Source: Chitinispirillaceae bacterium | GTDB taxonomy: Bacteria; Fibrobacterota; Chitinivibrionia; Chitinivibrionales; Chitinispirillaceae | Direction: 5' to 3' | DNA: 64,000 nucleotides | Assembly (NCBI GenBank): GCA_016929595.1 | Contig: JAFGIN010000068.1 | Location: forward strand, 62,001 to 126,000 | Shown here: piece after piece, positions 1 to 64,000 of the stretch | Layout of the letters: each line of letters starts with the position of its first letter | Numbering within the stretch: position 1 is the stretch's first letter | Notes under the pieces: model-generated | Database searches by the model: none | What the model saw: only the letters and a program-made list of their open reading frames with translations | Told to the model about the DNA's origin: nothing | Translations under genes and position numbers: made by a program

Positions 1-416
1 GGTGGAGCAATATGCTTTACCTCAAGAAGGGCTTTCAACTCGCGGGTAAAGTTATCGATAGTTCTTGGTTTGCCATTATAGGTAGATCGCCCTATTCCGA
101 TATGATCATACGACAGTACGCGTGTATAATTGGAAACTTCACGAAACAAGCTGTCATAGAGCATAGTATTGCAAGTCAGTCCATTTTCAATGATAACGAC
201 AGGATTCCCGGTACCGCAATCTTTAACGTAAAGCTTATAGCCCTTAAATTTAATATACTCCCCACCATCGGATGGAGTTCTTGAATGATGACAGGTAAAA
301 AACAGTACAGAGATCATTACTGTAAAAAATAACCAGGCACTATGCCCTCTACGGTTCCCATGGGATCGTTTGTAGTATCCTGATAGAATATTGTTATTTA
401 CAATGATATTTTTCAT
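1..416 (-). CDS. alpha/beta hydrolase, probable lipoprotein (partial, runs off left edge)
   Basis: Reading leftward from the ATG at 416, about 138 codons stay open to the window edge, so only the N-terminal part is seen. Residues 28-41 are hydrophobic and end in LFFTC, a plausible lipobox with Cys42, so the protein is probably a lipid-anchored envelope enzyme. The following segment, KFKGYKLYVKDCG, then NPVVIIENG and SYDHIGIGRS, has the order expected at the start of an alpha/beta hydrolase fold; DHIGIGRS matches the D-x-x-G-x-G-x-S loop of that superfamily. The nucleophile Ser lies beyond the edge, so activity cannot be judged. The start overlaps the last 23 bases of the SGNH gene upstream, which suggests one operon. 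An internal ATG at 317 would place the lipobox closer to the N-terminus and is an alternative start. The substrate is unknown. Confidence 0.75.
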   Translation of the reverse strand, partial: MKNIIVNNNILSGYYKRSHGNRRGHSAWLFFTVMISVLFFTCHHSRTPSDGGEYIKFKGYKLYVKDCGTGNPVVIIENGLTCNTMLYDSLFREVSNYTRVLSYDHIGIGRSTYNGKPRTIDNFTRELKALLEVKHIAP

Positions 417-1311
417 TCTGTTCCTCATTTTCAAGGTATTTCTTAAAATAATCTGTAACAATCGGAGCTCCACAGGAGTTAACATGATCACCATCAGGTA
501 GATAGCAGGAATCTGCCATGGTCAAGCCATTGAAATCATAAACCGGCAGATTGTGCTCTGTTATAAAATGTTGATAAGCATCAATATATTCCCGTGGAAT
601 CGAATTGCAATACCTGCTGTGCTGCGGTGTTGTGATTGCAATTATTTTTATGCCGTTCTTTTTACACAAATCAATAATTCTGACAAGGAATGCAACATTC
701 ATTTTTGAAAAGGGCGCAACAGTATTATTCTGATAATATTGTTCCTGAACTCTTTTAACCATTTTACCATGATCCAATTTCTGCAGCATATTTTCAGATG
801 GGAACGAACCAAAAGGAGTATGATTCCTTTTGAAAAGCATCTCGATCCCTTTCCGTAAAAAAATCGGACTCATTGTGATTACATTTTTCGGGTTTGAAAT
901 CAGTAAGGTCATATAATCCTGTAACCCAAGTATTTCAATGTAGCGATAAAAAAAGGACAATGATCTTTTGCCAAAAATGTAATCGTCATAATAACCTGAG
1001 AGATTATGAAAGCTCAACCCAAGGTACAATTTTTCAATTTTATTACCCTGTTTCAAAAGATGTGCAAGTTTGGCATACGTATAAATATATCCTTCAGCAT
1101 TAAGCGAAATGTTCCGAACTCCTTTTAATTTTCGGTCATCTATTGACCACATCGTATGAGAATCACCAGCAATAACTGTAGTGATTGAATCCCCAAGCCT
1201 GTATTTTTTTAAGCAGATTTTGTTAAGCGACAAAACGGCAGTGATAACCGTTATATAAATAAAAGTAAAAAACAACATAAATAAGATCAATTTTCGAATA
1301 AAAAGTTTCAT
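394..1311 (-). CDS. SGNH/GDSL-like membrane-anchored protein, MBOAT partner
   Basis: About 305 residues. The chosen ATG at 1311 lies 5 bases after the MBOAT stop codon and begins MKLFIRKLILFMLFF, a single N-terminal membrane segment; an upstream in-frame ATG at 1464 would overlap the MBOAT gene by about 150 bases and is unlikely. The motif AGDSHTMWS (block I, GDSH) and, near the C-terminus, PDGDHVNSCG (D-x-x-H type block V) mark an SGNH hydrolase fold. Proteins of this type encoded next to MBOAT acyltransferases (as in AlgI/AlgJ-like and DltB/DltD-like pairs) take part in moving acyl groups onto extracytoplasmic polymers. The gene order MBOAT then SGNH fits that pairing. The acceptor is not known; it could be the polysaccharide or the nonribosomal product encoded further right. 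Family call good, role inferred. Confidence 0.75.
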   Translation of the reverse strand: MKLFIRKLILFMLFFTFIYITVITAVLSLNKICLKKYRLGDSITTVIAGDSHTMWSIDDRKLKGVRNISLNAEGYIYTYAKLAHLLKQGNKIEKLYLGLSFHNLSGYYDDYIFGKRSLSFFYRYIEILGLQDYMTLLISNPKNVITMSPIFLRKGIEMLFKRNHTPFGSFPSENMLQKLDHGKMVKRVQEQYYQNNTVAPFSKMNVAFLVRIIDLCKKNGIKIIAITTPQHSRYCNSIPREYIDAYQHFITEHNLPVYDFNGLTMADSCYLPDGDHVNSCGAPIVTDYFKKYLENEEQNEKYHCK

Positions 1312-1316
1312 ATATA

Positions 1317-2753
1317 TCAGAACTGGAAATAGATGAATGTTTGCTGCCTGCCACTGAAATAAATAATCATAAGTATAAGTAAGGAGTAGGAAGACCATCT
1401 GAGAATTTTTGAATCTAATACCTGCACCAGAGATAGTCCGTGCGCATTTTTGCGGTTGATCCACTCAATTACTAGTAATATCATAATGGTCAGGAAAAGC
1501 GGATAAGGGTGGATCTCCGGAATGGTGAACATTGTCGTTGAAAACATTCTCGATATATATCCAAAAGCTGCAGTCAGATTATCTGATCGGAAAACGATCC
1601 AGCCTGTGATGACAATAAGAAATGTTGACACTATAGATAAAGCACTGACTCCTGCAGATAAGGCTCCTTTTCCACCGATCGGTTCAATATGTTTACGATT
1701 GACCTTGAAAAGTATCAAAGGCAGAAAATACAATGCATGAAGCAATCCCCATGTAATAAATGTCCAGTTTGCACCATGCCAGAAACCGCTGACAACAAAT
1801 ACAATTACCGTATTCCTCATTTGCAGAAGTGTACCATCTCTGCTGCCTCCCAGAGGTATATAGATATAATCTCTAAACCACGTCGAAAGCGAAATATGCC
1901 ATCTTCGCCAGAATTCAGCAATGTCCCTTGAAAAATAGGGAAATGAAAAATTTTGCATAAGATCGAAACCAAATAATCGTGCTGTACCGATGGCAATATC
2001 GGAGTATCCTGAGAAATCACAATAGATTTGAAATGCAAACAGTATTGCACCTGTCAAGAGTGTACTCCCTGAATAATCTGTGTAATTTGCGAAAATCTGA
2101 TTAACTGGACCGGCACAGTTATCAGCTATAACTATTTTTTTAAAAAATCCCCAAAGTACCTGTCTCAAACCGTCAGATGCTTTGCCCAGGTCAAAAGTAC
2201 GTACTGCTAGAAACTGGGGAAGAAGGCGAACACCCCGTTCTATCGGACCTGCAACCAATTGTGGAAAAAAACTAACAAACGCATAAAAAGAGAGTGGATC
2301 AGCAACTGGTTCCATCTTTCTTCTATATATATCTATAGTATAACTGAGTGACTGGAATGTATAAAAGCTGATTCCGACAGGAAGTATAACATCCAAAGTT
2401 ACCGGATTAATTTGAAATCCAAGTTTTGTCAGGAGAACTGCAAGGTTGTCGGAAAAAAAATTGTAATACTTGAAAAAAAATAACAAACACAGATTGAAAG
2501 TAACACTGATCAGCAAAAGCAGTTTTCGCTTTTGTTCTGATACCGTTACTGCTAATCGAAGGCTGACAAGATAATCAACTGTCGAACTGAGAAAGAGCAG
2601 TATCAGAAAACGCCAATCCCACATTCCATAAAAGAAATAACCAACGATCAGTAAAAAAGCATTTTGCAATCTGATATTTTTATTAAAAACAAACCAGTAT
2701 GCGAGAAAGACTGTTGGAAGAAAAACTCCGTATTCCAAAGAGTTAAATAACAT
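1317..2753 (-). CDS. MBOAT family membrane-bound O-acyltransferase
   Basis: 478 residues, very hydrophobic, with the usual family length and about ten or more membrane segments. The hallmark segments are visible: the substrate loop EFWRRWHISLSTWFRDYIYI and the catalytic-His region SGFWHGANWTFITWGLLHA. Both match the AlgI/DltB/PatA branch of MBOAT proteins, which carry acyl groups across or along the membrane to extracellular acceptors. It is the first gene of a leftward operon with an SGNH protein and an alpha/beta hydrolase lipoprotein. The divergent SDR gene starts 241 bases to the right, so this spacer probably holds two promoters, although I cannot point to convincing boxes. The acyl donor and acceptor are unknown. 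Confidence 0.9.
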   Translation of the reverse strand: MLFNSLEYGVFLPTVFLAYWFVFNKNIRLQNAFLLIVGYFFYGMWDWRFLILLFLSSTVDYLVSLRLAVTVSEQKRKLLLLISVTFNLCLLFFFKYYNFFSDNLAVLLTKLGFQINPVTLDVILPVGISFYTFQSLSYTIDIYRRKMEPVADPLSFYAFVSFFPQLVAGPIERGVRLLPQFLAVRTFDLGKASDGLRQVLWGFFKKIVIADNCAGPVNQIFANYTDYSGSTLLTGAILFAFQIYCDFSGYSDIAIGTARLFGFDLMQNFSFPYFSRDIAEFWRRWHISLSTWFRDYIYIPLGGSRDGTLLQMRNTVIVFVVSGFWHGANWTFITWGLLHALYFLPLILFKVNRKHIEPIGGKGALSAGVSALSIVSTFLIVITGWIVFRSDNLTAAFGYISRMFSTTMFTIPEIHPYPLFLTIMILLVIEWINRKNAHGLSLVQVLDSKILRWSSYSLLILMIIYFSGRQQTFIYFQF

Positions 2754-2994
2754 CAGTAGTTCTCATTTCTCAGGAAATTATTTTACATAATTAATATGCA
2801 TGTAAGTAACCGGTCAGCTTCGGTTTTTCAAATTTCCAATTGCCAGGCTATTCTATTTTCCAGTCAGATTATATAGTAAAAAACTGTGATGAAATCTTCT
2901 ATTCAGGTGTAAAATACTTCACAGTCTGCTTGAATAATATATATTTTTCTGTAATTGACTGATTTGCTGCTTTTTTTCCCCTCGAGTTTGAAAA

Positions 2995-3801
2995 ATGAAA
3001 ACAATATTAATCACCGGTGTAACATCCGGTACCGGATTCGCGCTCGCAAAAGCGTTTATTAATGAAGGGTATAGAGTCGCAGGAAGTGTAAGGAATTCAA
3101 TAAAAGCCATTGAGCTTGAAAAACTGCTGGGACCATTATTTACTCCTCTGGTCTTCGACATCACCAACCACTGGGAGATTGACATTGCAGTCAACAATCT
3201 CCGGAATAAACTGGGGATACACCATCTCGACGCTCTTATCAACAATGCTGGCGGTACGGAGATCGGTCCACTTTTACATGTCCCGATGAGCGATTTCCGC
3301 AGGCAATTAGAAGTACTTGTAATTGCCCAACTCAATATAATCCAGAAATTTTATAAATTTCTGCTTCCAGAAAATTCCAGCCAACAGGCAGGAACAATCA
3401 TAAATATGAGCTCTGTGAGTGGACAATCCAGTAACTACTTTTTTGGATGTTATTCAGCAGCAAAACATGCACTTGAAGGGCTGTCAAAAACATTGCGGGA
3501 AGAGCTTAAATTGTATGGAGTAAAAGTTATAGTTGTTGCTCCCGGAAATATCCAAACCTCCCTGTGGGATAAACAAACCGCCGAAGTCATCGAAAAATAT
3601 AAAGACACAGGATATTATTCATCACTGAAGCGAAGCCTGGGACACATTAGTACAACAGTTGTTAAAACTGCAATGACCCCGGAAGAATTCTCCAGGCAGT
3701 TCCTCGAAATATTCTCTGAATCGGATCCGGCAGAACGATATACGATTTACAAAGATTCAAATCAGCATGGTGAAAACAAGATTGTAGTACTGAGAAGTTA
3801 A
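2995..3801 (+). CDS. short-chain dehydrogenase/reductase (SDR)
   Basis: 268 residues, the classical SDR length. The cofactor loop TGVTSGTG (TGxxxGxG type) sits at residues 7-14, followed by NNAGG and the catalytic set Ser in NMSSVSG plus YSAAK (YxxxK). It should therefore be an NAD(P)-dependent oxidoreductase of cytosolic location. The C-terminal substrate loop gives no clear specificity. It is transcribed towards the assembly lines but is separated from them by an opposite-strand lipoprotein gene, so it is not in their operon. A tailoring role on the PKS/NRPS product is possible but rests only on proximity. It converges with the lipoprotein gene, leaving a 26-base gap. Confidence 0.85.
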   Translation: MKTILITGVTSGTGFALAKAFINEGYRVAGSVRNSIKAIELEKLLGPLFTPLVFDITNHWEIDIAVNNLRNKLGIHHLDALINNAGGTEIGPLLHVPMSDFRRQLEVLVIAQLNIIQKFYKFLLPENSSQQAGTIINMSSVSGQSSNYFFGCYSAAKHALEGLSKTLREELKLYGVKVIVVAPGNIQTSLWDKQTAEVIEKYKDTGYYSSLKRSLGHISTTVVKTAMTPEEFSRQFLEIFSESDPAERYTIYKDSNQHGENKIVVLRS

Positions 3802-3827
3802 AGGCAATACAGTCATTAACTGCGACT

Positions 3828-4361
3828 TCATTTCTTTTCCCATGATATGTGCATATTAGCTGCTTTCCACACAGTATTCACTTTGACCCATAAAATTGTG
3901 TATACAATTATCCACGGCCTGTTACCTGTTTTTTTCGTATTACTTTTAATTACCCCGGTACCAGTAAACAGGACGGCTCCTCCACTTAAAATATCATAAT
4001 GTTTTTGAGTGAAAGAAAACTTTCGGGGTTCCTCAGTATTCGATCCGGAAAATGAACGGGCATATTGTTCTTCCGCTGTTTTTATATCAGGGTATATATG
4101 ACCCTGCCTTATATAATGCGATGTGGAGTTGTCTTTGAAAATACTAAAAATTTTCCCGGCATCTTTCAGCTCGATTCCATCAGCCATTACCTGAAGTGCA
4201 CTATCTATCTCCCTGATAATAATGTCTTCGTTAATAAGAGTGTCACAGGCAAAACTCTCTCTGGTAAGGCTGCCATCACCCCTGCCACATGAGAAACATG
4301 CAGGTAAAAGGAAAAAACAGCACATCGACACTACCCTGTTTTTCATCTTTAATATAACCAT
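3828..4361 (-). CDS. small lipoprotein with possible NTF2/SnoaL-like domain
   Basis: 177 residues. A short basic N-terminus is followed by a hydrophobic stretch and Cys residues (CFFLLPACFSCG), so a lipoprotein signal with cleavage before a Cys is likely. The mature part has the pattern IIREIDSALQVMADGIELKD, then an aromatic/charged middle and a VLFTGTGVIK strand ending in WKAANMHISW. This resembles DUF4440/SnoaL-like cone folds, in which a C-terminal strand of this kind closes the barrel. I make the fold assignment by pattern only. The ATG at 4346 is an alternative start and would give a more usual signal length. It is divergent from the first assembly-line gene; the 269-base AT-rich spacer should contain the promoter of line 1. 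Function unknown. Confidence 0.6.
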   Translation of the reverse strand: MVILKMKNRVVSMCCFFLLPACFSCGRGDGSLTRESFACDTLINEDIIIREIDSALQVMADGIELKDAGKIFSIFKDNSTSHYIRQGHIYPDIKTAEEQYARSFSGSNTEEPRKFSFTQKHYDILSGGAVLFTGTGVIKSNTKKTGNRPWIIVYTILWVKVNTVWKAANMHISWEKK

Positions 4362-4630
4362 ACAAACGCAAACACTCCGGTAAATATTGGTTTTATAGAG
4401 ATTGTTCCTGAACCAGCTATATAATTACAGATCGAATAACCTTTATGTAAAACAAGTTATTAAACTTTGTTTAATATACAATAAAATTGTTATCATATAT
4501 CATGGAAATATCTATATTATGCAGTATAGGATAATTTGCAGTTTTTTTTCCCATTCCATTCTTTTCAAATTAATATTCATGAGGTAAAACAAACTCAATC
4601 TCATATTTTTTTTATCGAAAGCTGGAAAAT

Positions 4631-5971
4631 ATGGTACAAACGGGATCTTATGATGTCAAACAGTTTTCCACTACCTCAGAGGGTGAGATTCGCCGTCTGG
4701 ATGCACAACTTGATCTTTTCTGGAAAAAAGAATACTCATTATATACCAGAGTCGGACTGACCGATGGTATGAACATTCTTGATGCCGGATGCGGTCCTGG
4801 ATATCTTGCTGAAAAAATGCTGACCATACTTCCATCAGTCTCAGTAACTGCTGTGGAAATTGATCCTGTACTGATTGATGTCGCACAAAAACGGCTTAAT
4901 GCATACTGTACTAACGGACGTTGCAGTATACTTCAAAATTCAATCCTGCAAATTGACTTACCAGACAACTTTTTTGATTTTATAATTTCCAGACTCGTTA
5001 TCGAACACGTACCTGATCTCGATGCTGCCTGTAGAGAATTGTTACGGGTTCTAAAACCGGGAGGTACACTTGTTCTCATCGATAATGATTTTGAGATGCA
5101 TGTAAGAACAACTCCCCCAATTCAGGAGCTCTCAGATCTTTATGATGCATACTGTCGCGCAAGATTCGATGAGGGTGGAAACCCCAGAATCGGTCGTGAG
5201 CTTCCCTTACTTCTAAAACGAACTGGTTTTACCGATATCGACCTCGAGATTATCTGTGCCCATAATTCAGTAATCGGTGACATTCCCTTCCTGAAATCAG
5301 AAGGCCCCGGAATACCAGTGCAACTAATTAACAAGGGGTACCTCTCTGAAGATACTTATAAAAAATTGACGGTTAAATGGCATGACATGCTGAAAAAAAA
5401 TGAACATGCCATTGTCAGGCAACTTTACGTTGCAATATCGAAGAAAAGTGCTGAGTATATCGATTCATCAACAACTACAGCAGATCTGTCAGGGGAATCA
5501 ACAGAGCCGTTTACATCCTGTGTTCCGGGGTCGGGCGATACATCACGAGATATATTTACTTCAGGTGCAGGTCTCGAAAAAATTATCAGCCTGGTAACAC
5601 AACATGTTTCACGATTGCTGAACTCAGATCCCGCAATACCAATAAATGATACAGTCGCACTGTCTGATCTTGGAATCGATTCCGAAATGGCAACAGAGCT
5701 TCAGCAATCACTCTCTTGTTCACTGAAGCTGAAAAAAGCACTCCCTGCGACACTGGTTTTTGACTATCCCACCATTCGCAGTATTGCACGATTCATTGAT
5801 GAACAGATCAACCCGAAAAGAAGTCTGCCATTCATTGCTCCCCACTACGAACCATCAAAACCTCTACAAGCGGATCCCGAAGGAAAAAGTCCTGGTATAC
5901 CAGATGATGAAATTGAAAGAAGATTGAGAGAAAAACTTGATTTTCTCGATAAGGATACACAAAATGCCTAA
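4631..5971 (+). CDS. SAM methyltransferase - acyl carrier protein fusion, line 1
   Basis: 446 residues. Residues ~30-200 are a class I SAM methyltransferase: ILDAGCGPG (residues 49-57) binds SAM, and RLVIEHVPDLDAACRELLRV and LKPGGTLVLIDNDF follow in the usual order. Residues ~312-395 are a carrier domain with LGIDS, where Ser351 would take phosphopantetheine. The last ~40 residues end in a charged helix (DDEIERRLREKLDFL) that looks like a C-terminal docking segment. The PKS gene starts 8 bases before this stop codon (ATG at 5964), so translation is coupled, and the PKS has a matching N-terminal coil. No loading AT or adenylation domain is present, so what is placed on this carrier is unclear. 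A paralogue with the same architecture opens line 2 (18876). It probably methylates its own carrier-bound starter. Domain calls are firm, substrate unknown. Confidence 0.9.
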   Translation: MVQTGSYDVKQFSTTSEGEIRRLDAQLDLFWKKEYSLYTRVGLTDGMNILDAGCGPGYLAEKMLTILPSVSVTAVEIDPVLIDVAQKRLNAYCTNGRCSILQNSILQIDLPDNFFDFIISRLVIEHVPDLDAACRELLRVLKPGGTLVLIDNDFEMHVRTTPPIQELSDLYDAYCRARFDEGGNPRIGRELPLLLKRTGFTDIDLEIICAHNSVIGDIPFLKSEGPGIPVQLINKGYLSEDTYKKLTVKWHDMLKKNEHAIVRQLYVAISKKSAEYIDSSTTTADLSGESTEPFTSCVPGSGDTSRDIFTSGAGLEKIISLVTQHVSRLLNSDPAIPINDTVALSDLGIDSEMATELQQSLSCSLKLKKALPATLVFDYPTIRSIARFIDEQINPKRSLPFIAPHYEPSKPLQADPEGKSPGIPDDEIERRLREKLDFLDKDTQNA

Positions 5972-8900
5972 CGATACTCCTGATACTACAGATACAACAC
6001 TCCTCAGAAGAGCTTTCTCAAAAATAGAAGAACTCGAGCAACTTCTCAAAGATAAATCCTGGAATGAACCAATTGCCGTAGTTGGAATCGGGTGTAAATT
6101 TCCTGGTTCCGTAAATGATCCCGAATCGTTCTGGAAGCTGCTCATCAATGGTACTGATGCGATTTGCCCTGTTCCTGTCGATCGGTTGAAAATAAAGGAT
6201 TTTCAACGCTCCCTGAAAGATCCTGACACCTCCGGCATCTATGTCGATTGCGGAGGTTTTCTTAGTGAAGACGTTTCCGGTTTCGACGCGCAATTTTTCG
6301 GAATAAGTGAACGTGAGGCAAAAGCACTTGATCCACAGCAACGGTTACTGCTTGAAACTGCCTGGGAGGCACTTGAGCATGCCGGACAGAACCCCGATGA
6401 ACTGGCAGGGACCGAAACTGGTGTATTCCTGGGACTTGCATCTAACGATTATGAAAAGCTTATTGGCAATCAACGAAACATTTCAGAATTTAATGTTTAT
6501 TACCTGACCGGAAATGCATTCAGTACCGCATCAGGTCGACTTTCCTATTTTCTGGGACTTAACGGCCCAGGTTTAACTATTGATACAGCCTGTTCGTCAT
6601 CACTCACTGCAGTACACTATGCCTGCCAGAGCATATGGCAGAAGGAATGCACCACAGCTCTTGCCGGGGGTGTCAACCTCGTCCTCTCCTTTGAAGACCT
6701 CCTTTCCTACTGCAGCGCATCAATGATTTCGCCCTCCGGACGATGCAAATCATTCGACAGTTCTGCCGACGGATTTATATTAAGTGAGGGATGCGGCATA
6801 GTTGTACTTAAACGGCTTTCAGACGCGCTTGAACATAATGATAGAATCTATTCGGTGATCCGTAGCTCATCAGTTAATCAGGATGGCGCAAGCAACGGAC
6901 TCACTGCTCCAAATTCACTGGCTCAGGCAATACTTATCAGACAAGCTTTAAAAAAAGCTCATCTGCAGGCTTCAGATATTCATTACATCGAAGCCCACGG
7001 TTCCGGAACCCCACTGGGTGATCCAATCGAAGTACAGGCACTCGCGTCGGTTTTTGGCAAGCGGGAAGCTGCTAATCCGTTACATATAGGTTGTGTTAAA
7101 TCCAATATCGGACATTGCGCTGCAGCTGCGGGTATTGCTGGCCTCATAAAAACAATTCTTTCTGTTTACCACGGAAAAATTCCGCAAAATCTTCATTTTT
7201 CAAACCCCAATCCATTGGTACCATGGGACGAAATCACAGCCAGAATACCTTCAGATAATCTGGAATGGTTATCTGAAAACGGCATCCGAAGAGCTGGAGT
7301 GAGTTCCTTTGGATTGAGTGGAACGAATGCACATGTCATACTTGAATCGGCTCCTTCCAACGAAGTATCAGGCTCATCCAGAGAATGGCAGATGCTCCCA
7401 TTGTCAGCAAAAACAAAAACCGCATTAAATATAATGGCAGAAAACCTTGCATCATGGATAGGCCGGAATCCTGCCACACCTCTTGCAGATATCGCCTTTA
7501 CACTCCAAACCGGCCGTAAACATGCTCCGTTCCGAAGTTGTATTGTTTGTAAAAATTCCTCTGATTTCCGGAATACTCTCAATCAGATCAGCCAGACAAG
7601 TGTTAATCTGCAGCCATTTTCAGGACAGCCGTCAAAAATAATTTTCGTATTTCCCGGCCAGGGAACGCAATATCCCGACATGGGTTCTTCCCTTTATAAA
7701 ACAGAACCTGTTTTCAGAGATGTATTTGACAGGTGTGCAGACGCCTTTAAAAAGTATATCGATGAAGATTTGCGTTCAATTATTTTTGGAAACATAACAG
7801 AATGTAACAAAAACAAACTAAAAAACACTCTCTATGCTCAACCTGCTATTTTTTCGATGGAGTATTCACTTGCATGCTTATGGCTGAGCTGGGGTGTCAG
7901 ACCAGCAGCACTGGTTGGCCACAGTATCGGTGAATTCGCTGCAGCACGCCTTTCGGGTATTCTGAGTTTCGATGATGCAGTATTTCTTGTTGCAAGAAGA
8001 AGTCATCTTCTCAATACACTTTCCCCCGGGACAATGATCTCAGTCCGATCTTCTGAAGAGGCTGTTTTTCCGATGATGTCACCGGAGCTCTCTATTGCAG
8101 CAATCAACAGCCCGAAGCTCTGTGTCATTTCCGGACCATCAGAAGCAGTAAATGCATTTCAGTTACGATGTGATACGGTCAACATCCCGCACCAGCCGCT
8201 TCACACTTCACACGCATTCCACTCTGCGATGGTCGAACCTGTTCTGCATCTATTCCAGGAAGAGGTAAGCGCCATCAGTTTTTTGAAGCCCGGCATTCCA
8301 ATAATATCAACTGTTACAGGTACATCACTCAGTGATTATGATGCGAGAGATCCATTGTACTGGACTCGGCACATGCGGCTTACCGTGCGGTTTTCCGAAG
8401 CAGTCAGGAGTGTCATGTATCAATTCCCCGAGGGTATCTTTCTTGAAGTCGGTCCACGGTCTACCTGTACATCTCTCATCCAACAACATTTTAACGGGCA
8501 GATACATAACACTGCAGTTTCTTCCATGAGCAGCAATGGAGAACCGGATGCCGACCTTCAGCAGCTGATGACAGCAACGGGTCACCTCTGGATACATGGA
8601 GTACCTCTTGATAGTAACTCTTTTTACAAAAACGAAAAACGAATTCGTATACCATTACCTTCATATCCATTCGAACGGAAAAGTTACTGGTTTAACAAGA
8701 CAGGCAGTCAACATCAGGTATACTACAACCAATACCGGGATGAACCGGTTTCAGTCCCTGTAACACCATGTGAAAAGCATACCACTGATGATGTTCTATG
8801 TACAAAAAGTAAGACGGCAGAAAAGATCCGCGACCTTGCAGCCACAGCCCTTGGATGTTCAGCAGAAAGCATCGGTGATACAATATCATTCCTTCACCTT

Positions 8901-9050
8901 GGCATGGATTCTCTGCTACTGCGTCAGTTTTCAAAGCAATTGAATAATACTTTTGGTACTGAGATATCTTTCCGCCACTTAATGCGCGAGTATTCCACCA
9001 TACAATCTCTTGCAGCATTCATCGATTCTGAAGAGAAGAGGATGTATTAA
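5964..9050 (+). CDS. type I polyketide synthase, KS-AT-ACP
   Basis: 1028 residues from the ATG at 5964, which overlaps the previous stop; an earlier in-frame start at 5937 would enter the upstream carrier gene. Residues ~12-33 are a coiled N-terminal docking helix (LLRRAFSKIEELEQLLKDK). The KS runs from ~36 to ~460 with the nucleophile in DTACSSSL (Cys210) and the two His in EAHGSGTPLG (His345) and NIGHCAAAAG (His384). The AT at ~558-860 has FPGQGTQYPDMG and GHSIGEF (Ser654). HAFHS at 750-754 is the malonyl-type specificity motif. The ACP near the C-terminus has LGMDSLL (Ser983). There is no room for KR, DH or ER, so the module should leave a beta-keto group. It would extend the chain handed over by the methyltransferase-ACP with one malonyl unit and pass it to the NRPS 52 bases downstream. 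Confidence 0.93.
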   Translation: MPNDTPDTTDTTLLRRAFSKIEELEQLLKDKSWNEPIAVVGIGCKFPGSVNDPESFWKLLINGTDAICPVPVDRLKIKDFQRSLKDPDTSGIYVDCGGFLSEDVSGFDAQFFGISEREAKALDPQQRLLLETAWEALEHAGQNPDELAGTETGVFLGLASNDYEKLIGNQRNISEFNVYYLTGNAFSTASGRLSYFLGLNGPGLTIDTACSSSLTAVHYACQSIWQKECTTALAGGVNLVLSFEDLLSYCSASMISPSGRCKSFDSSADGFILSEGCGIVVLKRLSDALEHNDRIYSVIRSSSVNQDGASNGLTAPNSLAQAILIRQALKKAHLQASDIHYIEAHGSGTPLGDPIEVQALASVFGKREAANPLHIGCVKSNIGHCAAAAGIAGLIKTILSVYHGKIPQNLHFSNPNPLVPWDEITARIPSDNLEWLSENGIRRAGVSSFGLSGTNAHVILESAPSNEVSGSSREWQMLPLSAKTKTALNIMAENLASWIGRNPATPLADIAFTLQTGRKHAPFRSCIVCKNSSDFRNTLNQISQTSVNLQPFSGQPSKIIFVFPGQGTQYPDMGSSLYKTEPVFRDVFDRCADAFKKYIDEDLRSIIFGNITECNKNKLKNTLYAQPAIFSMEYSLACLWLSWGVRPAALVGHSIGEFAAARLSGILSFDDAVFLVARRSHLLNTLSPGTMISVRSSEEAVFPMMSPELSIAAINSPKLCVISGPSEAVNAFQLRCDTVNIPHQPLHTSHAFHSAMVEPVLHLFQEEVSAISFLKPGIPIISTVTGTSLSDYDARDPLYWTRHMRLTVRFSEAVRSVMYQFPEGIFLEVGPRSTCTSLIQQHFNGQIHNTAVSSMSSNGEPDADLQQLMTATGHLWIHGVPLDSNSFYKNEKRIRIPLPSYPFERKSYWFNKTGSQHQVYYNQYRDEPVSVPVTPCEKHTTDDVLCTKSKTAEKIRDLAATALGCSAESIGDTISFLHLGMDSLLLRQFSKQLNNTFGTEISFRHLMREYSTIQSLAAFIDSEEKRMY

Positions 9051-9102
9051 TAGTCGATAATCAGTCATTAAATTTCATTGAAATAGGTGTTGGGAAAAAT
9101 TT

Positions 9103-12100
9103 ATGGATGAGATACCTGTAACTGGACTATTGCAGGAGATCTGGATATCTTCAATGCAGAGCACTGAAGCTTCCTGCGCTTATAATGAATCGTTCACTAT
9201 ACAATTGCATGGAAATTCTGATCATAGACGGCTTGAAAAAGCTGTACTTCAGGTAGTCGCCCGGCATGATGCCCTTTCTGCTGCGTTCAGTAATGATGGT
9301 ACTATCATGCGGAAAAAAATCGCAACACCCGGTGCTCTCCCCATACATGATTTGCGCAAATCGAATACGATTAACAACGACCACTTTTTAAAAGATCTTG
9401 TCTATCAAGAATCTTCGACACCTTTTGATCTGGAAGCTGGCCCGCTCTGGCGTGCACACCTGATTATTCAGTCCGATGAATCCATGGCTCTTCTCTTTAC
9501 CGTTCATCACATTGTGTGTGACGGATGGTCGCTCAATATTCTGGTCCACGAAATCGGGAAAGCATACGATAATGTATTTACCGGGCAAAGCACAACATTT
9601 GAGAGACCCGCCTCATTTTTTGATTATGTTAAAGATTCTGCAGAAGCCCGTTACGGAGATCAGCTGAAGATCAGTACTGAATTCTGGAAAAAACGACTTG
9701 AAGGACCATTACCGGTACTTGACCTTCCAACGGATTATACCCGACCACCCCGAAGGACTTATAGAGCAAAATGTAAAAGATTCCTGTTAGATCCGTTGAT
9801 TGTCCACCAGATTAAAAACAAAGCTGCAGACTACGGATGTAACCTTTTTTCATTTCTTCTGGGAGCTTATACAGTCTTAATTTATAAACTAACAGGAAAC
9901 GATAATATTGTAACAGGTATTCCTGTTGCAGGCCAGTGTTTTTACAAAAATTCCAATCTGGTCGGACATTGTGTATCCATGCTCCCATTCCGCACAATTA
10001 TCGATCCGGATAAGACATTTGGCAGATTTGCGGAAATGATTCAGGATGAATTGATTGACGCTTACGATCATCATTTTTTATCATATGGAGATATTCTCAA
10101 GGAGCTCCGGCTGCCCCGCGATCCATCCAGAATTCCACTCGTTAACACAGGATTCACTTATGCAAAAATGCCTTCCAGTGGGGAATTCGGCTTTCAGGAT
10201 CTTACTGCTGAATGTATTGTCAACAACCGTCTCTTCGAGATATTTGAATTGTATGTTACAGTTATTGATAGTAAAAGCGAATTGGAATTACTGTGGCACT
10301 TCAATAGTGATCTTTTTTCTGAAACTGCTGTAGAGCGATGGATTGAAGAGTATCAGGTCCTTCTAAGAGGAATTGCCGATAACACTCAGGCAACCTTATC
10401 AGCACTGCAGGTCTTACCTGATACAGAGCGCTCCGTTCTCCTTGAAAGGTGGAACGCAACCGACCGGCAGCTCAATCCGGATAAAACTGTAATCAGCATG
10501 TTTGAACAACAGGTAACATTGACACCGGAAGCAATTGCACTGGAATTTCGTGGCCACTCATTGACATACAAGCAGTTGAACGACAAAGCAGATCAAATTA
10601 CTGCTTATCTTCAGTCTATTGGTGCCAGCCCGGATCAACCAATAGGATTTTGTCTTGAAAGATCCTTTGATATGGTAATCAGTCTTCTTGGCATACTGAA
10701 ATCAGGTGCTGCATATATCCCGATCGACCCATCCTTTCCCGATGACCGCATTACATACATTCTGCAGGATTCTCAAGCACAGATATTTATTACAACGCCA
10801 GAAATCGCAAAACGGTTTCCTGATTTGATAATCCCGATAATTAATCCCGCTGAAGTCCCTGTAATTCAGGATAATAAAACGATACACACTGTATCAGGGT
10901 CTCATTGTGCGTATATTATCTATACATCCGGATCCACCGGAAAGCCAAAAGGGGTTGAAATCCGGCATTTCTCTCTTTCCAATTTTTTGACAGCAATGAG
11001 AGAAACTCCCGGAATGAACAGGAATGATACGCTGCTTGCAGTGACAACCATTTCATTCGATATCGCCGGACTCGAATTGCTTTGTCCATTAACTTGTGGA
11101 GCCAGGGTCATTCTGGCTGAAAAAGAGCTTTCATCTGATCCTGTACATCTGGGGGCTTTTATAAGCAGCAGAAAGCCATCCATCATGCAGGCAACACCGG
11201 CAACATGGACAATGCTTCTCGACTCCGGATGGATCGAAGCCGGATGGATGAAGATTCTCTGTGGAGGTGAGGCCATGACCCGTACGCTTGCAGATCGCCT
11301 GTTGTCGACAGGTGCAGAGGTATGGAATATGTATGGACCAACAGAAACAACGATCTGGTCGTCTGTCTGGAAAGTTATACCGGGCGAAGATGCGCCTCCT
11401 GTCGGCAAACCGATCGCGAATACACAGTTTTACATACTTGATTCCCGTTTATCGCCTGTCCCGACAGGGGCTTCAGGTGAACTGTACATCAGTGGTATCG
11501 GCCTTGCACGTGGCTATTGCAATCGTCCCGAATTAACCAGTGAAAAATTTATAAGCAGCCCCTTTTCCCGACATCTGCATTCCGGTCTTGAAAACAGGAT
11601 GTACAAGACCGGCGATATTGCACGTTGGCGTAATGATGGAACTGCCGAAGTATTGGGGCGCAGTGATTTTCAGGTGAAAATCAGAGGATATCGCATAGAG
11701 ACAGGGGAAATCGAATCTGTTCTGGCACATCATCCATCAGTTAAAGAATGTGTCGTAACCGACGGTAATGATAATAATAAAAATAAAATACTGATCGCGT
11801 ATATTGTTTTTCATAAAGGGGCAGAAACAACTTTTGATAATCTACGTACGACATTACGGATCAGCCTACCTGAATATATGGTTCCATCCCGATTTGTGCA
11901 GCTGCAATCACTTCCTCGTTTGACAAATAAAAAATTTGACCGATCATCTCTTTCTCTTCCATCCGGAGAACAGGCCGTCAACCAGAGCGAAATAGTTCTC
12001 CCTTCAAGCCATACAGAAGAAATAATATTATCTATCTGGAAAGAGGTGCTTGGTTCCGGAACAATCAGTGTCAATGATAACTTTTTTGATATCGGCGGTC

Positions 12101-15100
12101 ATTCGCTGATTGCTGTGCAGATATTTTCAAGAGTGCGTAACGTTTTCGGTATGGAATTTTCGTTTCAAGATATCTTTTCATATCCTACCATTTCCAGTCT
12201 TGCATCCAGAATAGAAACAAAAACGCGAACAGAAGTTACAGATAAAATCACAACATCTGAATTGACTCGTGTTGACCGCAGTGGGTATTTACCCATGTCA
12301 CAAGCACAAAAGAGGCTCTGGTTTCTGCATCAGATAAACCCTGATAGTCCGGCCTACAACCTTGTACAAGCCATCAGGATTAAAGGAAATGTTGATATCG
12401 TATTATTACAAAGAGCTGTCGACAATCTGGTTATCAGGCAGGAATCCCTGCAAATGGTGTTCAGAAGCAATGATGGTCAACCTGTTATTTCACTTAACCC
12501 GGAAACGAAAATCCGCATTATAAATGTTACCGGTGAAATAACTGGTTATTCAATGGACGTTGAGTCAATAAATGATTATATAAAAATCGAAGTTCTTAAA
12601 CCTTTTGATATCGAACACGGTCCATTGACTAAAGTATTTCTTTTCTCGATATCTCCTTCAGAATTTATCAGTGTATTTCTTATTCATCATATCATTACCG
12701 ATGGATGGTCATCAGGAGTTTTAATTAAAGATCTGTTTCGGTTGTATTCGAATGAGCTGCCTGGAAACTCAACAGTTCTTTCCGATTTACATTTTCAATA
12801 CATTGATTTTATTATCTATCAACACCAGGAACATGACCGGAAGAAATCAGATGCGCAAAGGGAATACTGGTTGAAAACACTTGGTGGTGATCTTCCTGTA
12901 TTGCAAATGCCATTTGATTTCAGAAGACCTGAAAAGCTTTCGCAAAAGGGTTCTGAATTAAGGTTTGTAATACCCAAAAACATCACAGCTGAGCTATCAT
13001 ATTTAAGCCAGAAGAATGGTGTTACGATGTTCATGACACTTTTATCTGGTTTTGCAGTACTTCTGAACAGATATACACAACAGGAGGATATTATCATCGG
13101 GGTACCTGTTGCTAACCGACAACATGTAGCATCCGAGGACATTATTGGTTTTTTTGTAAATACCCTTGCATTGCGGTTGAATGTTGATATTTCTACCAGT
13201 TTCGAAAATTTGTTACGACATGTTCATCAGGTTACCATAAATGCAATTCGCAACCAGGATGTTCAGTTCGATGAACTTGTCAGGATTCTTAAAATACACA
13301 GGGATTCGAGATACAACCCTGTCTTCCAGACTATGTTTGCCTATCAGAATTATCCAGTGCCAGAAGTCAAAAATGAGTACATTTCCTTTAAATCTGAATG
13401 GATTGCACGTGGCGCAACTCAATTTGATTTTTCTTTCTTCCTGTGGGAAGATTGTGATGAAATACATGGAGTCATTGAATACAGTATCGAATTATTTACT
13501 CATGTTACCATTTCGCAAATGGCCTCGCAGTACATTACTCTGCTTTCCACTATCTGCAATGATTCAAAAGCACCTTCAGGCAGTTACAAAATAATATCTC
13601 CGGAAGATGAATGCAGGATCATCTCCAGCTGGAATGCGACGGAAAAACCCTATACCCAAACAATGTGCATCCATGAACAAATCAGTAAACAAGCACAGAA
13701 AATGCCCTATGCCACTGCAGTTGTGGCAAATGGTCAATCACTTACATACAAAGATCTTGACGAGCAATCCAACATACTTGCGCGGTTATTGCAAAATCGC
13801 GGAGTAAAAGCAGAAGTCCCGGTTGGAATCTGTCTTGAACGGACAACCGGAATGGTCGTTGCATTACTGGCAGTTCTTAAAGCGGGCGGTTTTTATGTTC
13901 CACTTGATCCTTATTACCCATCAGAACGCCTAAAACTAATGATTGAAGATGCATCCATTGACACTGTACTTTCTGATACGTCTACTTCTAAAGTTTTACC
14001 CGAAGGAATTTCAAATGTAATAATAATTGATACTATAGATATAAAAGATTTAGATAACTGCCCTGTACCTACCTTAAGCACTCCAGATAATGCAGCATAT
14101 ATGATTTACACTTCAGGCTCCACTGGTAAGCCAAAAGGTGTTGTCATTGCACACAAATCTCTCGTTAATTTCGCCAGAAGCATGGTTAAAAATCCCGGAA
14201 TCGATTCTCATGATATTATTCTGGCAATAACCACTATTTCTTTTGACATTTCAATACTGGAGCTTTTAGTTCCTCTTACTACTGGAGCTCAGGTTGTTGT
14301 TGTCTCAAGGGATATCGCAATGGACGGTACAGCATTGTCGCACTGTATTCAAAACTCTGCCATTACTTTTATGCAGGCAACACCAGGCACCTGGCGTCTT
14401 CTTTTATCCTGTGGATGGTCTGGTAAATCTGACTTGACATTACTGTGCGGTGGTGAACCTTTTCCTGAGGACCTTCTATTTGAACTTATTACAAAAGTTA
14501 AAAGTGTCTGGAATATGTATGGCCCAACAGAAACGACTATCTGGTCCACGCTCTGCAAGTTACACGATACCGATACAGTTATCAGCATTGGCAAACCAAT
14601 TGACAACACTCAAATATATATTCTCGATAAATTTCTGAATCCCTTACCACCTAAAGTACCCGGTGAACTCTTCATTGGTGGACATGGTGTTGCCAGAGGA
14701 TATTTTAACAGACCAGATTTAACTGATCAGAAGTTCATTGCCGATCCTTTTTCAGCTATAGAAAACGCGAAAATGTTTGCTACCGGTGACCTTGCACGAT
14801 GGCTTGACAATGAAACTATTGAATGTTTTGGCAGAATCGATTCACAGGTTAAAATCCGGGGTCACCGGATTGAACTTGGTGAAATCGAGTCAACTACAAA
14901 AAAAATCCCTGGCATTTTCAACGCTGTCGCAACGGTTTTAAACCTTTCGGATACCGATAGCAGGCTACTTCTGTACTATGTAGCTGAAAAAAATAATTCT
15001 GTATCTGCTTCAGATATTCGAAAATATCTTCAGCAGTATTTACCAGAATATATGGTTCCGCAGCATCTTCTGAAGATTGATTCCATACCACTTACACCAA

Positions 15101-18072
15101 GTGGAAAAACCGACAGAAAACAGTTACCAGTGCCAACATTTCATAGTAATGAAAAATTCACACCACCTTCAACTAATACACAGAAAGATCTCATCGAAAT
15201 ATGGCAGAAAGTATTAGGAATAAGCCGAATCGGAATTGACGATAACTTTTTTGATATCGGCGGTCATTCGCTGATTGCAGTTCAGATTTTTAATGAAATT
15301 TTCAGAAAATTTAATCTACGCCTTCCTCTGGCAGCTCTGATCGAGCACAGCACAGTTCGGGATTTTTCATTGTACTTACAAAAACATATTGACAATAGGG
15401 ATTCGATTACTGACAAAACAGTAACATTCAGTAAAACAGAAACTCCAGAATATCAATATCCTGCACTGTCTGCTGAAACGCTTTCAGATCAGCCGATCCA
15501 TGGCCTGAAGCTCGGCTACGACAGCCAGGGCCGGCCAGCATGGTTTGTTCCTGAGAAAGACCAGTTGCAAACGTTTATTTCACTTAATGGTGATGGTCTA
15601 TCAGTAAAAATGCCATGTACACCACCACCTCAGAAAGTACTTTTTTCAACTCCAGCTCAGAAGGAGCTCCTGGCTCATGCTTGTGCAGATGAACAGGCAA
15701 CAACCACTCTCAATGAAACCATCTCCATCCATCTCAATGAACAGATAGATCACACAGCCCTCGATTCTGCGATTCAGGGGCTTGCGATTATTCATGAAAT
15801 CCTGCGTAGCCATTTTACTGCCAATGGCTCTGAAATAATTATCGAACCGGAAATTGATCTGCATGTAACCAGACACAAAATAGAAGTTTTATCAGGTATT
15901 GACATAAGAGACAAAGTCGCAGTATATGAACGAGAGATGGCGGGGAAACGCTTCGATCCATGCAAAGGGCCCCTTATCGATGTAACCCTTCTTGACAGCG
16001 AAAAAAAAGAAGTGTGTATTATTATCATTGGAGTGCATGCGGCTATTATTGACAGGTGGTCCCTGTACCTGCTTGGACATGATCTGGTAAGATTGTATTC
16101 AAGTTTCGCAGCGCTCACATCACCATGCATCCTGCCCTCACATGGATTCAGCGATTATCTAATGTACCGCACAACAACTGCATACGCTGCAGATTATCAG
16201 AAATTTCTCTATTACTGGCACAGCCGGCTCGGCCTCCCGCCTTTACCAAACCCTGTCCCATCAATTTTTGATTCCAGATCACAGGATTTATTGGCGCATG
16301 CACAACATTCATATACTTCAACAGAAGAACTCACTGGAGAGCAGCTTATAAAAATCAAGGATTATGCCTGTAAACATAATGTCTCTCTTTTTTCGGTTCT
16401 TCTGGCGGCTTTTGCAGTAAGTTTGAAAAATCTTTCCGGTTCAGAGGACATCATTACAGGGGTCACGTTTGCTGGTCAACTTTTTTCTGCAATGGCTGAA
16501 ACTGCCGGAAGAATGGCTAAAGTACTTCCCATGCGGATGCGTGTGGAATCCGGATTTGATTTTACAGACCTCTGCCGTATCTGCCATAATCTTATCCTGA
16601 ATGCCAGTAGTTATACCACCGCAGGAATCGAAGAAATTTCAAAAGAGATGGGACTTACACAATTAAAAGTACAATCCCTTATGGAAACACGGCTGACCTT
16701 TTTCAATACATTCCGGGATAAAGCAGGTAGTTTCAAACCATTGTACCATTATCAGCCATGCAGGGATACCAGCGCAAGGCTGGAACTTTTTATTATGGAA
16801 ACTCCGGTATCTCTTGAGTTCACCGTCTGCGGCAGCACCGATTTTACAAGTCAGGAATGGAACAATTCATTTGTTAAAGAACTGATTCACCTTATTGTTG
16901 CCAATTGTCTATCAAATGAAAATATCTTCACATCGAACCCTGAAAGAACGCAGCCTGAAGATGAAGATGAACGATTCATTACCGGTCTCTGGAGGGAAAT
17001 CTTTAACTTACAGGATGCTTGTATGAAATCCTCCTTTTATGCGTATGGTGGTGATTCAATCTCTGCTGTCAAATTGCTGGATGCGCTGTCCGCTCACTAC
17101 AACATTAAACTGCCAATGTCGCTCCTTTCGGAATACTGCACTATCCGTACATTAGCCCGCTATCTGCGTAAAGAAACAAGTACTGTAAAAAATGAACCTG
17201 AAAAGGATACCTTCCAGACAGGTTCCTCATTCGGAAAACAAGCATGGAATACTGTTGTAACATTTCGAAGAACGGGAACATTACCACCATTCTTTCTGGT
17301 TTCCGGTATTGGCGGCAATCCGATGATATTTCTGAATTTATCCAGATTACTCGAAAAAAACCGGCCATTTTACGCACTGCAATACCGTGGGGTTGATGGA
17401 ATCTTACACCCCCATACAAAAGTAGAGGATATCGCTGCAGAATTCTTAGCCGACATGCAACGCGTTCAGCCCGATGGTCCCTACTTCATTGGAGGATATT
17501 CTTTCGGCGGACTTGTTGCATATGAGATGATTCAGCAGCTGGAGAAGAAAGGCCAAAAAGCTGGTGGCCTGATCTTAATCGACACGGTCATTCCTCAAAG
17601 ACTCAACTGGCTACAGAATAAAAATATCCAAAAAAAAATGAAAAATCTCCTGAAATCGCTTATTCTTAACATTCGAAATAATTTTACACAGGCGAGCAAT
17701 TCCAGCCATCAGTTACAGAACGACTTGACAGCCCAGGAGGTCTTCAAAAAACGATTTGATCTGGTTGGAAAATGTAATTCATTGGCTGGAACCCGCTATA
17801 AACTACACCCGGTCAAATCAAACATTTTTTATATCAAAAGTGCCATTCCAACATCGCTACACATCTCAAATAGAAAGACAATCGAATTTCGGCAGATGAA
17901 TGACTGGTATAATGTAATTCCTTCAGAACGCATTACCATTCGCACTATCAATACAAATCACTTCGACCTTTTAAATGAACCACTAGTTACTGAGACCGCA
18001 AAGTGTATCACTGAAGGATTACTTTTCTTAGATCAAAGATATAATGTTTCTCTGTATGGGGAAAAATTATAA
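9103..18072 (+). CDS. nonribosomal peptide synthetase, C-A-PCP-C-A-PCP-C*-PCP-TE
   Basis: 2989 residues. C1 (1-440) has VHHIVCDGWS (His135, His136) and is of the kind found after PKS modules (AYNES near the N-terminus). A1 (~463-945) has YTSGSTGKPKG and NMYGPTETTIW; PCP1 has GGHSL, Ser1001. C2 (~1062-1500) has IHHIITDGWS (His1195, His1196). A2 (~1520-2005) is followed by PCP2 with Ser2056. Eye alignment to GrsA gives the pocket D-I-L-Q-L-G-M-I-W-K for both A domains, close to the glycine code. A linker with GLKLGYDSQGRPAWFV starts at 2134. The next domain, C*, has VHAAIIDRWS: the second His is Ala2313 and the usual Gly is Arg2318. C* has no A domain and leads to PCP3 (GGDSI, Ser2652) and a type I thioesterase (GGYSFGG, Ser2800). 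The predicted product is a beta-keto-acyl-Gly-Gly chain released by the TE. Whether PCP3 is loaded or bypassed is open. Confidence 0.93.
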   Translation: MDEIPVTGLLQEIWISSMQSTEASCAYNESFTIQLHGNSDHRRLEKAVLQVVARHDALSAAFSNDGTIMRKKIATPGALPIHDLRKSNTINNDHFLKDLVYQESSTPFDLEAGPLWRAHLIIQSDESMALLFTVHHIVCDGWSLNILVHEIGKAYDNVFTGQSTTFERPASFFDYVKDSAEARYGDQLKISTEFWKKRLEGPLPVLDLPTDYTRPPRRTYRAKCKRFLLDPLIVHQIKNKAADYGCNLFSFLLGAYTVLIYKLTGNDNIVTGIPVAGQCFYKNSNLVGHCVSMLPFRTIIDPDKTFGRFAEMIQDELIDAYDHHFLSYGDILKELRLPRDPSRIPLVNTGFTYAKMPSSGEFGFQDLTAECIVNNRLFEIFELYVTVIDSKSELELLWHFNSDLFSETAVERWIEEYQVLLRGIADNTQATLSALQVLPDTERSVLLERWNATDRQLNPDKTVISMFEQQVTLTPEAIALEFRGHSLTYKQLNDKADQITAYLQSIGASPDQPIGFCLERSFDMVISLLGILKSGAAYIPIDPSFPDDRITYILQDSQAQIFITTPEIAKRFPDLIIPIINPAEVPVIQDNKTIHTVSGSHCAYIIYTSGSTGKPKGVEIRHFSLSNFLTAMRETPGMNRNDTLLAVTTISFDIAGLELLCPLTCGARVILAEKELSSDPVHLGAFISSRKPSIMQATPATWTMLLDSGWIEAGWMKILCGGEAMTRTLADRLLSTGAEVWNMYGPTETTIWSSVWKVIPGEDAPPVGKPIANTQFYILDSRLSPVPTGASGELYISGIGLARGYCNRPELTSEKFISSPFSRHLHSGLENRMYKTGDIARWRNDGTAEVLGRSDFQVKIRGYRIETGEIESVLAHHPSVKECVVTDGNDNNKNKILIAYIVFHKGAETTFDNLRTTLRISLPEYMVPSRFVQLQSLPRLTNKKFDRSSLSLPSGEQAVNQSEIVLPSSHTEEIILSIWKEVLGSGTISVNDNFFDIGGHSLIAVQIFSRVRNVFGMEFSFQDIFSYPTISSLASRIETKTRTEVTDKITTSELTRVDRSGYLPMSQAQKRLWFLHQINPDSPAYNLVQAIRIKGNVDIVLLQRAVDNLVIRQESLQMVFRSNDGQPVISLNPETKIRIINVTGEITGYSMDVESINDYIKIEVLKPFDIEHGPLTKVFLFSISPSEFISVFLIHHIITDGWSSGVLIKDLFRLYSNELPGNSTVLSDLHFQYIDFIIYQHQEHDRKKSDAQREYWLKTLGGDLPVLQMPFDFRRPEKLSQKGSELRFVIPKNITAELSYLSQKNGVTMFMTLLSGFAVLLNRYTQQEDIIIGVPVANRQHVASEDIIGFFVNTLALRLNVDISTSFENLLRHVHQVTINAIRNQDVQFDELVRILKIHRDSRYNPVFQTMFAYQNYPVPEVKNEYISFKSEWIARGATQFDFSFFLWEDCDEIHGVIEYSIELFTHVTISQMASQYITLLSTICNDSKAPSGSYKIISPEDECRIISSWNATEKPYTQTMCIHEQISKQAQKMPYATAVVANGQSLTYKDLDEQSNILARLLQNRGVKAEVPVGICLERTTGMVVALLAVLKAGGFYVPLDPYYPSERLKLMIEDASIDTVLSDTSTSKVLPEGISNVIIIDTIDIKDLDNCPVPTLSTPDNAAYMIYTSGSTGKPKGVVIAHKSLVNFARSMVKNPGIDSHDIILAITTISFDISILELLVPLTTGAQVVVVSRDIAMDGTALSHCIQNSAITFMQATPGTWRLLLSCGWSGKSDLTLLCGGEPFPEDLLFELITKVKSVWNMYGPTETTIWSTLCKLHDTDTVISIGKPIDNTQIYILDKFLNPLPPKVPGELFIGGHGVARGYFNRPDLTDQKFIADPFSAIENAKMFATGDLARWLDNETIECFGRIDSQVKIRGHRIELGEIESTTKKIPGIFNAVATVLNLSDTDSRLLLYYVAEKNNSVSASDIRKYLQQYLPEYMVPQHLLKIDSIPLTPSGKTDRKQLPVPTFHSNEKFTPPSTNTQKDLIEIWQKVLGISRIGIDDNFFDIGGHSLIAVQIFNEIFRKFNLRLPLAALIEHSTVRDFSLYLQKHIDNRDSITDKTVTFSKTETPEYQYPALSAETLSDQPIHGLKLGYDSQGRPAWFVPEKDQLQTFISLNGDGLSVKMPCTPPPQKVLFSTPAQKELLAHACADEQATTTLNETISIHLNEQIDHTALDSAIQGLAIIHEILRSHFTANGSEIIIEPEIDLHVTRHKIEVLSGIDIRDKVAVYEREMAGKRFDPCKGPLIDVTLLDSEKKEVCIIIIGVHAAIIDRWSLYLLGHDLVRLYSSFAALTSPCILPSHGFSDYLMYRTTTAYAADYQKFLYYWHSRLGLPPLPNPVPSIFDSRSQDLLAHAQHSYTSTEELTGEQLIKIKDYACKHNVSLFSVLLAAFAVSLKNLSGSEDIITGVTFAGQLFSAMAETAGRMAKVLPMRMRVESGFDFTDLCRICHNLILNASSYTTAGIEEISKEMGLTQLKVQSLMETRLTFFNTFRDKAGSFKPLYHYQPCRDTSARLELFIMETPVSLEFTVCGSTDFTSQEWNNSFVKELIHLIVANCLSNENIFTSNPERTQPEDEDERFITGLWREIFNLQDACMKSSFYAYGGDSISAVKLLDALSAHYNIKLPMSLLSEYCTIRTLARYLRKETSTVKNEPEKDTFQTGSSFGKQAWNTVVTFRRTGTLPPFFLVSGIGGNPMIFLNLSRLLEKNRPFYALQYRGVDGILHPHTKVEDIAAEFLADMQRVQPDGPYFIGGYSFGGLVAYEMIQQLEKKGQKAGGLILIDTVIPQRLNWLQNKNIQKKMKNLLKSLILNIRNNFTQASNSSHQLQNDLTAQEVFKKRFDLVGKCNSLAGTRYKLHPVKSNIFYIKSAIPTSLHISNRKTIEFRQMNDWYNVIPSERITIRTINTNHFDLLNEPLVTETAKCITEGLLFLDQRYNVSLYGEKL

Positions 18073-18459
18073 TGATTCCCCGGGAATACGCAGGATTTTT
18101 GTGGCGCATTTTTATTACAATAGTTAAAGAGCCTACAGCCTATTTTTCGTAATAAACCTGCAAACCATACTGTATTGGATAGTGCAGGATAGCTCCAGGA
18201 CATTTGAATAGTAAAATAAAATACATGCTACTCAATTTTTTCCACCAATAAGACGGAGTCAAGTCGTGTACTATGATCAGGTAAGTTTTGAATGGGTAAT
18301 ATTCAATTGCCGATGTATAATGATTCCTCAGGGAATGAGTAGATTCCGGAAATTGCAATACATTACTTTACAGTAGGTTTCAAAATTACGTAATCATCTG
18401 AAGCACACCATGTTGGCAGATATTATTTTATGATTGTTCCGTTTTAATATAGATTTTAT

Positions 18460-18790
18460 AAAAATTGCTACTACTCAGATGACTAATCAGCGATTCCGTT
18501 CACTTGCCAATCAATGGTCATTGTTTGGGCAGTGACAGAAAAGCCTCACTTGTTTCTCCCGCCATTTGCCGGATCACGAGGGGGCTTCATAACTATTGAG
18601 TCAGGTGCTCTGAGAAATTTAAAAATGTTACTATTCAGGTACCAAAAACCGCGTTTCCGCTCATCCTGATCCCGAGCTCGGGATCGAAGGGTGAGCGGAG
18701 TGCGAAAATCGCTCATGTTTCTCACGCCTCTTGCGGGATCAACACGATTTGCCTTGTAAATATTGTGTCGGAAGGACCTGAGTAGTAACA
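18460..18790. repeat. intergenic repeat cluster between the two assembly lines
   Basis: The 803-base spacer at 18073-18875 has no credible gene but holds a cluster of repeats. TGTTACTATTCAGGTACC at 18626-18643 is repeated in inverted form at 18774-18790 (GGACCTGAGTAGTAACA), with two differences, giving a ~165-base element with inverted ends. A third, degenerate copy (TTGCTACTACTCAGAT) lies at 18465-18480. Imperfect direct repeats begin TGTTTCTC at 18551-18579 and 18716-18747 and share a GGATCA(AC)ACGA-like end. GATCCCGAGCTCGGGATC at 18668-18685 is a perfect 18-base palindrome. The layout is that of a small non-autonomous or dispersed intergenic repeat family. I cannot tell from one window whether it is mobile. 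Confidence 0.6.
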
Positions 18791-18818
18791 AATAAATTAG
18801 CTATATCTATTGATTTTT

Positions 18819-18831
18819 GCAGGATACCTGC
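18819..18831. promoter_or_regulatory. operator-like palindrome upstream of line 2
   Basis: GCAGGATACCTGC is an inverted repeat of 5-base arms around ATA, placed 45 bases before the ATG of the line 2 methyltransferase-ACP. It is followed by a related half (GGATAACCTGG at 18836-18846). The position suits a regulator site or a small 5' hairpin. No regulator gene is present nearby, so the call rests on symmetry and position only. Confidence 0.25.
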
Positions 18832-18875
18832 ATTTGGATAACCTGGTTCATCAACTTTAATAAGAGGGCAGAGAG

Positions 18876-20087
18876 ATGCTGGAACACGGTTCTTACAACA
18901 TTGAAAATTTTTCTGTTAATAAAACTAAAGAACTAAATCGCTTAAATTCGCAAGTCGATCTTTTCTGGGAACAGGAACATCTGTTATACAAGCGTCTTGG
19001 ACTCCGTGATGGGATGGCAGTTTTAGATTGCGGGTGCGGATCAGGGTATCTGCTGGAAAAGATGCACGCTCGTTACCCCTCAATGGTTTGCACAGGAATT
19101 GAGATTTCCGATTTTTTATTTACCGCTGCCTCAAATGCAATTCTTTCCGGAAATCTTACCCGGTGCCGGGTGCATAAACAATCGATACTGAATCTCGATC
19201 TGCCCGACAACACCTTCGATTTTGTGATAGTACGGCTGGTTCTCGAACATCTTCAGGATCCCCTTGTCGCGATGCGCGAAGTTCGAAGAGTTCTCAAAGC
19301 GGGTGGACGTGCCGTTTTTATTGACAATGATTTCGATTTCCATGTCAGGACATATCCCGAAATTTTTGAACTCTCTCAGCTATACGATGCGTACTGTACT
19401 GCAAGGAGCCGTGATGGCGGCAACCCCCGCATCGGTAGACAATTACCACAGCTGCTATCACAAACACACTTTACCGATATCTCTTTTGATGTCGTTGCTG
19501 CAAATAATACCATTATCGGGGATCATGCTTTTCACCTGTCCGAAGGTTCCGGTATTGCACTGCAGCTGCTCCATGACGGCTACTTAACAAGCGAAGTCTA
19601 CGACCGTCTGGCCCTCCGCTGGACAGAGATGCTTCAGACAAAGGGCCACTCCATGATAAGGCTTCTTTTTGCTGGAAGCGGTGTAAAACCCGATTCAACT
19701 CCACCAGAGAATACAGAACATTCAGAAAATCGTCTTTTTAGTGCTAGCCCCAGCAAAGAAACTATGTCTACAGCCCTAAGCAGTTACAAAAAATCAACGA
19801 AAGGTTTTATAGCTAACGTTCCAACAACAATTGCTGAGATCCTGGGGATCGCACCGGAAACAGTGCTACCGGGGCAGCCTCTTGGTGAACTGGGGTTAGA
19901 CTCAGTAGGTTCTGTAATGTTGAAAAACCATATTGAAAATGAGCTCGCTGTTTCTGCTCCGCCAATAGAGTATTTTTATAACCATTCAATAAACGATATT
20001 ATTACATTTGTTAAAAATACCCTGACCTCACCAGCAGAGGCAGGAGCAAATAATAAAGAGAAATGTTTTGAAGAGGGACTGCTTTGA
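18876..20087 (+). CDS. SAM methyltransferase - acyl carrier protein fusion, line 2
   Basis: 403 residues, clearly paralogous to the opening gene of line 1 along its whole length. Shared features include the GSY start, VDLFW, LDCGCGSGYLLEKM as SAM motif I, RLVLEH, RVLKAGGRAVFIDNDFDFHV and GGNPRIGRQLP. The carrier domain has LGLDSVGS, with Ser343 as attachment site. The C-terminal tail (NNKEKCFEEGLL) is short and acidic and differs from the line 1 tail. This fits a different docking partner: the next protein starts with a TubC-type docking domain. A purine-rich ribosome site (AAGAGGGCAGAGAG) precedes the ATG. The stop codon overlaps the TTG start of the next gene. With an FkbH domain in the next protein, an O-methylation of a glycerate-type unit, as FkbG does in methoxymalonyl-ACP pathways, is a reasonable guess, not shown. 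Confidence 0.9.
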   Translation: MLEHGSYNIENFSVNKTKELNRLNSQVDLFWEQEHLLYKRLGLRDGMAVLDCGCGSGYLLEKMHARYPSMVCTGIEISDFLFTAASNAILSGNLTRCRVHKQSILNLDLPDNTFDFVIVRLVLEHLQDPLVAMREVRRVLKAGGRAVFIDNDFDFHVRTYPEIFELSQLYDAYCTARSRDGGNPRIGRQLPQLLSQTHFTDISFDVVAANNTIIGDHAFHLSEGSGIALQLLHDGYLTSEVYDRLALRWTEMLQTKGHSMIRLLFAGSGVKPDSTPPENTEHSENRLFSASPSKETMSTALSSYKKSTKGFIANVPTTIAEILGIAPETVLPGQPLGELGLDSVGSVMLKNHIENELAVSAPPIEYFYNHSINDIITFVKNTLTSPAEAGANNKEKCFEEGLL

Positions 20088-23000
20088 GCCTTAAGAACCT
20101 GATTTTCAGCATTGCAAAGAAAAAAATTCTCTTAATGGAGGATAGTTGCACTCTCCGTTTCAACGCTCCAGCAGGTGCAATGGATAATACGGTCAGATCA
20201 TTGGTAAAAAAATACCGGGATTCTGTAATAAATCTTATCCGTCCATATAGTTCACGATGGTCGCTGATAGCCCCTGCATCATTAAATCAGGAATCGCTGG
20301 TTTTTGTTCAAAAACTTGCATCGCCAGCATCGGCATACCACGTAGCGCTGAGCTTTCGTCTCTGTACCAGCCTTAACAAAAAAGTTTTTTTATCAGCATG
20401 TAAAATTCTATTAATAAAGCATTCACAATTGCGGGCGTCGTTTCGAACTATCATCGGTAATGAGCAGAATGAAACTCTTTCATGCCAGATAATAAGTGAC
20501 CCTGGAGAAATACCAGTGCTTTTTGATGACCGTGAAAATTCAGATTCACAGTCACAAACAGTGCTTGCAAACGATTACAACCGTGAATTTGACATTGAAA
20601 ACGGGCCTCTGGTACGCTGGCTGGTAGTCAATGCCTCTTCAGATTCACCGGTCGTACTCATGACCATGCACCATGCAGTTACCGATGCATGGTCGATAAG
20701 AATTCTTTTCAGAGAATTGCTTTCAATCTACAACAGTTTGCAAACCGGCGTATCTCCGACCGCAACCGTAGATCCGATCTATTCATATATCGATTTTACA
20801 TTGAACCAACATAATTTATTAACAGGTGACAAATTCTGCAAACAGATCGATGCATACGGCAGAATAGTGAAACCCTGTCTGACACCACTTTCATTCACCA
20901 CAGACTTTAAGCGTTCAACTTTTACCGATCTTAAGGGAAGTACACTTCCATTTACAATTTCTGCAGATATGTACAGTAAAATAGTATCAGTTGCAAGACA
21001 GAACGCTATTTCAGTCAATGCTATGCTGTTTTCCTCCTTTGCACTTTTTCTCTATGAGGAAACAGGACAGACATATTTTGTTTCCGGCATGCCTTTTGCA
21101 AATCGTTCCAATCCCTCGTTCACAAACACCGCAGGATACATCGTCAATACAGTAGCAATACCAGTAACCATTGCTTCCGACAGTACCTGTTCTGAACTTA
21201 TGCAAACAGTAAATACGACAATTTCAAGGTCAGCTGATTTCCAGGAGATACCGTTCCCGGCACTGGTCGCACATATCAATCCATCGCGTGATATGGAATA
21301 CAGCCCGGTCTTTCAGGTCCTCTTCAATTACATCTCCCGTTCGCTCATCGGTAATGCCGGTGATTTTATTTATGATGGTAATCCGGATGATACCCGTACA
21401 GTTGAAGGATTCGATATCAAACCGTTTCCTGTTAAGCAACAGGAGGGACAGTATGACCTCACCCTTGAAATTATCGAACGGAACGGGTATGCTTCAGGGC
21501 AATTTAAATACTCTACTGCGTTATTTACATCGGACAGCGCACATCGTATGTTGCAACACTATCTGCTCACACTCAACAGGTTGATCGATAATCCATCCGG
21601 TAACGTTTCAGAAAAGAAAGTTGTGGAACGGCCCCGAAAAAAGCAACTCGCCATTGCAGCGACATTCACTGCAGACCTGCTTGCGGAGAGTTTTGACTTC
21701 TGGATCAACCGTCTCGATCTTGAATACGAACCGGTTTTTACCCCGTATGGTCAGGTTCTTCAGCAACTCATCGATCAGTCTTCGGTGTTCAATACCAATA
21801 GCGACGGCTGCAATGTCATTCTTCTTCGTCTTGATGACATGAACTACAACAGAACAGGTGACAAGACACTAGAGAAAATTTTGACGGATCGTTGCGATGA
21901 GATCCTTGCAGCTCTTTCAACTACAGCATCTTCTTCAAAAGCGATTTTCCTCATCTTCTTCTGCCCCTCGGCACCAGATCTTACATCAGATGCCGCGACA
22001 AAAGCGTCCATTGACGGTATACAAGCCAGGTATGCGAAACAGTTCAATGATCTTCCGGGGGTTTATGCTACGGGATCCGATACAATACTTTCATGGTATC
22101 CTGTAATGCACTACCATGATCGACTGCGTCTGGAAAATGGTCACATACCCTATACTGATGAATTTCATATTGTAATTGCAACAGCGATAATACGCCGACT
22201 GTTCATCCTGAAACAGAAACCGGTAAAAGTCATTTCTGTTGACTGTGACAATACACTCTGGAGCGGTATCGCTGCAGAGGACGGACCTGGACAAATCATT
22301 GTTTCTGATAATCACCGGAAATTCCACGAATTCCTCTCTAGTCAAAAAGATACAGGAAGACTGCTGACACTGGTAAGTAAAAATCGAAAAGATGATGTAG
22401 ATGCCGTTTTTTCTGAAAATGAATCGATGCAGCTCTCCCCGTTATTGATCTACTCTAAGAGAATCAACTGGGAACCCAAATCGCAAAACATCTCCTCGCT
22501 GGCAGATGAGATCAACGTTGGACTTGACAGTTTCCTTTTCATCGATGATAATCCTTCCGAATGTGCTGAAGTATCCAGCGTTCATCCAGAGGTAATCACC
22601 ATCCAGTTTCCCGCTGAGGTATCGAAAATTCCCCCATTTATAAATAGTTTGTGGATGCTTGACTCGCCAAAATCCACAGCGGAGGACTATAACCGCCTGA
22701 AATATTATCAAATTGAAAAGCTGCGCAATCTGATGCGTTCCCAAACTCAATCGTTTGCAGAATTTCTCGACCAACTCGAGCTTACAGTTACATTTGAGGA
22801 TTTTAACGAACAAAACGGTGAAAGGCTCTCGCAGCTTACCTATCGGACAAACCAGTTTAACTTCTCGGGTACCAGGTTATCGTATACGGAGCTCTGCCGA
22901 TTGCAGCATAAAGGATATGATATCCACGCAGTATCGGTTAAAGACCGATTTGGTGATTATGGGATTGCAGGGATGACCATGTGTCGTACCGAAGATGATA

Positions 23001-23812
23001 CCGCCAGCGTTGAACAATTTCTTCTGTCGTGCAGAGTGTTAGGACGTGGTGTCGAGCATCAGATCCTGAACACACTGGTACAATACGCACTCGGAAAAAA
23101 TGCACGCACACTTCGTCTGCAGTACAAAATTACAGGCAGGAACCGTCCTGCAATGGACTTTATAGAAAAAATTCTCGTGCAGTGTCCTTCTGCCCGAAAT
23201 GAAAACTGCCTTATACTTGAACAGCTGGCAGATGTTCCCCGATTCTCTCCGGTAATGGCCGAAGATAAATCGAATGCTTCTCACATATCACCAACAGCAT
23301 CTGTTGCTGATTCATCTATACAGGATCGCGGGTACGAAGATCTGTTGTTGCGCAATCGCCACTATTACGATATTGTCGAAAATCTTTCTTCGCTCAGCGA
23401 GATTCGTGCAGCAATCGAACACTATGATACTAAAAAAAGTTCTCCTCTTGAAACATTTCCCGATTGCACATCAGAAACATCCCCGCTAGAATCATCAATT
23501 GCAGAAATATGGAAAAACACTTTACGTACAGGCACAATCAGTTTGAGCACTAATTTCTTTGACCATGGCGGAACATCCCTTCAATTACCACAAATACTAT
23601 CTGAACTTGAGAAGCAATTAGGTGTCAATCTTCCACTTGTTGATCTGTTTAAATACACGACAGTTAAGAAGCTGGCGGCTTATATTCAAAGTAAAATGAA
23701 TGCTGCCAGTGATACGAAAATAAATTCACCACTCACAACGAACCGGCGATTGATCGGTGCACAGATGATGCGGCAGCGGCAGCAGCAGTCCCGCTCCAGA
23801 TTAAACGCGTAG
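20084..23812 (+). CDS. NRPS protein: TubC-type docking - C - FkbH - PCP
   Basis: 1242 residues. The start is TTG at 20084, overlapping the previous TGA as TTGA and preceded by AAGAGGGA, so translation is coupled. Residues ~1-57 look like the TubC N-terminal docking domain (AKKKILLMEDSCTLRFNAP, then a helix). The C domain (~60-500) has MHHAVTDAWS, with His196/His197 intact and Ala in place of Gly. From ~530 a FkbH-like region begins; VISVDCDNTLWSG (Asp720, Asp722) is the HAD-IIIC signature, followed by LVSKN, FIDDNPSEC and TYRTNQFNFSGTR. The PCP has HGGTSL (Ser1165). Known FkbH domains take D-1,3-bisphosphoglycerate and load a glyceryl unit on a carrier protein. A C domain directly before FkbH suggests that an incoming acyl group is joined to the glyceryl hydroxyl as an ester, as I recall for the vioprolide system. 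No A domain is present. The domain order is well supported, the chemistry is inferred. Confidence 0.9.
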   Translation: MSLKNLIFSIAKKKILLMEDSCTLRFNAPAGAMDNTVRSLVKKYRDSVINLIRPYSSRWSLIAPASLNQESLVFVQKLASPASAYHVALSFRLCTSLNKKVFLSACKILLIKHSQLRASFRTIIGNEQNETLSCQIISDPGEIPVLFDDRENSDSQSQTVLANDYNREFDIENGPLVRWLVVNASSDSPVVLMTMHHAVTDAWSIRILFRELLSIYNSLQTGVSPTATVDPIYSYIDFTLNQHNLLTGDKFCKQIDAYGRIVKPCLTPLSFTTDFKRSTFTDLKGSTLPFTISADMYSKIVSVARQNAISVNAMLFSSFALFLYEETGQTYFVSGMPFANRSNPSFTNTAGYIVNTVAIPVTIASDSTCSELMQTVNTTISRSADFQEIPFPALVAHINPSRDMEYSPVFQVLFNYISRSLIGNAGDFIYDGNPDDTRTVEGFDIKPFPVKQQEGQYDLTLEIIERNGYASGQFKYSTALFTSDSAHRMLQHYLLTLNRLIDNPSGNVSEKKVVERPRKKQLAIAATFTADLLAESFDFWINRLDLEYEPVFTPYGQVLQQLIDQSSVFNTNSDGCNVILLRLDDMNYNRTGDKTLEKILTDRCDEILAALSTTASSSKAIFLIFFCPSAPDLTSDAATKASIDGIQARYAKQFNDLPGVYATGSDTILSWYPVMHYHDRLRLENGHIPYTDEFHIVIATAIIRRLFILKQKPVKVISVDCDNTLWSGIAAEDGPGQIIVSDNHRKFHEFLSSQKDTGRLLTLVSKNRKDDVDAVFSENESMQLSPLLIYSKRINWEPKSQNISSLADEINVGLDSFLFIDDNPSECAEVSSVHPEVITIQFPAEVSKIPPFINSLWMLDSPKSTAEDYNRLKYYQIEKLRNLMRSQTQSFAEFLDQLELTVTFEDFNEQNGERLSQLTYRTNQFNFSGTRLSYTELCRLQHKGYDIHAVSVKDRFGDYGIAGMTMCRTEDDTASVEQFLLSCRVLGRGVEHQILNTLVQYALGKNARTLRLQYKITGRNRPAMDFIEKILVQCPSARNENCLILEQLADVPRFSPVMAEDKSNASHISPTASVADSSIQDRGYEDLLLRNRHYYDIVENLSSLSEIRAAIEHYDTKKSSPLETFPDCTSETSPLESSIAEIWKNTLRTGTISLSTNFFDHGGTSLQLPQILSELEKQLGVNLPLVDLFKYTTVKKLAAYIQSKMNAASDTKINSPLTTNRRLIGAQMMRQRQQQSRSRLNA

Positions 23813-23833
23813 GATTACAGAGGGCCTTTGATA

Positions 23834-26800
23834 ATGAATACTATGACCGATGATCAGATTTCCCAGAGTGTTGCAATAATTGGTATGTCCGGAAGATTCC
23901 CGGGAGCAGAGTCAATTTCAGAATTCTGGCAAAATCTCCTTGATGAAACCTGTTCACTGGAAATGTTACGTGATGATGCACTGAGAGCATCAGGTGTTCC
24001 TGATGAGATTATCTGCAGTCCCCGATGTATCAAACGTGCCGGAGTGCTTCACAACAGCGACATGTTCGATGCACCATTTTTCACGTACAGCCGCCGCGAG
24101 GCTGAACTTATTGATCCTCAGCAGCGCCTCTTCCTTGAATGCGCATGGGAAGCATTTGAAGACGCCGGCTACACACCAGAATCGGCCAGGGGATCGGTTG
24201 GTGTCTTTGGTGGCGCCGGCATGAATTACTATTTCATCAAAAATATTCTCTCCCGACATAAAAGGTTTGAAGAGATCGTTGATTTTCTCACCTTTATCGG
24301 AAGCGAGAAGGATTACCTGTGTAGCAGGGTTTCCTATAAGTTAGGACTTACAGGACCCAGCTTCTCCATAAATTCAGCCTGCTCCACATCTCTCGTAGCG
24401 ATCCAGGTAGGCTACCAGTCGTTGCTTACCGGCCAATGCGATTACGCTCTGTGCGGAGGTGTATCACTGCAATCCCCCCGTGACCGGGCATCACTTTACA
24501 ATGAAGGAGAAATTTTCTCTCCTCAGGGAATCTGCAGAACATTTGACAAAAAGGCAGATGGCATTGTTTTTGGCGAAGGTGTCGGTATTGTGATGCTGAA
24601 ACGTACTGAAGATGCTCTACGGGACAGAGATCATATCTATGCGGTCATCAGAAGCGCAGTTGTCAATAATGACGGATCTGCAAAAAGCGGTTACACGGCA
24701 CCCGGTTTCGAGAGTCAATCAGACCTGATCGCACTGGCACAGGAAGTTGCCGGAGTGCTCCCCGATGAGATCGCATTCATTGAGGCACATGGTACCGCAA
24801 CAAGGCTGGGTGATGCCATCGAAGTGGGGGCTTTGACAAAAGCGTTCAGAAGACACTCCAACCGTAAGCGATTCTGCGCTTTGGGATCGGTCAAAACCAA
24901 TATTGGACACCTCGACACGGCAGCAGGCGTTACCGGACTTATCAAAACCGCACTCGCACTCAAAAACCGGGTACTTCCTGCATCGATTAACTTCATAGAA
25001 GAAAACCCTGAACTTGAACTTGAAAACAGTCCCTTCTATGTTGCAAAAGAAAAGGTTCTCTGGGAAAACTATGATGTACCCCTTATCGCTGGCCTCAGCT
25101 CTTTCGGTATGGGAGGTACCAATGCACATGCAATTTTGCAGGAACCCCCGGCACGTCAGCTGTCGATTAAATCCAGAAGGTTTTACCTTATACCATTTTC
25201 AGCACATTCGGAAAACGCACTCAGCCGGACACGGGAACGTCTACAACACTATTTAATGCAGAACGATAACCTTCCGATACAGGATGTGGCATTTACACTT
25301 CAGACAGGAAGATATGCCTTCGAGGCCCGCAACTTTGCCGTCTGCTCCGCAACCGCAGAACTCATTTCCATACTTGGGAACACTGCGACAGCAGCCCAAA
25401 AAAGCCCCGCAACCCTGTCATCGCAACCGGTCATATTTGCATTTTCGGGACAGGGTGCCCAGTACCCTGGTATGGGGCGTCAGCTATACAACTCAGAAAA
25501 GATAGTGCGTGACCTGCTCGACCAGGCACGTACGATAATGCAATCCGAAACAGGAGAGGATCTGTTCAGTTTCCTTTTCCCGTCAGATACGGAATCAGTT
25601 ACTGCCGCGCAAACACTTTCCAGTACAGTTTATACACAACCGGCACTTTTTGCACTTGAATACGCAATAGCCCGACTGTTCATCTCCTTTGGAATCAAAC
25701 CTGCAGCCTGTATTGGTCACAGCATTGGTGAATATACCGCAGCTGCAATCGCAGGTGTATTTACCTTCGAGCAGGGAATGAGAATCGTACTCCAGCGTGG
25801 TAAAATCATGGACGCGATGCAGAGAGGTTCAATGGCATTTGTCACACTGACCGAAAAAGAGCTGCAGTCCCATATCAGTGGTAACCTCGTCATCGCATTA
25901 GTTAATGCACCATCATCGTGTGTCGTCGCCGGTCCCACAGATGAAGTTTCCTCATTTATTGAAACAATGAAGAGAAACAGCGTCAGATGCGGCCTTCTGC
26001 AGACATCCCATGCGTTTCATTCTCCAATGATGGATGAAGCTGCGGGGCAGTTTAAAGAGTATCTCGATAGTGTTACCCTGTCAAAACCGACTATGCCATT
26101 CATATCCAATGTAACTGGTACCTGGATTACCAGTGATCAATGTACCAGCAGCAGATATTGGGCAGATCATCTGCGTAAAACAATTCGATTCTCCGATGGG
26201 ATAGCTGAATTACTGAACAAAAATTACCGCCTGTTTCTTGAGATCGGTCCGGGCAGTACCCTTTCCACACTTATAAGTATGCACACGTCAGAAACCGACA
26301 AGGTTAACACCGTGCAGTCGCTCCATCACAGTAAGCAGAAGGCTGATGATGAAGCATTTTTTACCAGTGCGATTGGTGAACTCTGGAGTGCCAGGGTCAC
26401 TATTGACTGGTCAGGGTTCTATCCCCTTGATCTCCCTAATAAGGTGCCGTTACCAACCTACCCGTTCGAACGTCAACGGTATTGGATTGAATACTGCAAT
26501 CCCGGACACGTAACAGCCTCTGAAACGGTTACTTCAGATAATGCGGTTGATCCGCAATCCACAGATCATGCACAAATAGAAACAGTGCAGATGGCAGATC
26601 TTACATCACGCGAATCACTTTTTAGCTTAGTTACTGATGCCTGGCGTGAAGTTCTGCGAATCGATCAGTGCGGCCCGGATGAAAGCTTTGTGGTTCTGGG
26701 TGGAAATTCTCTGATGCTCTCACAGGTTGTTTCACGTATCAATCAGCGATTGCCCTATATTCTTCATATGTCATTTCTGATGGGTAGTTACACCATTAAC

Positions 26801-29800
26801 GAACAGGTTGAGCGCCTGCTTGAATTCGGCAGATCAAATCCCGGAACAACCACTCAAACTGTTAACGAACCGGTACCACATGCCGAAAAGGAAACGCTCT
26901 CACCGGCCCAGCAGCGCCTCTGGTATCTCTGTCAACTTAACCAGCATACTCCGGCATTCAATCTGACACATACATTCCGCCTGCGTGGTCGGCTCGACGT
27001 TATGCGTCTTGAAGAGGCTGTGAGGACTGTTGCACAGCGGCACCCCTCACTGCGTTCTACATTCTCTCATATCAACGGTGTTCCTGTTGTGCGGGTGATC
27101 GAAAACATTCCCCTCTCTCTTTCAATCACCGAATGCATCGGTTCATCGGGAGATGAGAGCGAAAAGGCCGCTGCTGATCATATCCGTAAAGAGGCAGCAA
27201 TCCTCTACGATCTCGAGCGGGGCCCACTCTTCAAATGTGGACTGTACCACGTCGCTGCAGAAGAGTATATCTTTGTGTTCTATATTCACCATATCATCTC
27301 CGATGGATGGTCGATGGCAATCATACTCAAAGAGCTTTCCGCACTCTATAATACCCCTCAGGGACAGCATGATTCCGTTCTTGAAAAAATAAAAATCAAC
27401 TATTTCGATTATGCGGCGTACATGAACCACCTTGAAGAAGGCCCGATTCATCAGGAAGACACTGCGTTCTGGAAAGAGTATTTCAAGGATGGTTTACCGA
27501 TATTATCGCTTCCAACCGACTTTCCGCGTCCAAAAACGCTGAAATTTACAGCAAAACTACTGACCTTTACACTTCCTCCGGAACTGATGCGCAAGATAAC
27601 TGCCTATGCTGGAGCTAAGAAAGTTACTCCATTTTCCATTCTCCTGGCTATGTATGGTCTTCTTCTTCACCGTAACGCCCGGCAGGAGAGGATCATTATC
27701 GGTTGTCCTATCGCAGGGAGAAACCGTGTCGAATTCGAACCGCTTATCGGTCTGTTTCTCAATATGATTCCATTCAACCTTGAGTTTAAATCTGATATGT
27801 CCGTTGAAGAGCTCACGCTTGCAACCTACCGGAACACTGTGGATGTCTTTGCACACCAGAATCTTCAGTTTGGAAAACTTGTTGAACTTCTTCAACCGGA
27901 GCGTCACCTCAACATCAATCACGTATTTCAAACCATGTTCGCGTATAATAACTACCTCTTCAGTGATAACACCCCCGGAGAGGTCATCTTTGAACCGGAA
28001 AAATCCGACCGGGGATCATCCGAATATGACCTATCTCTTTACATGTGGTCATCAGATGATACTCTGCATGGCGCATTTGAATATAATGATGAACTTTTTC
28101 TTCCATCAACAGTTAAAGGACTACGCTCACAGTTTCAGACACTACTGGAAGCAGCCCTCGAAGATCCGTTACTCCCGATTGTTAAAGCTCCTGTATATTC
28201 AATCCATCAGATTACAACGCTGCTTGAACAAAAATTTTCATCTGCCTGTGCCACACCCGAACAGGAAACGGTACATGCACTGCTCGATCGATCGTTTCTT
28301 GAAAACAAACAGGCGGTCGCAATTACAGATGGTAGCAACTCCTTTCGATATGATGATCTTTACGAACGTTCCAATCAGGTGTGTAATGGTCTCAGGCAGG
28401 CTGGAGTGGAACATGGAACACTTGTTGGTATCCACATGTCACGTTCAATAAACCTGCTGCCGGTAATGGTGGGGATTCTCAAAGCAGGTGCAGCCTACAT
28501 TCCGCTCGATCCGCTCTTCCCTGCTGAACGTATCGATTACATGATTGAAAATGCAGCTTTACAGTTCCTTATTACCGAAATCCCGAATGGTAAACGTTTT
28601 ACAGGTAATCAGACAGTCCGCGTTTTTACCTGTGATGATCAGCGCAACGATTTCAGTAGCCAGAGTACTACACTAGACCAACATTATGGAGATGGTGAAA
28701 GCCTTGCGTACATTCTTTATACCTCCGGATCGACCGGTGCCCCCAAAGGGGTCGAAATCCAGCATAAATCATTGGTCAATTTCCTTCATTCAATGAAAAA
28801 GTCTCCCGGCATACAACGGGATGACCGGCTTCTTGCTGTTACCACCATCTCATTTGACATTTCAGGGCTCGAACTGCTGCTTCCGCTGACAGCCGGAGCA
28901 TCCATAACCCTTGTTGACAGCATGGTTGCAGCTGATGGATTCGAACTTAAAAAGCGAATTGAATCTTCAGGTACGACAATAATGCAGGCAACCCCTGCCA
29001 CCTGGCGAATGCTTCTTGAGGCCGGCTGGCAGAACGGTACCGGCTTTAAAATACTTTGCGGTGGTGAAGCAATGTCGCGGGATCTTGCCGACAGACTGCT
29101 TGCAACCGGTGCTGAAGTGTGGAACATGTATGGACCGACTGAGACTACAATCTGGTCATCGATCAGCAGGGTTATCCCCGGAGAAACGGAACCGAATATC
29201 GGAGTACCAATTGATAACACACAGTTCTTTTTCCTGGATGATGCCCTTCAGGAGGTACCCCGGGGAATTATCGCAGAACTCTGTATTGCAGGAACCGGGC
29301 TTGCCAGAGGATACCATAAAAACACAGATCTTACAGAAAAGAAATTTGTTACTATCAGTATTGGTGGAAAAATCATTCGTGTTTACCGAACCGGTGATCT
29401 GGTTCGTACAAAGGCTGATGGAACCATTGAATTTCTGGGACGCACTGATCAGCAGGTAAAAATTCGCGGATACCGTATTGAACTTGAAGAGATCGAAAGC
29501 GTGTTAAACAGACATGTATCGGTACAACAGGCAGTTGTCTCCACCTACACAACTGCGGGTGGAAAGGAACTGGTTGCTTATATCAGGCTTAACGATGGGT
29601 CAGCACTTAATACATCATCTCTCCGCGAACACCTGGGAGTATACCTCCCCCACTACATGATACCAGCTGCAGTTGTTGAGATCAATACATTTCCTTTGAC
29701 TCCTAACGGTAAGGTTGATAGAAAAAAATTACCGGCGCCACAGTCTGATTCAATAATCAGCACCGCTTCGGCATCCGGTCAGAAAGCCCAGGATAAATTC

Positions 29801-30340
29801 GAGGAAGAGCTGATAAGGATCTGGGAAAAGTTCATCGGTAAAAAAGTCAACACAATCGATGACAACTATTTCGAACTCGGCGGACATTCGCTTCTTGCGG
29901 TTCAGATATTCAATGAACTTCATAAAGAGTTTGACATCCGCCTTCCTCTGGCTGTACTCATAGAACACCCCACGATACGCACCTTTTCCGCATACCTTCG
30001 CAATATACTCAATATTCCCGAATTTGCCGGAGAACCTGAAAGCGACAATTCAGAAGATAGTGCAATCAAAACACCAGTAAAAGGACTTAAAGCCGGTTAC
30101 AACAAGCAGGGACGGCCAATCTGGTTTGTAAAAGATCTGCACATTCTGGACAAATACGAACCACTTATTAAAGATACCGAGATTCCCGAAGACCCATTTA
30201 CCATTCAAAAGAAGAGTGTCACAACCACCCCGGCTCAGCAGGAGATCTTTAATGTATACAAGCTGATGCTAACGCAACCATTGCATATAATGAAGCGATT
30301 GCAATCCGGTTTACCGGTCCCATTGATGAAAGTGCGATGA
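23834..30340 (+). CDS. hybrid PKS/NRPS, KS-AT-ACP-C-A-PCP-C* (C* broken by frame change)
   Basis: 2168 codons from the ATG at 23834 (a TTG at 23828 is in frame but sits too near the AGAGGG ribosome site). The KS has INSACSTSL (Cys183), EAHGTATRLG and NIGHLDTAAG. The AT has SGQGAQYPGMG, GHSIGEY (Ser630) and the malonyl-type HAFHS. The ACP has LGGNSL (Ser959). No reductive domains. The C domain has IHHIISDGWS (His1152). The A domain has YTSGSTGAPKG and by eye the glycine-like pocket D-I-L-Q-L-G-M-I-W-K. The PCP has GGHSL (Ser2019). GLKAGYNKQGRPIWFV at 2084 is the same linker as in line 1. After TTPAQQEIFNVY (to base 30259) similarity to the line 1 C* stops in this frame and continues in the -1 frame, so the last ~27 residues here are out of register. 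The gene ends at a TGA that overlaps the ATG of the next gene (ATGA). Confidence 0.92.
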   Translation: MNTMTDDQISQSVAIIGMSGRFPGAESISEFWQNLLDETCSLEMLRDDALRASGVPDEIICSPRCIKRAGVLHNSDMFDAPFFTYSRREAELIDPQQRLFLECAWEAFEDAGYTPESARGSVGVFGGAGMNYYFIKNILSRHKRFEEIVDFLTFIGSEKDYLCSRVSYKLGLTGPSFSINSACSTSLVAIQVGYQSLLTGQCDYALCGGVSLQSPRDRASLYNEGEIFSPQGICRTFDKKADGIVFGEGVGIVMLKRTEDALRDRDHIYAVIRSAVVNNDGSAKSGYTAPGFESQSDLIALAQEVAGVLPDEIAFIEAHGTATRLGDAIEVGALTKAFRRHSNRKRFCALGSVKTNIGHLDTAAGVTGLIKTALALKNRVLPASINFIEENPELELENSPFYVAKEKVLWENYDVPLIAGLSSFGMGGTNAHAILQEPPARQLSIKSRRFYLIPFSAHSENALSRTRERLQHYLMQNDNLPIQDVAFTLQTGRYAFEARNFAVCSATAELISILGNTATAAQKSPATLSSQPVIFAFSGQGAQYPGMGRQLYNSEKIVRDLLDQARTIMQSETGEDLFSFLFPSDTESVTAAQTLSSTVYTQPALFALEYAIARLFISFGIKPAACIGHSIGEYTAAAIAGVFTFEQGMRIVLQRGKIMDAMQRGSMAFVTLTEKELQSHISGNLVIALVNAPSSCVVAGPTDEVSSFIETMKRNSVRCGLLQTSHAFHSPMMDEAAGQFKEYLDSVTLSKPTMPFISNVTGTWITSDQCTSSRYWADHLRKTIRFSDGIAELLNKNYRLFLEIGPGSTLSTLISMHTSETDKVNTVQSLHHSKQKADDEAFFTSAIGELWSARVTIDWSGFYPLDLPNKVPLPTYPFERQRYWIEYCNPGHVTASETVTSDNAVDPQSTDHAQIETVQMADLTSRESLFSLVTDAWREVLRIDQCGPDESFVVLGGNSLMLSQVVSRINQRLPYILHMSFLMGSYTINEQVERLLEFGRSNPGTTTQTVNEPVPHAEKETLSPAQQRLWYLCQLNQHTPAFNLTHTFRLRGRLDVMRLEEAVRTVAQRHPSLRSTFSHINGVPVVRVIENIPLSLSITECIGSSGDESEKAAADHIRKEAAILYDLERGPLFKCGLYHVAAEEYIFVFYIHHIISDGWSMAIILKELSALYNTPQGQHDSVLEKIKINYFDYAAYMNHLEEGPIHQEDTAFWKEYFKDGLPILSLPTDFPRPKTLKFTAKLLTFTLPPELMRKITAYAGAKKVTPFSILLAMYGLLLHRNARQERIIIGCPIAGRNRVEFEPLIGLFLNMIPFNLEFKSDMSVEELTLATYRNTVDVFAHQNLQFGKLVELLQPERHLNINHVFQTMFAYNNYLFSDNTPGEVIFEPEKSDRGSSEYDLSLYMWSSDDTLHGAFEYNDELFLPSTVKGLRSQFQTLLEAALEDPLLPIVKAPVYSIHQITTLLEQKFSSACATPEQETVHALLDRSFLENKQAVAITDGSNSFRYDDLYERSNQVCNGLRQAGVEHGTLVGIHMSRSINLLPVMVGILKAGAAYIPLDPLFPAERIDYMIENAALQFLITEIPNGKRFTGNQTVRVFTCDDQRNDFSSQSTTLDQHYGDGESLAYILYTSGSTGAPKGVEIQHKSLVNFLHSMKKSPGIQRDDRLLAVTTISFDISGLELLLPLTAGASITLVDSMVAADGFELKKRIESSGTTIMQATPATWRMLLEAGWQNGTGFKILCGGEAMSRDLADRLLATGAEVWNMYGPTETTIWSSISRVIPGETEPNIGVPIDNTQFFFLDDALQEVPRGIIAELCIAGTGLARGYHKNTDLTEKKFVTISIGGKIIRVYRTGDLVRTKADGTIEFLGRTDQQVKIRGYRIELEEIESVLNRHVSVQQAVVSTYTTAGGKELVAYIRLNDGSALNTSSLREHLGVYLPHYMIPAAVVEINTFPLTPNGKVDRKKLPAPQSDSIISTASASGQKAQDKFEEELIRIWEKFIGKKVNTIDDNYFELGGHSLLAVQIFNELHKEFDIRLPLAVLIEHPTIRTFSAYLRNILNIPEFAGEPESDNSEDSAIKTPVKGLKAGYNKQGRPIWFVKDLHILDKYEPLIKDTEIPEDPFTIQKKSVTTTPAQQEIFNVYKLMLTQPLHIMKRLQSGLPVPLMKVR
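30253..30340 (+). other. -1 frame break inside C* of line 2
   Basis: The upstream frame matches the line 1 C* up to the Tyr codon at 30257-30259. From base 30259 on, the -1 frame (CAA GCT GAT GCT AAC) gives QADANATIAYNEA, which aligns without a gap to CADEQATTTLNET of line 1. One missing base near 30259 explains this. I see no classical slippery heptamer. The two frames then overlap for about 80 bases until the TGA at 30338-30340. Confidence 0.8.
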
Positions 30341-32646
30341 GTGAAGCCATACAGACACTAACTGTAGCTCATGAAATCCTGCGCGCTCACTTCTCTCCCG
30401 ACGGTAAAGAGTTGATCATCGAATCCCATGTCGAGATCCCGGTTGAACGTCACAATCTCGGTTCACTCAGAGGAGATGCACTTGAAGCGAAGATAAAAAC
30501 ATTTGAAGATGAGATTATCAGGTACCCTTTTAATCTTGAAACCGGTCCGCTTGTCAGGGTAACCTGTATTGTATCTGGCAACAATGATTATACTATCCTG
30601 CTTGGCGTTCACAGCAGTACTGTCGACTTATGGTCACTCAACACGCTGAGCCGTGATCTTGTCAAACTGTATCTGAGCTTAGCCGCACAGGAACCACCAT
30701 GCGCGCTTCCGAAATATGGGTTTAGTGATTATATTGAATATCGTGCAATTCCGGAAACAAGCAATCAATTGCAAAAATCTATCATGTACTGGCACAGCAG
30801 ACTCGCACTACCGCCGCTGCCATACCCACCACGGCCGATTTTTCATGAAAAACCTCGTCCGGCCAACCGGTTGTATAAAGCACACACTGTCAAAAAACAG
30901 TGGAGCGGGAATGTAGTATCAATGATTAAATCGTTTGCAAGCCACAATGGTATTTCCGTTTTTTCCGTTCTCATGGCAGGCCTCGCAAAAAAGATCCAGT
31001 TTTATACAGGCTCAGACGATATTACTGCGGGTATTCCGTTTGCAGGCCAACTCAACTGCGGCATGGACGGCACAGCTGGAAGATTTGTCAACCTTATCCC
31101 TGCACGTTTTCAATTGTATTCTTCGAGCGACTTTACTGAATTATGTCGTCGTTCTCATGAATCCATGTCAAATGAGTATGACAATAGCTGTATTGACATT
31201 GAAGATCTGGCTGCAACTCTTGGTTTCAACCACACAAAAAAAGAAATTCTCACCGCAACCCGCTGTCTATATATCGATACTGTGCAAGATAGATTAAATA
31301 TTTCAGATACACCGTCTGCTACATTCAGTTTCATTACAAGATGTTCCACCACCGCAAATCTAGAAATCAACTTTCTCGAAGTAAGGGAAAGCCTTGAAGT
31401 AACCATCCTTGCTGATGCAGATTTTACCGATAAACAATGGCTCAATACATTCGCACAGGAACTTGAGGAGCTGTTTAAACAAAATTGTATAGTGGGTACA
31501 ACTACAACCATATCTCCGGATACTAGTCAAGAGCCAACAACATTCCAGGAAAAGATAATTTCAGATATATGGAAGCAGATCCTGAAAACTGAGAATATCC
31601 GCAGTAACGACAGCTTTTACGGATTAGGTGGAGATTCGATTCAAGCACTACAGATGTTATATGAAATCGAGCGTGCCTTTAAAGTGAAAATTCCTCTTTC
31701 AGTGTTTATAACGCTGGACACAATAAAAAAATTAACGAATCATGTAAACACATTAACAAGCACGCAAAAAACAATAACATTAAACAGTTCTGCTGTTTCA
31801 ACAGTTGCTGTTAAAAAGCAGGATTGGAACACAATCGTAACATTGAACCAGGAAGGCGATCTGCCTCCGTTTTTCTGTGTCTCGGGTCTTGGCGGTAACC
31901 CTATGATATTCCAGCACCTGTCAAGACTGCTTAGTAAAAACCAGCCGTTTTACGCACTGCAGTTCCGTGGGGTTGATGGCATTATGACACCCCACAAACG
32001 CGTTGAGGACATGGCCACAGAATTCATGAATGATATTCGTAAAGTACAGCCGGAAGGTCCCTACCATCTGGGCGGGTATTCATTCGGAGGGTTAGTAGCT
32101 TATGAAATAGTGCAAAGATTTATAGTAAATGGTGAATCTGTTGGGGGATTAGTGCTGATAGATACGTTTATTCCTCAATTCAGTAAAGTTGTCCTGAAGA
32201 AGAGCCTTCGAAATATAATATCAAAATTAATCCCTACCGGTTCTGGATACAAAATAAGAAGACTATCAGATCATTTAAGATCTCTTGGATTGCTGCCTAA
32301 AAAGAAGCTGAATCTCTCCAACACCTTTAAAAACAGATTCGATTTAGTCGCATCATGCAATCATCTTGCTGGAGTACAGTATAAGCCACAGCCAATGTCT
32401 GCGAATGTATTATTTATCAAAAGCGCACTTCCAGTCACTTCCGATCGTTATGGACACAATCTACCATTTCACAGAATCAATGAATGGAATGGCCTTATCC
32501 ATCCCGATCTCCTTGATTTGCGCCATACACAGGCACACCATTATGAAATTTTAAATGAGCCGCACCTGTATGAGACTGCAAAGAATATCAGGGAAGGGAT
32601 GGCAGCTTTGCGCGCGAAAGGACCTGTGGTTTCCAGCATGGCTTGA
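30337..32646 (+). CDS. NRPS C-terminal part: remainder of C*-PCP-TE
   Basis: 769 residues beginning inside a condensation-like domain. EAIQTLTVAHEILRAHF aligns with the line 1 C* (SAIQGLAIIHEILRSHF), and the reading frame remains similar back to about 30262, before this ATG. It is therefore the continuation of the preceding gene after a -1 frame break, not an independent start in origin. It could still be translated separately from the ATGA overlap. The degenerate active site reads VHSSTVDLWS (His92, Ser93 in place of the second His, Leu98 in place of Gly). The PCP has LGGDSIQ (Ser434). The type I thioesterase has GLGGNPMIF, GGYSFGG (Ser582), LIDTFIPQ and a late His in QAHHYEILNEP. It is paralogous throughout to the C*-PCP-TE end of line 1. 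It should release the line 2 product. Gene call sure; whether line 2 works depends on the frame break. Confidence 0.88.
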   Translation: MSEAIQTLTVAHEILRAHFSPDGKELIIESHVEIPVERHNLGSLRGDALEAKIKTFEDEIIRYPFNLETGPLVRVTCIVSGNNDYTILLGVHSSTVDLWSLNTLSRDLVKLYLSLAAQEPPCALPKYGFSDYIEYRAIPETSNQLQKSIMYWHSRLALPPLPYPPRPIFHEKPRPANRLYKAHTVKKQWSGNVVSMIKSFASHNGISVFSVLMAGLAKKIQFYTGSDDITAGIPFAGQLNCGMDGTAGRFVNLIPARFQLYSSSDFTELCRRSHESMSNEYDNSCIDIEDLAATLGFNHTKKEILTATRCLYIDTVQDRLNISDTPSATFSFITRCSTTANLEINFLEVRESLEVTILADADFTDKQWLNTFAQELEELFKQNCIVGTTTTISPDTSQEPTTFQEKIISDIWKQILKTENIRSNDSFYGLGGDSIQALQMLYEIERAFKVKIPLSVFITLDTIKKLTNHVNTLTSTQKTITLNSSAVSTVAVKKQDWNTIVTLNQEGDLPPFFCVSGLGGNPMIFQHLSRLLSKNQPFYALQFRGVDGIMTPHKRVEDMATEFMNDIRKVQPEGPYHLGGYSFGGLVAYEIVQRFIVNGESVGGLVLIDTFIPQFSKVVLKKSLRNIISKLIPTGSGYKIRRLSDHLRSLGLLPKKKLNLSNTFKNRFDLVASCNHLAGVQYKPQPMSANVLFIKSALPVTSDRYGHNLPFHRINEWNGLIHPDLLDLRHTQAHHYEILNEPHLYETAKNIREGMAALRAKGPVVSSMA

Positions 32647-32696
32647 TACCAATCTCTCCCTCGAACTGGAACCCACCCACGTTTCGGCAACGTCAT

Positions 32697-32748
32697 AAAG
32701 GGGCTGACTCGTAGCAAATAACGATCGCGATACTAAGTACCCCTTTTT
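32697..32748 (+). terminator. possible terminator after line 2
   Basis: AAAGGGG at 32697-32703 can pair with CCCCTTTTT at 32740-32748, closing a long (about 36-base) loop and ending in a T run. It lies between the convergent TE-end gene and the leftward methyltransferase. The loop is longer than usual for an intrinsic terminator, so the call is weak. Confidence 0.35.
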
Positions 32749-32779
32749 ATAAATATATAGTCAGAGAGGAAGTGGTCAT

Positions 32780-33415
32780 TCAGCGGCTTTCCATATAAAT
32801 TACAAAATCAAGAGTGAAAAAAAATAATTTGTTCCTAAAAATTTTATAGTTGGTGATTTGGGCATGATGAAGTATCTCTTTTAATTCTTTAAAAGATAAT
32901 AAATTCATGTAATTACCTGCCGCCCATTTTTTGCCAATGAAAGTAAGTATTTTATCAAAATATGTTTTCGGTAAAAAATGCAGGAAAGGTATGCGTGTTT
33001 GTACTTCAATAGGAAAAAGCCTGTTCGGTGTAGTTATAAAAAAACTCTTTGCTATTCTTTGAACCTCTTTTAAAAAATCTATTTGCGCGTTTTTATCACC
33101 AACATGTTCTATAACTGCGTTTGACCAGCAGATGTCAAATTCTTTGTAGCTAAAAGGAAATTTTTTACCATCATATGTTATCGCCCTTACTTGCGGGTAT
33201 CTTTCAAGAAATTTTTTTGGAGGAGTAACTCCTAATGCAGTTATATTTTGAGGAAATGGATAATTTTTTTCTAAAAAATTATCTGTTATGCGATACTCAT
33301 TTTCACAATAACCTACATCCAGGACATTTGTTGACAAATCTGGATTTAACAATTTGTTAAATAATTTCCATTTCCTATTTCGGTTAAAGCCAGATATCTT
33401 GTGTGCGATTTTCAT
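32780..33415 (-). CDS. class I SAM-dependent methyltransferase
   Basis: 211 residues. The order of motifs is that of Methyltransf_11-type enzymes: VLDVGYCENEY (motif I), RAITYDGKKFPFSYKEFDI (acidic and hydrophobic strand), SNAVIEHVGD and then FFITTPNRLFPIEV and LHFLPKTYF. The last two blocks are typical of a subfamily common in polysaccharide and lipid modification loci. Motif I is unusual, with Tyr-Cys-Glu-Asn where Gly-Cys/Thr-x-Gly is expected, so SAM binding may be altered. It is transcribed towards the assembly lines and ends about 130 bases from the TE gene. It could act on the peptide product or on a glycan; nothing in the sequence decides this. Confidence 0.8.
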   Translation of the reverse strand: MKIAHKISGFNRNRKWKLFNKLLNPDLSTNVLDVGYCENEYRITDNFLEKNYPFPQNITALGVTPPKKFLERYPQVRAITYDGKKFPFSYKEFDICWSNAVIEHVGDKNAQIDFLKEVQRIAKSFFITTPNRLFPIEVQTRIPFLHFLPKTYFDKILTFIGKKWAAGNYMNLLSFKELKEILHHAQITNYKIFRNKLFFFTLDFVIYMESR

Positions 33416-34629
33416 GATTACTCTTCCCTTTATAATTTTGTTTAGAAAACATCACCTTACCCAGGTTCGCTTACTCTCCTGTATACAATATTTGAATGTT
33501 TGGAATTCAAACATTCCTTTTTAATCAGGACCACTTTTATTCCGATTTAAAAAACTGCATATCGTAACACGAAAAGGTAGTTCTAAAATTTCGCAATCAC
33601 GTTATTTTTCAGTCTCACCTGTGAAATTCCAGTGCACTCTTGTGCAACCCAGCAAGTTTGTAATGCGCCTCGCTGCGCATATTACACACCCCAGCCGGAT
33701 AAGCAGAATACAGAATAGGATTTGGAACTATTTAATCCCGTATCGAAAACAGGTCATGCTCAGTATTTCCAGAGCTGTCCAGATCTGTTTTCTGAAACTC
33801 TTTTTGCCAGTGTGACTTTCCGGAAAGCCATCTTATATCTACAGTTGCGTAACTATCGATTTCGTTCAGTTCCCGGTACAAATGGTGATATTACAAAGGG
33901 AATCTTTACCAGACACTCTTTCTAAATTAAATCAGATTATATTGCAAAGTCAAATTATTTATTCTCCTTTTTCAAAATTATTCTGGAAATTCTTTACAGC
34001 ATTGGATCAAGAGTTTAAGAACCTATTTGCAAAGTATCACTTTTTCAATCACCGGAATAATCTCTCCCGCAAAGGTTTTTATGTAGATACGCACACCCTA
34101 TAACACAGAAAAATCCCATTCCCTGTTTATCATCCTTTAGGTGGAGATGAAGACCGCAAGATATTGTCGTTCCATTCCTTAAGAGAAAGGTATTCAGTGC
34201 TGTTGCACTGTTGATTACTATATATATCTTTCTCCTTGATGTAGACAATAGATTTGACCATGCAAAAGGCTATAATAAAAGTACTGTATGAAAGACTGGA
34301 AATCTTATCATAGCAATAGCAGAACGAAGTGACAATCTATTGAAGGTTTTATCGACTGGTGATAAGACCGAAATAGAAAATTTCTAAACGCAAGATTGCG
34401 TGCTATTCGCGTTTTAAGCTACTGCGTTTTTTAGGATCATAGCTCATTTCATTGGTCCAAGCTATTAGCTATTGCTTCCTTCTATAAAAAGGTGAGGATA
34501 ACGAAAAAGATGGATGCAGAGTTGAATGTTGCTTAGCAAACAACGAATAACGCAAGTATGAAAAATACAGGTAAAATTGAAGTTTTGAGAATATTGTGTG
34601 ACCGAATCCCTTTTTGCTTATTCCCTCAA
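33416..34629. other. 1.2 kb spacer without an intact gene
   Basis: Only short open frames occur on either strand and none shows a recognisable motif, ribosome site or family pattern. The composition and broken frames (for example around 34310-34480, where reading can be followed only by changing frame) suggest decayed coding sequence, but I cannot name the ancestor. Confidence 0.5.
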
Positions 34630-37600
34630 TTACCTGACAAACATCCATCGGTGGTTCAACACAGAAGGCTTACTCTTTCCAACTGTCTCAATCTTCATCT
34701 GCACCACATAATACCCGGAAACAAACCGGCGGTCAATTGCCAATATGCCTTCTCCAGCATGAAGTCCAGACGGCATCTCGATTTTATCAAGGCATCTTCC
34801 CTTGAGGTCGAATATCGATGTAGTCACTTTTTGCACATCAACCGGAAGAGTATATCGTATTTGTAATGATCTATTAATAGTGATTGGACGAAAAGAAAAA
34901 ACAGATCGCAGGTTTTTTACAGACCCCGCAATATAATCCGCTGTTCCAATGATAAGATAGCCGGTATATTGCTTTTTTGCAGGAATGTCGAAACTGCATA
35001 GTGGCATTGCAGAGGTATCAAAATGAGCCTCATCAAAATATAAAGCGGTTTTTGTTCCTGCCGGAAGATTTGCGGTATTCTCAATGAATGCATTACAATG
35101 CGCAACGCTCTCAGACCTGTTCTCACAGGATATAAGAAATGATGTTCCACCATTGCTGAGATCTCCGCATTCAGCATGCCCGAACTGTTTTCCACTTTTT
35201 CCATCCATTACATACGCTGATACTGCTGAAAATGTTGGTGCAGCCTGGTAATACCGGGGTTCTCTACTGTCCTGAAGTGCCATGCAGTACACCGGTGCCA
35301 ACTCTGCACCATTGCCATTTCTGAATCCGAGTTTAACACTCCACGACTGCGAATTAAGTGTCTTTTTAAGAGTTTGGGGGTTGCTGGCAGTTTCTGATAG
35401 TGCAACACAGACTGGTGGAATTCGCATTGTTATGTCATGATCACTACTATTGAAAGCAATATATGCACTACCAGCTTTTAGAACAGCTCCGGAACCTACA
35501 ATATCTTCCGCACCTTGCAGATAGAGTGGTCTGCTGGAATAGGTATTTCCCGATTTTACCCATTCGTTCAGTTCGATACCATTCGGCAGACTATCTTTTT
35601 TCGCTGTAGCATTAATAATATCACGCGCATAGATGTCGAAATTCCAGGGCAATGAAAAATCATTCCACACCCCTTTTTTTAAAACAATTTCGAAGGTATC
35701 GATCAATGCCGGAATGACCGCAGTATTGAAAGAGATTGGCATTTTTCTTTTACTTTTGATCCAGATCGTTTTTCCGGGAGAGAACGAAAAATCATTCACG
35801 GTACCCGCTGAGTACTCTACCCATTTCCAGGTTGAGCTACTATTACCTACTGTGGGAAGCCATCGCATAATACGTTGTTCGCTGCTGTCATACCTGAACG
35901 TATCAACACTTAGCGCCTCTTCAAAAACAGCATCCAACGCTTTACGTATCGGTTGAGCTGTTACCGCCACCGGCGTCCATTCCAATGATGGTATAATTTT
36001 ATCATCACAATTGATACCACTGCGCACTATTTTACGGGAAAGATTGACCGTGTCAGTATAGTGCCCATCGCTGATAATAAGTATACTTCTCAAGCCTGAA
36101 ACAGGATCTGCTACATAAGCCGGTATAGTTGTTTTATATAACCCGGTACCTGCAGGCACTACAAAATAGGAAAAGTCAGTGTAAACCTTTGCACCCGAAC
36201 TTGCGAGTAGTTTTATCTGTGGATTTTCAATATTATCACGAATGGTAAATGTATCACAGAGTGGCTCGGAAATTGCGTATGAAGCAGTATCCTTAATATA
36301 AACGCTTAAATAAGGTGCTACAGTATCGATCATCAGAGCAAATGGCAATTCCGGTTCGCTTGTCGAAAAGGTAAGCCTGGAACTTGCACTATCACACTTT
36401 ATTGTAACTGTATCCAGACGCCAGGCTAAGGTATTAACATTAAACCGGTACACTCCTATGGCATTTCCACTGAAAAGTGTATTGGGCAATTGATATTTGA
36501 CGCTAAATTCCAAGCTGCTTTCTAATGGTATAGTACCGTTCCTAAAAGAAAATGATGGTCCGCAGACAATAAAACCATTAGAGAACGGGATATCCCACCG
36601 GTCTAATGTATCAATATGGGGAGTATTGAAATCTTTTCCACAAATCGTTATTGTATCTGAAAAAAACGACTCCACTTCACTACTCTTGAATATAACCGGG
36701 TACCCTTTAGTTGTACCGATTGCCTTTCCAGTCCTGATCTGCAATTTTGCAGAGTCAGATGTTCTTGACCAGACACCCAATGTATCCAGACCGTAGATCG
36801 AAAAGAAGTAGAGTTTGTCAGGTTTTAACCCGGTAATTGTATCGGATGTTGTTTTCAGGTCCCAGACTCCGGCTTTGATCGATCCGGAATCATACGCTTT
36901 TCCCGGATACCCGAATTCGTTGTACCACACAGCAACGCTGTCGAATAGTGCATGATTTAAGCTATTTACTCCCCAATACAACGCAACTCTCGTAGAATCA
37001 ATGCTATTTCCTCCCAGAGTACAAGGATTATCCGGTATAAGATGCTCACCAACTACGATGGAGCTGACTGCTGCGCCATTAGCTACTGTAAATTTCTTGT
37101 CTGTATCACGAATGAATGCCGTGAAATAGTAGCTAGCTACCTCATCGGAAAATCCCTTAGATATGGTATCACAGCTGGCCGTAAGATCGTACATAAGCGT
37201 ATCAATTCCGGCCTCATTAATACTCGTTACAATACTTCCTTTTTTATACGCAAGGCAGAACGCTTCTTTTTTTGAGGTAGTGATATTTGCCGGGTTCCAC
37301 GATGCGATAATACTTTTTTGTGAATGCTGCTGCAATTTCAGAACGAATTCAGAGATGATTACAGTAGAAAATTTCTTAGAAATTGCTGAAAAGGAATTCT
37401 TTTTGTAATCGTATGCTGTTATTTTAATAAATGCAGAGTCGGATTTTCGTCTTGGAATAGCCCAGTCGAAAAACGAAATTTTACCAATTGTCTTTCCTAC
37501 AGATTTCCAGGTTGCTCCGCTATCAAATGATGCACTTACAATACAACTATCGATTTTTACCGTTGGATCAACATTCCATGTGATATGGTGTATTGTCCCG

Positions 37601-39369
37601 GATTGAAGAGGTGATATACCACTAACAACAACGGAATAAATACAGGGTGAAGATGGGTTTATTGTTGAATCAATAAAAACTCCATTATCATCAGACTTTA
37701 GTCGAATTGTTCCTATCAAAGTTTTTATAGTTCCACTAACTCCGTAAGAACCTGCTTTGGGGCCTAATTTTATAGATGCACTCTGATTACCATATGCCCA
37801 CTTCAAATCAATCGTATCTCCTACAGGAATACCAGTTTTATTATCATTTATACTGACTGTACCTTTGGAGGAATCTGTAATCTCTATATTGTTATAAACT
37901 ACTGAATTCAAATCATATTTGAATTTGTTTTGCCATTCGGATAAAGATGTAAAACGCCCCCCATTTTTTGCAGAGAGATTTGTTCTGAATATCGTATCTC
38001 CGGTACTGAAGATATTATAATCGGATCTGATATTTTCAGCGTCGTCTTTAATCCATAATTGAGTACCTTCATTATTGATAGAAATATTCTTCTGACAAAT
38101 AATATCATGAGTGGTGAAAGAGTAATTATTATGTACACGATCCCCTCCCTCTATCCTTAGCCCTGCACCTTGATTGGCAAAACAAATATTATTAAATAAT
38201 TTTGTATAAGGAGAAGTGAATACCCAAATACCGTTACCGGATCTATTCCAGTAATCATGATAGTAATTATCAATTGTTTGAAATCCTTTATACTTGTCTT
38301 GTTTATCATTGAAAACCTTATAATTGCCGTGTACGGGGACTCTGTTTTTGTAGGCAATATTATTTACAATAACATTAGATTTCGAAATTTCAATCTCCAT
38401 ACCAGCTATACAGTTATTATATGAGGTATTTTGTATAATTAAATTACTATCACATTCAACATCAATCCAAAACCCTGGTCCATAATTATTACAAAATGTG
38501 TTTTTCATTATAATTGAATTCGAAACTGGTCCTAATTTAGCACCAGCTGATATGCAATCAACATCATACAAATCAGTATTATTATAAGAAAAAAAATTAT
38601 TGTAAATAAAATGATTGTTTCCTTTTCCTGTTGCCCCTATGCACCCGCAATAGGATACATCTGAATTCATTAAGGTGTTTTTGGTACCGTGTATAAAAGC
38701 TCCACCCCAATTCATATATTTTATGGCAAAAGAATCGACAACATTATTATAACTAGTGGTATGATATATTAGTCCATAACTTAAACTATCTGAAAACAAT
38801 AAAGCCATATTTTTCATATGAATATCATGGCCATTTATAAATACAACTTCCTTCGAAACTGGAATTTCTATTTTATATTTATTTGGATTTGTATTGATTC
38901 TTATATACAGTGTATTATTTTTCATATCGTAATAGAACATGCTGTCGCTACTTAACAATTTCAAATCAGTCACCATCTTGAGTGGGATAATTGTAAAAAA
39001 ATTATTGTCACAAAGAAATATTCTTTCAGACTGTATAGAATCTGTGCATGTCGTTTTCCATACGTTGGAGCTCTGGTTTGTCCAGGTAGTATTCAACGTT
39101 TTAGATCCCTTGATTATTACTCCATTTTCTCCACTTATAACAGTGGGCTTATTTTCTGTTCCTGAAATACCTATATATAATAGTCCTTCACTATACACTC
39201 CATTTTTAATTTGAAGAGTATCACCACTTTTTAATTTTAATAGACCCGTTTTTATCGTAGAGTAGTAATTCGATTTAGTGTAGAAGGATGAATCCTTTGT
39301 TACATAATAGGTCGAAGAATAATTAACAAAAGTAAGTAACAGTATAATTAAGAAATTTTTTATAAACAT
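34630..39369 (-). CDS. large secreted beta-helix protein with T9SS-like C-terminal domain
   Basis: 1579 residues. A signal peptide (KNFLIILLLTFVNYSS) is followed by GDTLQIKNGVYSEGLLYI, the usual opening of a right-handed parallel beta-helix. About residues 150-480 contain many short Asn-rich turns such as NNIAYKN, NTSYNN and NNICFANQGAGLRIEGGD (PbH1-type repeats), as in polysaccharide lyases, epimerases and adhesins. The middle carries several beta-sandwich-like segments (for example TGLKPDKLYFFSIYGLDTLG, fibronectin III-like). The last ~90 residues have TSIFDLKGRCLDKI, a Gly-rich turn and VSGYYVVQMK. That is the shape of the type IX secretion sorting domain (DxxGR, then SGxYxVxL/M), ending in WMFVR. 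It is probably a cell-surface or secreted carbohydrate-active or adhesive protein. No catalytic residues can be assigned. It stands alone between the peptide and polysaccharide loci. Confidence 0.8.
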   Translation of the reverse strand: MFIKNFLIILLLTFVNYSSTYYVTKDSSFYTKSNYYSTIKTGLLKLKSGDTLQIKNGVYSEGLLYIGISGTENKPTVISGENGVIIKGSKTLNTTWTNQSSNVWKTTCTDSIQSERIFLCDNNFFTIIPLKMVTDLKLLSSDSMFYYDMKNNTLYIRINTNPNKYKIEIPVSKEVVFINGHDIHMKNMALLFSDSLSYGLIYHTTSYNNVVDSFAIKYMNWGGAFIHGTKNTLMNSDVSYCGCIGATGKGNNHFIYNNFFSYNNTDLYDVDCISAGAKLGPVSNSIIMKNTFCNNYGPGFWIDVECDSNLIIQNTSYNNCIAGMEIEISKSNVIVNNIAYKNRVPVHGNYKVFNDKQDKYKGFQTIDNYYHDYWNRSGNGIWVFTSPYTKLFNNICFANQGAGLRIEGGDRVHNNYSFTTHDIICQKNISINNEGTQLWIKDDAENIRSDYNIFSTGDTIFRTNLSAKNGGRFTSLSEWQNKFKYDLNSVVYNNIEITDSSKGTVSINDNKTGIPVGDTIDLKWAYGNQSASIKLGPKAGSYGVSGTIKTLIGTIRLKSDDNGVFIDSTINPSSPCIYSVVVSGISPLQSGTIHHITWNVDPTVKIDSCIVSASFDSGATWKSVGKTIGKISFFDWAIPRRKSDSAFIKITAYDYKKNSFSAISKKFSTVIISEFVLKLQQHSQKSIIASWNPANITTSKKEAFCLAYKKGSIVTSINEAGIDTLMYDLTASCDTISKGFSDEVASYYFTAFIRDTDKKFTVANGAAVSSIVVGEHLIPDNPCTLGGNSIDSTRVALYWGVNSLNHALFDSVAVWYNEFGYPGKAYDSGSIKAGVWDLKTTSDTITGLKPDKLYFFSIYGLDTLGVWSRTSDSAKLQIRTGKAIGTTKGYPVIFKSSEVESFFSDTITICGKDFNTPHIDTLDRWDIPFSNGFIVCGPSFSFRNGTIPLESSLEFSVKYQLPNTLFSGNAIGVYRFNVNTLAWRLDTVTIKCDSASSRLTFSTSEPELPFALMIDTVAPYLSVYIKDTASYAISEPLCDTFTIRDNIENPQIKLLASSGAKVYTDFSYFVVPAGTGLYKTTIPAYVADPVSGLRSILIISDGHYTDTVNLSRKIVRSGINCDDKIIPSLEWTPVAVTAQPIRKALDAVFEEALSVDTFRYDSSEQRIMRWLPTVGNSSSTWKWVEYSAGTVNDFSFSPGKTIWIKSKRKMPISFNTAVIPALIDTFEIVLKKGVWNDFSLPWNFDIYARDIINATAKKDSLPNGIELNEWVKSGNTYSSRPLYLQGAEDIVGSGAVLKAGSAYIAFNSSDHDITMRIPPVCVALSETASNPQTLKKTLNSQSWSVKLGFRNGNGAELAPVYCMALQDSREPRYYQAAPTFSAVSAYVMDGKSGKQFGHAECGDLSNGGTSFLISCENRSESVAHCNAFIENTANLPAGTKTALYFDEAHFDTSAMPLCSFDIPAKKQYTGYLIIGTADYIAGSVKNLRSVFSFRPITINRSLQIRYTLPVDVQKVTTSIFDLKGRCLDKIEMPSGLHAGEGILAIDRRFVSGYYVVQMKIETVGKSKPSVLNHRWMFVR

Positions 39370-39614
39370 ATATTTCTACTTGCTCCTATAACTGGAGGTA
39401 TACGATTCCGAGAAATCGCCCGCGTGTATCTAAACGAGCACATCAAGCATTTTAATGGTACAATTCGTCTAGATACATAATCAATATACTGAGTTGTAGC
39501 CGAATTAGTGGACACATCAATAAAAAATATAATTTTAATATTGGGAGGTGTACATGTCGGATCAGACCAGATCGTCAGATAGAAAACAGCCTGGGTATAT
39601 TCTATGATGTATTT
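39370..39614. other. spacer upstream of the beta-helix gene
   Basis: No gene is supported here. The stretch should contain the promoter of the leftward beta-helix gene and it borders the decayed insertion sequence to its right. Confidence 0.4.
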
Positions 39615-40350
39615 ATGGCTGATCTCAACCAAAATGACCGCTCAATCTCATCTAAAATGATTACACATCTCAAGTAGTTTGCTCGTGAAATCTCAGTTTA
39701 TCTGACCGGAGCGATTACTCTCCATAATCTAAATTCAGCCTTTTGCTTTTTTAAATAATTCAGGAGGTTGAATTTGAATTGTCGAGAATGAGGGGATTAT
39801 GCGTTCAATACGCCAAATTTATACTTCCGTTTAGAGAAGGATATAAGTGCTAACCAGACTGTGCTTGCTTTGAAAGTATCAAAAGAGACAATGTTCGATA
39901 CCAAAAGATTTCAAGAAAGCAGGCTGTCGTGGCCGATTCCCCAAGCAATTACCAATACCAATACAACACTTGAAGAGCATTTGCATCCATCAAAACAGGC
40001 ACCTAAACAAATGGACGCCAATCTTCCTACCTTGAGCTATATATTGAGGAGCAATCAGGTAATAAACACGTTACGCTTCAGTGCCTTTATGATGAGTATT
40101 GCAAAACGACAATCAACCTGAGGTGAGACAAACAAGATTTTATCGCTATTACAGGTAATTAAAACGCCGGTAGTCAGCATGCCATTGGATTTACAAGGAG
40201 GGTGATGCTGTTTTTGTCTATAGCGGAGATGACCTTTTCTATACAGATTCTGAAGGTGCACGGGTACAAGTATATTTATTCTGCTGTTGCTGGGGACTAA
40301 GCAGTTTCAGTTATACAGATGCAACGCTTTCGCAAAAAAAAATGAGATTT
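39615..40350 (+). pseudogene. istA: decayed IS21-family element, istA transposase remnant
   Basis: From the ATG at 39799 the translation begins MRSIRQIY. After a frame change near 39830 it continues FRLEKDISANQTVLALKVSKET, the helix-turn-helix part of IS21-type IstA. Then follow SRLSWPIPQA and, in a second frame, LELYIEEQSGNKHVTLQCLY. In another frame at about 40202-40335 come GDAVFVYSGDD, FYTDSEGARVQVYLF and SSFSYTDATLS. These match the order of IstA (WPLP, then the YxxY/SGD catalytic-domain start, then the SxYxYxEAT-like block). Several frame changes and stops and the lack of the rest of istA and of istB show that it is dead. The AAAATGA-rich stretch at 39630-39670 (ACCAAAATGACC, CTAAAATGATT) resembles the terminal repeats of IS21 elements. 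Confidence 0.7.
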
Positions 40351-40607
40351 ATGTCATGTTAAAGATTATTCCTCGAGTACATAACTGTTTGATCTTTAGC
40401 ATTAATAATATATTTTTACCTGCAGCGGTTGTGCATACTGTATACTATAATAAAGTTTTTAGGGGACAATTTTAAGTCTCTCTTTTTCTATGTCATTCTT
40501 TCAGGCTTTTCATTTGCCAAACTCTGAATCATATTGGATCCACTTGTATTGGTTTGCAGTATATTGCTGAAGATATAAAATTGTTAATTGTTGATAAGGA
40601 ACGTTAT

Positions 40608-41633
40608 ATGAAAAAAACGAAACGCAAGTTACACGGTATGGTCATTGTCACCTATCGGTGTAATGCACATTGCAATATGTGCTTTCAACATCTTCATGTT
40701 AAGGAAGCTGCAGCAAAGAAGCAGGAAGAGCTGACACTGGATACTGTCAGGAAACTTCCTGAAATGGCATTCTGCAATATAACAGGAGGTGAACCGTTCC
40801 TTCGAACCGATCTTAAGGAGATTGTTGATGTCATCAATAAAAAGGCTGACCGCATAGTTATTGTTACTAACGGGTATTTTACCGACCGGATATTAGACAT
40901 GTGCAAATCGTATCCGAATATCGGAATACGGATAAGTATGGAAGGCTTGCAGGAAACTAACGACGCAATACGAGGTATTCCAAACGGATTCGAAAAAGGC
41001 ATTTCAACTCTGCGAAAGCTACACGATATGGGCCATAAGGATGTCGGTTTTTCAACGACAGTACAGGATAAAAATTGTGACGACCTGATTCCGCTATATG
41101 ACCTTGGTGATGAACTTGGTTTTGAACATGCGACATCAACATTGCATAACTCCTTCTATTTTAAAAAGTTTGACAACGAGATTGAAAACAAGTACAAGGT
41201 CGCCAAGTCATTTGAAGCACTTGTCAACAAAATGCTACAGTCAAAATCGCCAAAAAAATGGTTCAGGGCATATTTTAATCATGGTCTAATAAATTACATC
41301 TATAATCAACCCCGTCTTTTACCTTGTGAAATGTCATCAGATGCTTTTTTTATTGAACCCTATGGCGATGTAATTCCATGCAATGGAATGATTGAAAAGG
41401 CCGTTATGGGGAATCTGAATGCCCAGTCCTGGGATGAGCTTTGGAATAGCAAAAAAGCTGATGATGTAAGAAAACAGGTGAAAAGCTGCAATAGGGGTTG
41501 CTGGATGATAGGAAGTGTTGCTCCGGCAATGGAAAAACGGATCTGGATCCCCGGCTGGTGGATTTTAAAACACAAACTGTTTATGAAGAACAAGTACAGC
41601 TTGAGTGAAAATAAGTTTGTAAAAAAAACATAG
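40608..41633 (+). CDS. radical SAM protein with SPASM-type C-terminus
   Basis: 341 residues from the ATG at 40608, which has AAGGAAC before it; an in-frame ATG at 40554 would add 18 unrelated residues. The CxxxCxxC cluster motif for the radical SAM [4Fe-4S] is CNAHCNMC (Cys18, Cys22, Cys25), followed by NITGGEPFLR (the GGEP motif). The C-terminal half has LPCEMSSDAFFIEPYGDVIPCNGM and a later CNRGCW, which fits a SPASM/twitch extension for further iron-sulfur clusters. Such proteins modify sugars, lipids or peptides. Here it opens the rightward arm of the polysaccharide locus, with no small precursor peptide gene beside it that I can see, so a role in glycan or carrier chemistry is more likely than peptide maturation. 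Substrate unknown. Confidence 0.88.
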   Translation: MKKTKRKLHGMVIVTYRCNAHCNMCFQHLHVKEAAAKKQEELTLDTVRKLPEMAFCNITGGEPFLRTDLKEIVDVINKKADRIVIVTNGYFTDRILDMCKSYPNIGIRISMEGLQETNDAIRGIPNGFEKGISTLRKLHDMGHKDVGFSTTVQDKNCDDLIPLYDLGDELGFEHATSTLHNSFYFKKFDNEIENKYKVAKSFEALVNKMLQSKSPKKWFRAYFNHGLINYIYNQPRLLPCEMSSDAFFIEPYGDVIPCNGMIEKAVMGNLNAQSWDELWNSKKADDVRKQVKSCNRGCWMIGSVAPAMEKRIWIPGWWILKHKLFMKNKYSLSENKFVKKT

Positions 41634-41770
41634 CTTATTGAGTTTAAGTGCATGTGCTTTAAATATTAATTAACATTGTATTTAATTTTCATTCAAAAAC
41701 GTTCAGTTACCGTACTTGTATAATTTAATATATTTACAACTATACATTTACTGCTTTCAAAACAACGGAA

Positions 41771-42805
41771 ATGGATAGCATGCCCTCAGTTAAAAGAGAC
41801 GTTTGGGTTGACAATGTCAAAGTAATAGCTTGTTTACTAGTATTTCTTGGCCACTTTGTTAAAAGTATAATACAAGCTAATATCGTACACTCTAACGATA
41901 TCTTACTCTGGTTCGTCCAAACTATCTATTTATTCCATGTCCCTTTGTTTTTTATTTGCAGTGGATATTTGTTCCAAAAATATAGTTTAATAAGTAATCT
42001 TGCCTCATGGAAAAATAACGTTATTAAAAAAGGTATTGCTTTAGGAGTGCCATATCTAACTTTTTCAATATGTAATTGGATACTACAATCTATTTTTTCG
42101 GGGTCTATAAACGGTGAAGCTGGGAATATTTTTGATGTTCTATTTGTTCATCCTAGCTCACCATTCTGGTTTTTGTACATTTTATATTTCATTTTTATTA
42201 TTACACCTACATTCAAAACATATAAAATTGCCATTTTCGGCCTGTTAATAGCGCTGGCACTCAAAATGTATTCTATAATCACTATTAACCCACATATAAA
42301 TCAAATATATCTAATTAGACAAATAACTGTTTTTGAAGTCTGGTTCGTTATCGGACAGTGTTTAAATTTTATTGATCTTGAAATAATTAGTAAAAAGTAT
42401 ATAAACCAGGCAAGAGCACTTGGAGTTATATTTATAGTGTTAAGTATTCTTCTATATTATTTCAACATTCGTATAATTGGAAAAAATTTTGTTTTGGGTT
42501 TAATGGCTTGTTCCGCTTCTATAATAATATTTTTTAATTTTAGTTTAAAACCACACAATTTTATGGATTGCCAATTCAAATATTTAGCAAATTATACGAT
42601 GTCTATTTTTCTGATGCATGTCATTGCTGCTGCATTTTTTAGGATTCTATTAATTAAATTGGGAATAACGAGTCCTTTCATACATGTTCCAGTTGGAATT
42701 AGCATGGGTATATTTGCACCGATCTTCGCCACCGAGATCATTAAGAAAATCAAGGGTGCTGATTTCATTTTATACCCTGCCAAATACCTTAATTTTAATA
42801 GATAA
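41771..42805 (+). CDS. acyltransferase 3 (OafA/WecH-like) integral membrane protein
   Basis: 344 residues, about ten membrane segments. The N-terminus VWVDNVKVIACLLVFLGHFV carries the conserved Asp, then His in LGHF that is typical of the Acyltransferase_3 family. PLFFICSGYLF, a further conserved block, follows. These enzymes transfer acetyl or other acyl groups to sugars of surface polysaccharides or to other acceptors in the membrane. There is no extra extracellular SGNH domain. It lies 137 bases after the radical SAM gene and before the first glycosyltransferase, which supports a role in decorating the glycan. AT-rich compared with the assembly-line genes. Confidence 0.85.
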   Translation: MDSMPSVKRDVWVDNVKVIACLLVFLGHFVKSIIQANIVHSNDILLWFVQTIYLFHVPLFFICSGYLFQKYSLISNLASWKNNVIKKGIALGVPYLTFSICNWILQSIFSGSINGEAGNIFDVLFVHPSSPFWFLYILYFIFIITPTFKTYKIAIFGLLIALALKMYSIITINPHINQIYLIRQITVFEVWFVIGQCLNFIDLEIISKKYINQARALGVIFIVLSILLYYFNIRIIGKNFVLGLMACSASIIIFFNFSLKPHNFMDCQFKYLANYTMSIFLMHVIAAAFFRILLIKLGITSPFIHVPVGISMGIFAPIFATEIIKKIKGADFILYPAKYLNFNR

Positions 42806-42947
42806 GTAAACGATGATAGATGCCTTTCCTTTAAGTAAAGTTACGATGCGTGGGTTAATATCTCTTCACAAGCTATTTTTAACACTCCATGCCTATTGTA
42901 TGTGGATGTAACATCATAAAAAACCATAAGAGAATCGGATATGAGGC

Positions 42948-44093
42948 ATGCCTATTTCTGAAAGAATGGATACGGTTAGGAGTGGTAAACCACTTCGAAT
43001 CGCATTTATCGGACACAAGCGTATACCAGGCCGCGAGAGCGGCATAGAGGTAGCACTCGAACAAATCACCCGCCTTCTTGTAAAAAAAGGCCACAAAGTA
43101 GATGCCTACAACAGGGCAAAAAAAGGGTATGAAAAAATAAAAGATTTTGATGGCGTAAAAATCATTACCATTCCTACCATTAGCAATAAAAGTCTCGATG
43201 CACCAGTATATTCTTTTTTTGCTGCAATACGCTCCCTGTTTGGAGGTTACGATGTGGTACATTACCATGCAGAAGGCCCCTGTATGATGCTGTGGCTGAA
43301 TAAACTATTTGGACAGCGGGTTGTCGTGACAATTCACGGCCTGGACTGGCAGAGAGCCAAGTGGAATCGTCTGGCATCGGAAATGATATTATTTGGTGAA
43401 CGATGCGCTGTAAAATATGCTGATGAAGTTATTGTTTTATCAAGAAATGTGCAACAGTATTTTAAGGATACCTACAACCGTGAAACACGATACATACCAA
43501 ATGGCGTAGTTGAACCCACATTGCGGGATGATGCCTATATTCGCTCAACATGGGATTTACAGAAAGATGAATATATCCTTTTTCTTGGCCGTATTGTTCC
43601 CGAAAAAGGAGTGCATTATCTTATTGATGCGTATAAAACAATTTCAACCAACAAGAAACTGGTTATTGCCGGCGGGAGCAGCCATACCGATGAATATTAT
43701 GAATCACTGAAAAGACGTGCAGCCGGTGACAATCGTATCGTTTTTACCGGTTTTATTGAAGGGATTGGGCTTGAATCACTTTACTCAAATGCGTATTTTT
43801 ATGTGTTGCCAAGTGATGTCGAAGGTATGCCTATCTCTCTGTTAGAAGCGATGAGTTACGGGAATTGTTGCCTTACTTCAAATATTCCGGAATGCACGGA
43901 AGTCTTGAATGGAAACAGCATTTCATTTGCAAAAAGTAATATTGAAGATCTTAAAAACAAAATGTCCGAATTACTGTTTCATAATGAGGCCACAATAAAA
44001 GAGTTTCGCCGTAAATCTTTAGAACGGGCGAAAGAGTACGATTGGAATAATGTCGCAAAAAAAACAGAAGAATTATATTGGTGTAAAATTTGA
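42948..44093 (+). CDS. glycosyltransferase family 4 (DUF1972-type N-terminus)
   Basis: 381 residues. The N-terminus LRIAFIGHKRIPGRESGIEV (family pattern xxGxRGIPxxxGGxE) is that of rhamnosyltransferase-like GT4 enzymes with the DUF1972 domain. The donor-binding half shows ILFLGRIVPEKGVHYLIDAY and the PSDVEGMPISLLEAMSYG block, where E-x7-E holds the nucleotide sugar. GT-B fold, retaining, cytoplasmic, expected to add one sugar to the lipid-linked repeat unit. An in-frame ATG at 42966 is an alternative start. The next gene begins 24 bases after the stop. Confidence 0.9.
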   Translation: MPISERMDTVRSGKPLRIAFIGHKRIPGRESGIEVALEQITRLLVKKGHKVDAYNRAKKGYEKIKDFDGVKIITIPTISNKSLDAPVYSFFAAIRSLFGGYDVVHYHAEGPCMMLWLNKLFGQRVVVTIHGLDWQRAKWNRLASEMILFGERCAVKYADEVIVLSRNVQQYFKDTYNRETRYIPNGVVEPTLRDDAYIRSTWDLQKDEYILFLGRIVPEKGVHYLIDAYKTISTNKKLVIAGGSSHTDEYYESLKRRAAGDNRIVFTGFIEGIGLESLYSNAYFYVLPSDVEGMPISLLEAMSYGNCCLTSNIPECTEVLNGNSISFAKSNIEDLKNKMSELLFHNEATIKEFRRKSLERAKEYDWNNVAKKTEELYWCKI

Positions 44094-44116
44094 TTAAATG
44101 AAATGGATGGTAACAA

Positions 44117-44815
44117 ATGATAAAACTGATTTCACTAATTATAAGCAAGATAAAAAAAGAGCCTTATCAAATTGATGAAGCAATATCTTTCAGTGAGTTA
44201 CTAGAAATGGTGATGGGGCGAGGACTCATGCTGCTTCGTGGTTTTCTTTATAAAATTTTTTTTAAAAAATCTGGAAAAGCAGTTTTTATTGGACGAAATG
44301 TTACTCTTTTTGCAAAGAAAAAAATAAGCTGCGGCAGTATGACTATCCATGATAATTGCCAGATTAATGCTATGTGCAAAGGTGGAGTAGAAATTGGTGA
44401 TAATTTCATGCTTGGCAGAAACAGTATAATTGAGTGTACAGGAGTAGCCAGGAATTTAGGAGAGAAGCTGTCAATTGGAAAACATGTTGGTATTTCTCCG
44501 AATGCATTTATCTCTGTTCGGGGCACGTTAAGTATTGGTTCAGACACAATCATGGGACCGCATGTTTGTATAATTTCAGAAAACCATGTGTATAGTGATT
44601 TAAATACTCCAATTCGACTTCAAGGAGACGACAGAAAGGGTATTGCCATTGGTAATGGGTGTTGGATTGGTGCAAATGTTACAATTCTGGATGGGGTAAA
44701 TATTGGAGATGGAGCTATAATTGCGGCAGGAGCAGTTGTAAATAAAGATATTCCATCACTTTCAATTGCTGGAGGTGTACCAGCAAAAGTCATTAAAATG
44801 AGAGATGCTCAGTGA
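44117..44815 (+). CDS. left-handed beta-helix (hexapeptide) acyltransferase
   Basis: 232 residues. The C-terminal two thirds repeat the hexapeptide pattern ([57 protein letters not shown] in sequence) and end [13 protein letters not shown]. This is the WbbJ/serine acetyltransferase-like fold that uses acetyl-CoA or acyl-CoA. A His in ISENHVYSD is a good catalytic candidate. The first ~45 residues are a separate helical segment. The stop codon overlaps the GTG start of the next glycosyltransferase (GTGA), so the two are translationally coupled. It probably O- or N-acetylates a sugar of the repeat unit. Confidence 0.88.
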
Positions 44816-46056
44816 AAGTTTTATTGGTTAATAAATTTCATTATATTCATGGTGGGTCTGAGACCTATCACTTTGCTCTTTCGGAAATGTTAAAAAATGC
44901 AGGGCATGATGTTGTTTTCTTTTCTATGCAGGATGAAAAAAACTTTCCATGTAAGCAGACTGAGTATTTCGTACCAAATGTGGAATACGTAGGTAAGCAA
45001 AGCTTGCTAAAACAATTAATAGCTGGTTTTAAATTTCTTTACTCATTTCACGCAAAAAAACAACTCCGCAAGTTAATTCAAAAAGAAAAACCTGATATCG
45101 CCCATGTTAATCTTGTGCACAGGCAACTTACCTTCTCAGTAATTGACGAATTGTATAAACATGGTATACCCGTTGTTTATACAATGCATGATTATATCTG
45201 TATTTGTCCCAACTGTACAATGTTGGCACATGGACAAATATGTGAGAAGTGTCTGGAAACCGAAAATTTTTTGTCCTGTTTAAAGATAGGGTGCATTAAA
45301 AATTCAAGAGTAAAAAGTGCACTTGCCTATTTAGAAGCAACATTTCTGAAGAAAACAAAAAAGTATAACAAAATTACCCTATTTATAGGACCTTCTAAAT
45401 TCATTGTTGAAAAACACAATAGAAGCAAATTTTCAAAATCCCCGGTAATATTTCTTCGTAACTTTCTCCCTAAAGAGACGGTATACCAGCCAGTAGTTGC
45501 ATATGATGGCTATCTTTTATTTTTCGGACGCCTATCTCCGGAAAAAGGGATAATTATTTTACTAAATGCAATTATACGGGTTGACGGAGTCAATCTACAC
45601 ATTGCAGGTGATGGCGAATTACGTCCAGAAATTGAAAAGTTTATCGAATCCAATAATCTTGCAAATCGAGTTAAACTGCTTGGTTATCAGGATCGAAAGA
45701 GCATGGCTGAAATAGTTTCAGGATGCAAAGCAGTTGTAGTCCCATCCGAATGGTATGAAAACTGTCCGTATTCGATAATGGAAGCGCAGGCACAGGGGAA
45801 ACCGGTTATTGGAGCTGATATCGGGGGAATACCGGAACTGATTGTGGATGGGAAAACGGGGTTTGTTTTTAAGGCATTCAGCAGTGAATCCTTAGAAAGA
45901 TCAATCAGGCAACTGATTGAATGCAACGAAAATGAATACAATAAAATGTCCTCAGCCATTGTTGAGTTTGCAAAAGAGAATTACTGTCATAAATCTTATA
46001 GTAATGAGTTAACCAACTTATATGGTAGTTTAACAAAAACAAATATTATTGAATAA
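44812..46056 (+). CDS. glycosyltransferase family 4
   Basis: 414 residues with a GTG start coupled to the preceding stop. The N-terminus [20 protein letters not shown] has the GG(S/A)E motif of GT4 acceptor domains. The donor domain shows [24 protein letters not shown] and [20 protein letters not shown], followed by [12 protein letters not shown] cluster of Cys residues (CICPNC and [18 protein letters not shown], about residues 138-165) is unusual and resembles the Cys-rich insert seen in a subset of polysaccharide GT4 proteins; it may bind metal. It should act in the cytoplasm on the lipid-linked glycan. Confidence 0.9.
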
Positions 46057-46356
46057 AAAGATTTAGATGAAAAGTAAAACTAATCACACTGTTATTCGGC
46101 TTTAAGGTTTGCACGAAATTGCTGCATTGGCAGCGGTTTTGTGGCGCATACTATAGTAGATTTACATGGAAACGCCGGCATTCCTCTATTTGTAACAAAT
46201 TTATACTTTGTGGTAATGCTGGCAGAGTGTTTTTTTCGACTATTGAGTTTATTACGATGTAAATATCTTGGATGCAATACACTTATTGGAAGCAGGTAAG
46301 CATAATGAACAGTACTGGGATTTGATCTAATAACTTTAAGAATTTTGGATATGTAG
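46057..46356. other. 300-base spacer within the polysaccharide locus
   Basis: I see no supported gene. A stretch at about 46092-46305 can be read in single frames for up to 60 codons on either strand, but none has a ribosome site or a recognisable motif. It may be eroded coding sequence. The promoter for the next gene may lie here. Confidence 0.4.
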
Positions 46357-47469
46357 ATGAAGATTTCTCTTATTACAAGGCATGCAATTTCAAATTATGG
46401 CTCACTCCTTCAAACGTATGCAACCCAAACAGTGTTAAAAAAAATGGGTTGTGACGTTGAAGTTATTGATTATATACCGCAAGATGAACACCACTTCAAC
46501 ATTGCAAAAAGTCTGTTGCAAAAAAATGAACAGTGGAACACAAATATATTTAAAAGGATCGCATACTTACTTATTCAAACACCTGGTTATTTTTTAGCGG
46601 GTATTAAATTTGAAAAGCTGCGGAGAACTCTATTGAAGCTGAGCAACAGATACACGACTTTGGATGAGCTCACGAAAGACAAACCACAAGCAGATATTTA
46701 TTGTACTGGTAGTGATCAGGTTTGGGGACCAATAGGCTGTAAGATTTTTGATCCTGCATACTTTCTTTCTTTTTCTGGTAATAACGAAAAGAAAGTTGCT
46801 TTTGGAAGCAGTTTTGGAAGAGTAGAATTTAGTAGCAGCACTTTAGATACTTACAAAAAAATGCTTGCAAAATATAATGCAGTTTCTGTAAGAGAAAAAA
46901 GTGCAGTTGCCATTATTGCCAATATGAATTTGACAATACCACATCAGGTTCTCGATCCAACATTATTATTAACAAGTAACCAGTGGAACAAAATAATAAA
47001 AAAGGACATCAACAAAAGATATGTTTTAATCTATCAATTACATAGTAATTCTGAGATGGATATCTATGCAAAAAAATTTGCAAAACAATCTAACCTTCCC
47101 TTAATACGCATAACACCGATGCTTCATCATCTTAAAAGGGGCGGCTGGCCGATATTTTTACCTGATCCAGAAATATTTCTTTCTTACATTAAAAATGCTG
47201 CATATATGATAACTGACTCATTTCATGGCACTGCATTTGCCATCAATTTTGGCACACAATTTGTTAATATACTGCCCGAAGGAACCCAAACACGTAATCA
47301 GAGCCTTCTTGAGCTTACTAACTTAACAGAAAGAGTTGTGAGAAGCTATCAGGATTTCAGCTTTATTGAAAAAAAGATTAATTTCGATCCTGTTCACAGG
47401 GTAATTGCAAAAGAGCGAGAACGATCGATTGATGTTCTCAAGTCAATGTTTTTTAACAAAAGTAGCTGA
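46357..47469 (+). CDS. polysaccharide pyruvyl transferase family protein
   Basis: 370 residues. SLITRHAISNYGSLLQTYAT at the start, TGSDQVWGP in the middle and ITDSFHGTAFAINFG near the end are the hallmark blocks of the PF04230 family (CsaB/WcaK/ExoV-like). Characterised members transfer pyruvate from phosphoenolpyruvate to form sugar ketals, but many members in surface-glycan loci are untested. The stop codon is followed after two bases by the start of the FrhB-like gene, and this pair is repeated at 48762/50022. This suggests that the two work together on the same substrate. Confidence 0.88.
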   Translation: MKISLITRHAISNYGSLLQTYATQTVLKKMGCDVEVIDYIPQDEHHFNIAKSLLQKNEQWNTNIFKRIAYLLIQTPGYFLAGIKFEKLRRTLLKLSNRYTTLDELTKDKPQADIYCTGSDQVWGPIGCKIFDPAYFLSFSGNNEKKVAFGSSFGRVEFSSSTLDTYKKMLAKYNAVSVREKSAVAIIANMNLTIPHQVLDPTLLLTSNQWNKIIKKDINKRYVLIYQLHSNSEMDIYAKKFAKQSNLPLIRITPMLHHLKRGGWPIFLPDPEIFLSYIKNAAYMITDSFHGTAFAINFGTQFVNILPEGTQTRNQSLLELTNLTERVVRSYQDFSFIEKKINFDPVHRVIAKERERSIDVLKSMFFNKSS

Positions 47470-47471
47470 AA

Positions 47472-48698
47472 GTGCAAATTTACACAGACAAAAAAGATTG
47501 TTGCGGTTGTGGCGCATGCTTTAACATATGCCCTAAACATGCAATTAATATGCAGGAAGATGAATATGGATTTATTTATCCTGCGATTGATCAAACAACT
47601 TGTGTGAATTGTGGTTTATGCAAGGATGTTTGTGCCAGAAGTACGCACCAGGAAACAAATAAGCCGTTTAGTGTTTTTGCTGGAATTTCTAAAAATACCG
47701 ATATTTTGCAATCTGCATCAGGGGGTATTTTTGCTAGCCTGGCAACCAGTGTATTAAATGATGGTGGTATTGTTTATGGTGTATCTATGGAGACCGTTAA
47801 TAATGTACTTACACCTATGCACATAATGGTAGACGATAAAGCTGAGCTCCTCAAGCTTTTGGGGTCAAAATATGTGCAGAGCTTTACTGGCTTTTGCTAT
47901 TCAGATGTTAAAAAAAATCTTGAAGCAGGAAAAACAATTTTGTTTTCAGGTACTCCATGTCAAATTGCAGGGCTTAGAGGGTTTCTTGGAAAAGACTACC
48001 CGTCTCTTTTCCTTGTTGATATTATTTGCCATGGAGTACCCAGTGCCCGATTTTTTAGCGATTACACCAAGTTACTTGAAAACAAACTTAAAGGTAAAAT
48101 TAACAACATTGTTTTTCGTGACAAACAAAACGGATGGGGCTTAACCGCGAAGATATCCTACGCTGCTCGCAACGGTAAATGTAAAACTGCTTTGTTGCCA
48201 AGTAAAGCATCATCTTACTACTCGTTGTTTTTGAATTCCAGCATATATAGAGAGTGTTGCTATTCTTGCAAGTATGCTTCCAATAACCGTCCTGGAGACA
48301 TAACAGTGGGTGATTATTGGGGGATACAGAAAGAACACCCGGAGTTGACAAGTTCTAACCCCGGAAAAATTAATATATTGGATGGGTGCTCTTGTATATT
48401 AATAAATTCAAGTAAAGGCAGCTATCTTCTTAGTAAAAATGCCAAAAAACTTGATTTATATCCTTCAACGTTTGAAAAAGTTGCTAAACACAACCGACAA
48501 TTAAAAGAACCAAGCAGTCTGAATACTGCCCGTGATAGCATATTAAAAACTTATGTCAATTACGGTTATAAAAAAGTTGATCTGAATTTCAGTAAAACAA
48601 ATCGCAAAGTCATCTATTTTGAAACGTTAAAAATTAGAATACCTGTTTTATTGAGAATTAAACTAAAAATGTTTATCTCGCGATTTTTGTTACGATAA
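47472..48698 (+). CDS. FrhB-like iron-sulfur protein (F420 hydrogenase/dehydrogenase beta-subunit family)
   Basis: 408 residues with a GTG start two bases after the preceding stop. Residues ~8-55 are a two-cluster ferredoxin (CCGCGACFNICP and CVNCGLCKDVC). The rest has the FrhB pattern: [42 protein letters not shown], and a Cys-containing block YRECCYSCKYASNNRPGDIT followed by GDYWG. The family includes F420- and flavin-dependent redox proteins. In polysaccharide loci its members are common but their chemistry is not established. F420 use cannot be read from the sequence. Pairing with a pyruvyl-transferase-like protein is seen three times in this locus if the other arm is counted. Confidence 0.88.
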   Translation: MQIYTDKKDCCGCGACFNICPKHAINMQEDEYGFIYPAIDQTTCVNCGLCKDVCARSTHQETNKPFSVFAGISKNTDILQSASGGIFASLATSVLNDGGIVYGVSMETVNNVLTPMHIMVDDKAELLKLLGSKYVQSFTGFCYSDVKKNLEAGKTILFSGTPCQIAGLRGFLGKDYPSLFLVDIICHGVPSARFFSDYTKLLENKLKGKINNIVFRDKQNGWGLTAKISYAARNGKCKTALLPSKASSYYSLFLNSSIYRECCYSCKYASNNRPGDITVGDYWGIQKEHPELTSSNPGKINILDGCSCILINSSKGSYLLSKNAKKLDLYPSTFEKVAKHNRQLKEPSSLNTARDSILKTYVNYGYKKVDLNFSKTNRKVIYFETLKIRIPVLLRIKLKMFISRFLLR

Positions 48699-48761
48699 AA
48701 ATGCTTAATCGTTTGTACTCAGATAACAATAACGTTGTATATTCAAAATACATTTTTTTAG

Positions 48762-49970
48762 ATGATTGATGCACTTATGGGAGCTGAATTAATGCAAAAT
48801 GTGAATGGCTATCTTAAACATGGAACACTTGGTGTTTGCATTGAACTTCGTAATAATAATTATGGTAGTATGCTACAATCTTATGCTACACAGATGCTTC
48901 TTAGTCAATATGGAATAAAATATGAGTTGATAGAATATAGAAAGAAGTATACTCCAAAATTTATTTTTAAAAGTATTCCACGCATATTTAACCATGTTAT
49001 ATGGGAAGATAAATTTGCCGATTTTAAGAAAAAGTCATTTTTGAAAAAACACCCTGAGCTAAGAAATGTCGCCCGACAACGAAAGACCGCATTCAGTAAA
49101 TTCAGGCAGCAATACTTTACTGCTCCAATGGCGGTCTATACAGGATATGATTCATTAGTCGCAAATAGTAAAAAGTACAGCGCATTTTTTACGGGAAGCG
49201 ATCAATTATGGACTCCTGCTGGTTTACCGACAAATTTTTACAACCTGATGTTTGCTGATAATGACAAAATTAAAATTTCTTACGCCTCCAGCTTTGGAGT
49301 TAAGCAGATCCCCTGGTATCAACGAAGACGAACAAAAAATTATTTACAGCGTATACAGTTTATTAGTTGCAGGGAAAACAGTGGCTCTCAAATTGTTAAA
49401 GAACTGACGGGGAGAAGTATTCCGGTTGTTATTGATCCTACACTGCATTTTACCGGAGAACAATGGAATGAAATGCTGCCATGTGAACCTCTCATTAAGG
49501 AAAAATATATTCTTTCGTATATTCTAGGTCCTGATGAAAAAGCAAGAGCAGAGGTTACGAGCCTTAAAGATCGTACAGGTTTAAAGATCATTTCTATTCC
49601 TCAGTTTTTAGCCCCGGATCTTAAATTTGGGGATATCTCAGTTAAAAATGCAGGGCCAGCTGAATTTGTAGACTTAATTCACAACGCAGAGTTTGTTTGC
49701 ACAGATTCCTTTCACGGCACTGTTTTTTCAATCTTATTTAAAAAAAAGTTTGTGGTTTTTAATCGTTACAAAGATTCATATGGTGCTTCAAAAAATACCA
49801 GAATTGATTCTTTGTGTAACAACTTAGGATTACAAGAGAGACGGTTTTCCGGTAATATATATACGGATATGATTGCTTCGATTGACTATAAAAAAGTTGA
49901 TTCTCATCTTTTTAACATGCGGGATTTTTCAAAAAAATATTTAGAAGATGCTTTCAATGCTGTAGTATAA
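48762..49970 (+). CDS. polysaccharide pyruvyl transferase family protein, second copy
   Basis: 402 residues from the first ATG. ATGs at 48777 and 48792 are also in frame, and the last has GGGAG at a good distance, so the true start may be 48792. The family blocks are NNYGSMLQSYATQMLL, FTGSDQLWTP, SYASSFGV and CTDSFHGTVFSILF. Compared with the copy at 46357 the sequence is clearly related but divergent, so it is an old duplication or was acquired separately. It is followed after 51 bases by the second FrhB-like gene. Confidence 0.87.
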   Translation: MIDALMGAELMQNVNGYLKHGTLGVCIELRNNNYGSMLQSYATQMLLSQYGIKYELIEYRKKYTPKFIFKSIPRIFNHVIWEDKFADFKKKSFLKKHPELRNVARQRKTAFSKFRQQYFTAPMAVYTGYDSLVANSKKYSAFFTGSDQLWTPAGLPTNFYNLMFADNDKIKISYASSFGVKQIPWYQRRRTKNYLQRIQFISCRENSGSQIVKELTGRSIPVVIDPTLHFTGEQWNEMLPCEPLIKEKYILSYILGPDEKARAEVTSLKDRTGLKIISIPQFLAPDLKFGDISVKNAGPAEFVDLIHNAEFVCTDSFHGTVFSILFKKKFVVFNRYKDSYGASKNTRIDSLCNNLGLQERRFSGNIYTDMIASIDYKKVDSHLFNMRDFSKKYLEDAFNAVV

Positions 49971-50021
49971 AAAATTAACTACGCCAATGTAACCTATTGA
50001 CTACGTAATTTGGACTCTAAT

Positions 50022-51242
50022 ATGATTCAAATAAACAACATGGTAGACTGCTGCGGATGTACTGCTTGTGCAAGCATATGTCCTAATAAATGTATTGTAA
50101 TGTCATCAGACAACGAAGGCTTTCTTTTCCCAATTGTAAACCACACAATCTGTAATAAATGCAGATTGTGCGTAGAAGTATGTCCAATATTGAATAAAAA
50201 ACAGTTTTCTGATATACCTTCAGCATATCTTTGCAGAGTAAAATCTTCTGATATTTTGAATACCAGCACATCCGGGGGGGCATTTACCCCAATCGCACAA
50301 TATGTAATTAATAAGGGTGGGGTTGTATTTGGTGCATCTTTCGATGAGAATTGGAAAGTTAGACATACTTCTGCAACAACGATAGAAGAAGTCTCAAAAT
50401 TTAGAGGATCAAAGTATGTTCAAAGTGATTTAGGAAAATCATTTAGTGAAGTTAAAAGCTATCTGAAAGAAGGCAAATGGGTCTGCTTCAGTGGAACGCC
50501 ATGTCAAGCTTCCGGATTAGTCCACTTTTTAAATCGAAAGTACGAAAAGCTAATAATAGTTGACTTCGTATGCCATGGCACCCCATCACCTTTATTTTGG
50601 AAAAAATATATTAAATATCACGAATACCGTAATAAATCAAAAGTACGAAGTGTAGCCTTCAGAAATAAAACATATGGTTATCACAGTAGTACCATGAGAG
50701 TTCAATTCGAGAATGGAAAAGTATATTCTGGAAGTAACAGAGTAGATTTATTTATGAAAAGCTTTTTCCAGGATGTTTGTTCTCGTCCATCGTGCTATCA
50801 GTGTAATTTTAAATCTATTCAGCACGACAGCGACTTTACCATATTTGATGCCTGGCACGCTTCTAAATTAGTTGAAGATTTGAATGATGATGACAAGGGT
50901 TATACAAACGTATTGCTCCAATCCAAAATAGGTTTAAAAATATTTGAGGAAATTAAACCACAACTTCATTATTATCCCACAGATATACAAAAAGCAATAG
51001 AAATCGATGGAGTTATGGTATATAATAGTGTGCCAAAATCTACCAATAGAGATACATTTTTATCGGCAGTTTTGAATACTAGTGTGGGAAATTTCGAGCA
51101 GGAAGTGTTGAAGTTTATCCGGATTACTACGTTTGACAAGTTATGTGAAAGGGTCAAGCCTTTATTATTTACCTTTGGTATTTTATCAGCGCTTAAAAGA
51201 ATAAAATATTTTGTCAAAAAAATTATGAGCAGCCGTTTGTAA
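50022..51242 (+). CDS. FrhB-like iron-sulfur protein, second copy
   Basis: 406 residues from the ATG at 50022 (a TTG at 50010 is in frame but has no better ribosome site). The ferredoxin part has CCGCTACASICP and CNKCRLCVEVCP. FrhB blocks are TSGGAFTPIA, GSKYVQSD, FSGTPCQASGL, DFVCHGTPS and a Cys pair in CSRPSCYQCNF followed by FTIFDAWH, where most relatives have GDYWG. Its 3' end overlaps that of the leftward glycosyltransferase by 20 bases, and this marks the meeting point of the two arms of the locus. Confidence 0.87.
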   Translation: MIQINNMVDCCGCTACASICPNKCIVMSSDNEGFLFPIVNHTICNKCRLCVEVCPILNKKQFSDIPSAYLCRVKSSDILNTSTSGGAFTPIAQYVINKGGVVFGASFDENWKVRHTSATTIEEVSKFRGSKYVQSDLGKSFSEVKSYLKEGKWVCFSGTPCQASGLVHFLNRKYEKLIIVDFVCHGTPSPLFWKKYIKYHEYRNKSKVRSVAFRNKTYGYHSSTMRVQFENGKVYSGSNRVDLFMKSFFQDVCSRPSCYQCNFKSIQHDSDFTIFDAWHASKLVEDLNDDDKGYTNVLLQSKIGLKIFEEIKPQLHYYPTDIQKAIEIDGVMVYNSVPKSTNRDTFLSAVLNTSVGNFEQEVLKFIRITTFDKLCERVKPLLFTFGILSALKRIKYFVKKIMSSRL

Positions 51243-52341
51243 ATTCATTAAATAATTTTAGATATTTTTTAGCTACTGAATCTGGCGTAAAATTGTTTTT
51301 GACGTTTAATTCAAGGGTTTTCTTAATTTTTAAATAATTTTCCCCATTTAGGCTTAATGCATTTAGTAAAGCGTTATGCAATTCGTCTATATCCCCAGGC
51401 CTGAAAAAATTGCAAACCCCTTCAGAATAATCTTTAAAACCTGGTAAATCTGATGCAATAACAGGAATGCCATAATTAAATGCAATCATAAGCGGTCCAC
51501 TTTGTGTAACATCTAAATACGGTAACACCAGAAAATCGGCACATCCAAACAAACCAGGTACTTCTTCACTTTCAATATATCCGATTCTTAAATCAAAAGC
51601 ATTTTTGTGTACAATTTTTCTCTCGTAAAAATTCCAGTCATCACATTGGCCTGCAATTTTAATAATAAATTCGTCTGGTTTTTTTTCATATAGAAGATTT
51701 CCAGCCTCAATTAAGTACTCCAAACCTTTGTGTCTTCTAATTTGACCAAAAAACAAAAAGGTAGTTTTATTATTTTTATTAGTACTTATTTTTGGTTTGC
51801 CAAAATCGTATAGACTCAAATTGATATAAAACGTATTTTTCTTAGGAACTCGGGCATCTGCAAGCTCTTTTTGACTCCTTGAAAACAATTGAAAGTTAGC
51901 AAAAAGCTTGAATATCATTTTGTTAACTATTGATACACAGAAACCATTCACGATGTTACTATGCATAACAACATCGTGAATAGCACATATATATTTACTT
52001 TTATTCAAAATAAGCGCTGCAACAATATGGTAATAAAAATGGGATTGACTAACATTTCCATATACAATATCGCAATCTAAACTCCTTACCTCATTAATCA
52101 ATTTAATAAACTTCCCAAAAGAGTTTAGTGATCTTTGTCTATGCGTAAGATTATAAAATCTTAAGTCGATGCATTTACCTGAACAGATATTTTCAATATC
52201 ACGTTGAGAATATTTTTTATTTCTTGTTTTAGTAAAAATTACAAACCATCTTACATTAAATATTTCTGCGATTTTGGGTACTATTTGTATATTCGTATCT
52301 AAAAAGTTATCGGAAGTTATCCAGATTATTGTTTTTTTCAT
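51223..52341 (-). CDS. glycosyltransferase family 4-like
   Basis: 372 residues. The donor half shows TFLFFGQIRRHKGLEYLIEA, IKIAGQCDDW and LVLPYLDVTQSGPLMIAFNYG with GIPVIASDLPGF. This is the GT4 arrangement with a Gln-Ser-Gly in place of the common E-G-x-P/G segment. The N-terminal half is less typical. Cytoplasmic sugar transfer onto the lipid-linked unit is expected. It is the last gene of the leftward arm and overlaps the convergent FrhB gene tail to tail. Confidence 0.82.
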   Translation of the reverse strand: MKKTIIWITSDNFLDTNIQIVPKIAEIFNVRWFVIFTKTRNKKYSQRDIENICSGKCIDLRFYNLTHRQRSLNSFGKFIKLINEVRSLDCDIVYGNVSQSHFYYHIVAALILNKSKYICAIHDVVMHSNIVNGFCVSIVNKMIFKLFANFQLFSRSQKELADARVPKKNTFYINLSLYDFGKPKISTNKNNKTTFLFFGQIRRHKGLEYLIEAGNLLYEKKPDEFIIKIAGQCDDWNFYERKIVHKNAFDLRIGYIESEEVPGLFGCADFLVLPYLDVTQSGPLMIAFNYGIPVIASDLPGFKDYSEGVCNFFRPGDIDELHNALLNALSLNGENYLKIKKTLELNVKNNFTPDSVAKKYLKLFNEFTNGCS

Positions 52342-52426
52342 AAATGAATGACCTATATAGTAGTAATGTATATTTGCATGACTGAATTTAAAGATGCCAA
52401 TACGTCTGCAGCCCTAAATAAAATTT

Positions 52427-53530
52427 TTACAGTGCAAGTTCTTTTTTTAAAACATCCAGGTAACCATGCCCAAATACCAAATCTGGCTCTATATAATTAC
52501 CCTCAGCCCATTCATTCCATGATCGTAAAAGTACGACTCTGTTTTCAGGCACTTTTAATGAAACAGTTGAAACAACATTACGCAAATGTTGTCTGAAAAG
52601 CTCAGGTGTACTTCCATGGTAAATTGTACCAAATTTTTTAGAACGTGGTGAATGATCAAATTGGGGTATTATCGTTGGATAGACATCTTCTTTACGGTCT
52701 ATTTCTACAGATAAATGTTTTATAACCTCTGCATATTTATAAACTTGCATTATATCAACCTTAAAATGTTTTTTAAGATTGATTAATATTCTGTTAGTCA
52801 ATTTACCAGAAACTTTACATTGTGCATGCCAGGTGGTAATCGTATTTATGGCATCAAATCCCATATTTTTAAGATTGTCATAATCTTTTAACCATGTATC
52901 CATTTTACCAATAAAATGGATGCCAGTAAAACCTTCTTTTTTGGCCAATTCCTGCCAGGTATCAATAAACGATTTGCAATCAGGAATACCGAAAGAAGAA
53001 TAAATGTAAAAAACCGGTTTGTCACCGATGCGAATATATCTTTTATCCTTAAAAGCAGGTAATACATAATTGAAATGGGCAATATAATCCTGTTTACCTG
53101 GATACACCTGCTCTATCAGAAGTTGTGACTTTTTTTTCTGAACAGCAGGGTTCCATGTTTTATTTTCCCAACTATGGTTAGCCCATCCCAAACAAAAAGG
53201 GAAATCAGGTTTACCGCTTTTTAAAACTTCTTGAAATGGTCTTTCTAAAAGTGTCCTCCCATTACCAAACCAGTAATGCCAATACATAAAACCTTCTATA
53301 CCGGCATCCCGGGCCATTTCAGCTTGAGCCTCCCTTACTTCGGGCATTCTCAAATCATAGTATCCTAAATCTGCTGGCACTCTGGGTTGATAATGTCCTT
53401 TAAACAAGGGCTTCGCTCTTCCAACATTTGTCCACTCTGTAAACCCCTTACCCCACCATTTATCATTTTCGGGTATTGGATGAAACTGGGGAAGGTAAAA
53501 TGCAATTACACGTGCTTTTTTTTTTGTCAT
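52427..53530 (-). CDS. WbsX-like / glycoside hydrolase family 99-like protein
   Basis: 367 residues. The opening ARVIAFYLPQFHPIPENDKW, then GKGFTEWTNV, YDLRMPEVREAQAEMARDAG and FMYWHYWFGNGRTLLERPF are the signature of the WbsX family (GH99-like domain), common in O-antigen and capsule loci. LGWANHSWENKTW and SWNEWAEGNYIEPDLVFG near the end complete it. GH99 proteins cut alpha-mannosyl linkages; WbsX proteins in biosynthetic loci have been annotated as glycosyltransferases or lyase-like, without firm proof. No signal peptide, so it should act in the cytoplasm. The family call is very firm, the role is not. Confidence 0.88.
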   Translation of the reverse strand: MTKKKARVIAFYLPQFHPIPENDKWWGKGFTEWTNVGRAKPLFKGHYQPRVPADLGYYDLRMPEVREAQAEMARDAGIEGFMYWHYWFGNGRTLLERPFQEVLKSGKPDFPFCLGWANHSWENKTWNPAVQKKKSQLLIEQVYPGKQDYIAHFNYVLPAFKDKRYIRIGDKPVFYIYSSFGIPDCKSFIDTWQELAKKEGFTGIHFIGKMDTWLKDYDNLKNMGFDAINTITTWHAQCKVSGKLTNRILINLKKHFKVDIMQVYKYAEVIKHLSVEIDRKEDVYPTIIPQFDHSPRSKKFGTIYHGSTPELFRQHLRNVVSTVSLKVPENRVVLLRSWNEWAEGNYIEPDLVFGHGYLDVLKKELAL

Positions 53531-53594
53531 AGTTTCTCTTGATATTTTTAATCCTATATTATGGTATGAAAAAAATAAACATGAAGGTTTTTAT

Positions 53595-55415
53595 TTAAAT
53601 TATATGAAATCCACTCCCAATTAAATAATTATAATCCATTTCCTTACGCATTCCAATTTTTTTTGCTGGTACCCCTCCTACCACTGTGAAAGGTTCTACA
53701 TCTTTTGTAACAACCGCACCAGCAGCTACTACAGCGCCTTTACCTATCTTTACCCCGGGGAGAATTATTGCCCTCGAACATATCCACGTATATTCGCCGA
53801 TTTCAACAGGTGCACCTACCATTCTAAAATCTGAAGAATTGTAATCGTGATGCAAGGTCCATATTAGCACATGTGAAGATATTACAGCTCCACATTTTAC
53901 AATTAAACCATTTCTTGAGTCAAGCATTACGTTTAAACCTATGGAATTGTTTCCTTCAATAATGAGATCTTCTGGATTGCGGAATTCAATTTTACGGTAC
54001 ATTGCTACATTTTTTCCTATTTTCGCCTTAAACACATTTCGCAAACAAAATAGACGTAAGTGACGAGAAGGAATGACAGGCAATAAATCATTAAGAAATA
54101 ATTCATATAATGATTTCACCCAAACATAAAAAATTCTTTTAAACTTACGGAATAATTTAATAATTGGAAGTCTTTGTTTCAGCTCATATAATTTCTTATT
54201 TTGAAAAAAATTATGGATAGATTTATCATTATCATAATTTCTATTGGGGAAAATCAAAGAATCTTTCAATTCTTCATATTCTATTTTATCCAATTTATCA
54301 TATATCTCAAATCTCTTATTGGGCATTTTACGCCTTTCACCAAGCAGATCGGGCTGTTGGGTTGCTTTTTCCTTTGTTGTTTCGAAGTATTCAATTTTAT
54401 TCTCTACTTTTGAAAAAAGGTCTTTCCCTTTTTGTGTATTTACTGATACCAATGATATTCCGTATTTTCTTCTTTCGGCGGTGAGTTTATCATTATGAAA
54501 TTTGTTAATACCCCAGAAATCACCTACCATTATATCGCTACCTCTATCGAGTGTCCTAAACTTGCAATTGTAGCAAACTGGTCGTAATGTACTATAAACG
54601 TTCTCTCCTGGATTGATACCAATAAAAGCATGATACATGGGTGAGAATTTAGCAGGTATTTCTATATGTTTACATTTATTATTTCTAACGATGTTGAAAT
54701 TAACTATTCCACCACCAGAAAACCATCCCAATTCTTTTTTACTTCTAAATCTAAAATCTTTTATCTTTCCACCATATTTCTCTTCCAGATATTGAAATTC
54801 TTTTTGAAAAATTTTTTTGCTGAATACGCCATGGCATATTATATCAATAGTAATTAAATTGACGTAATTTTTCTTGAGGAATGCTTTTAAACCGGCTATC
54901 TGGCAAGGAGTTCCTGTATATAGAACTAATTTGTTGTTTTCTAAATACTTTTTACATTCTTGAAAAGTTTTCCCTACATCACTCTGTATATATTTGGAAT
55001 TTTTAATTAAATAAAGATCTTCAATATCGGTAATAGCGATATGTTCGGTACTCTTTTTTTCTTCATTTAACTGGACACCAAACACGACTCCATTTTGTTC
55101 GAGAACATATTCAGATATAATCGTGCAAATTCCAGCAGTTGCACAATCTACAGTAACTTTATTTTCTTTTGCCCACGCTCCATATACTTCTGGTTCAAAT
55201 GTAATATCTTCTTTAATTTTATTTTTTTGGTTCATGGGACAAATATTTTCACAAAGCCTGCATTCTGTACATTTTGCGGAATCTATAGAAGGATATAAAA
55301 AGCCTTCATTATCTTCATTCATTTGGATTGCATTATGTGGACACACAAATTCACAAGCCCTGCATCCAGAACAAAATGTTTTATCTTTCCCAAAAAGAAA
55401 ACTCTGATATGTCAT
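53595..55415 (-). CDS. fusion: FrhB-like iron-sulfur protein + hexapeptide acyltransferase
   Basis: 606 residues, about 200 longer than the two other FrhB-like proteins here. Residues ~1-390 are FrhB-like: ferredoxin Cys motifs [12 protein letters not shown] and [12 protein letters not shown], then [29 protein letters not shown] and [16 protein letters not shown] with GDFWG. A basic helical linker follows. From about 475 the C-terminus is a left-handed beta-helix acyltransferase ([75 protein letters not shown]). The His pair in TLHHDY is a likely catalytic position. No stop or frame change lies between the parts. It starts directly at the stop of the epimerase gene (no spacer). The fusion suggests that redox and acyl-transfer steps act on one substrate. 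Confidence 0.88.
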
Positions 55416-56543
55416 TTATAGTATTCCTGTTTTTCGGAATAAGGAAAATAATTTATTAGCTATCCGTATAGAAAAATACCTGTATATAAAATATGTTAAC
55501 CTATCATTCTTATTGGCATTTCCTAAATAATCGGTAAAAGATATTTTCTGCGAAGAATATTTAGATAGAAGTCTATCTATTTTTGCATCCCACTTATAAT
55601 CAATCCCTTTTAAATAATTATTTTCTTTGTAGTAATCTACTGTTTTTTTTAAACCATCCTTCAAAGAAATTGAAAATTCAAGCTCTTTTACAGTAGATAA
55701 TATCTTTGAGTTATCAAAACAAGCATCAATAGCTCTATCTCCAATCAGCATTCCTTTATATTCAGGTAATTGAGAAATTATATATTCCGTAGGAATATCT
55801 ACAATGTTTACTTTACTATTTAAGATTAAGAACATCAATTCCAGGAATTCCTTCCACGTATGTGTTTCCTTGGTTACAATATGAAAATCCTCATCGTATG
55901 CTTTTTCATTACCGAACAAACCAACAATGCCTTTTGCAAAATCTTCAACGCGAGTTAAAGTCGTGTTTGCTTCGCCTTTATCCCAAATGAAAACAGGCTT
56001 TCCTGCAATTATACGCCCAATAATAGTACCATGATAACCATATAAAGGTGTGATACCAAATGGAATTCGCGTATCATCGTAAGTAATATATGGACGAACA
56101 ATAGTGTATTTTACTTCCGTATTCTTCGAAAGATTAATGAGTGTTTGTTCGCAATCATATTTTTCTATACTGTAGGACCAATCAAAATTTGGTTTAGGAC
56201 AATCTTCTGTAATAAAACCATCATCTTTAAAACGGCGATAAACACAAGCAGATGAAATAAAAACATATTGTTTACATTTAAAATTGAAAACAGGGAATAT
56301 TCTGTTAATATCTTCCGGTTTACGTGATAAAAAATCAACTACAATGTCAAAATTAAGATCTTTTACAGCATCCTCTACAGACTTTATTTTGTAAAAATCT
56401 GCAATCAGAATATTTACCTGTTTTTCAACATTTTTATTATTATGACCTCTATTCAAAATATATGTACAATAACCATTTGAGACACACAAGTCCAATACTT
56501 TACCACTCAATAATCCAGTACCGCCAATTAATAAAATATTCAT
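55416..56543 (-). CDS. NAD-dependent epimerase/dehydratase family protein
   Basis: About 375 residues from the ATG at 56543; the ATG at 56558 is also in frame. The start MNILLIGGTGLLSGKVLDLC has the Rossmann GGTGxxS/G loop of extended SDR enzymes. VVDFLSRKPEDI and FISSACVYRRF follow, and YSIEKYDCEQ contains the YxxxK catalytic pair. TIVRPYITYD is the usual next block. The length and the extended form suit a nucleotide-sugar epimerase or reductase; the GGTGLLS form and the WDKGEANTTLTRVEDFA block resemble the branch of atypical sugar epimerases. It probably makes a donor sugar for the glycan. Directly upstream of the FrhB-acyltransferase fusion, with no intergenic base. Confidence 0.83.
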   Translation of the reverse strand: MNILLIGGTGLLSGKVLDLCVSNGYCTYILNRGHNNKNVEKQVNILIADFYKIKSVEDAVKDLNFDIVVDFLSRKPEDINRIFPVFNFKCKQYVFISSACVYRRFKDDGFITEDCPKPNFDWSYSIEKYDCEQTLINLSKNTEVKYTIVRPYITYDDTRIPFGITPLYGYHGTIIGRIIAGKPVFIWDKGEANTTLTRVEDFAKGIVGLFGNEKAYDEDFHIVTKETHTWKEFLELMFLILNSKVNIVDIPTEYIISQLPEYKGMLIGDRAIDACFDNSKILSTVKELEFSISLKDGLKKTVDYYKENNYLKGIDYKWDAKIDRLLSKYSSQKISFTDYLGNANKNDRLTYFIYRYFSIRIANKLFSLFRKTGIL

Positions 56544-56614
56544 ATTTTCAACTATCATTCGCTCTCAACTGTCTTCAATTCGTATTTCTTCACAGTACTT
56601 TTTCAGGAACTTCA

Positions 56615-56636
56615 CCCGCCAAAACTCCTGGCGAGG
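56615..56636 (-). other. hairpin between flippase and epimerase genes
   Basis: CGCCA (56617-56621) and TGGCG (56629-56633) are inverted around a 7-base loop, in a 129-base spacer of the leftward operon. No T run follows in the direction of transcription, so it is not a clear terminator; it could shape the mRNA between the two genes. Confidence 0.3.
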
Positions 56637-56687
56637 TATTATTATTAACAACACATCTGCCACAATTACTGCTTCATCTTCAAATTG

Positions 56688-58274
56688 TCATTTTATTACT
56701 TTTTTTCTATTAAAAAGCTTGAAAACCATTCTTCTTTCTTCGTGATTTAAGCCAAAGGTATATATTGCAATAGATGTTATCAATATACCTACTATAATTG
56801 TTAATAAAGGTTTAATAATTCCTTCACTAAAAATCAATCTTAAAACATAAGATAAAACTGAAGATACTAAAACTACCAGCAATAAACGTGGGATGATTTT
56901 TATATAGAAATATTTTATATCAAATGCAGATATCATTTGTTTTAATATGACCGTTCTGGCAATTAAACATGCAAATGTAATTATAATTGATATATAAAAT
57001 ACGATTGCAGGATTGAATCCTAATTTTAAGAATAAATACGAAATAGGTAAATTTAATAACATGAGACTGCCGACTACAATCGTATATTTTTTAATGTCTC
57101 CCGTAGCTTGAGCTGCAGTCATCAATGAATAAGATAGTGTATCTATTAATGCTGCAATGATGATTAGTCGGGTAAATAAAACAACATATTCAGGGACTTC
57201 TTTCAGCCACAATGCAAAAATAAATTTTGTTTCCAGCAGAACAGGCATAGAAAGTACAAATAGTAAAAGAAAAGATAGTTTGGAACTTAGAAAAACCAGC
57301 TTCATCATTCTTTCTTTCTCATTGGCGGCATAATATTTTATAATCTGTGGATTTGTTGCTTTCATAAAGTTTTGCACAAATTGATTTATAGTACTATTTA
57401 CATGATAGGCTATGCCTCTAGCAGTGTTTACTGCAGGGCCAAAAAAGATATTCAAGATAATATTAATTCCTTGACCATTTAAAACACCCGCCACGGCACC
57501 TAATAAATTCCAGCCTGAATAGCTTAGTAATTGTTTAAACTGGGGTGTATCCCAATAAAAGATATATCGACATTCCTGAAATGAGCATTTGCTGTAAGTG
57601 CGATAAATAAAAGTTACAATAGTGGTTAAGGTAAATATTAAAACAGCATATGTTTTTAATTTATCAAATGAGAACATAACTAACAGATAAACAATAATCA
57701 GTTTAAGTGTTACTTCAATAATGCTTACATAAGCATATACATTCATCTTTTCGTGGGCAATCATAGCCCCATTGTAGGGAACCGTAAGCATGGTCATTAT
57801 AAACGAAAAAATGGAAAACTGATACACCCAGCGTACGGCATCCATTCGGTCGGCGGGGATGGTCATTTGCGTATTTACAAACCAAAGCCCCACCGTTTCT
57901 GCCAAAAGAAGAACTATTGCCGCAAGCATTATATAAATGGTCATGGTCATGCTGAAGATTTTCTTAAGCTGTACCAAGTCGTTTCTACCTAATTCAAACG
58001 TAAAGAACCGTTGAGAGGCCACTGCCATAGTATTACTAAAAAAAGAAAACATTGTAACTACGCCTCCAACAACGTTGTACAAACCGTAGTCAACTATACC
58101 CAAGGTATGTAAAACCACCCTTACTGTATATAAAGAAACTATCATCGTAAGCAGCATCCTGATATACAACAACAGGGTGTTTTTTGCGATACGTTTGTTG
58201 TTTTCTGCAACCGTTGAAACGGTAGCTGATGTAGATGGAGCAGATTGGATAGTTTGGTTTTCTTTTTGAGGCAT
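56688..58274 (-). CDS. Wzx-type polysaccharide flippase (MATE/MOP superfamily)
   Basis: 528 residues with about 12-14 membrane segments. NKRIAKNTLLLYIRMLLTMI and LYTVRVVLHTLGIVDYGLYN are the N-terminal blocks of the polysaccharide transport proteins (Wzx/RfbX-like), and ASQRFFTFELG is a further conserved stretch. The first ~30 residues are Ser/Thr/Gln-rich and poorly conserved, so the real start could be later. It should flip the lipid-linked repeat unit to the outer face of the inner membrane. A truncated relative lies at 63225. It lies 14 bases downstream of the glycosyltransferase gene in the same operon. Confidence 0.9.
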   Translation of the reverse strand: MPQKENQTIQSAPSTSATVSTVAENNKRIAKNTLLLYIRMLLTMIVSLYTVRVVLHTLGIVDYGLYNVVGGVVTMFSFFSNTMAVASQRFFTFELGRNDLVQLKKIFSMTMTIYIMLAAIVLLLAETVGLWFVNTQMTIPADRMDAVRWVYQFSIFSFIMTMLTVPYNGAMIAHEKMNVYAYVSIIEVTLKLIIVYLLVMFSFDKLKTYAVLIFTLTTIVTFIYRTYSKCSFQECRYIFYWDTPQFKQLLSYSGWNLLGAVAGVLNGQGINIILNIFFGPAVNTARGIAYHVNSTINQFVQNFMKATNPQIIKYYAANEKERMMKLVFLSSKLSFLLLFVLSMPVLLETKFIFALWLKEVPEYVVLFTRLIIIAALIDTLSYSLMTAAQATGDIKKYTIVVGSLMLLNLPISYLFLKLGFNPAIVFYISIIITFACLIARTVILKQMISAFDIKYFYIKIIPRLLLVVLVSSVLSYVLRLIFSEGIIKPLLTIIVGILITSIAIYTFGLNHEERRMVFKLFNRKKVIK

Positions 58275-58288
58275 AATATTTAAAAAAC

Positions 58289-59440
58289 TTACTGTGGTAC
58301 TATAGTATCTATTAATTTGCTTAGATCATTTTCTTGCCGTATGCGGATCTTATTATATTGCAACAGTGCACTTTCCACATATTTATCTCTCATTCTTTCT
58401 AATAATTGTATTTTATAAAATAAATCATTATTATAAAAAGGAGAAAAATACAAAATGCTATCCTCATAAATATCCGGCATTGAACAAACATTAGAACATA
58501 TAACTGGAGTTCCATATTTCATGGCTTCTAATGGAGGATACCCGAAACCTTCTTCTAGAGAAGGGAAAATTAATGCATAGGCATTCTCATACGCATATTC
58601 CAGATCAGATTCGGATAACAGGGAACAAGTAATATGATTTTTATATAATTTACTGGGATAATTTATCGTCAGCAGGAACATATCATTATTCGATTCTGTT
58701 ATTTTCTCAAACGTATCTATTACAAAACGGGCGTTTTTCAATCGTCTGTTTGCACTTACAACTAAATAATATATCTTCTTTGATTCTATTATATCTTTCA
58801 AAACCGCATTTTCTACATTACCTTTCCGCGAAACAACTTTTTCAGGAGAATACAATACAGAATAATTTTTTATAAGTTGTGGTAAATAATACATCAACGC
58901 ATGTTTTGTATACTCAGAAACCGTTACTACATCTACGTTGGGTAACGAACAAAAAGATATGATATTGGAATAATCTTTTACATAATTCTTTTTTATTCTC
59001 AATAAATTATAATACCATACTTTTAAATAATGTTTTTTTGTCATTAGAGCAGGATCTACAATTATATCTGGGAAACGATTATCATTTATTTCAAAATCAT
59101 ACAAATCATGAATAACAATTACAGAATGACACCTTATACCTTCCAGATTATATGTATGATAATATTGTCCGCAGCCAATGAAAAAGCTATCAACACTTTC
59201 TTTACTTACAATTTGAGCAATGTTCTCATACTGATTTACATCAACCAATCGAATATTTTTATGTCTGCATAAATCCTCGAAATCATAAATTTTAACAAAA
59301 TGCTTTCGGGAATCAAACAGCCCCAATATTTCCAAACCTGAGTTTTTTCTATCACATAATGCTGAAAGTACCTTATAGGTATAAGTTGCAGCACCACCGA
59401 TGAAATGTTGTAAATTAATAAGGTCAAACAAGATCTTCAT
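58289..59440 (-). CDS. glycosyltransferase family 4
   Basis: 383 residues. The N-terminus has LINLQHFIGGAATYTYKVLS (acceptor-side Gly loop), and the C-terminal half has YLVVSANRRLKNARFVIDTF and LIFPSLEEGFGYPPLEAMKYG, the E-x7-E donor block, followed by GTPVICSNVCSMPDI. GT-B fold, cytoplasmic. The gene is tightly packed in the leftward operon, with 14 bases to the flippase and 18 to the upstream pyruvyl-transferase-like gene. The sugar is unknown. Confidence 0.88.
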   Translation of the reverse strand: MKILFDLINLQHFIGGAATYTYKVLSALCDRKNSGLEILGLFDSRKHFVKIYDFEDLCRHKNIRLVDVNQYENIAQIVSKESVDSFFIGCGQYYHTYNLEGIRCHSVIVIHDLYDFEINDNRFPDIIVDPALMTKKHYLKVWYYNLLRIKKNYVKDYSNIISFCSLPNVDVVTVSEYTKHALMYYLPQLIKNYSVLYSPEKVVSRKGNVENAVLKDIIESKKIYYLVVSANRRLKNARFVIDTFEKITESNNDMFLLTINYPSKLYKNHITCSLLSESDLEYAYENAYALIFPSLEEGFGYPPLEAMKYGTPVICSNVCSMPDIYEDSILYFSPFYNNDLFYKIQLLERMRDKYVESALLQYNKIRIRQENDLSKLIDTIVPQ

Positions 59441-59458
59441 AAATAAATAATAAACTCG

Positions 59459-60679
59459 CTATCGCATTATTGATAAGATATTTTTCATCATTATAGTATA
59501 GTTTTTGAAATATAATTGAGAAAAATTTTGAGCTTTCACAGTATCAAATGACATAATCTTATCAAAAACAAATTGAGGAGTCGGAATTTTTTGCAATCGA
59601 CCAATATTTGTTATCCTATAATCTAAAAAGCCAGCCTCAGATAATAGATGATATGTTTTACTTGTTTTCTCATTTACAATATAATTGAATTTTACTGTAC
59701 CCCAGTTATCAAAACAAAAAAATGGTACAGCATTGTGTAATGATATTACTATCGGATGCATGTTATGACCAATATATCCTTTGGAATATTTAATTAATGC
59801 ATACCATTCCAATGGGTCCAAAGGTAAATTGATCTGTTTTTTTAAATTATTGCTAAAAAGAATGCCTTGTGGAAAAGGGAGTGCGGCACAATCATATCCT
59901 TTTTTTTTAGCTAGCAGTTCAAAATTATTTACCCATTCATTATTTACAGCTTTAGAATTACGAAAACTTAACAATATATAGTCATCTCTTAAATTAAACT
60001 TGTTTAAGATAAACTTTTTTGTTAACTGTTCTGCTGTGACATTATGATTAAAAGCGAAAACAGGGTCAGGAGTGATAGATGGAATTATTTTACCATCACT
60101 AATAAATTTAAACATTTTTTGTGTCCAATCGTCCCTTACAGAAATAAAATTAAAATTAGAAATTGATTGGAACATTCTGCTACGAAGAGATTTGTTAATA
60201 AGCCTGTATGCAGAATCCTGAGATGATACTGACATCATAGCCATAGGAATTTTTTTTCTCAACAAAGGGACAAAATTTCCCCAAAACAAATTGGAATACA
60301 TTATATCTGGAGTAACCTTTTTAACAGCAACTATTTTTTTTGATCGGAATACAATTCTCGATATTAATGGATGATGCTGTGCTACTGCATCGCTTCCTAT
60401 TATCAAACCTTCTATATTTTCGTCTTCAATGATATCCGCAATATCCTGACTCTTTTTACACATTTTAGATATGGGTAAATTTTTATCCCTGTAACTCTTA
60501 TGCATTTCAAGTTGTATTTGAGGCGTTAATCTTTTATACATCTCTTCCAGTTCATCCAAATACCAATTAATCACTAATGGCACATAGCCACTCTGTTTTA
60601 AGTAATTTACAGTAGATAGGAGTTGTAAATTTGCTCCGAAATTAGCAACATTATGATATGTCAGTATTCCTATTTTCAT
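59459..60679 (-). CDS. polysaccharide pyruvyl transferase family protein, third copy (divergent)
   Basis: 406 residues. IGILTYHNVANFGANLQLLS at the start and LIIGSDAVAQ in the middle fit the PF04230 family. The block that reads TDSFHGT in the two other copies is here GYIGHNMHPIVISL, so the usual Ser-Phe-His-Gly is lost while the His is kept in another setting. This copy may therefore have a different activity or none. It lies between the Wzy-like gene and a glycosyltransferase in the same operon, without an adjacent FrhB gene. Confidence 0.8.
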   Translation of the reverse strand: MKIGILTYHNVANFGANLQLLSTVNYLKQSGYVPLVINWYLDELEEMYKRLTPQIQLEMHKSYRDKNLPISKMCKKSQDIADIIEDENIEGLIIGSDAVAQHHPLISRIVFRSKKIVAVKKVTPDIMYSNLFWGNFVPLLRKKIPMAMMSVSSQDSAYRLINKSLRSRMFQSISNFNFISVRDDWTQKMFKFISDGKIIPSITPDPVFAFNHNVTAEQLTKKFILNKFNLRDDYILLSFRNSKAVNNEWVNNFELLAKKKGYDCAALPFPQGILFSNNLKKQINLPLDPLEWYALIKYSKGYIGHNMHPIVISLHNAVPFFCFDNWGTVKFNYIVNEKTSKTYHLLSEAGFLDYRITNIGRLQKIPTPQFVFDKIMSFDTVKAQNFSQLYFKNYTIMMKNILSIMR

Positions 60680-60695
60680 GTATCTACCAATCTGT

Positions 60696-61931
60696 TTAAA
60701 TTTTAATTTTCAGTTTTTCAGCAGTAATTCCATCAAAAACGCCCAAAAAGATAGCAAACCATGCAAAGTATGGAAAAATAATGATATGCGAAATCATAGA
60801 CAAGATGCATAACAAAGCAAAGCCAGCTGCAAGTGGCGCGGCATATTCAGACTTCTGTTTTATCAATAATTTGATTTTTCTAAAAAAAAGTATATAAAAC
60901 CAAAGGTATACTGTAAAACCAATTAGCCCATAATCGTATAACACTTCTAAAAAATCGTTGTGAGCAGAAAGATGCATGGGTGTAAATTGCATTGCACCAA
61001 GGTAGCCATATCCAAACATCAGCTTATCTATTGGGATATTTGGAATATTATTAAACAAATAAGTCGCCATCTCTTCTCGCCCGGAGCCACCGTCTTCTGA
61101 AATAGAATTCATGCGTTCTTGAATAAAGCCATTATTCATCACATTATCGTATGTTATAAATGAGTAAAGCGACAAAACGATAGTCAGTATAAGTATAAAA
61201 AATTTCCTTACGAAATCTTTTTCATTATTTACATAAAAATTTTGCACAAAGTAGTATACTAATATAGCACCAGCCAGGCCTAACGCTCCTCCTCGTTTAA
61301 TAGATGATAAAACAACAATTCCTCCAATAATTACACAAAAACTTTTCCAAAATTTATTTTTCAAGGATAAAGCAAGAGGTAAAGGATACAATAAAATATA
61401 AGAAGTTCCCAATAAATGTGATTGTCCTGAATGTACTAGTTCTCCTAAAACAGAGTAATTAATAGAATAGCTAAGAGCTATTACTATATACCAGATTACA
61501 ACTATGTATGAAAATGGTTTTTGTAATGAACTGCTATAATTTCTGAATACTGCAAAAAAAAATAAAAAAAGGCAAAAATGCATTAGAGCTTGCTGAATAA
61601 TAACGATGACTCTTGATCTTGTCGTAATAACATAAGTAATTTCATTAGGATAAAGATTAAGCCATGCATTTGCAGTAATAACAATTGTCCAAACAAGAAA
61701 AAAATTAAAAAACATTGATTCACTGGCTTGTTTTTTTGGAAAAAAAACAAAATAAGAGATGCAAGCAACCATTAATAAGACAACTATATGCAATAAATTT
61801 TTAAAACCACCACCATTTGCTAAACCATTTGTTAAAATTCTTAAATCATCCGCAACTTTCTGAGTTGCGTACCAAAGAAACAACATAGCAACTAAAATTA
61901 AAAAATTTCTCGCTAATGTACTATCTTTCAT
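60696..61931 (-). CDS. O-antigen ligase/polymerase (Wzy/WaaL-like) membrane protein
   Basis: About 411 residues, strongly hydrophobic with ten or more membrane segments. The large external loop carries MHLSAHNDFLEVLYDYGLIG, the conserved H-N-x-x-L-E/x-L-x-x-x-G block of the Wzy_C family. It should either polymerise the repeat unit (Wzy) or ligate it to a lipid acceptor; with a flippase in the same operon, Wzy is more likely. The ATG at 61931 is taken as the start. A TTG at 61946 overlaps the upstream stop and is a possible coupled start. Confidence 0.87.
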   Translation of the reverse strand: MKDSTLARNFLILVAMLFLWYATQKVADDLRILTNGLANGGGFKNLLHIVVLLMVACISYFVFFPKKQASESMFFNFFLVWTIVITANAWLNLYPNEITYVITTRSRVIVIIQQALMHFCLFLFFFAVFRNYSSSLQKPFSYIVVIWYIVIALSYSINYSVLGELVHSGQSHLLGTSYILLYPLPLALSLKNKFWKSFCVIIGGIVVLSSIKRGGALGLAGAILVYYFVQNFYVNNEKDFVRKFFILILTIVLSLYSFITYDNVMNNGFIQERMNSISEDGGSGREEMATYLFNNIPNIPIDKLMFGYGYLGAMQFTPMHLSAHNDFLEVLYDYGLIGFTVYLWFYILFFRKIKLLIKQKSEYAAPLAAGFALLCILSMISHIIIFPYFAWFAIFLGVFDGITAEKLKIKI

Positions 61932-61942
61932 TTTTTGATTAA

Positions 61943-63232
61943 TCAATTGAATCTCAGCATTCTTTTTACTATCCAGCGAACAAATCCTTCAAAATTTATA
62001 TATGTTGGAAAAGAACCTATTCGTTTTCGATAGTAATAATAAAGTTCTTTAACTTGAAAGCCATCCTTCAATGGACGGGAACTTCCAACTATTTTTCCAC
62101 CAATATCAAAACCTTCATCTTGATTTCTGCAGTAAGCTACAAAATAGTTCTGGATTTTCCTCCGAGTATACAGATCTGTAAATAGTTCCTCTGTTTTTGA
62201 AGACTTCGGTATCTTCATATCATTATCCATTGCAAATGTCGAGAGATTGTTATTCACTTGCAACCAAAATGGTCCATTTCCTGGAGAGACAGGTAATAGT
62301 GCTACAAATCCATCTATATAAGTAGTTGTACAGCCAACTGCTTGATTTAGAATTAACTGTATTGTATTTATGCGCTGTACCTTATTAATAATTATCAAAT
62401 TAGTCTTTGAATTTCCAAAAACAATATTATGAGGAATCGTTCCTGAAAGCGAAACTATAGTGGAGCATGAATGAAAAATTGCTATCTGTTTTTCTACAGT
62501 ACATCTTTCCGGAGATAATACTTTATAACCGTTTTTTCTAAAAAAATTTTCAATTTCTCTCTCTCCAAACTCACTGTTTTTAGCATTTAGCAATTTTTTT
62601 CTAGTAAAGTATACTTTATCGTATGGATACTTGCTACAAGCAACATTACTGATTATTTTCCTGAAAATTTTTAGGTACTCATCAGTATAATAATCAGGTC
62701 TTACCATTGCCATTTCCGGAATTATTATTTTTTTAAATGATGTCGGTTCAATAACCGGATATAATTTTTCAGATGGTATTCCAAAAAGTTCAAGCATTCT
62801 GGTATAGTTGCCATCAAGTAGTGTTTTCTCATTTCTCACTAAATAAACGATTCTCTGCCCCTTATAGTTATCAACCAGCCACCATAAGCGCGTCATAAAA
62901 TCTACTAAAAAATGTCCCCATTGTTTAATAAAATAGCCCAGGTATATAACTTCATTATCATCAGAATGCTGCAGTTTTGATGTTTCATATTTATTTGCAG
63001 GAAGCATGAGATCTTCTTGAGGAGTCTGAGAGCTGATAATATATTCCTCTTTTGAATTAATGACACCTCCACTACCCTGATGAGAATTTTCAGTCTTTGA
63101 TTTAAAAGGAATTACAATCGCATTTTCTACAATATGAATTTGTGGTTTTTGATCGGAGTAATAATTTTTATTTAAAAAATACTTGTAGTCGTCAGCAAAT
63201 AAATCGTCTACGTAGAGATTGGTTTTATTCAT
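61943..63232 (-). CDS. glycosyltransferase family 61-like protein (DUF563)
   Basis: 429 residues. VIYLGYFIKQWGHFLVDFMT, then IIIPEMAMVRPDYYTDEYL, VYFTRKKLLNAKNSEFGERE and VEKQIAIFHSCSTIVSLSGT followed by IPHNIVFG follow the order of DUF563/GT61 proteins (R-x-x-x-R-x-x-x-N-E, then the G-x-x-x-x-N-x-x-F block). Its ATG lies inside the last codons of the truncated flippase upstream. The fragment probably represents a gene lost by deletion at this junction. Sugar and acceptor are unknown. Confidence 0.82.
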   Translation of the reverse strand: MNKTNLYVDDLFADDYKYFLNKNYYSDQKPQIHIVENAIVIPFKSKTENSHQGSGGVINSKEEYIISSQTPQEDLMLPANKYETSKLQHSDDNEVIYLGYFIKQWGHFLVDFMTRLWWLVDNYKGQRIVYLVRNEKTLLDGNYTRMLELFGIPSEKLYPVIEPTSFKKIIIPEMAMVRPDYYTDEYLKIFRKIISNVACSKYPYDKVYFTRKKLLNAKNSEFGEREIENFFRKNGYKVLSPERCTVEKQIAIFHSCSTIVSLSGTIPHNIVFGNSKTNLIIINKVQRINTIQLILNQAVGCTTTYIDGFVALLPVSPGNGPFWLQVNNNLSTFAMDNDMKIPKSSKTEELFTDLYTRRKIQNYFVAYCRNQDEGFDIGGKIVGSSRPLKDGFQVKELYYYYRKRIGSFPTYINFEGFVRWIVKRMLRFN

Positions 63233-63569
63233 AACATTGTCTTAAGTAGATAGTCTCAGATTCTAATACTATTATCGCTAAAAAGAAATGAACTATAACC
63301 GTTGTTGAGAAAACTTCCTGAAGATTTCGATTTTCCTTTTCTCCCAATTTAAAAGAGATGAATCGTTGCGATGCAGCAGAGAGTCTCACACTAATAAGGG
63401 TAAACATCGTAACCAGCCGACCAACCACATTATAAATGCAGAAGTCTCTTACACCAAGAGTATTCAGAACAACACGTGATATGTAAAGCGACACCCCCAT
63501 GGAAAAGAGCATTCTGAAATAGAGCACTAACGTGTTTTTGGCAATTTTCTTATTTTTTTCGGATGGCAT
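63225..63569 (-). pseudogene. truncated Wzx-type flippase (N-terminal fragment)
   Basis: 114 codons that match only the first quarter of a ~500-residue flippase. KKIAKNTLVLYFRMLFSMGV, RVVLNTLGVRDFCIYNVVG and ASQRFISFKLGE align with the intact copy at 56688 at roughly half of the positions, ending after the third membrane segment at AIIVLESETIYL. The remaining ~400 residues are missing and the GT61 gene starts inside the last codons. It cannot work as a flippase and is best seen as the remains of an exchange or deletion in the locus. Confidence 0.8.
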
Positions 63570-63651
63570 TATTTTTTCTATACTGTAAGTTCTATATGAA
63601 AAAAATCATCAACGAGCAGATATGCTTCTCTTTCCCCTGGTATTCTAACTT

Positions 63652-64000
63652 TCATTGTGCCCCCTTAGCCGAGACAACCGCACCTGCAGTCTGCACCAGA
63701 ATTTTAAAATCCAGCATCAGTGACCATGTGTCAATATATTGCATATCAAGTTTCATCCATTCATCAAAGGAAAGGTTGTTCCTGCCGCTCACCTGCCAGA
63801 GACAGGTCAGGCCCGGTTTCACACTGAAACGGCGGCGGTGATTGTCAATAGAAAATCCGTTAAAATCGCGTATAGTAAGTGGCCGCGGGCCTATAAGACT
63901 CATGTCTCCCATCAACACATTGAAAAACTGCGGCAGCTCATCGATACTGAGCTTCCTGAGAATTTTTCCTATCGGTGTCACCCGTGGATCATCTTTTAGT
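63652..64000 (-). CDS. initiating sugar-phosphate transferase, C-terminal part (cut by right edge)
   Basis: About 116 codons visible; the frame is open to the window edge ([20 protein letters not shown] starts it), so the gene begins to the right. [20 protein letters not shown] and [14 protein letters not shown] are hallmark blocks of bacterial sugar transferases of the WbaP/WcaJ type (polyisoprenyl-phosphate hexose-1-phosphate transferases). These load the first sugar phosphate on undecaprenyl phosphate at the inner membrane and start the repeat unit. The N-terminal membrane region lies outside the window. It heads the leftward arm and ends 82 bases before the truncated flippase. Confidence 0.9.

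Follow-up and report, generated by a model that had tools for sequence, protein, structure and literature searches.

Two adjacent, apparently mosaic PKS/NRPS assembly lines with MT-ACP openings and C*-PCP-TE endings in a Chitinispirillaceae bacterium

Several elements of the assembly lines described here have counterparts in known systems. In aurantinin biosynthesis, the chain is initiated by Art28, a malonyl-ACP O-methyltransferase; this strategy has also been reported for PKS/NRPS hybrids, and 11 of 12 clusters include an esterase as partner (PMC8302727). FkbH domains replace A domains in the NRPS modules of vioprolide and cystomanamide, and the glycopeptide X domain is a catalytically degenerate, P450-recruiting C domain located directly between the last PCP and the releasing TE (PMC8949500). 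Terminal C-PCP-TE modules devoid of an A domain are found in Gloeothece verrucosa (L080) and Nostoc UHCC 0926 (L081). Finally, N-acyl amino acid synthases have been associated with PEP-CTERM/exosortase loci (Craig 2011, cited in PMC7293339). Three of these elements have thus been described before (FkbH in place of A, a degenerate terminal C domain and the A-less C-PCP-TE module), whereas the terminal cassette built around a degenerate C domain (C*) and the fusion of a methyltransferase (MT) to an ACP are new combinations.

We analysed a stretch of 64,000 nucleotides (hereafter, the window) from a Chitinispirillaceae bacterium. A Pfam/NCBIfam search together with a motif audit confirmed that two PKS/NRPS lines are encoded at positions 4631–32646 (Table 1). 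Line 1 has the order MT-ACP / KS-AT-ACP / C-Gly-PCP-C-Gly-PCP-C*-PCP-TE, and line 2 the order MT-ACP / C-FkbH-PCP / KS-AT-ACP-C-Gly-PCP-C*-PCP-TE. The identical openings and closings proposed in the earlier note are thereby borne out, and the domain search agrees with its account of the differing middles, namely, KS-AT-ACP and two Gly-type modules in line 1 versus C-FkbH-PCP, KS-AT-ACP and one Gly-type module in line 2. With KS, AT, ACP, C, A, PCP and a terminating TE all found, the locus represents a hybrid type I cis-AT PKS/NRPS system. In both lines, the KS Cys-His-His residues, AT GHSxG, carrier serines and TE GxSxG are intact, as is HHxxxD in all C domains except C*. Searches of plasmid records and the literature revealed no characterized cluster with the same gene order; tblastn against plasmids yielded no record covering 80% of MT-ACP and a single record, at <25% identity, for C*-PCP-TE. 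Likewise, no paper dealing specifically with Fibrobacterota PKS/NRPS lines emerged from our literature searches.

Table 1. Positions of features in the window
Feature	Position	Strand	Evidence or remark
Line 1 gene 1: class I SAM methyltransferase fused to ACP (SAM motif DAGCGPGYL; ACP about 5594-5797, Ser in GIDSE)	4631..5971	+	PF08241 76 bits, PF00550 35 bits, motif audit
Line 1 gene 2: KS-AT-ACP (KS about 6066-7199, AT about 7641-8504, ACP about 8820-9023)	5937..9050	+	domain search, motif audit
Line 1 gene 3: C-A(Gly)-PCP-C-A(Gly)-PCP-C*-PCP-TE	9103..18072	+	domain search, motif audit
Line 1 C*: condensation-like, HAAIID	15664..16902	+	alignment, tree
MITE-like element, 163 bp, terminal inverted repeats GTTACTATTCAGG / CCTGAGTAGTAAC	18627..18789	+	
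Line 2 gene 1: methyltransferase-ACP, paralogue of 4631-5971	18876..20087	+	domain search, pairwise comparison
Line 2 gene 2: weak TubC-type docking region, C, FkbH, PCP	20084..23812	+	
C domain of line 2 gene 2, HHAVTDA	about 20270-21649		PF00668 225 bits
FkbH domain of line 2 gene 2, DCDNTLW	about 22223-23173		TIGR01686 271 bits, cut-off 147
Line 2 gene 3, 5' part: KS-AT-ACP-C-A(Gly)-PCP and start of C*	23828..30340	+	domain search, motif audit
One-base frameshift inside C*, splitting line 2 gene 3	about 30230..30270 (near 30250)	+	line 1 C* homology in register over two frames
Line 2 gene 3, 3' part: remaining C* (HSSTVD), PCP, TE	30337..32646	+	not a separate gene; domain search, motif audit
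Convergent 1579-aa beta-helix protein	34630..39369	-	C-terminal half 48-49% identical to G003 neighbour
Surface-glycan locus: glycosyltransferases, acetyltransferases, polysaccharide pyruvyl transferases, F420-hydrogenase-beta-like proteins, Wzy_C polymerase/ligase, WbsX	40554..63232	.	

By analogy with Art28, MT-ACP most likely starts the chain by methyl-esterifying malonyl-ACP. In both cases a class I MT stands at the start of a PKS line and acts, in the window by prediction, at an ACP. However, in the window a single polypeptide carries both MT and ACP and precedes a cis-AT line, the MT is only distantly BioC-like and the likeness to Art28 is drawn from its description. Indeed, the two MTs score 54.3 and 40.6 bits against the BioC equivalog TIGR02072 (cut-off 185) and hence are not BioC itself; the structure model of the MT (pLDDT 66) retrieved only generic class I methyltransferases in a fold search. 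No Art9-like esterase was seen adjoining the window lines. The docking region between MT-ACP and C-FkbH-PCP stays below the TubC-type cut-off (PF18563, 19.9 versus 26 bits). The FkbH domain (VDCDNTLW) adjoins a PCP with GGTS and would be expected to load 1,3-bisphosphoglycerate and dephosphorylate it. As in vioprolide and cystomanamide, C-FkbH-PCP follows an acyl starter; the window differs in that the starter comes from MT-ACP rather than a FAAL and that the predicted glyceryl unit is next extended by KS-AT-ACP. Both ATs carry GHSIGE and HAFHS, typical of the malonyl type, and the code DILQLGMIWK, derived from motifs, is identical in all three A domains.

The ending shared by the two lines also occurs in one of two other genera of the same family, represented by G003 and G006. 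G003 has PCP-KS-AT-C*-PCP-TE; here no carrier separates AT from C*, which therefore lacks its own donor carrier in this line. C* is 37–39% identical across the three lines and forms a single clade (100/100) with a stem of 1.39, and the linker GLxxGYxxxGRPxW upstream of it is conserved in all three lineages. The HHxxxD motif of active LCL and DCL domains is replaced by HAAIID in line 1, HSSTVD in line 2 and HGSIID in G003. Because the second, catalytic histidine is missing in all three copies, it is most likely that C* does not function as a condensation domain. A structure model of C* was of low quality (pLDDT 50) and was set aside, leaving the role of the domain to be read from sequence. A scan of genome contigs for C*-PCP-TE recovered only generic C-PCP-TE regions (21–32% identity), and a literature search for PCP-C-PCP-TE found nothing specific.

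What C* and the MT do can be read in other ways. It is conceivable, if somewhat doubtful, that C* is a recruiting platform which, like the glycopeptide X domain, brings a tailoring enzyme to the carrier-bound chain. Both are degenerate C domains ahead of a TE, and such a domain has been kept in three lines at the identity given above; however, X directly precedes the TE, whereas here a PCP stands in between, C* sits behind both PKS and NRPS modules, and no P450 was noticed among the listed neighbours of the window lines. Slightly less probable, in our estimate, is that C* derives from an ordinary A-less terminal C-PCP-TE module and is in decay, with the chain reaching the TE by skipping. Intact modules of this type in Gloeothece (HHIISDGWS) and Nostoc (HHILTDGWC) and the long C* stem would fit such decay. 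These modules share the A-less ending, have kept HHxxxD and are just 23–25% identical to the window cassette. However, the whole domain with its PCP and linker has been retained in three lineages, including G003, where no condensation is possible. As for the MT, O-methylation is not the only option: it may instead be a C-methyltransferase that modifies the starter or growing chain, like those of MT-GNAT-ACP loading modules, a possibility that we regard as somewhat doubtful. UbiE (a C-methyltransferase type) and corrinoid-associated MT models do score the window MTs about as high as the BioC model. By contrast, the MT-ACP starters contain no GNAT decarboxylase domain, and a search of solved structures with the MT gave no match to PKS C-methyltransferases.

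The earlier note saw one line duplicated, followed by module gain or loss, with matching genes paralogous along their length. Paralogy holds for C*-PCP-TE (38.6% identity) and for MT-ACP, with 40% identity across both domains and 50% within the MT, but not for the KS-AT-ACP units, which are 34.5% identical and not sisters. When paired domains were tested in trees as closest relatives, lines 1 and 2 were sisters (bootstrap/SH-aLRT) for C* (98/88), the C domain preceding the final Gly module (95/89) and TE (87/88); their MTs are nearest by path, with the mutual placement of the line 1, line 2 and G006 MTs not settled by the tree. By contrast, AU tests reject the pairing of KS (p 2.9e-6), AT (p 2.5e-4) and the A domains next to C* (p 0.007). 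The line 1 KS groups with KSs of two other clusters of the same genome (100/98), whereas that of line 2 groups with KSs of G003, G006 and G008. Tandem duplication of the two Gly modules of line 1 is rejected as well (A pair, p 2.7e-5). Plain duplication of a whole line, which would require every paired domain to be its partner's nearest relative, is thus rejected, and we consider a tandem duplication of this kind with later module gain and loss very unlikely, although the paired MT-ACP, C, C* and TE speak for it; in a variant, the copy may have come first and KS, AT and A been replaced later. As the KS, AT and A pairs fail and the other pairs hold, shared end cassettes and module exchange replace the duplication reading: judging from these comparisons, the lines are mosaics with middles of differing ancestry. 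The mosaic reading is further supported by the relatives. G006 shares the line 2 order MT-ACP, C-FkbH-PCP, KS-AT-ACP-C-A-PCP, which in this genus spans two contigs and depends on their adjacency (about 40 residues would be missing at the junction), but ends in two alpha/beta hydrolases; G003 has KS-AT ahead of C*-PCP-TE. Line 2 itself might be a pseudogene owing to the one-base shift within C*, at which no canonical slippery heptamer was noticed by eye; we hold this to be unlikely. The first 45 positions of C* lie in the first frame and the remainder continues in register in another, so that the two ORFs (23828–30340 and 30337–32646) were rejected as separate genes and the start at 30337 is only apparent. 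About 770 downstream codons are still open with conserved C*, PCP and TE motifs, and the remaining line 2 genes are all intact. The shift represents either a recent mutation or an error of sequencing or assembly; the genome is a draft of 224 contigs, in which an assembly error is as likely as a pseudogene.

The mosaic locus adjoins surface-glycan genes, a setting common to several relatives. This repeated placement points to a function at the cell surface and away from a diffusible antibiotic. The N-acyl amino acid synthases cited in PMC7293339 are likewise acyl-amino-acid-type enzymes located with surface-glycan/exosortase genes, but are single acyltransferases, in contrast to the thiotemplate lines of the window. 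No exosortase is encoded within the window, and a literature search combining exosortase with PKS/NRPS found nothing specific. The hydrolases directly after the G006 line fall under the cut-offs for true exosortase-A hydrolases (70 versus 203 and 57 versus 168 bits); they were counted alongside the partner-esterase precedent of Art28. The beta-helix protein adjoins the C*-PCP-TE end in G003 too; it belongs to a family that is multicopy in this order and was rejected as a unique marker. The best match of the window copy is the copy beside the G003 cassette. The MITE-like element, present in about 25 copies (full or partial) across the genome, sits in the 804-bp gap between the lines.

Overall, we propose, with a probability of about 0.5, that the locus comprises two short hybrid cis-AT lines, built by cassette exchange from a pool shared within the family and acting as follows. 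The ACP of each MT-ACP would receive malonate in trans, with the AT of the KS-AT protein as one candidate donor, and the fused MT would methyl-esterify the malonyl-ACP, yielding a protected starter in the manner of Art28 in the aurantinin pathway. In line 1, KS-AT-ACP would add one malonate, left unreduced since KR and DH are absent, and the two Gly-code modules would then add glycines. In line 2, the C domain would hand the starter to the glyceryl unit that FkbH has loaded onto the PCP; the bond formed would probably be an ester, following the description for vioprolide. KS-AT-ACP would then add malonate and the Gly module glycine. C* may serve as a structural or recruiting domain ahead of the last PCP-TE, which would release the chain. 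The products would probably be small molecules of the beta-ketoacyl-glycine type, produced next to the cell surface and perhaps destined for it; two related predicted products from one locus, as the earlier note envisaged, are plausible.

A bolder and decidedly improbable extension is that C*-PCP-TE is an exchangeable termination cassette usable behind KS-AT or PCP, in which the inactivated C domain has taken on a new task, be it carrier hand-over, gating or the recruitment of a partner, and which, with the fused methyl-esterifying starter, makes small acyl-glycines dedicated to Fibrobacterota surface-glycan loci. If the cassette is a real, transferable release unit, the PKS/NRPS repertoire would gain a type of termination module, and KS-AT-C*-PCP-TE of G003 would be a natural case of a condensation domain doing something besides condensing. 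The two adjacent mosaic lines would provide a clean example of natural module exchange with identifiable breakpoints.

Pfam and NCBIfam searches recovered both PKS/NRPS assembly lines of the earlier note. Neighbouring genes within each line overlap or are separated by at most 53 bp, and 804 bp lie between the lines. A motif audit found the catalytic motifs intact in all domains of both lines, C* excepted. Both AT domains are of the malonyl type, and both lines lack recognisable KR, DH and ER domains. All three A domains have the motif-derived code DILQLGMIWK, which, going by what is known of A-domain codes, we take to specify Gly. The fourth gene previously counted in line 2 is not separate: homology to the line 1 C* begins in the reading frame used by ORF 23828-30340 and passes, without loss of register, into that used by ORF 30337-32646, so that the latter ORF is the 3' part of the third gene. 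This frameshift may be either an error or a mutation.

Features of the two assembly lines and their surroundings (MT-ACP, methyltransferase-ACP fusion; C*, condensation-like domain of the PCP-C*-PCP-TE ends)
Feature	Position in window	Source
Line 1 MT-ACP	4631-5971	Pfam/NCBIfam
Line 1 KS-AT-ACP	5937-9050	Pfam/NCBIfam
Line 1 C-A-PCP-C-A-PCP-C*-PCP-TE	9103-18072	Pfam/NCBIfam
MITE-like 163-bp element that has terminal inverted repeats and a GATCCCGAGCTCGGGATC palindrome, in the gap between the lines	18627-18789	
Line 2 MT-ACP	18876-20087	Pfam/NCBIfam
Line 2 C-FkbH-PCP	20084-23812	Pfam/NCBIfam
Line 2 KS-AT-ACP-C-A-PCP-C*-PCP-TE	23828-32646	Pfam/NCBIfam
Very large beta-helix surface protein, convergent, between line 2 and the glycan locus	34630-39369	

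Only the end domains pair up as expected from the proposal that one line was duplicated and then gained or lost modules. In trees that combined domains of the source genome with those of several other genera and of outgroups, the two lines pair in C* (support 98/88), in the C domain ahead of the last Gly module (95/89) and in TE (87/88), whereas AU tests rejected a single clade for their KS (p 2.9e-6) and AT domains (p 2.5e-4), as well as a pair of the A domains adjoining C* (p 0.007). The two A domains of line 1 were also rejected as a pair (p 2.7e-5). The line 1 KS falls with KS domains from two further clusters of the same genome (100/98), and the line 1 AT with a relative, G008, indicating that the histories of KS and AT differ. 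The best reading of these mosaic trees is that cassettes were exchanged among lines of this bacterial family; less probably, a whole line was duplicated and its middle later overwritten by gene conversion. Counting full and partial copies together, the genome contains about 25 of the inverted-repeat element that lies between the lines, and a second, diverged element apparently lies at ~18467-18620.

Phylum-wide searches covered 168 genomes in 41 genera of this small phylum. MT-ACP occurs (E <= 1e-25) only here and in G006, another genus of the family, and was not found beyond these two when plasmids were searched as well. FkbH exceeds the cut-off in 22 of the 168 genomes, the long C-fused ORF being confined to the source genome; in G006 the FkbH ORF is split by a contig break. 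There, contig C271 ends with MT-ACP and the start of a TubC-like C-FkbH, and C162 begins with FkbH-PCP followed by KS-AT-ACP-C-A-PCP, the join leaving a gap of ~40 residues by alignment. Directly after these line-2-like genes, two alpha/beta hydrolases (L057:8528-10138) stand in place of C*-PCP-TE; their distant resemblance to exosortase-associated hydrolases 2 and 1 stays below cut-off. A shared front with a different end indicates that the front of line 2 goes back further and that C*-PCP-TE is a terminal unit that can be swapped.

C* is degenerate: in its HHxxxD motif the second, catalytic His is replaced by Ala in line 1, by Ser in line 2 and by Gly in G003, a further genus of the family. 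The three form a single clade (100/100) on a long stem (1.39), grouping with C domains downstream of PKS ACPs (line 1 C1, G008; 99/94). In the G003 protein, A(C-terminal)-PCP-KS-AT-C*-PCP-TE, no carrier separates AT from C*, which therefore could not accept a chain from a carrier immediately upstream; C* thus probably has a non-condensing role. In cyanobacteria there are A-less C-PCP-TE ends that retain an intact HHxxxD, unlike the ends described here, so the missing A domain is not itself novel.

By analogy with Art28 (PMC8302727), synthesis would start from a malonyl methyl ester, and line 2 would form a glycerate ester as in vioprolide (PMC8949500). The beta-keto unit would be left unreduced, the A modules would incorporate glycine and TE would release the product. 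BioC was ruled out for the methyltransferases (54 and 41 bits; cut-off 185), and generic UbiE-like models score about as well as the BioC model; the methyl-ester start is therefore only the favoured guess. FkbH in place of A, A-less C-PCP-TE, degenerate terminal C domains and methyl-ester initiation are each already known. New are the MT-ACP fusion, within the genomes and plasmids searched, an inactive C*-PCP-TE cassette common to PKS and NRPS contexts, and the tandem mosaic arrangement of lines bearing both.

The source genome, a 6.6-Mb draft (224 contigs, 95% complete, 3.6% contamination), is PKS/NRPS-rich compared with its phylum. On its contig C182 (L034, L067), a KS-AT protein comes before an NRPS of 8715 aa that contains eight C domains; contigs C15, C116 and C199 carry additional PKS/NRPS genes. 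In genomes of the phylum's largest genus, the Fibrobacter succinogenes major paralogous domain is present in 96-122 copies, which makes Fibrobacterota the most likely phylum.

A surface-glycan locus occupies 40.5 to 63 kb of the window; a radical SAM/SPASM protein (40554-41633) opens it. The nearest relative (49%) of the beta-helix protein lies immediately behind the G003 C*-PCP-TE end, followed there as here by genes for WecG, an F420-hydrogenase-beta-like protein, GT4 and a pyruvyl transferase. Between the window protein and L059:5747-10471, the C-terminal halves are conserved (48-49%) and the N-terminal halves barely similar. Since these proteins are a multicopy family in this order, a surface-glycan setting common to line 2 and the G003 end is suggestive only. 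The G008 line adjoins an aminotransferase, a FemAB-like protein and a putative chain-length/tyrosine-kinase protein (by eye; without Pfam match). In G007, another relative, a KS-AT-ACP-C-A-PCP-TE gene (contig C10, L062) has an exosortase gene ~5 kb away, and DUF362, GNAT and radical SAM genes are nearby. Plasmid pOJF2_1 of Aquisphaera giovannonii (L086, 11950-14961) encodes an FkbH-PCP-TE protein within an exosortase/exopolysaccharide (EPS) locus, apparently a thiotemplate glyceryl unit dedicated to a glycan. Together with the published link between N-acyl amino acid synthases and exosortase loci (PMC7293339), it points in the same direction, towards a surface-glycan setting.

Follow-up and report, generated by a model that had tools for sequence, protein, structure and literature searches.

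The closest described systems combine a condensation (C) domain with an FkbH-type region and join an acyl chain to a hydroxyacid. In vioprolide biosynthesis, the VioA module FAAL-ACP-C-FkbH-T makes an acyl-glycerate ester (Auerbach 2018, as described in PMC8949500). A FAAL-ACP-C-HAD-T layout is given for both vioprolide and corramycin (PMC10099666). The first two modules of the corramycin protein ComK are as in vioprolide; its glycerate ester is a proposal, as is the C-methylation of this glycerate by a radical-SAM enzyme. In the terminal module of BurF from the malleicyprol synthetase (PMC12304814), an ester-forming C domain stands beside an FkbH-type N-terminal extension, and an acyl chain is joined to a carrier-bound hydroxyacid.

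The window, i.e. the whole 64,000-nucleotide stretch of Chitinispirillaceae DNA that we analyzed, encodes a related protein (20084-23812). With VioA, it shares the C-FkbH-PCP order, the lack of an A domain and, as we infer, an acyl ester with carrier-bound glycerate. In vioprolide, the donor ACP is loaded by a FAAL and the acceptor belongs to an NRPS line. The predicted donor in the window is a methyltransferase-ACP (MT-ACP) without a ligase; it is a protein of its own, linked through a docking pair, and the next module is KS-AT. The FAAL donor and the proposed C-methylation also set ComK apart. BurF lacks the catalytic parts of FkbH, and its module is terminal with a reductase, whereas the FkbH domain in the window is complete and the module early. 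FkbH-PCP loading modules of Planktothrix (L040) and Verrucomicrobiota (L019, L070) similarly feed a starter to C-A or KS-AT, but have neither a C domain nor an MT-ACP in front. The C-FkbH-PCP module type is already known; what is new in comparison with vioprolide and corramycin is the MT-ACP donor, the polyketide continuation and the twin-line layout.

Twin assembly lines in the window

Two assembly lines lie next to each other, line A (4631-18072) and line B (18876-32646), and each starts with an MT-ACP. The features, with the domains of the 20084-23812 product given separately, are:

4631..5971, + strand: line A, paralogous MT-ACP with a helical-looking C-terminal tail
5937..9050, + strand: line A, KS-AT-ACP with a coiled-coil-like N-terminus
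9103..18072, + strand: line A, C-A-PCP-C-A-PCP-C(degenerate, VHAAIID)-PCP-TE
18876..20087, + strand: line B, MT-ACP (Pfam Methyltransf_11, PP-binding), predicted acyl donor, short linear tail NNKEKCFEEGLL; conserved together with the C-FkbH protein in genomes G017 and G167
20084..20257, + strand: TubC-type beta-hairpin docking domain, aa 1-58 (Pfam TubC_N below threshold, homologue above, model fold)
20270..21649, + strand: condensation domain, aa 63-522, HHAVTDA at aa 196-202 (Pfam, active site, trees)
21680..23188, + strand: long-form FkbH, N-terminal extension, HAD phosphatase (DCDNTLW, aa 720-726) and acyltransferase (LSCRVLGRGVE) (TIGR01686, alignment, conservation)
23498..23686, + strand: PCP domain, aa 1139-1201, HGGTSL with the Ser present (Pfam PP-binding, 53.8 bits)
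23828..30340, + strand: line B, KS-AT-PCP-C-A-PCP, predicted acyl-glyceryl acceptor; malonyl-type AT (HAFH); A code DILQLGMIWK
30253..32646, + strand: line B, C(degenerate, VHSSTVD)-PCP-TE

The AT domains of the window have the malonyl-type HAFH motif. DILQLGMIWK is the predicted ten-residue specificity code of all three A domains, and it appears to resemble a glycine code. Near 30255-30265 the reading frame shifts: the 23828 ORF loses its frame at the beginning of a C domain, the remainder of which is encoded by the 30337 ORF. In line A the corresponding domains form one protein, so the break at 30253-30340 would be either a frameshift of one base or an error in the sequence, and the 23828..30340 and 30253..32646 products were probably one protein originally. 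Each line finishes with an A-less C-PCP-TE whose C domain has lost the catalytic histidine (VHAAIID in line A, VHSSTVD in line B), a parallel degenerate end. Further downstream (46357-51242), a sugar-transferase region contains two alternating pairs of polysaccharide pyruvyl transferase-like proteins and 4Fe-4S ferredoxin-like proteins, the latter with a CCGCGAC start (N-termini inspected by eye).

Domains of the C-FkbH-PCP protein

The ORF at 20084-23812 is intact (+ strand, TTG start, 1242 aa); its first 4 bases coincide with the stop region of the preceding MT-ACP gene (18876-20087). Profile searches with Pfam and NCBIfam agreed with the sequence-only reading, which had described a TubC-type docking domain, an intact C domain, FkbH and PCP in one protein, and they detected no AMP-binding domain in the 1242-aa product. 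The module type, a TubC-type beta-hairpin docking domain followed by C-FkbH-PCP without an A domain, is therefore confirmed, with the C domain directly followed by FkbH and PCP as in the vioprolide-type layout.

The FkbH region has the long form (aa ~533-1030, with the N-terminal extension from about aa 533). Its match to TIGR01686 (NCBIfam, aa 714-1030) is far above the cut-off (271.1 versus 146.65 bits). Aligned with 89 further FkbH domains, it departs from four of the 92 columns conserved at ≥90%, each time conservatively, and keeps the remaining 88. The retained residues, which cover the HAD motifs, include D720, C721, D722, T724, K799, D821, D822, C983 and E991.

The evidence for the docking domain is more mixed. 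The TubC_N profile matches aa 5-51 with 19.9 bits, under the curated Pfam cut-off of 26, while the homologous docking domain of the G167 loci L034/L100 exceeds it (34.8 bits). The AlphaFold2 model of residues 3-55 shows alpha-beta-beta-alpha-alpha order (helix 3-12, strands 16-20 and 23-27, helices 35-43 and 45-55) at moderate confidence (block pLDDT 55-78). The TubC-type assignment is thus not carried by the profile score of the domain itself, and is upheld by its homologue and the modelled fold. The beta-hairpin docking fold is αββαα; it is found where a carrier meets a C domain, and its ligand is a short peptide at the C-terminus of the partner protein (PMC9113145). Inspected by eye, the MT-ACP tails of line B are short and linear (NNKEKCFEEGLL in the window, KKDSDIWE in G167), those of line A are charged and helical-looking, and the line-A KS begins with a coiled-coil-like N-terminus. 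These tail and docking types fit an arrangement in which each MT-ACP would serve its own neighbor.

The condensation domain

The C domain (aa 63-522, 224.9 bits in Pfam) was expected to be intact, and it is: HHAVTDA supplies H196, H197 and D201 of the HHxxxD motif. The two nearest homologous C domains carry HHIACDA and HHIICDA, and HH..D is kept across three diverged homologues with at most 33% identity over the region. The AlphaFold2 model of the domain is poor (mean pLDDT 51, shallow alignment), and of the modelled parts only the docking domain is usable.

In a quick tree with SH-aLRT support only, the C domains of the window, G167 and G017 form one clade (95) within a six-member group (99). 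The other three members follow a PKS KR-ACP (L014), a KS-AT (L082) and an FkbH-PCP protein (L056), positions that point to acyl or polyketide rather than aminoacyl donors. This placement supports the predictions that the MT-ACP donates the acyl group and that the KS starts from an acyl-glyceryl unit. A fuller bootstrapped tree agrees on the wider group (95/100); there, the clade of the window also takes in L012, a plasmid sequence on a long branch.

A single common origin of all C domains preceding FkbH was rejected (p-AU 0.00014), and the arrangement needs six changes on the tree. Within this set, made without VioA, the sequences indicate several independent origins of the C-FkbH partnership, and the function of VioA can therefore not be transferred through clade membership. 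Nor did we retain C-domain type as an indicator of ester formation. The sequence-only reading had held that grouping with ordinary LCL domains, with an amine acceptor upstream module, would speak against an ester. This is invalid: NaPDoS2 places VioA, SgcC5, BurF and other C domains characterized as ester-forming with the LCL type (PMC12304814).

Relatives in other genomes

About 85,000 bacterial and archaeal genomes were scanned, and the best 80 FkbH loci were taken. In 10 of these 80, a C domain directly precedes FkbH in one protein (L014, L015, L017, L029, L034, L043, L045, L047, L049, L092). One of them, from an acidobacterium (L049), has a vioprolide-like layout with an AMP-binding gene and PCP-PCP-C-FkbH-PCP-C-A. 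FkbH-PCP straight before KS-AT without a C domain is common (L019, L050, L051, L070, L077, L086). Cyanobacteria and planctomycetes commonly have FkbH-PCP-TE proteins (L005 14905-17916, L022, L024, L026-L028, L030, L031, L033, L036); the L005 gene sits in an exopolysaccharide/exosortase region. No relatives were found in the viral contigs searched, and a plasmid search with the MT-ACP gave distant methyltransferases only.

The deltaproteobacterial genome G167 (L034) has two MT-ACPs. The first precedes KS-AT-PCP-C-A-PCP-TE, and the second C-FkbH-PCP and then KS-AT-PCP-TE. The side-by-side pair of MT-ACP-started lines thus recurs in this genome (contig C124; L099, L100), where a B12-binding radical SAM protein, a possible methylase, is encoded between the two lines (L100 3224-4636). 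In G017, from the same family as the window, a single MT-ACP was found; its gene overlaps a C-domain gene where one contig ends (L101), and the end of another contig has FkbH-PCP with KS-AT-PCP-C-A-PCP after it (L145). Directly after line B, where the window has the TE, G017 encodes two hydrolases weakly similar to exosortase-A-associated hydrolases 2 and 1 (L145 8516-10135). From the gene orders in G167 and G017, with the contig join in G017 presumed, MT-ACP to C-FkbH-PCP to KS-AT appears as a conserved unit in the three genomes.

Predicted formation of an acyl-glycerate starter

Together, the domains with their intact active sites, the conserved gene order and the docking ends suggest the following route, which we consider rather probable. 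FkbH would take D-glycerate from 1,3-bisphosphoglycerate, dephosphorylate it and load glyceryl onto the PCP. The docking domain would bind the MT-ACP encoded upstream through the short tail at its C-terminus, and the C domain would transfer the MT-ACP acyl group to a hydroxyl of the PCP-bound glyceryl, giving an ester. The acyl-glyceryl thioester would pass to the KS of the next protein for malonate extension, the extended chain would be coupled to an amino acid, predicted to be glycine, and the product would be released by the terminal C-PCP-TE. We infer the glyceryl loading, the ester bond, the identity and loading of the acyl group and the reacting hydroxyl.

The sequence-only reading had proposed such an ester, with the MT-ACP as donor, the KS as acceptor and vioprolide as parallel. 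The donor and acceptor assignments gain from the gene order kept in two further genomes and from the matched docking ends, and the parallel is real (PMC8949500, citing Auerbach 2018; PMC10099666). Concerning the ester, FkbH and C are intact and the C-FkbH-PCP module, having no A domain, would provide no amine; the bond itself and the acyl group stay predicted. Weighing against the route are the sub-threshold TubC_N score, the low-confidence C model and the lack of an MT-ACP loading enzyme in the cluster, whose only adenylating enzymes are amino-acid-type A domains. When the AMP-binding genes of the genome were listed for a FAAL, the ligases were found on other contigs, and the non-NRPS candidates (C3, C86) look like acyl-CoA ligases; the one on C86 is related to an exosortase-associated family. 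The MT-ACP might be loaded by the malonyl AT in trans or by a ligase from elsewhere in the genome. The substrate of the methyltransferase was also sought by sequence and structure, and the nearest PDB matches (3mgg first) are general class I methyltransferases that indicate none.

Glyceryl-PCP might itself start the KS, with the C domain idle or only structural and the methyltransferase acting on glyceryl or elsewhere. C-less FkbH-PCP before KS-AT is indeed common, and lines A and B themselves contain degenerate C domains. We nevertheless regard this as unlikely, as catalytic residues are kept in the three diverged C homologues, unlike in the C domains that end lines A and B, and as docking domain and MT-ACP are co-conserved with the C domain.

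The C domain could also fuse two separately made chains by BurF-like ester joining (PMC12304814), with the line-A product or a cellular acyl-ACP as donor, and a twin line with its own MT-ACP does adjoin in both the window and G167. This seems quite improbable to us: line A terminates in its own TE, the docking ends point to the adjacent MT-ACP, and in G017 the C-domain gene overlaps that of the one MT-ACP found in the genome. That FkbH loads another acid (e.g. lactyl or another phosphorylated hydroxyacid), so that the ester acceptor is not glycerate, we consider very improbable, as every catalytic-motif position of the family is kept and the characterized NRPS FkbH domains load glyceryl (PMC8949500; PMC10099666), even though substrate choice cannot be read from these alignments.

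A doubtful extension of the acyl-glycerate route is that the MT-ACP is an undescribed ligase-free starter for twin lines, with one methylated acyl group passed to a KS (C-C bond, line A) or a C domain (glycerate ester, line B). The KS would then extend O-acyl-glycerate, and a furan-3-one-type ring could close by attack of the newly formed active methylene on the ester carbonyl.

Implications

The repeated assembly of C with FkbH means that an ester-forming C domain before FkbH is not recognizable by membership in one clade. When a C domain esterifies carrier-bound glycerate, an assembly-line product gains an internal ester, a route that is proven but rare. A predicted MT-ACP donor and a polyketide module after it, kept together in more than one group of bacteria, point to an uncharacterized product family.
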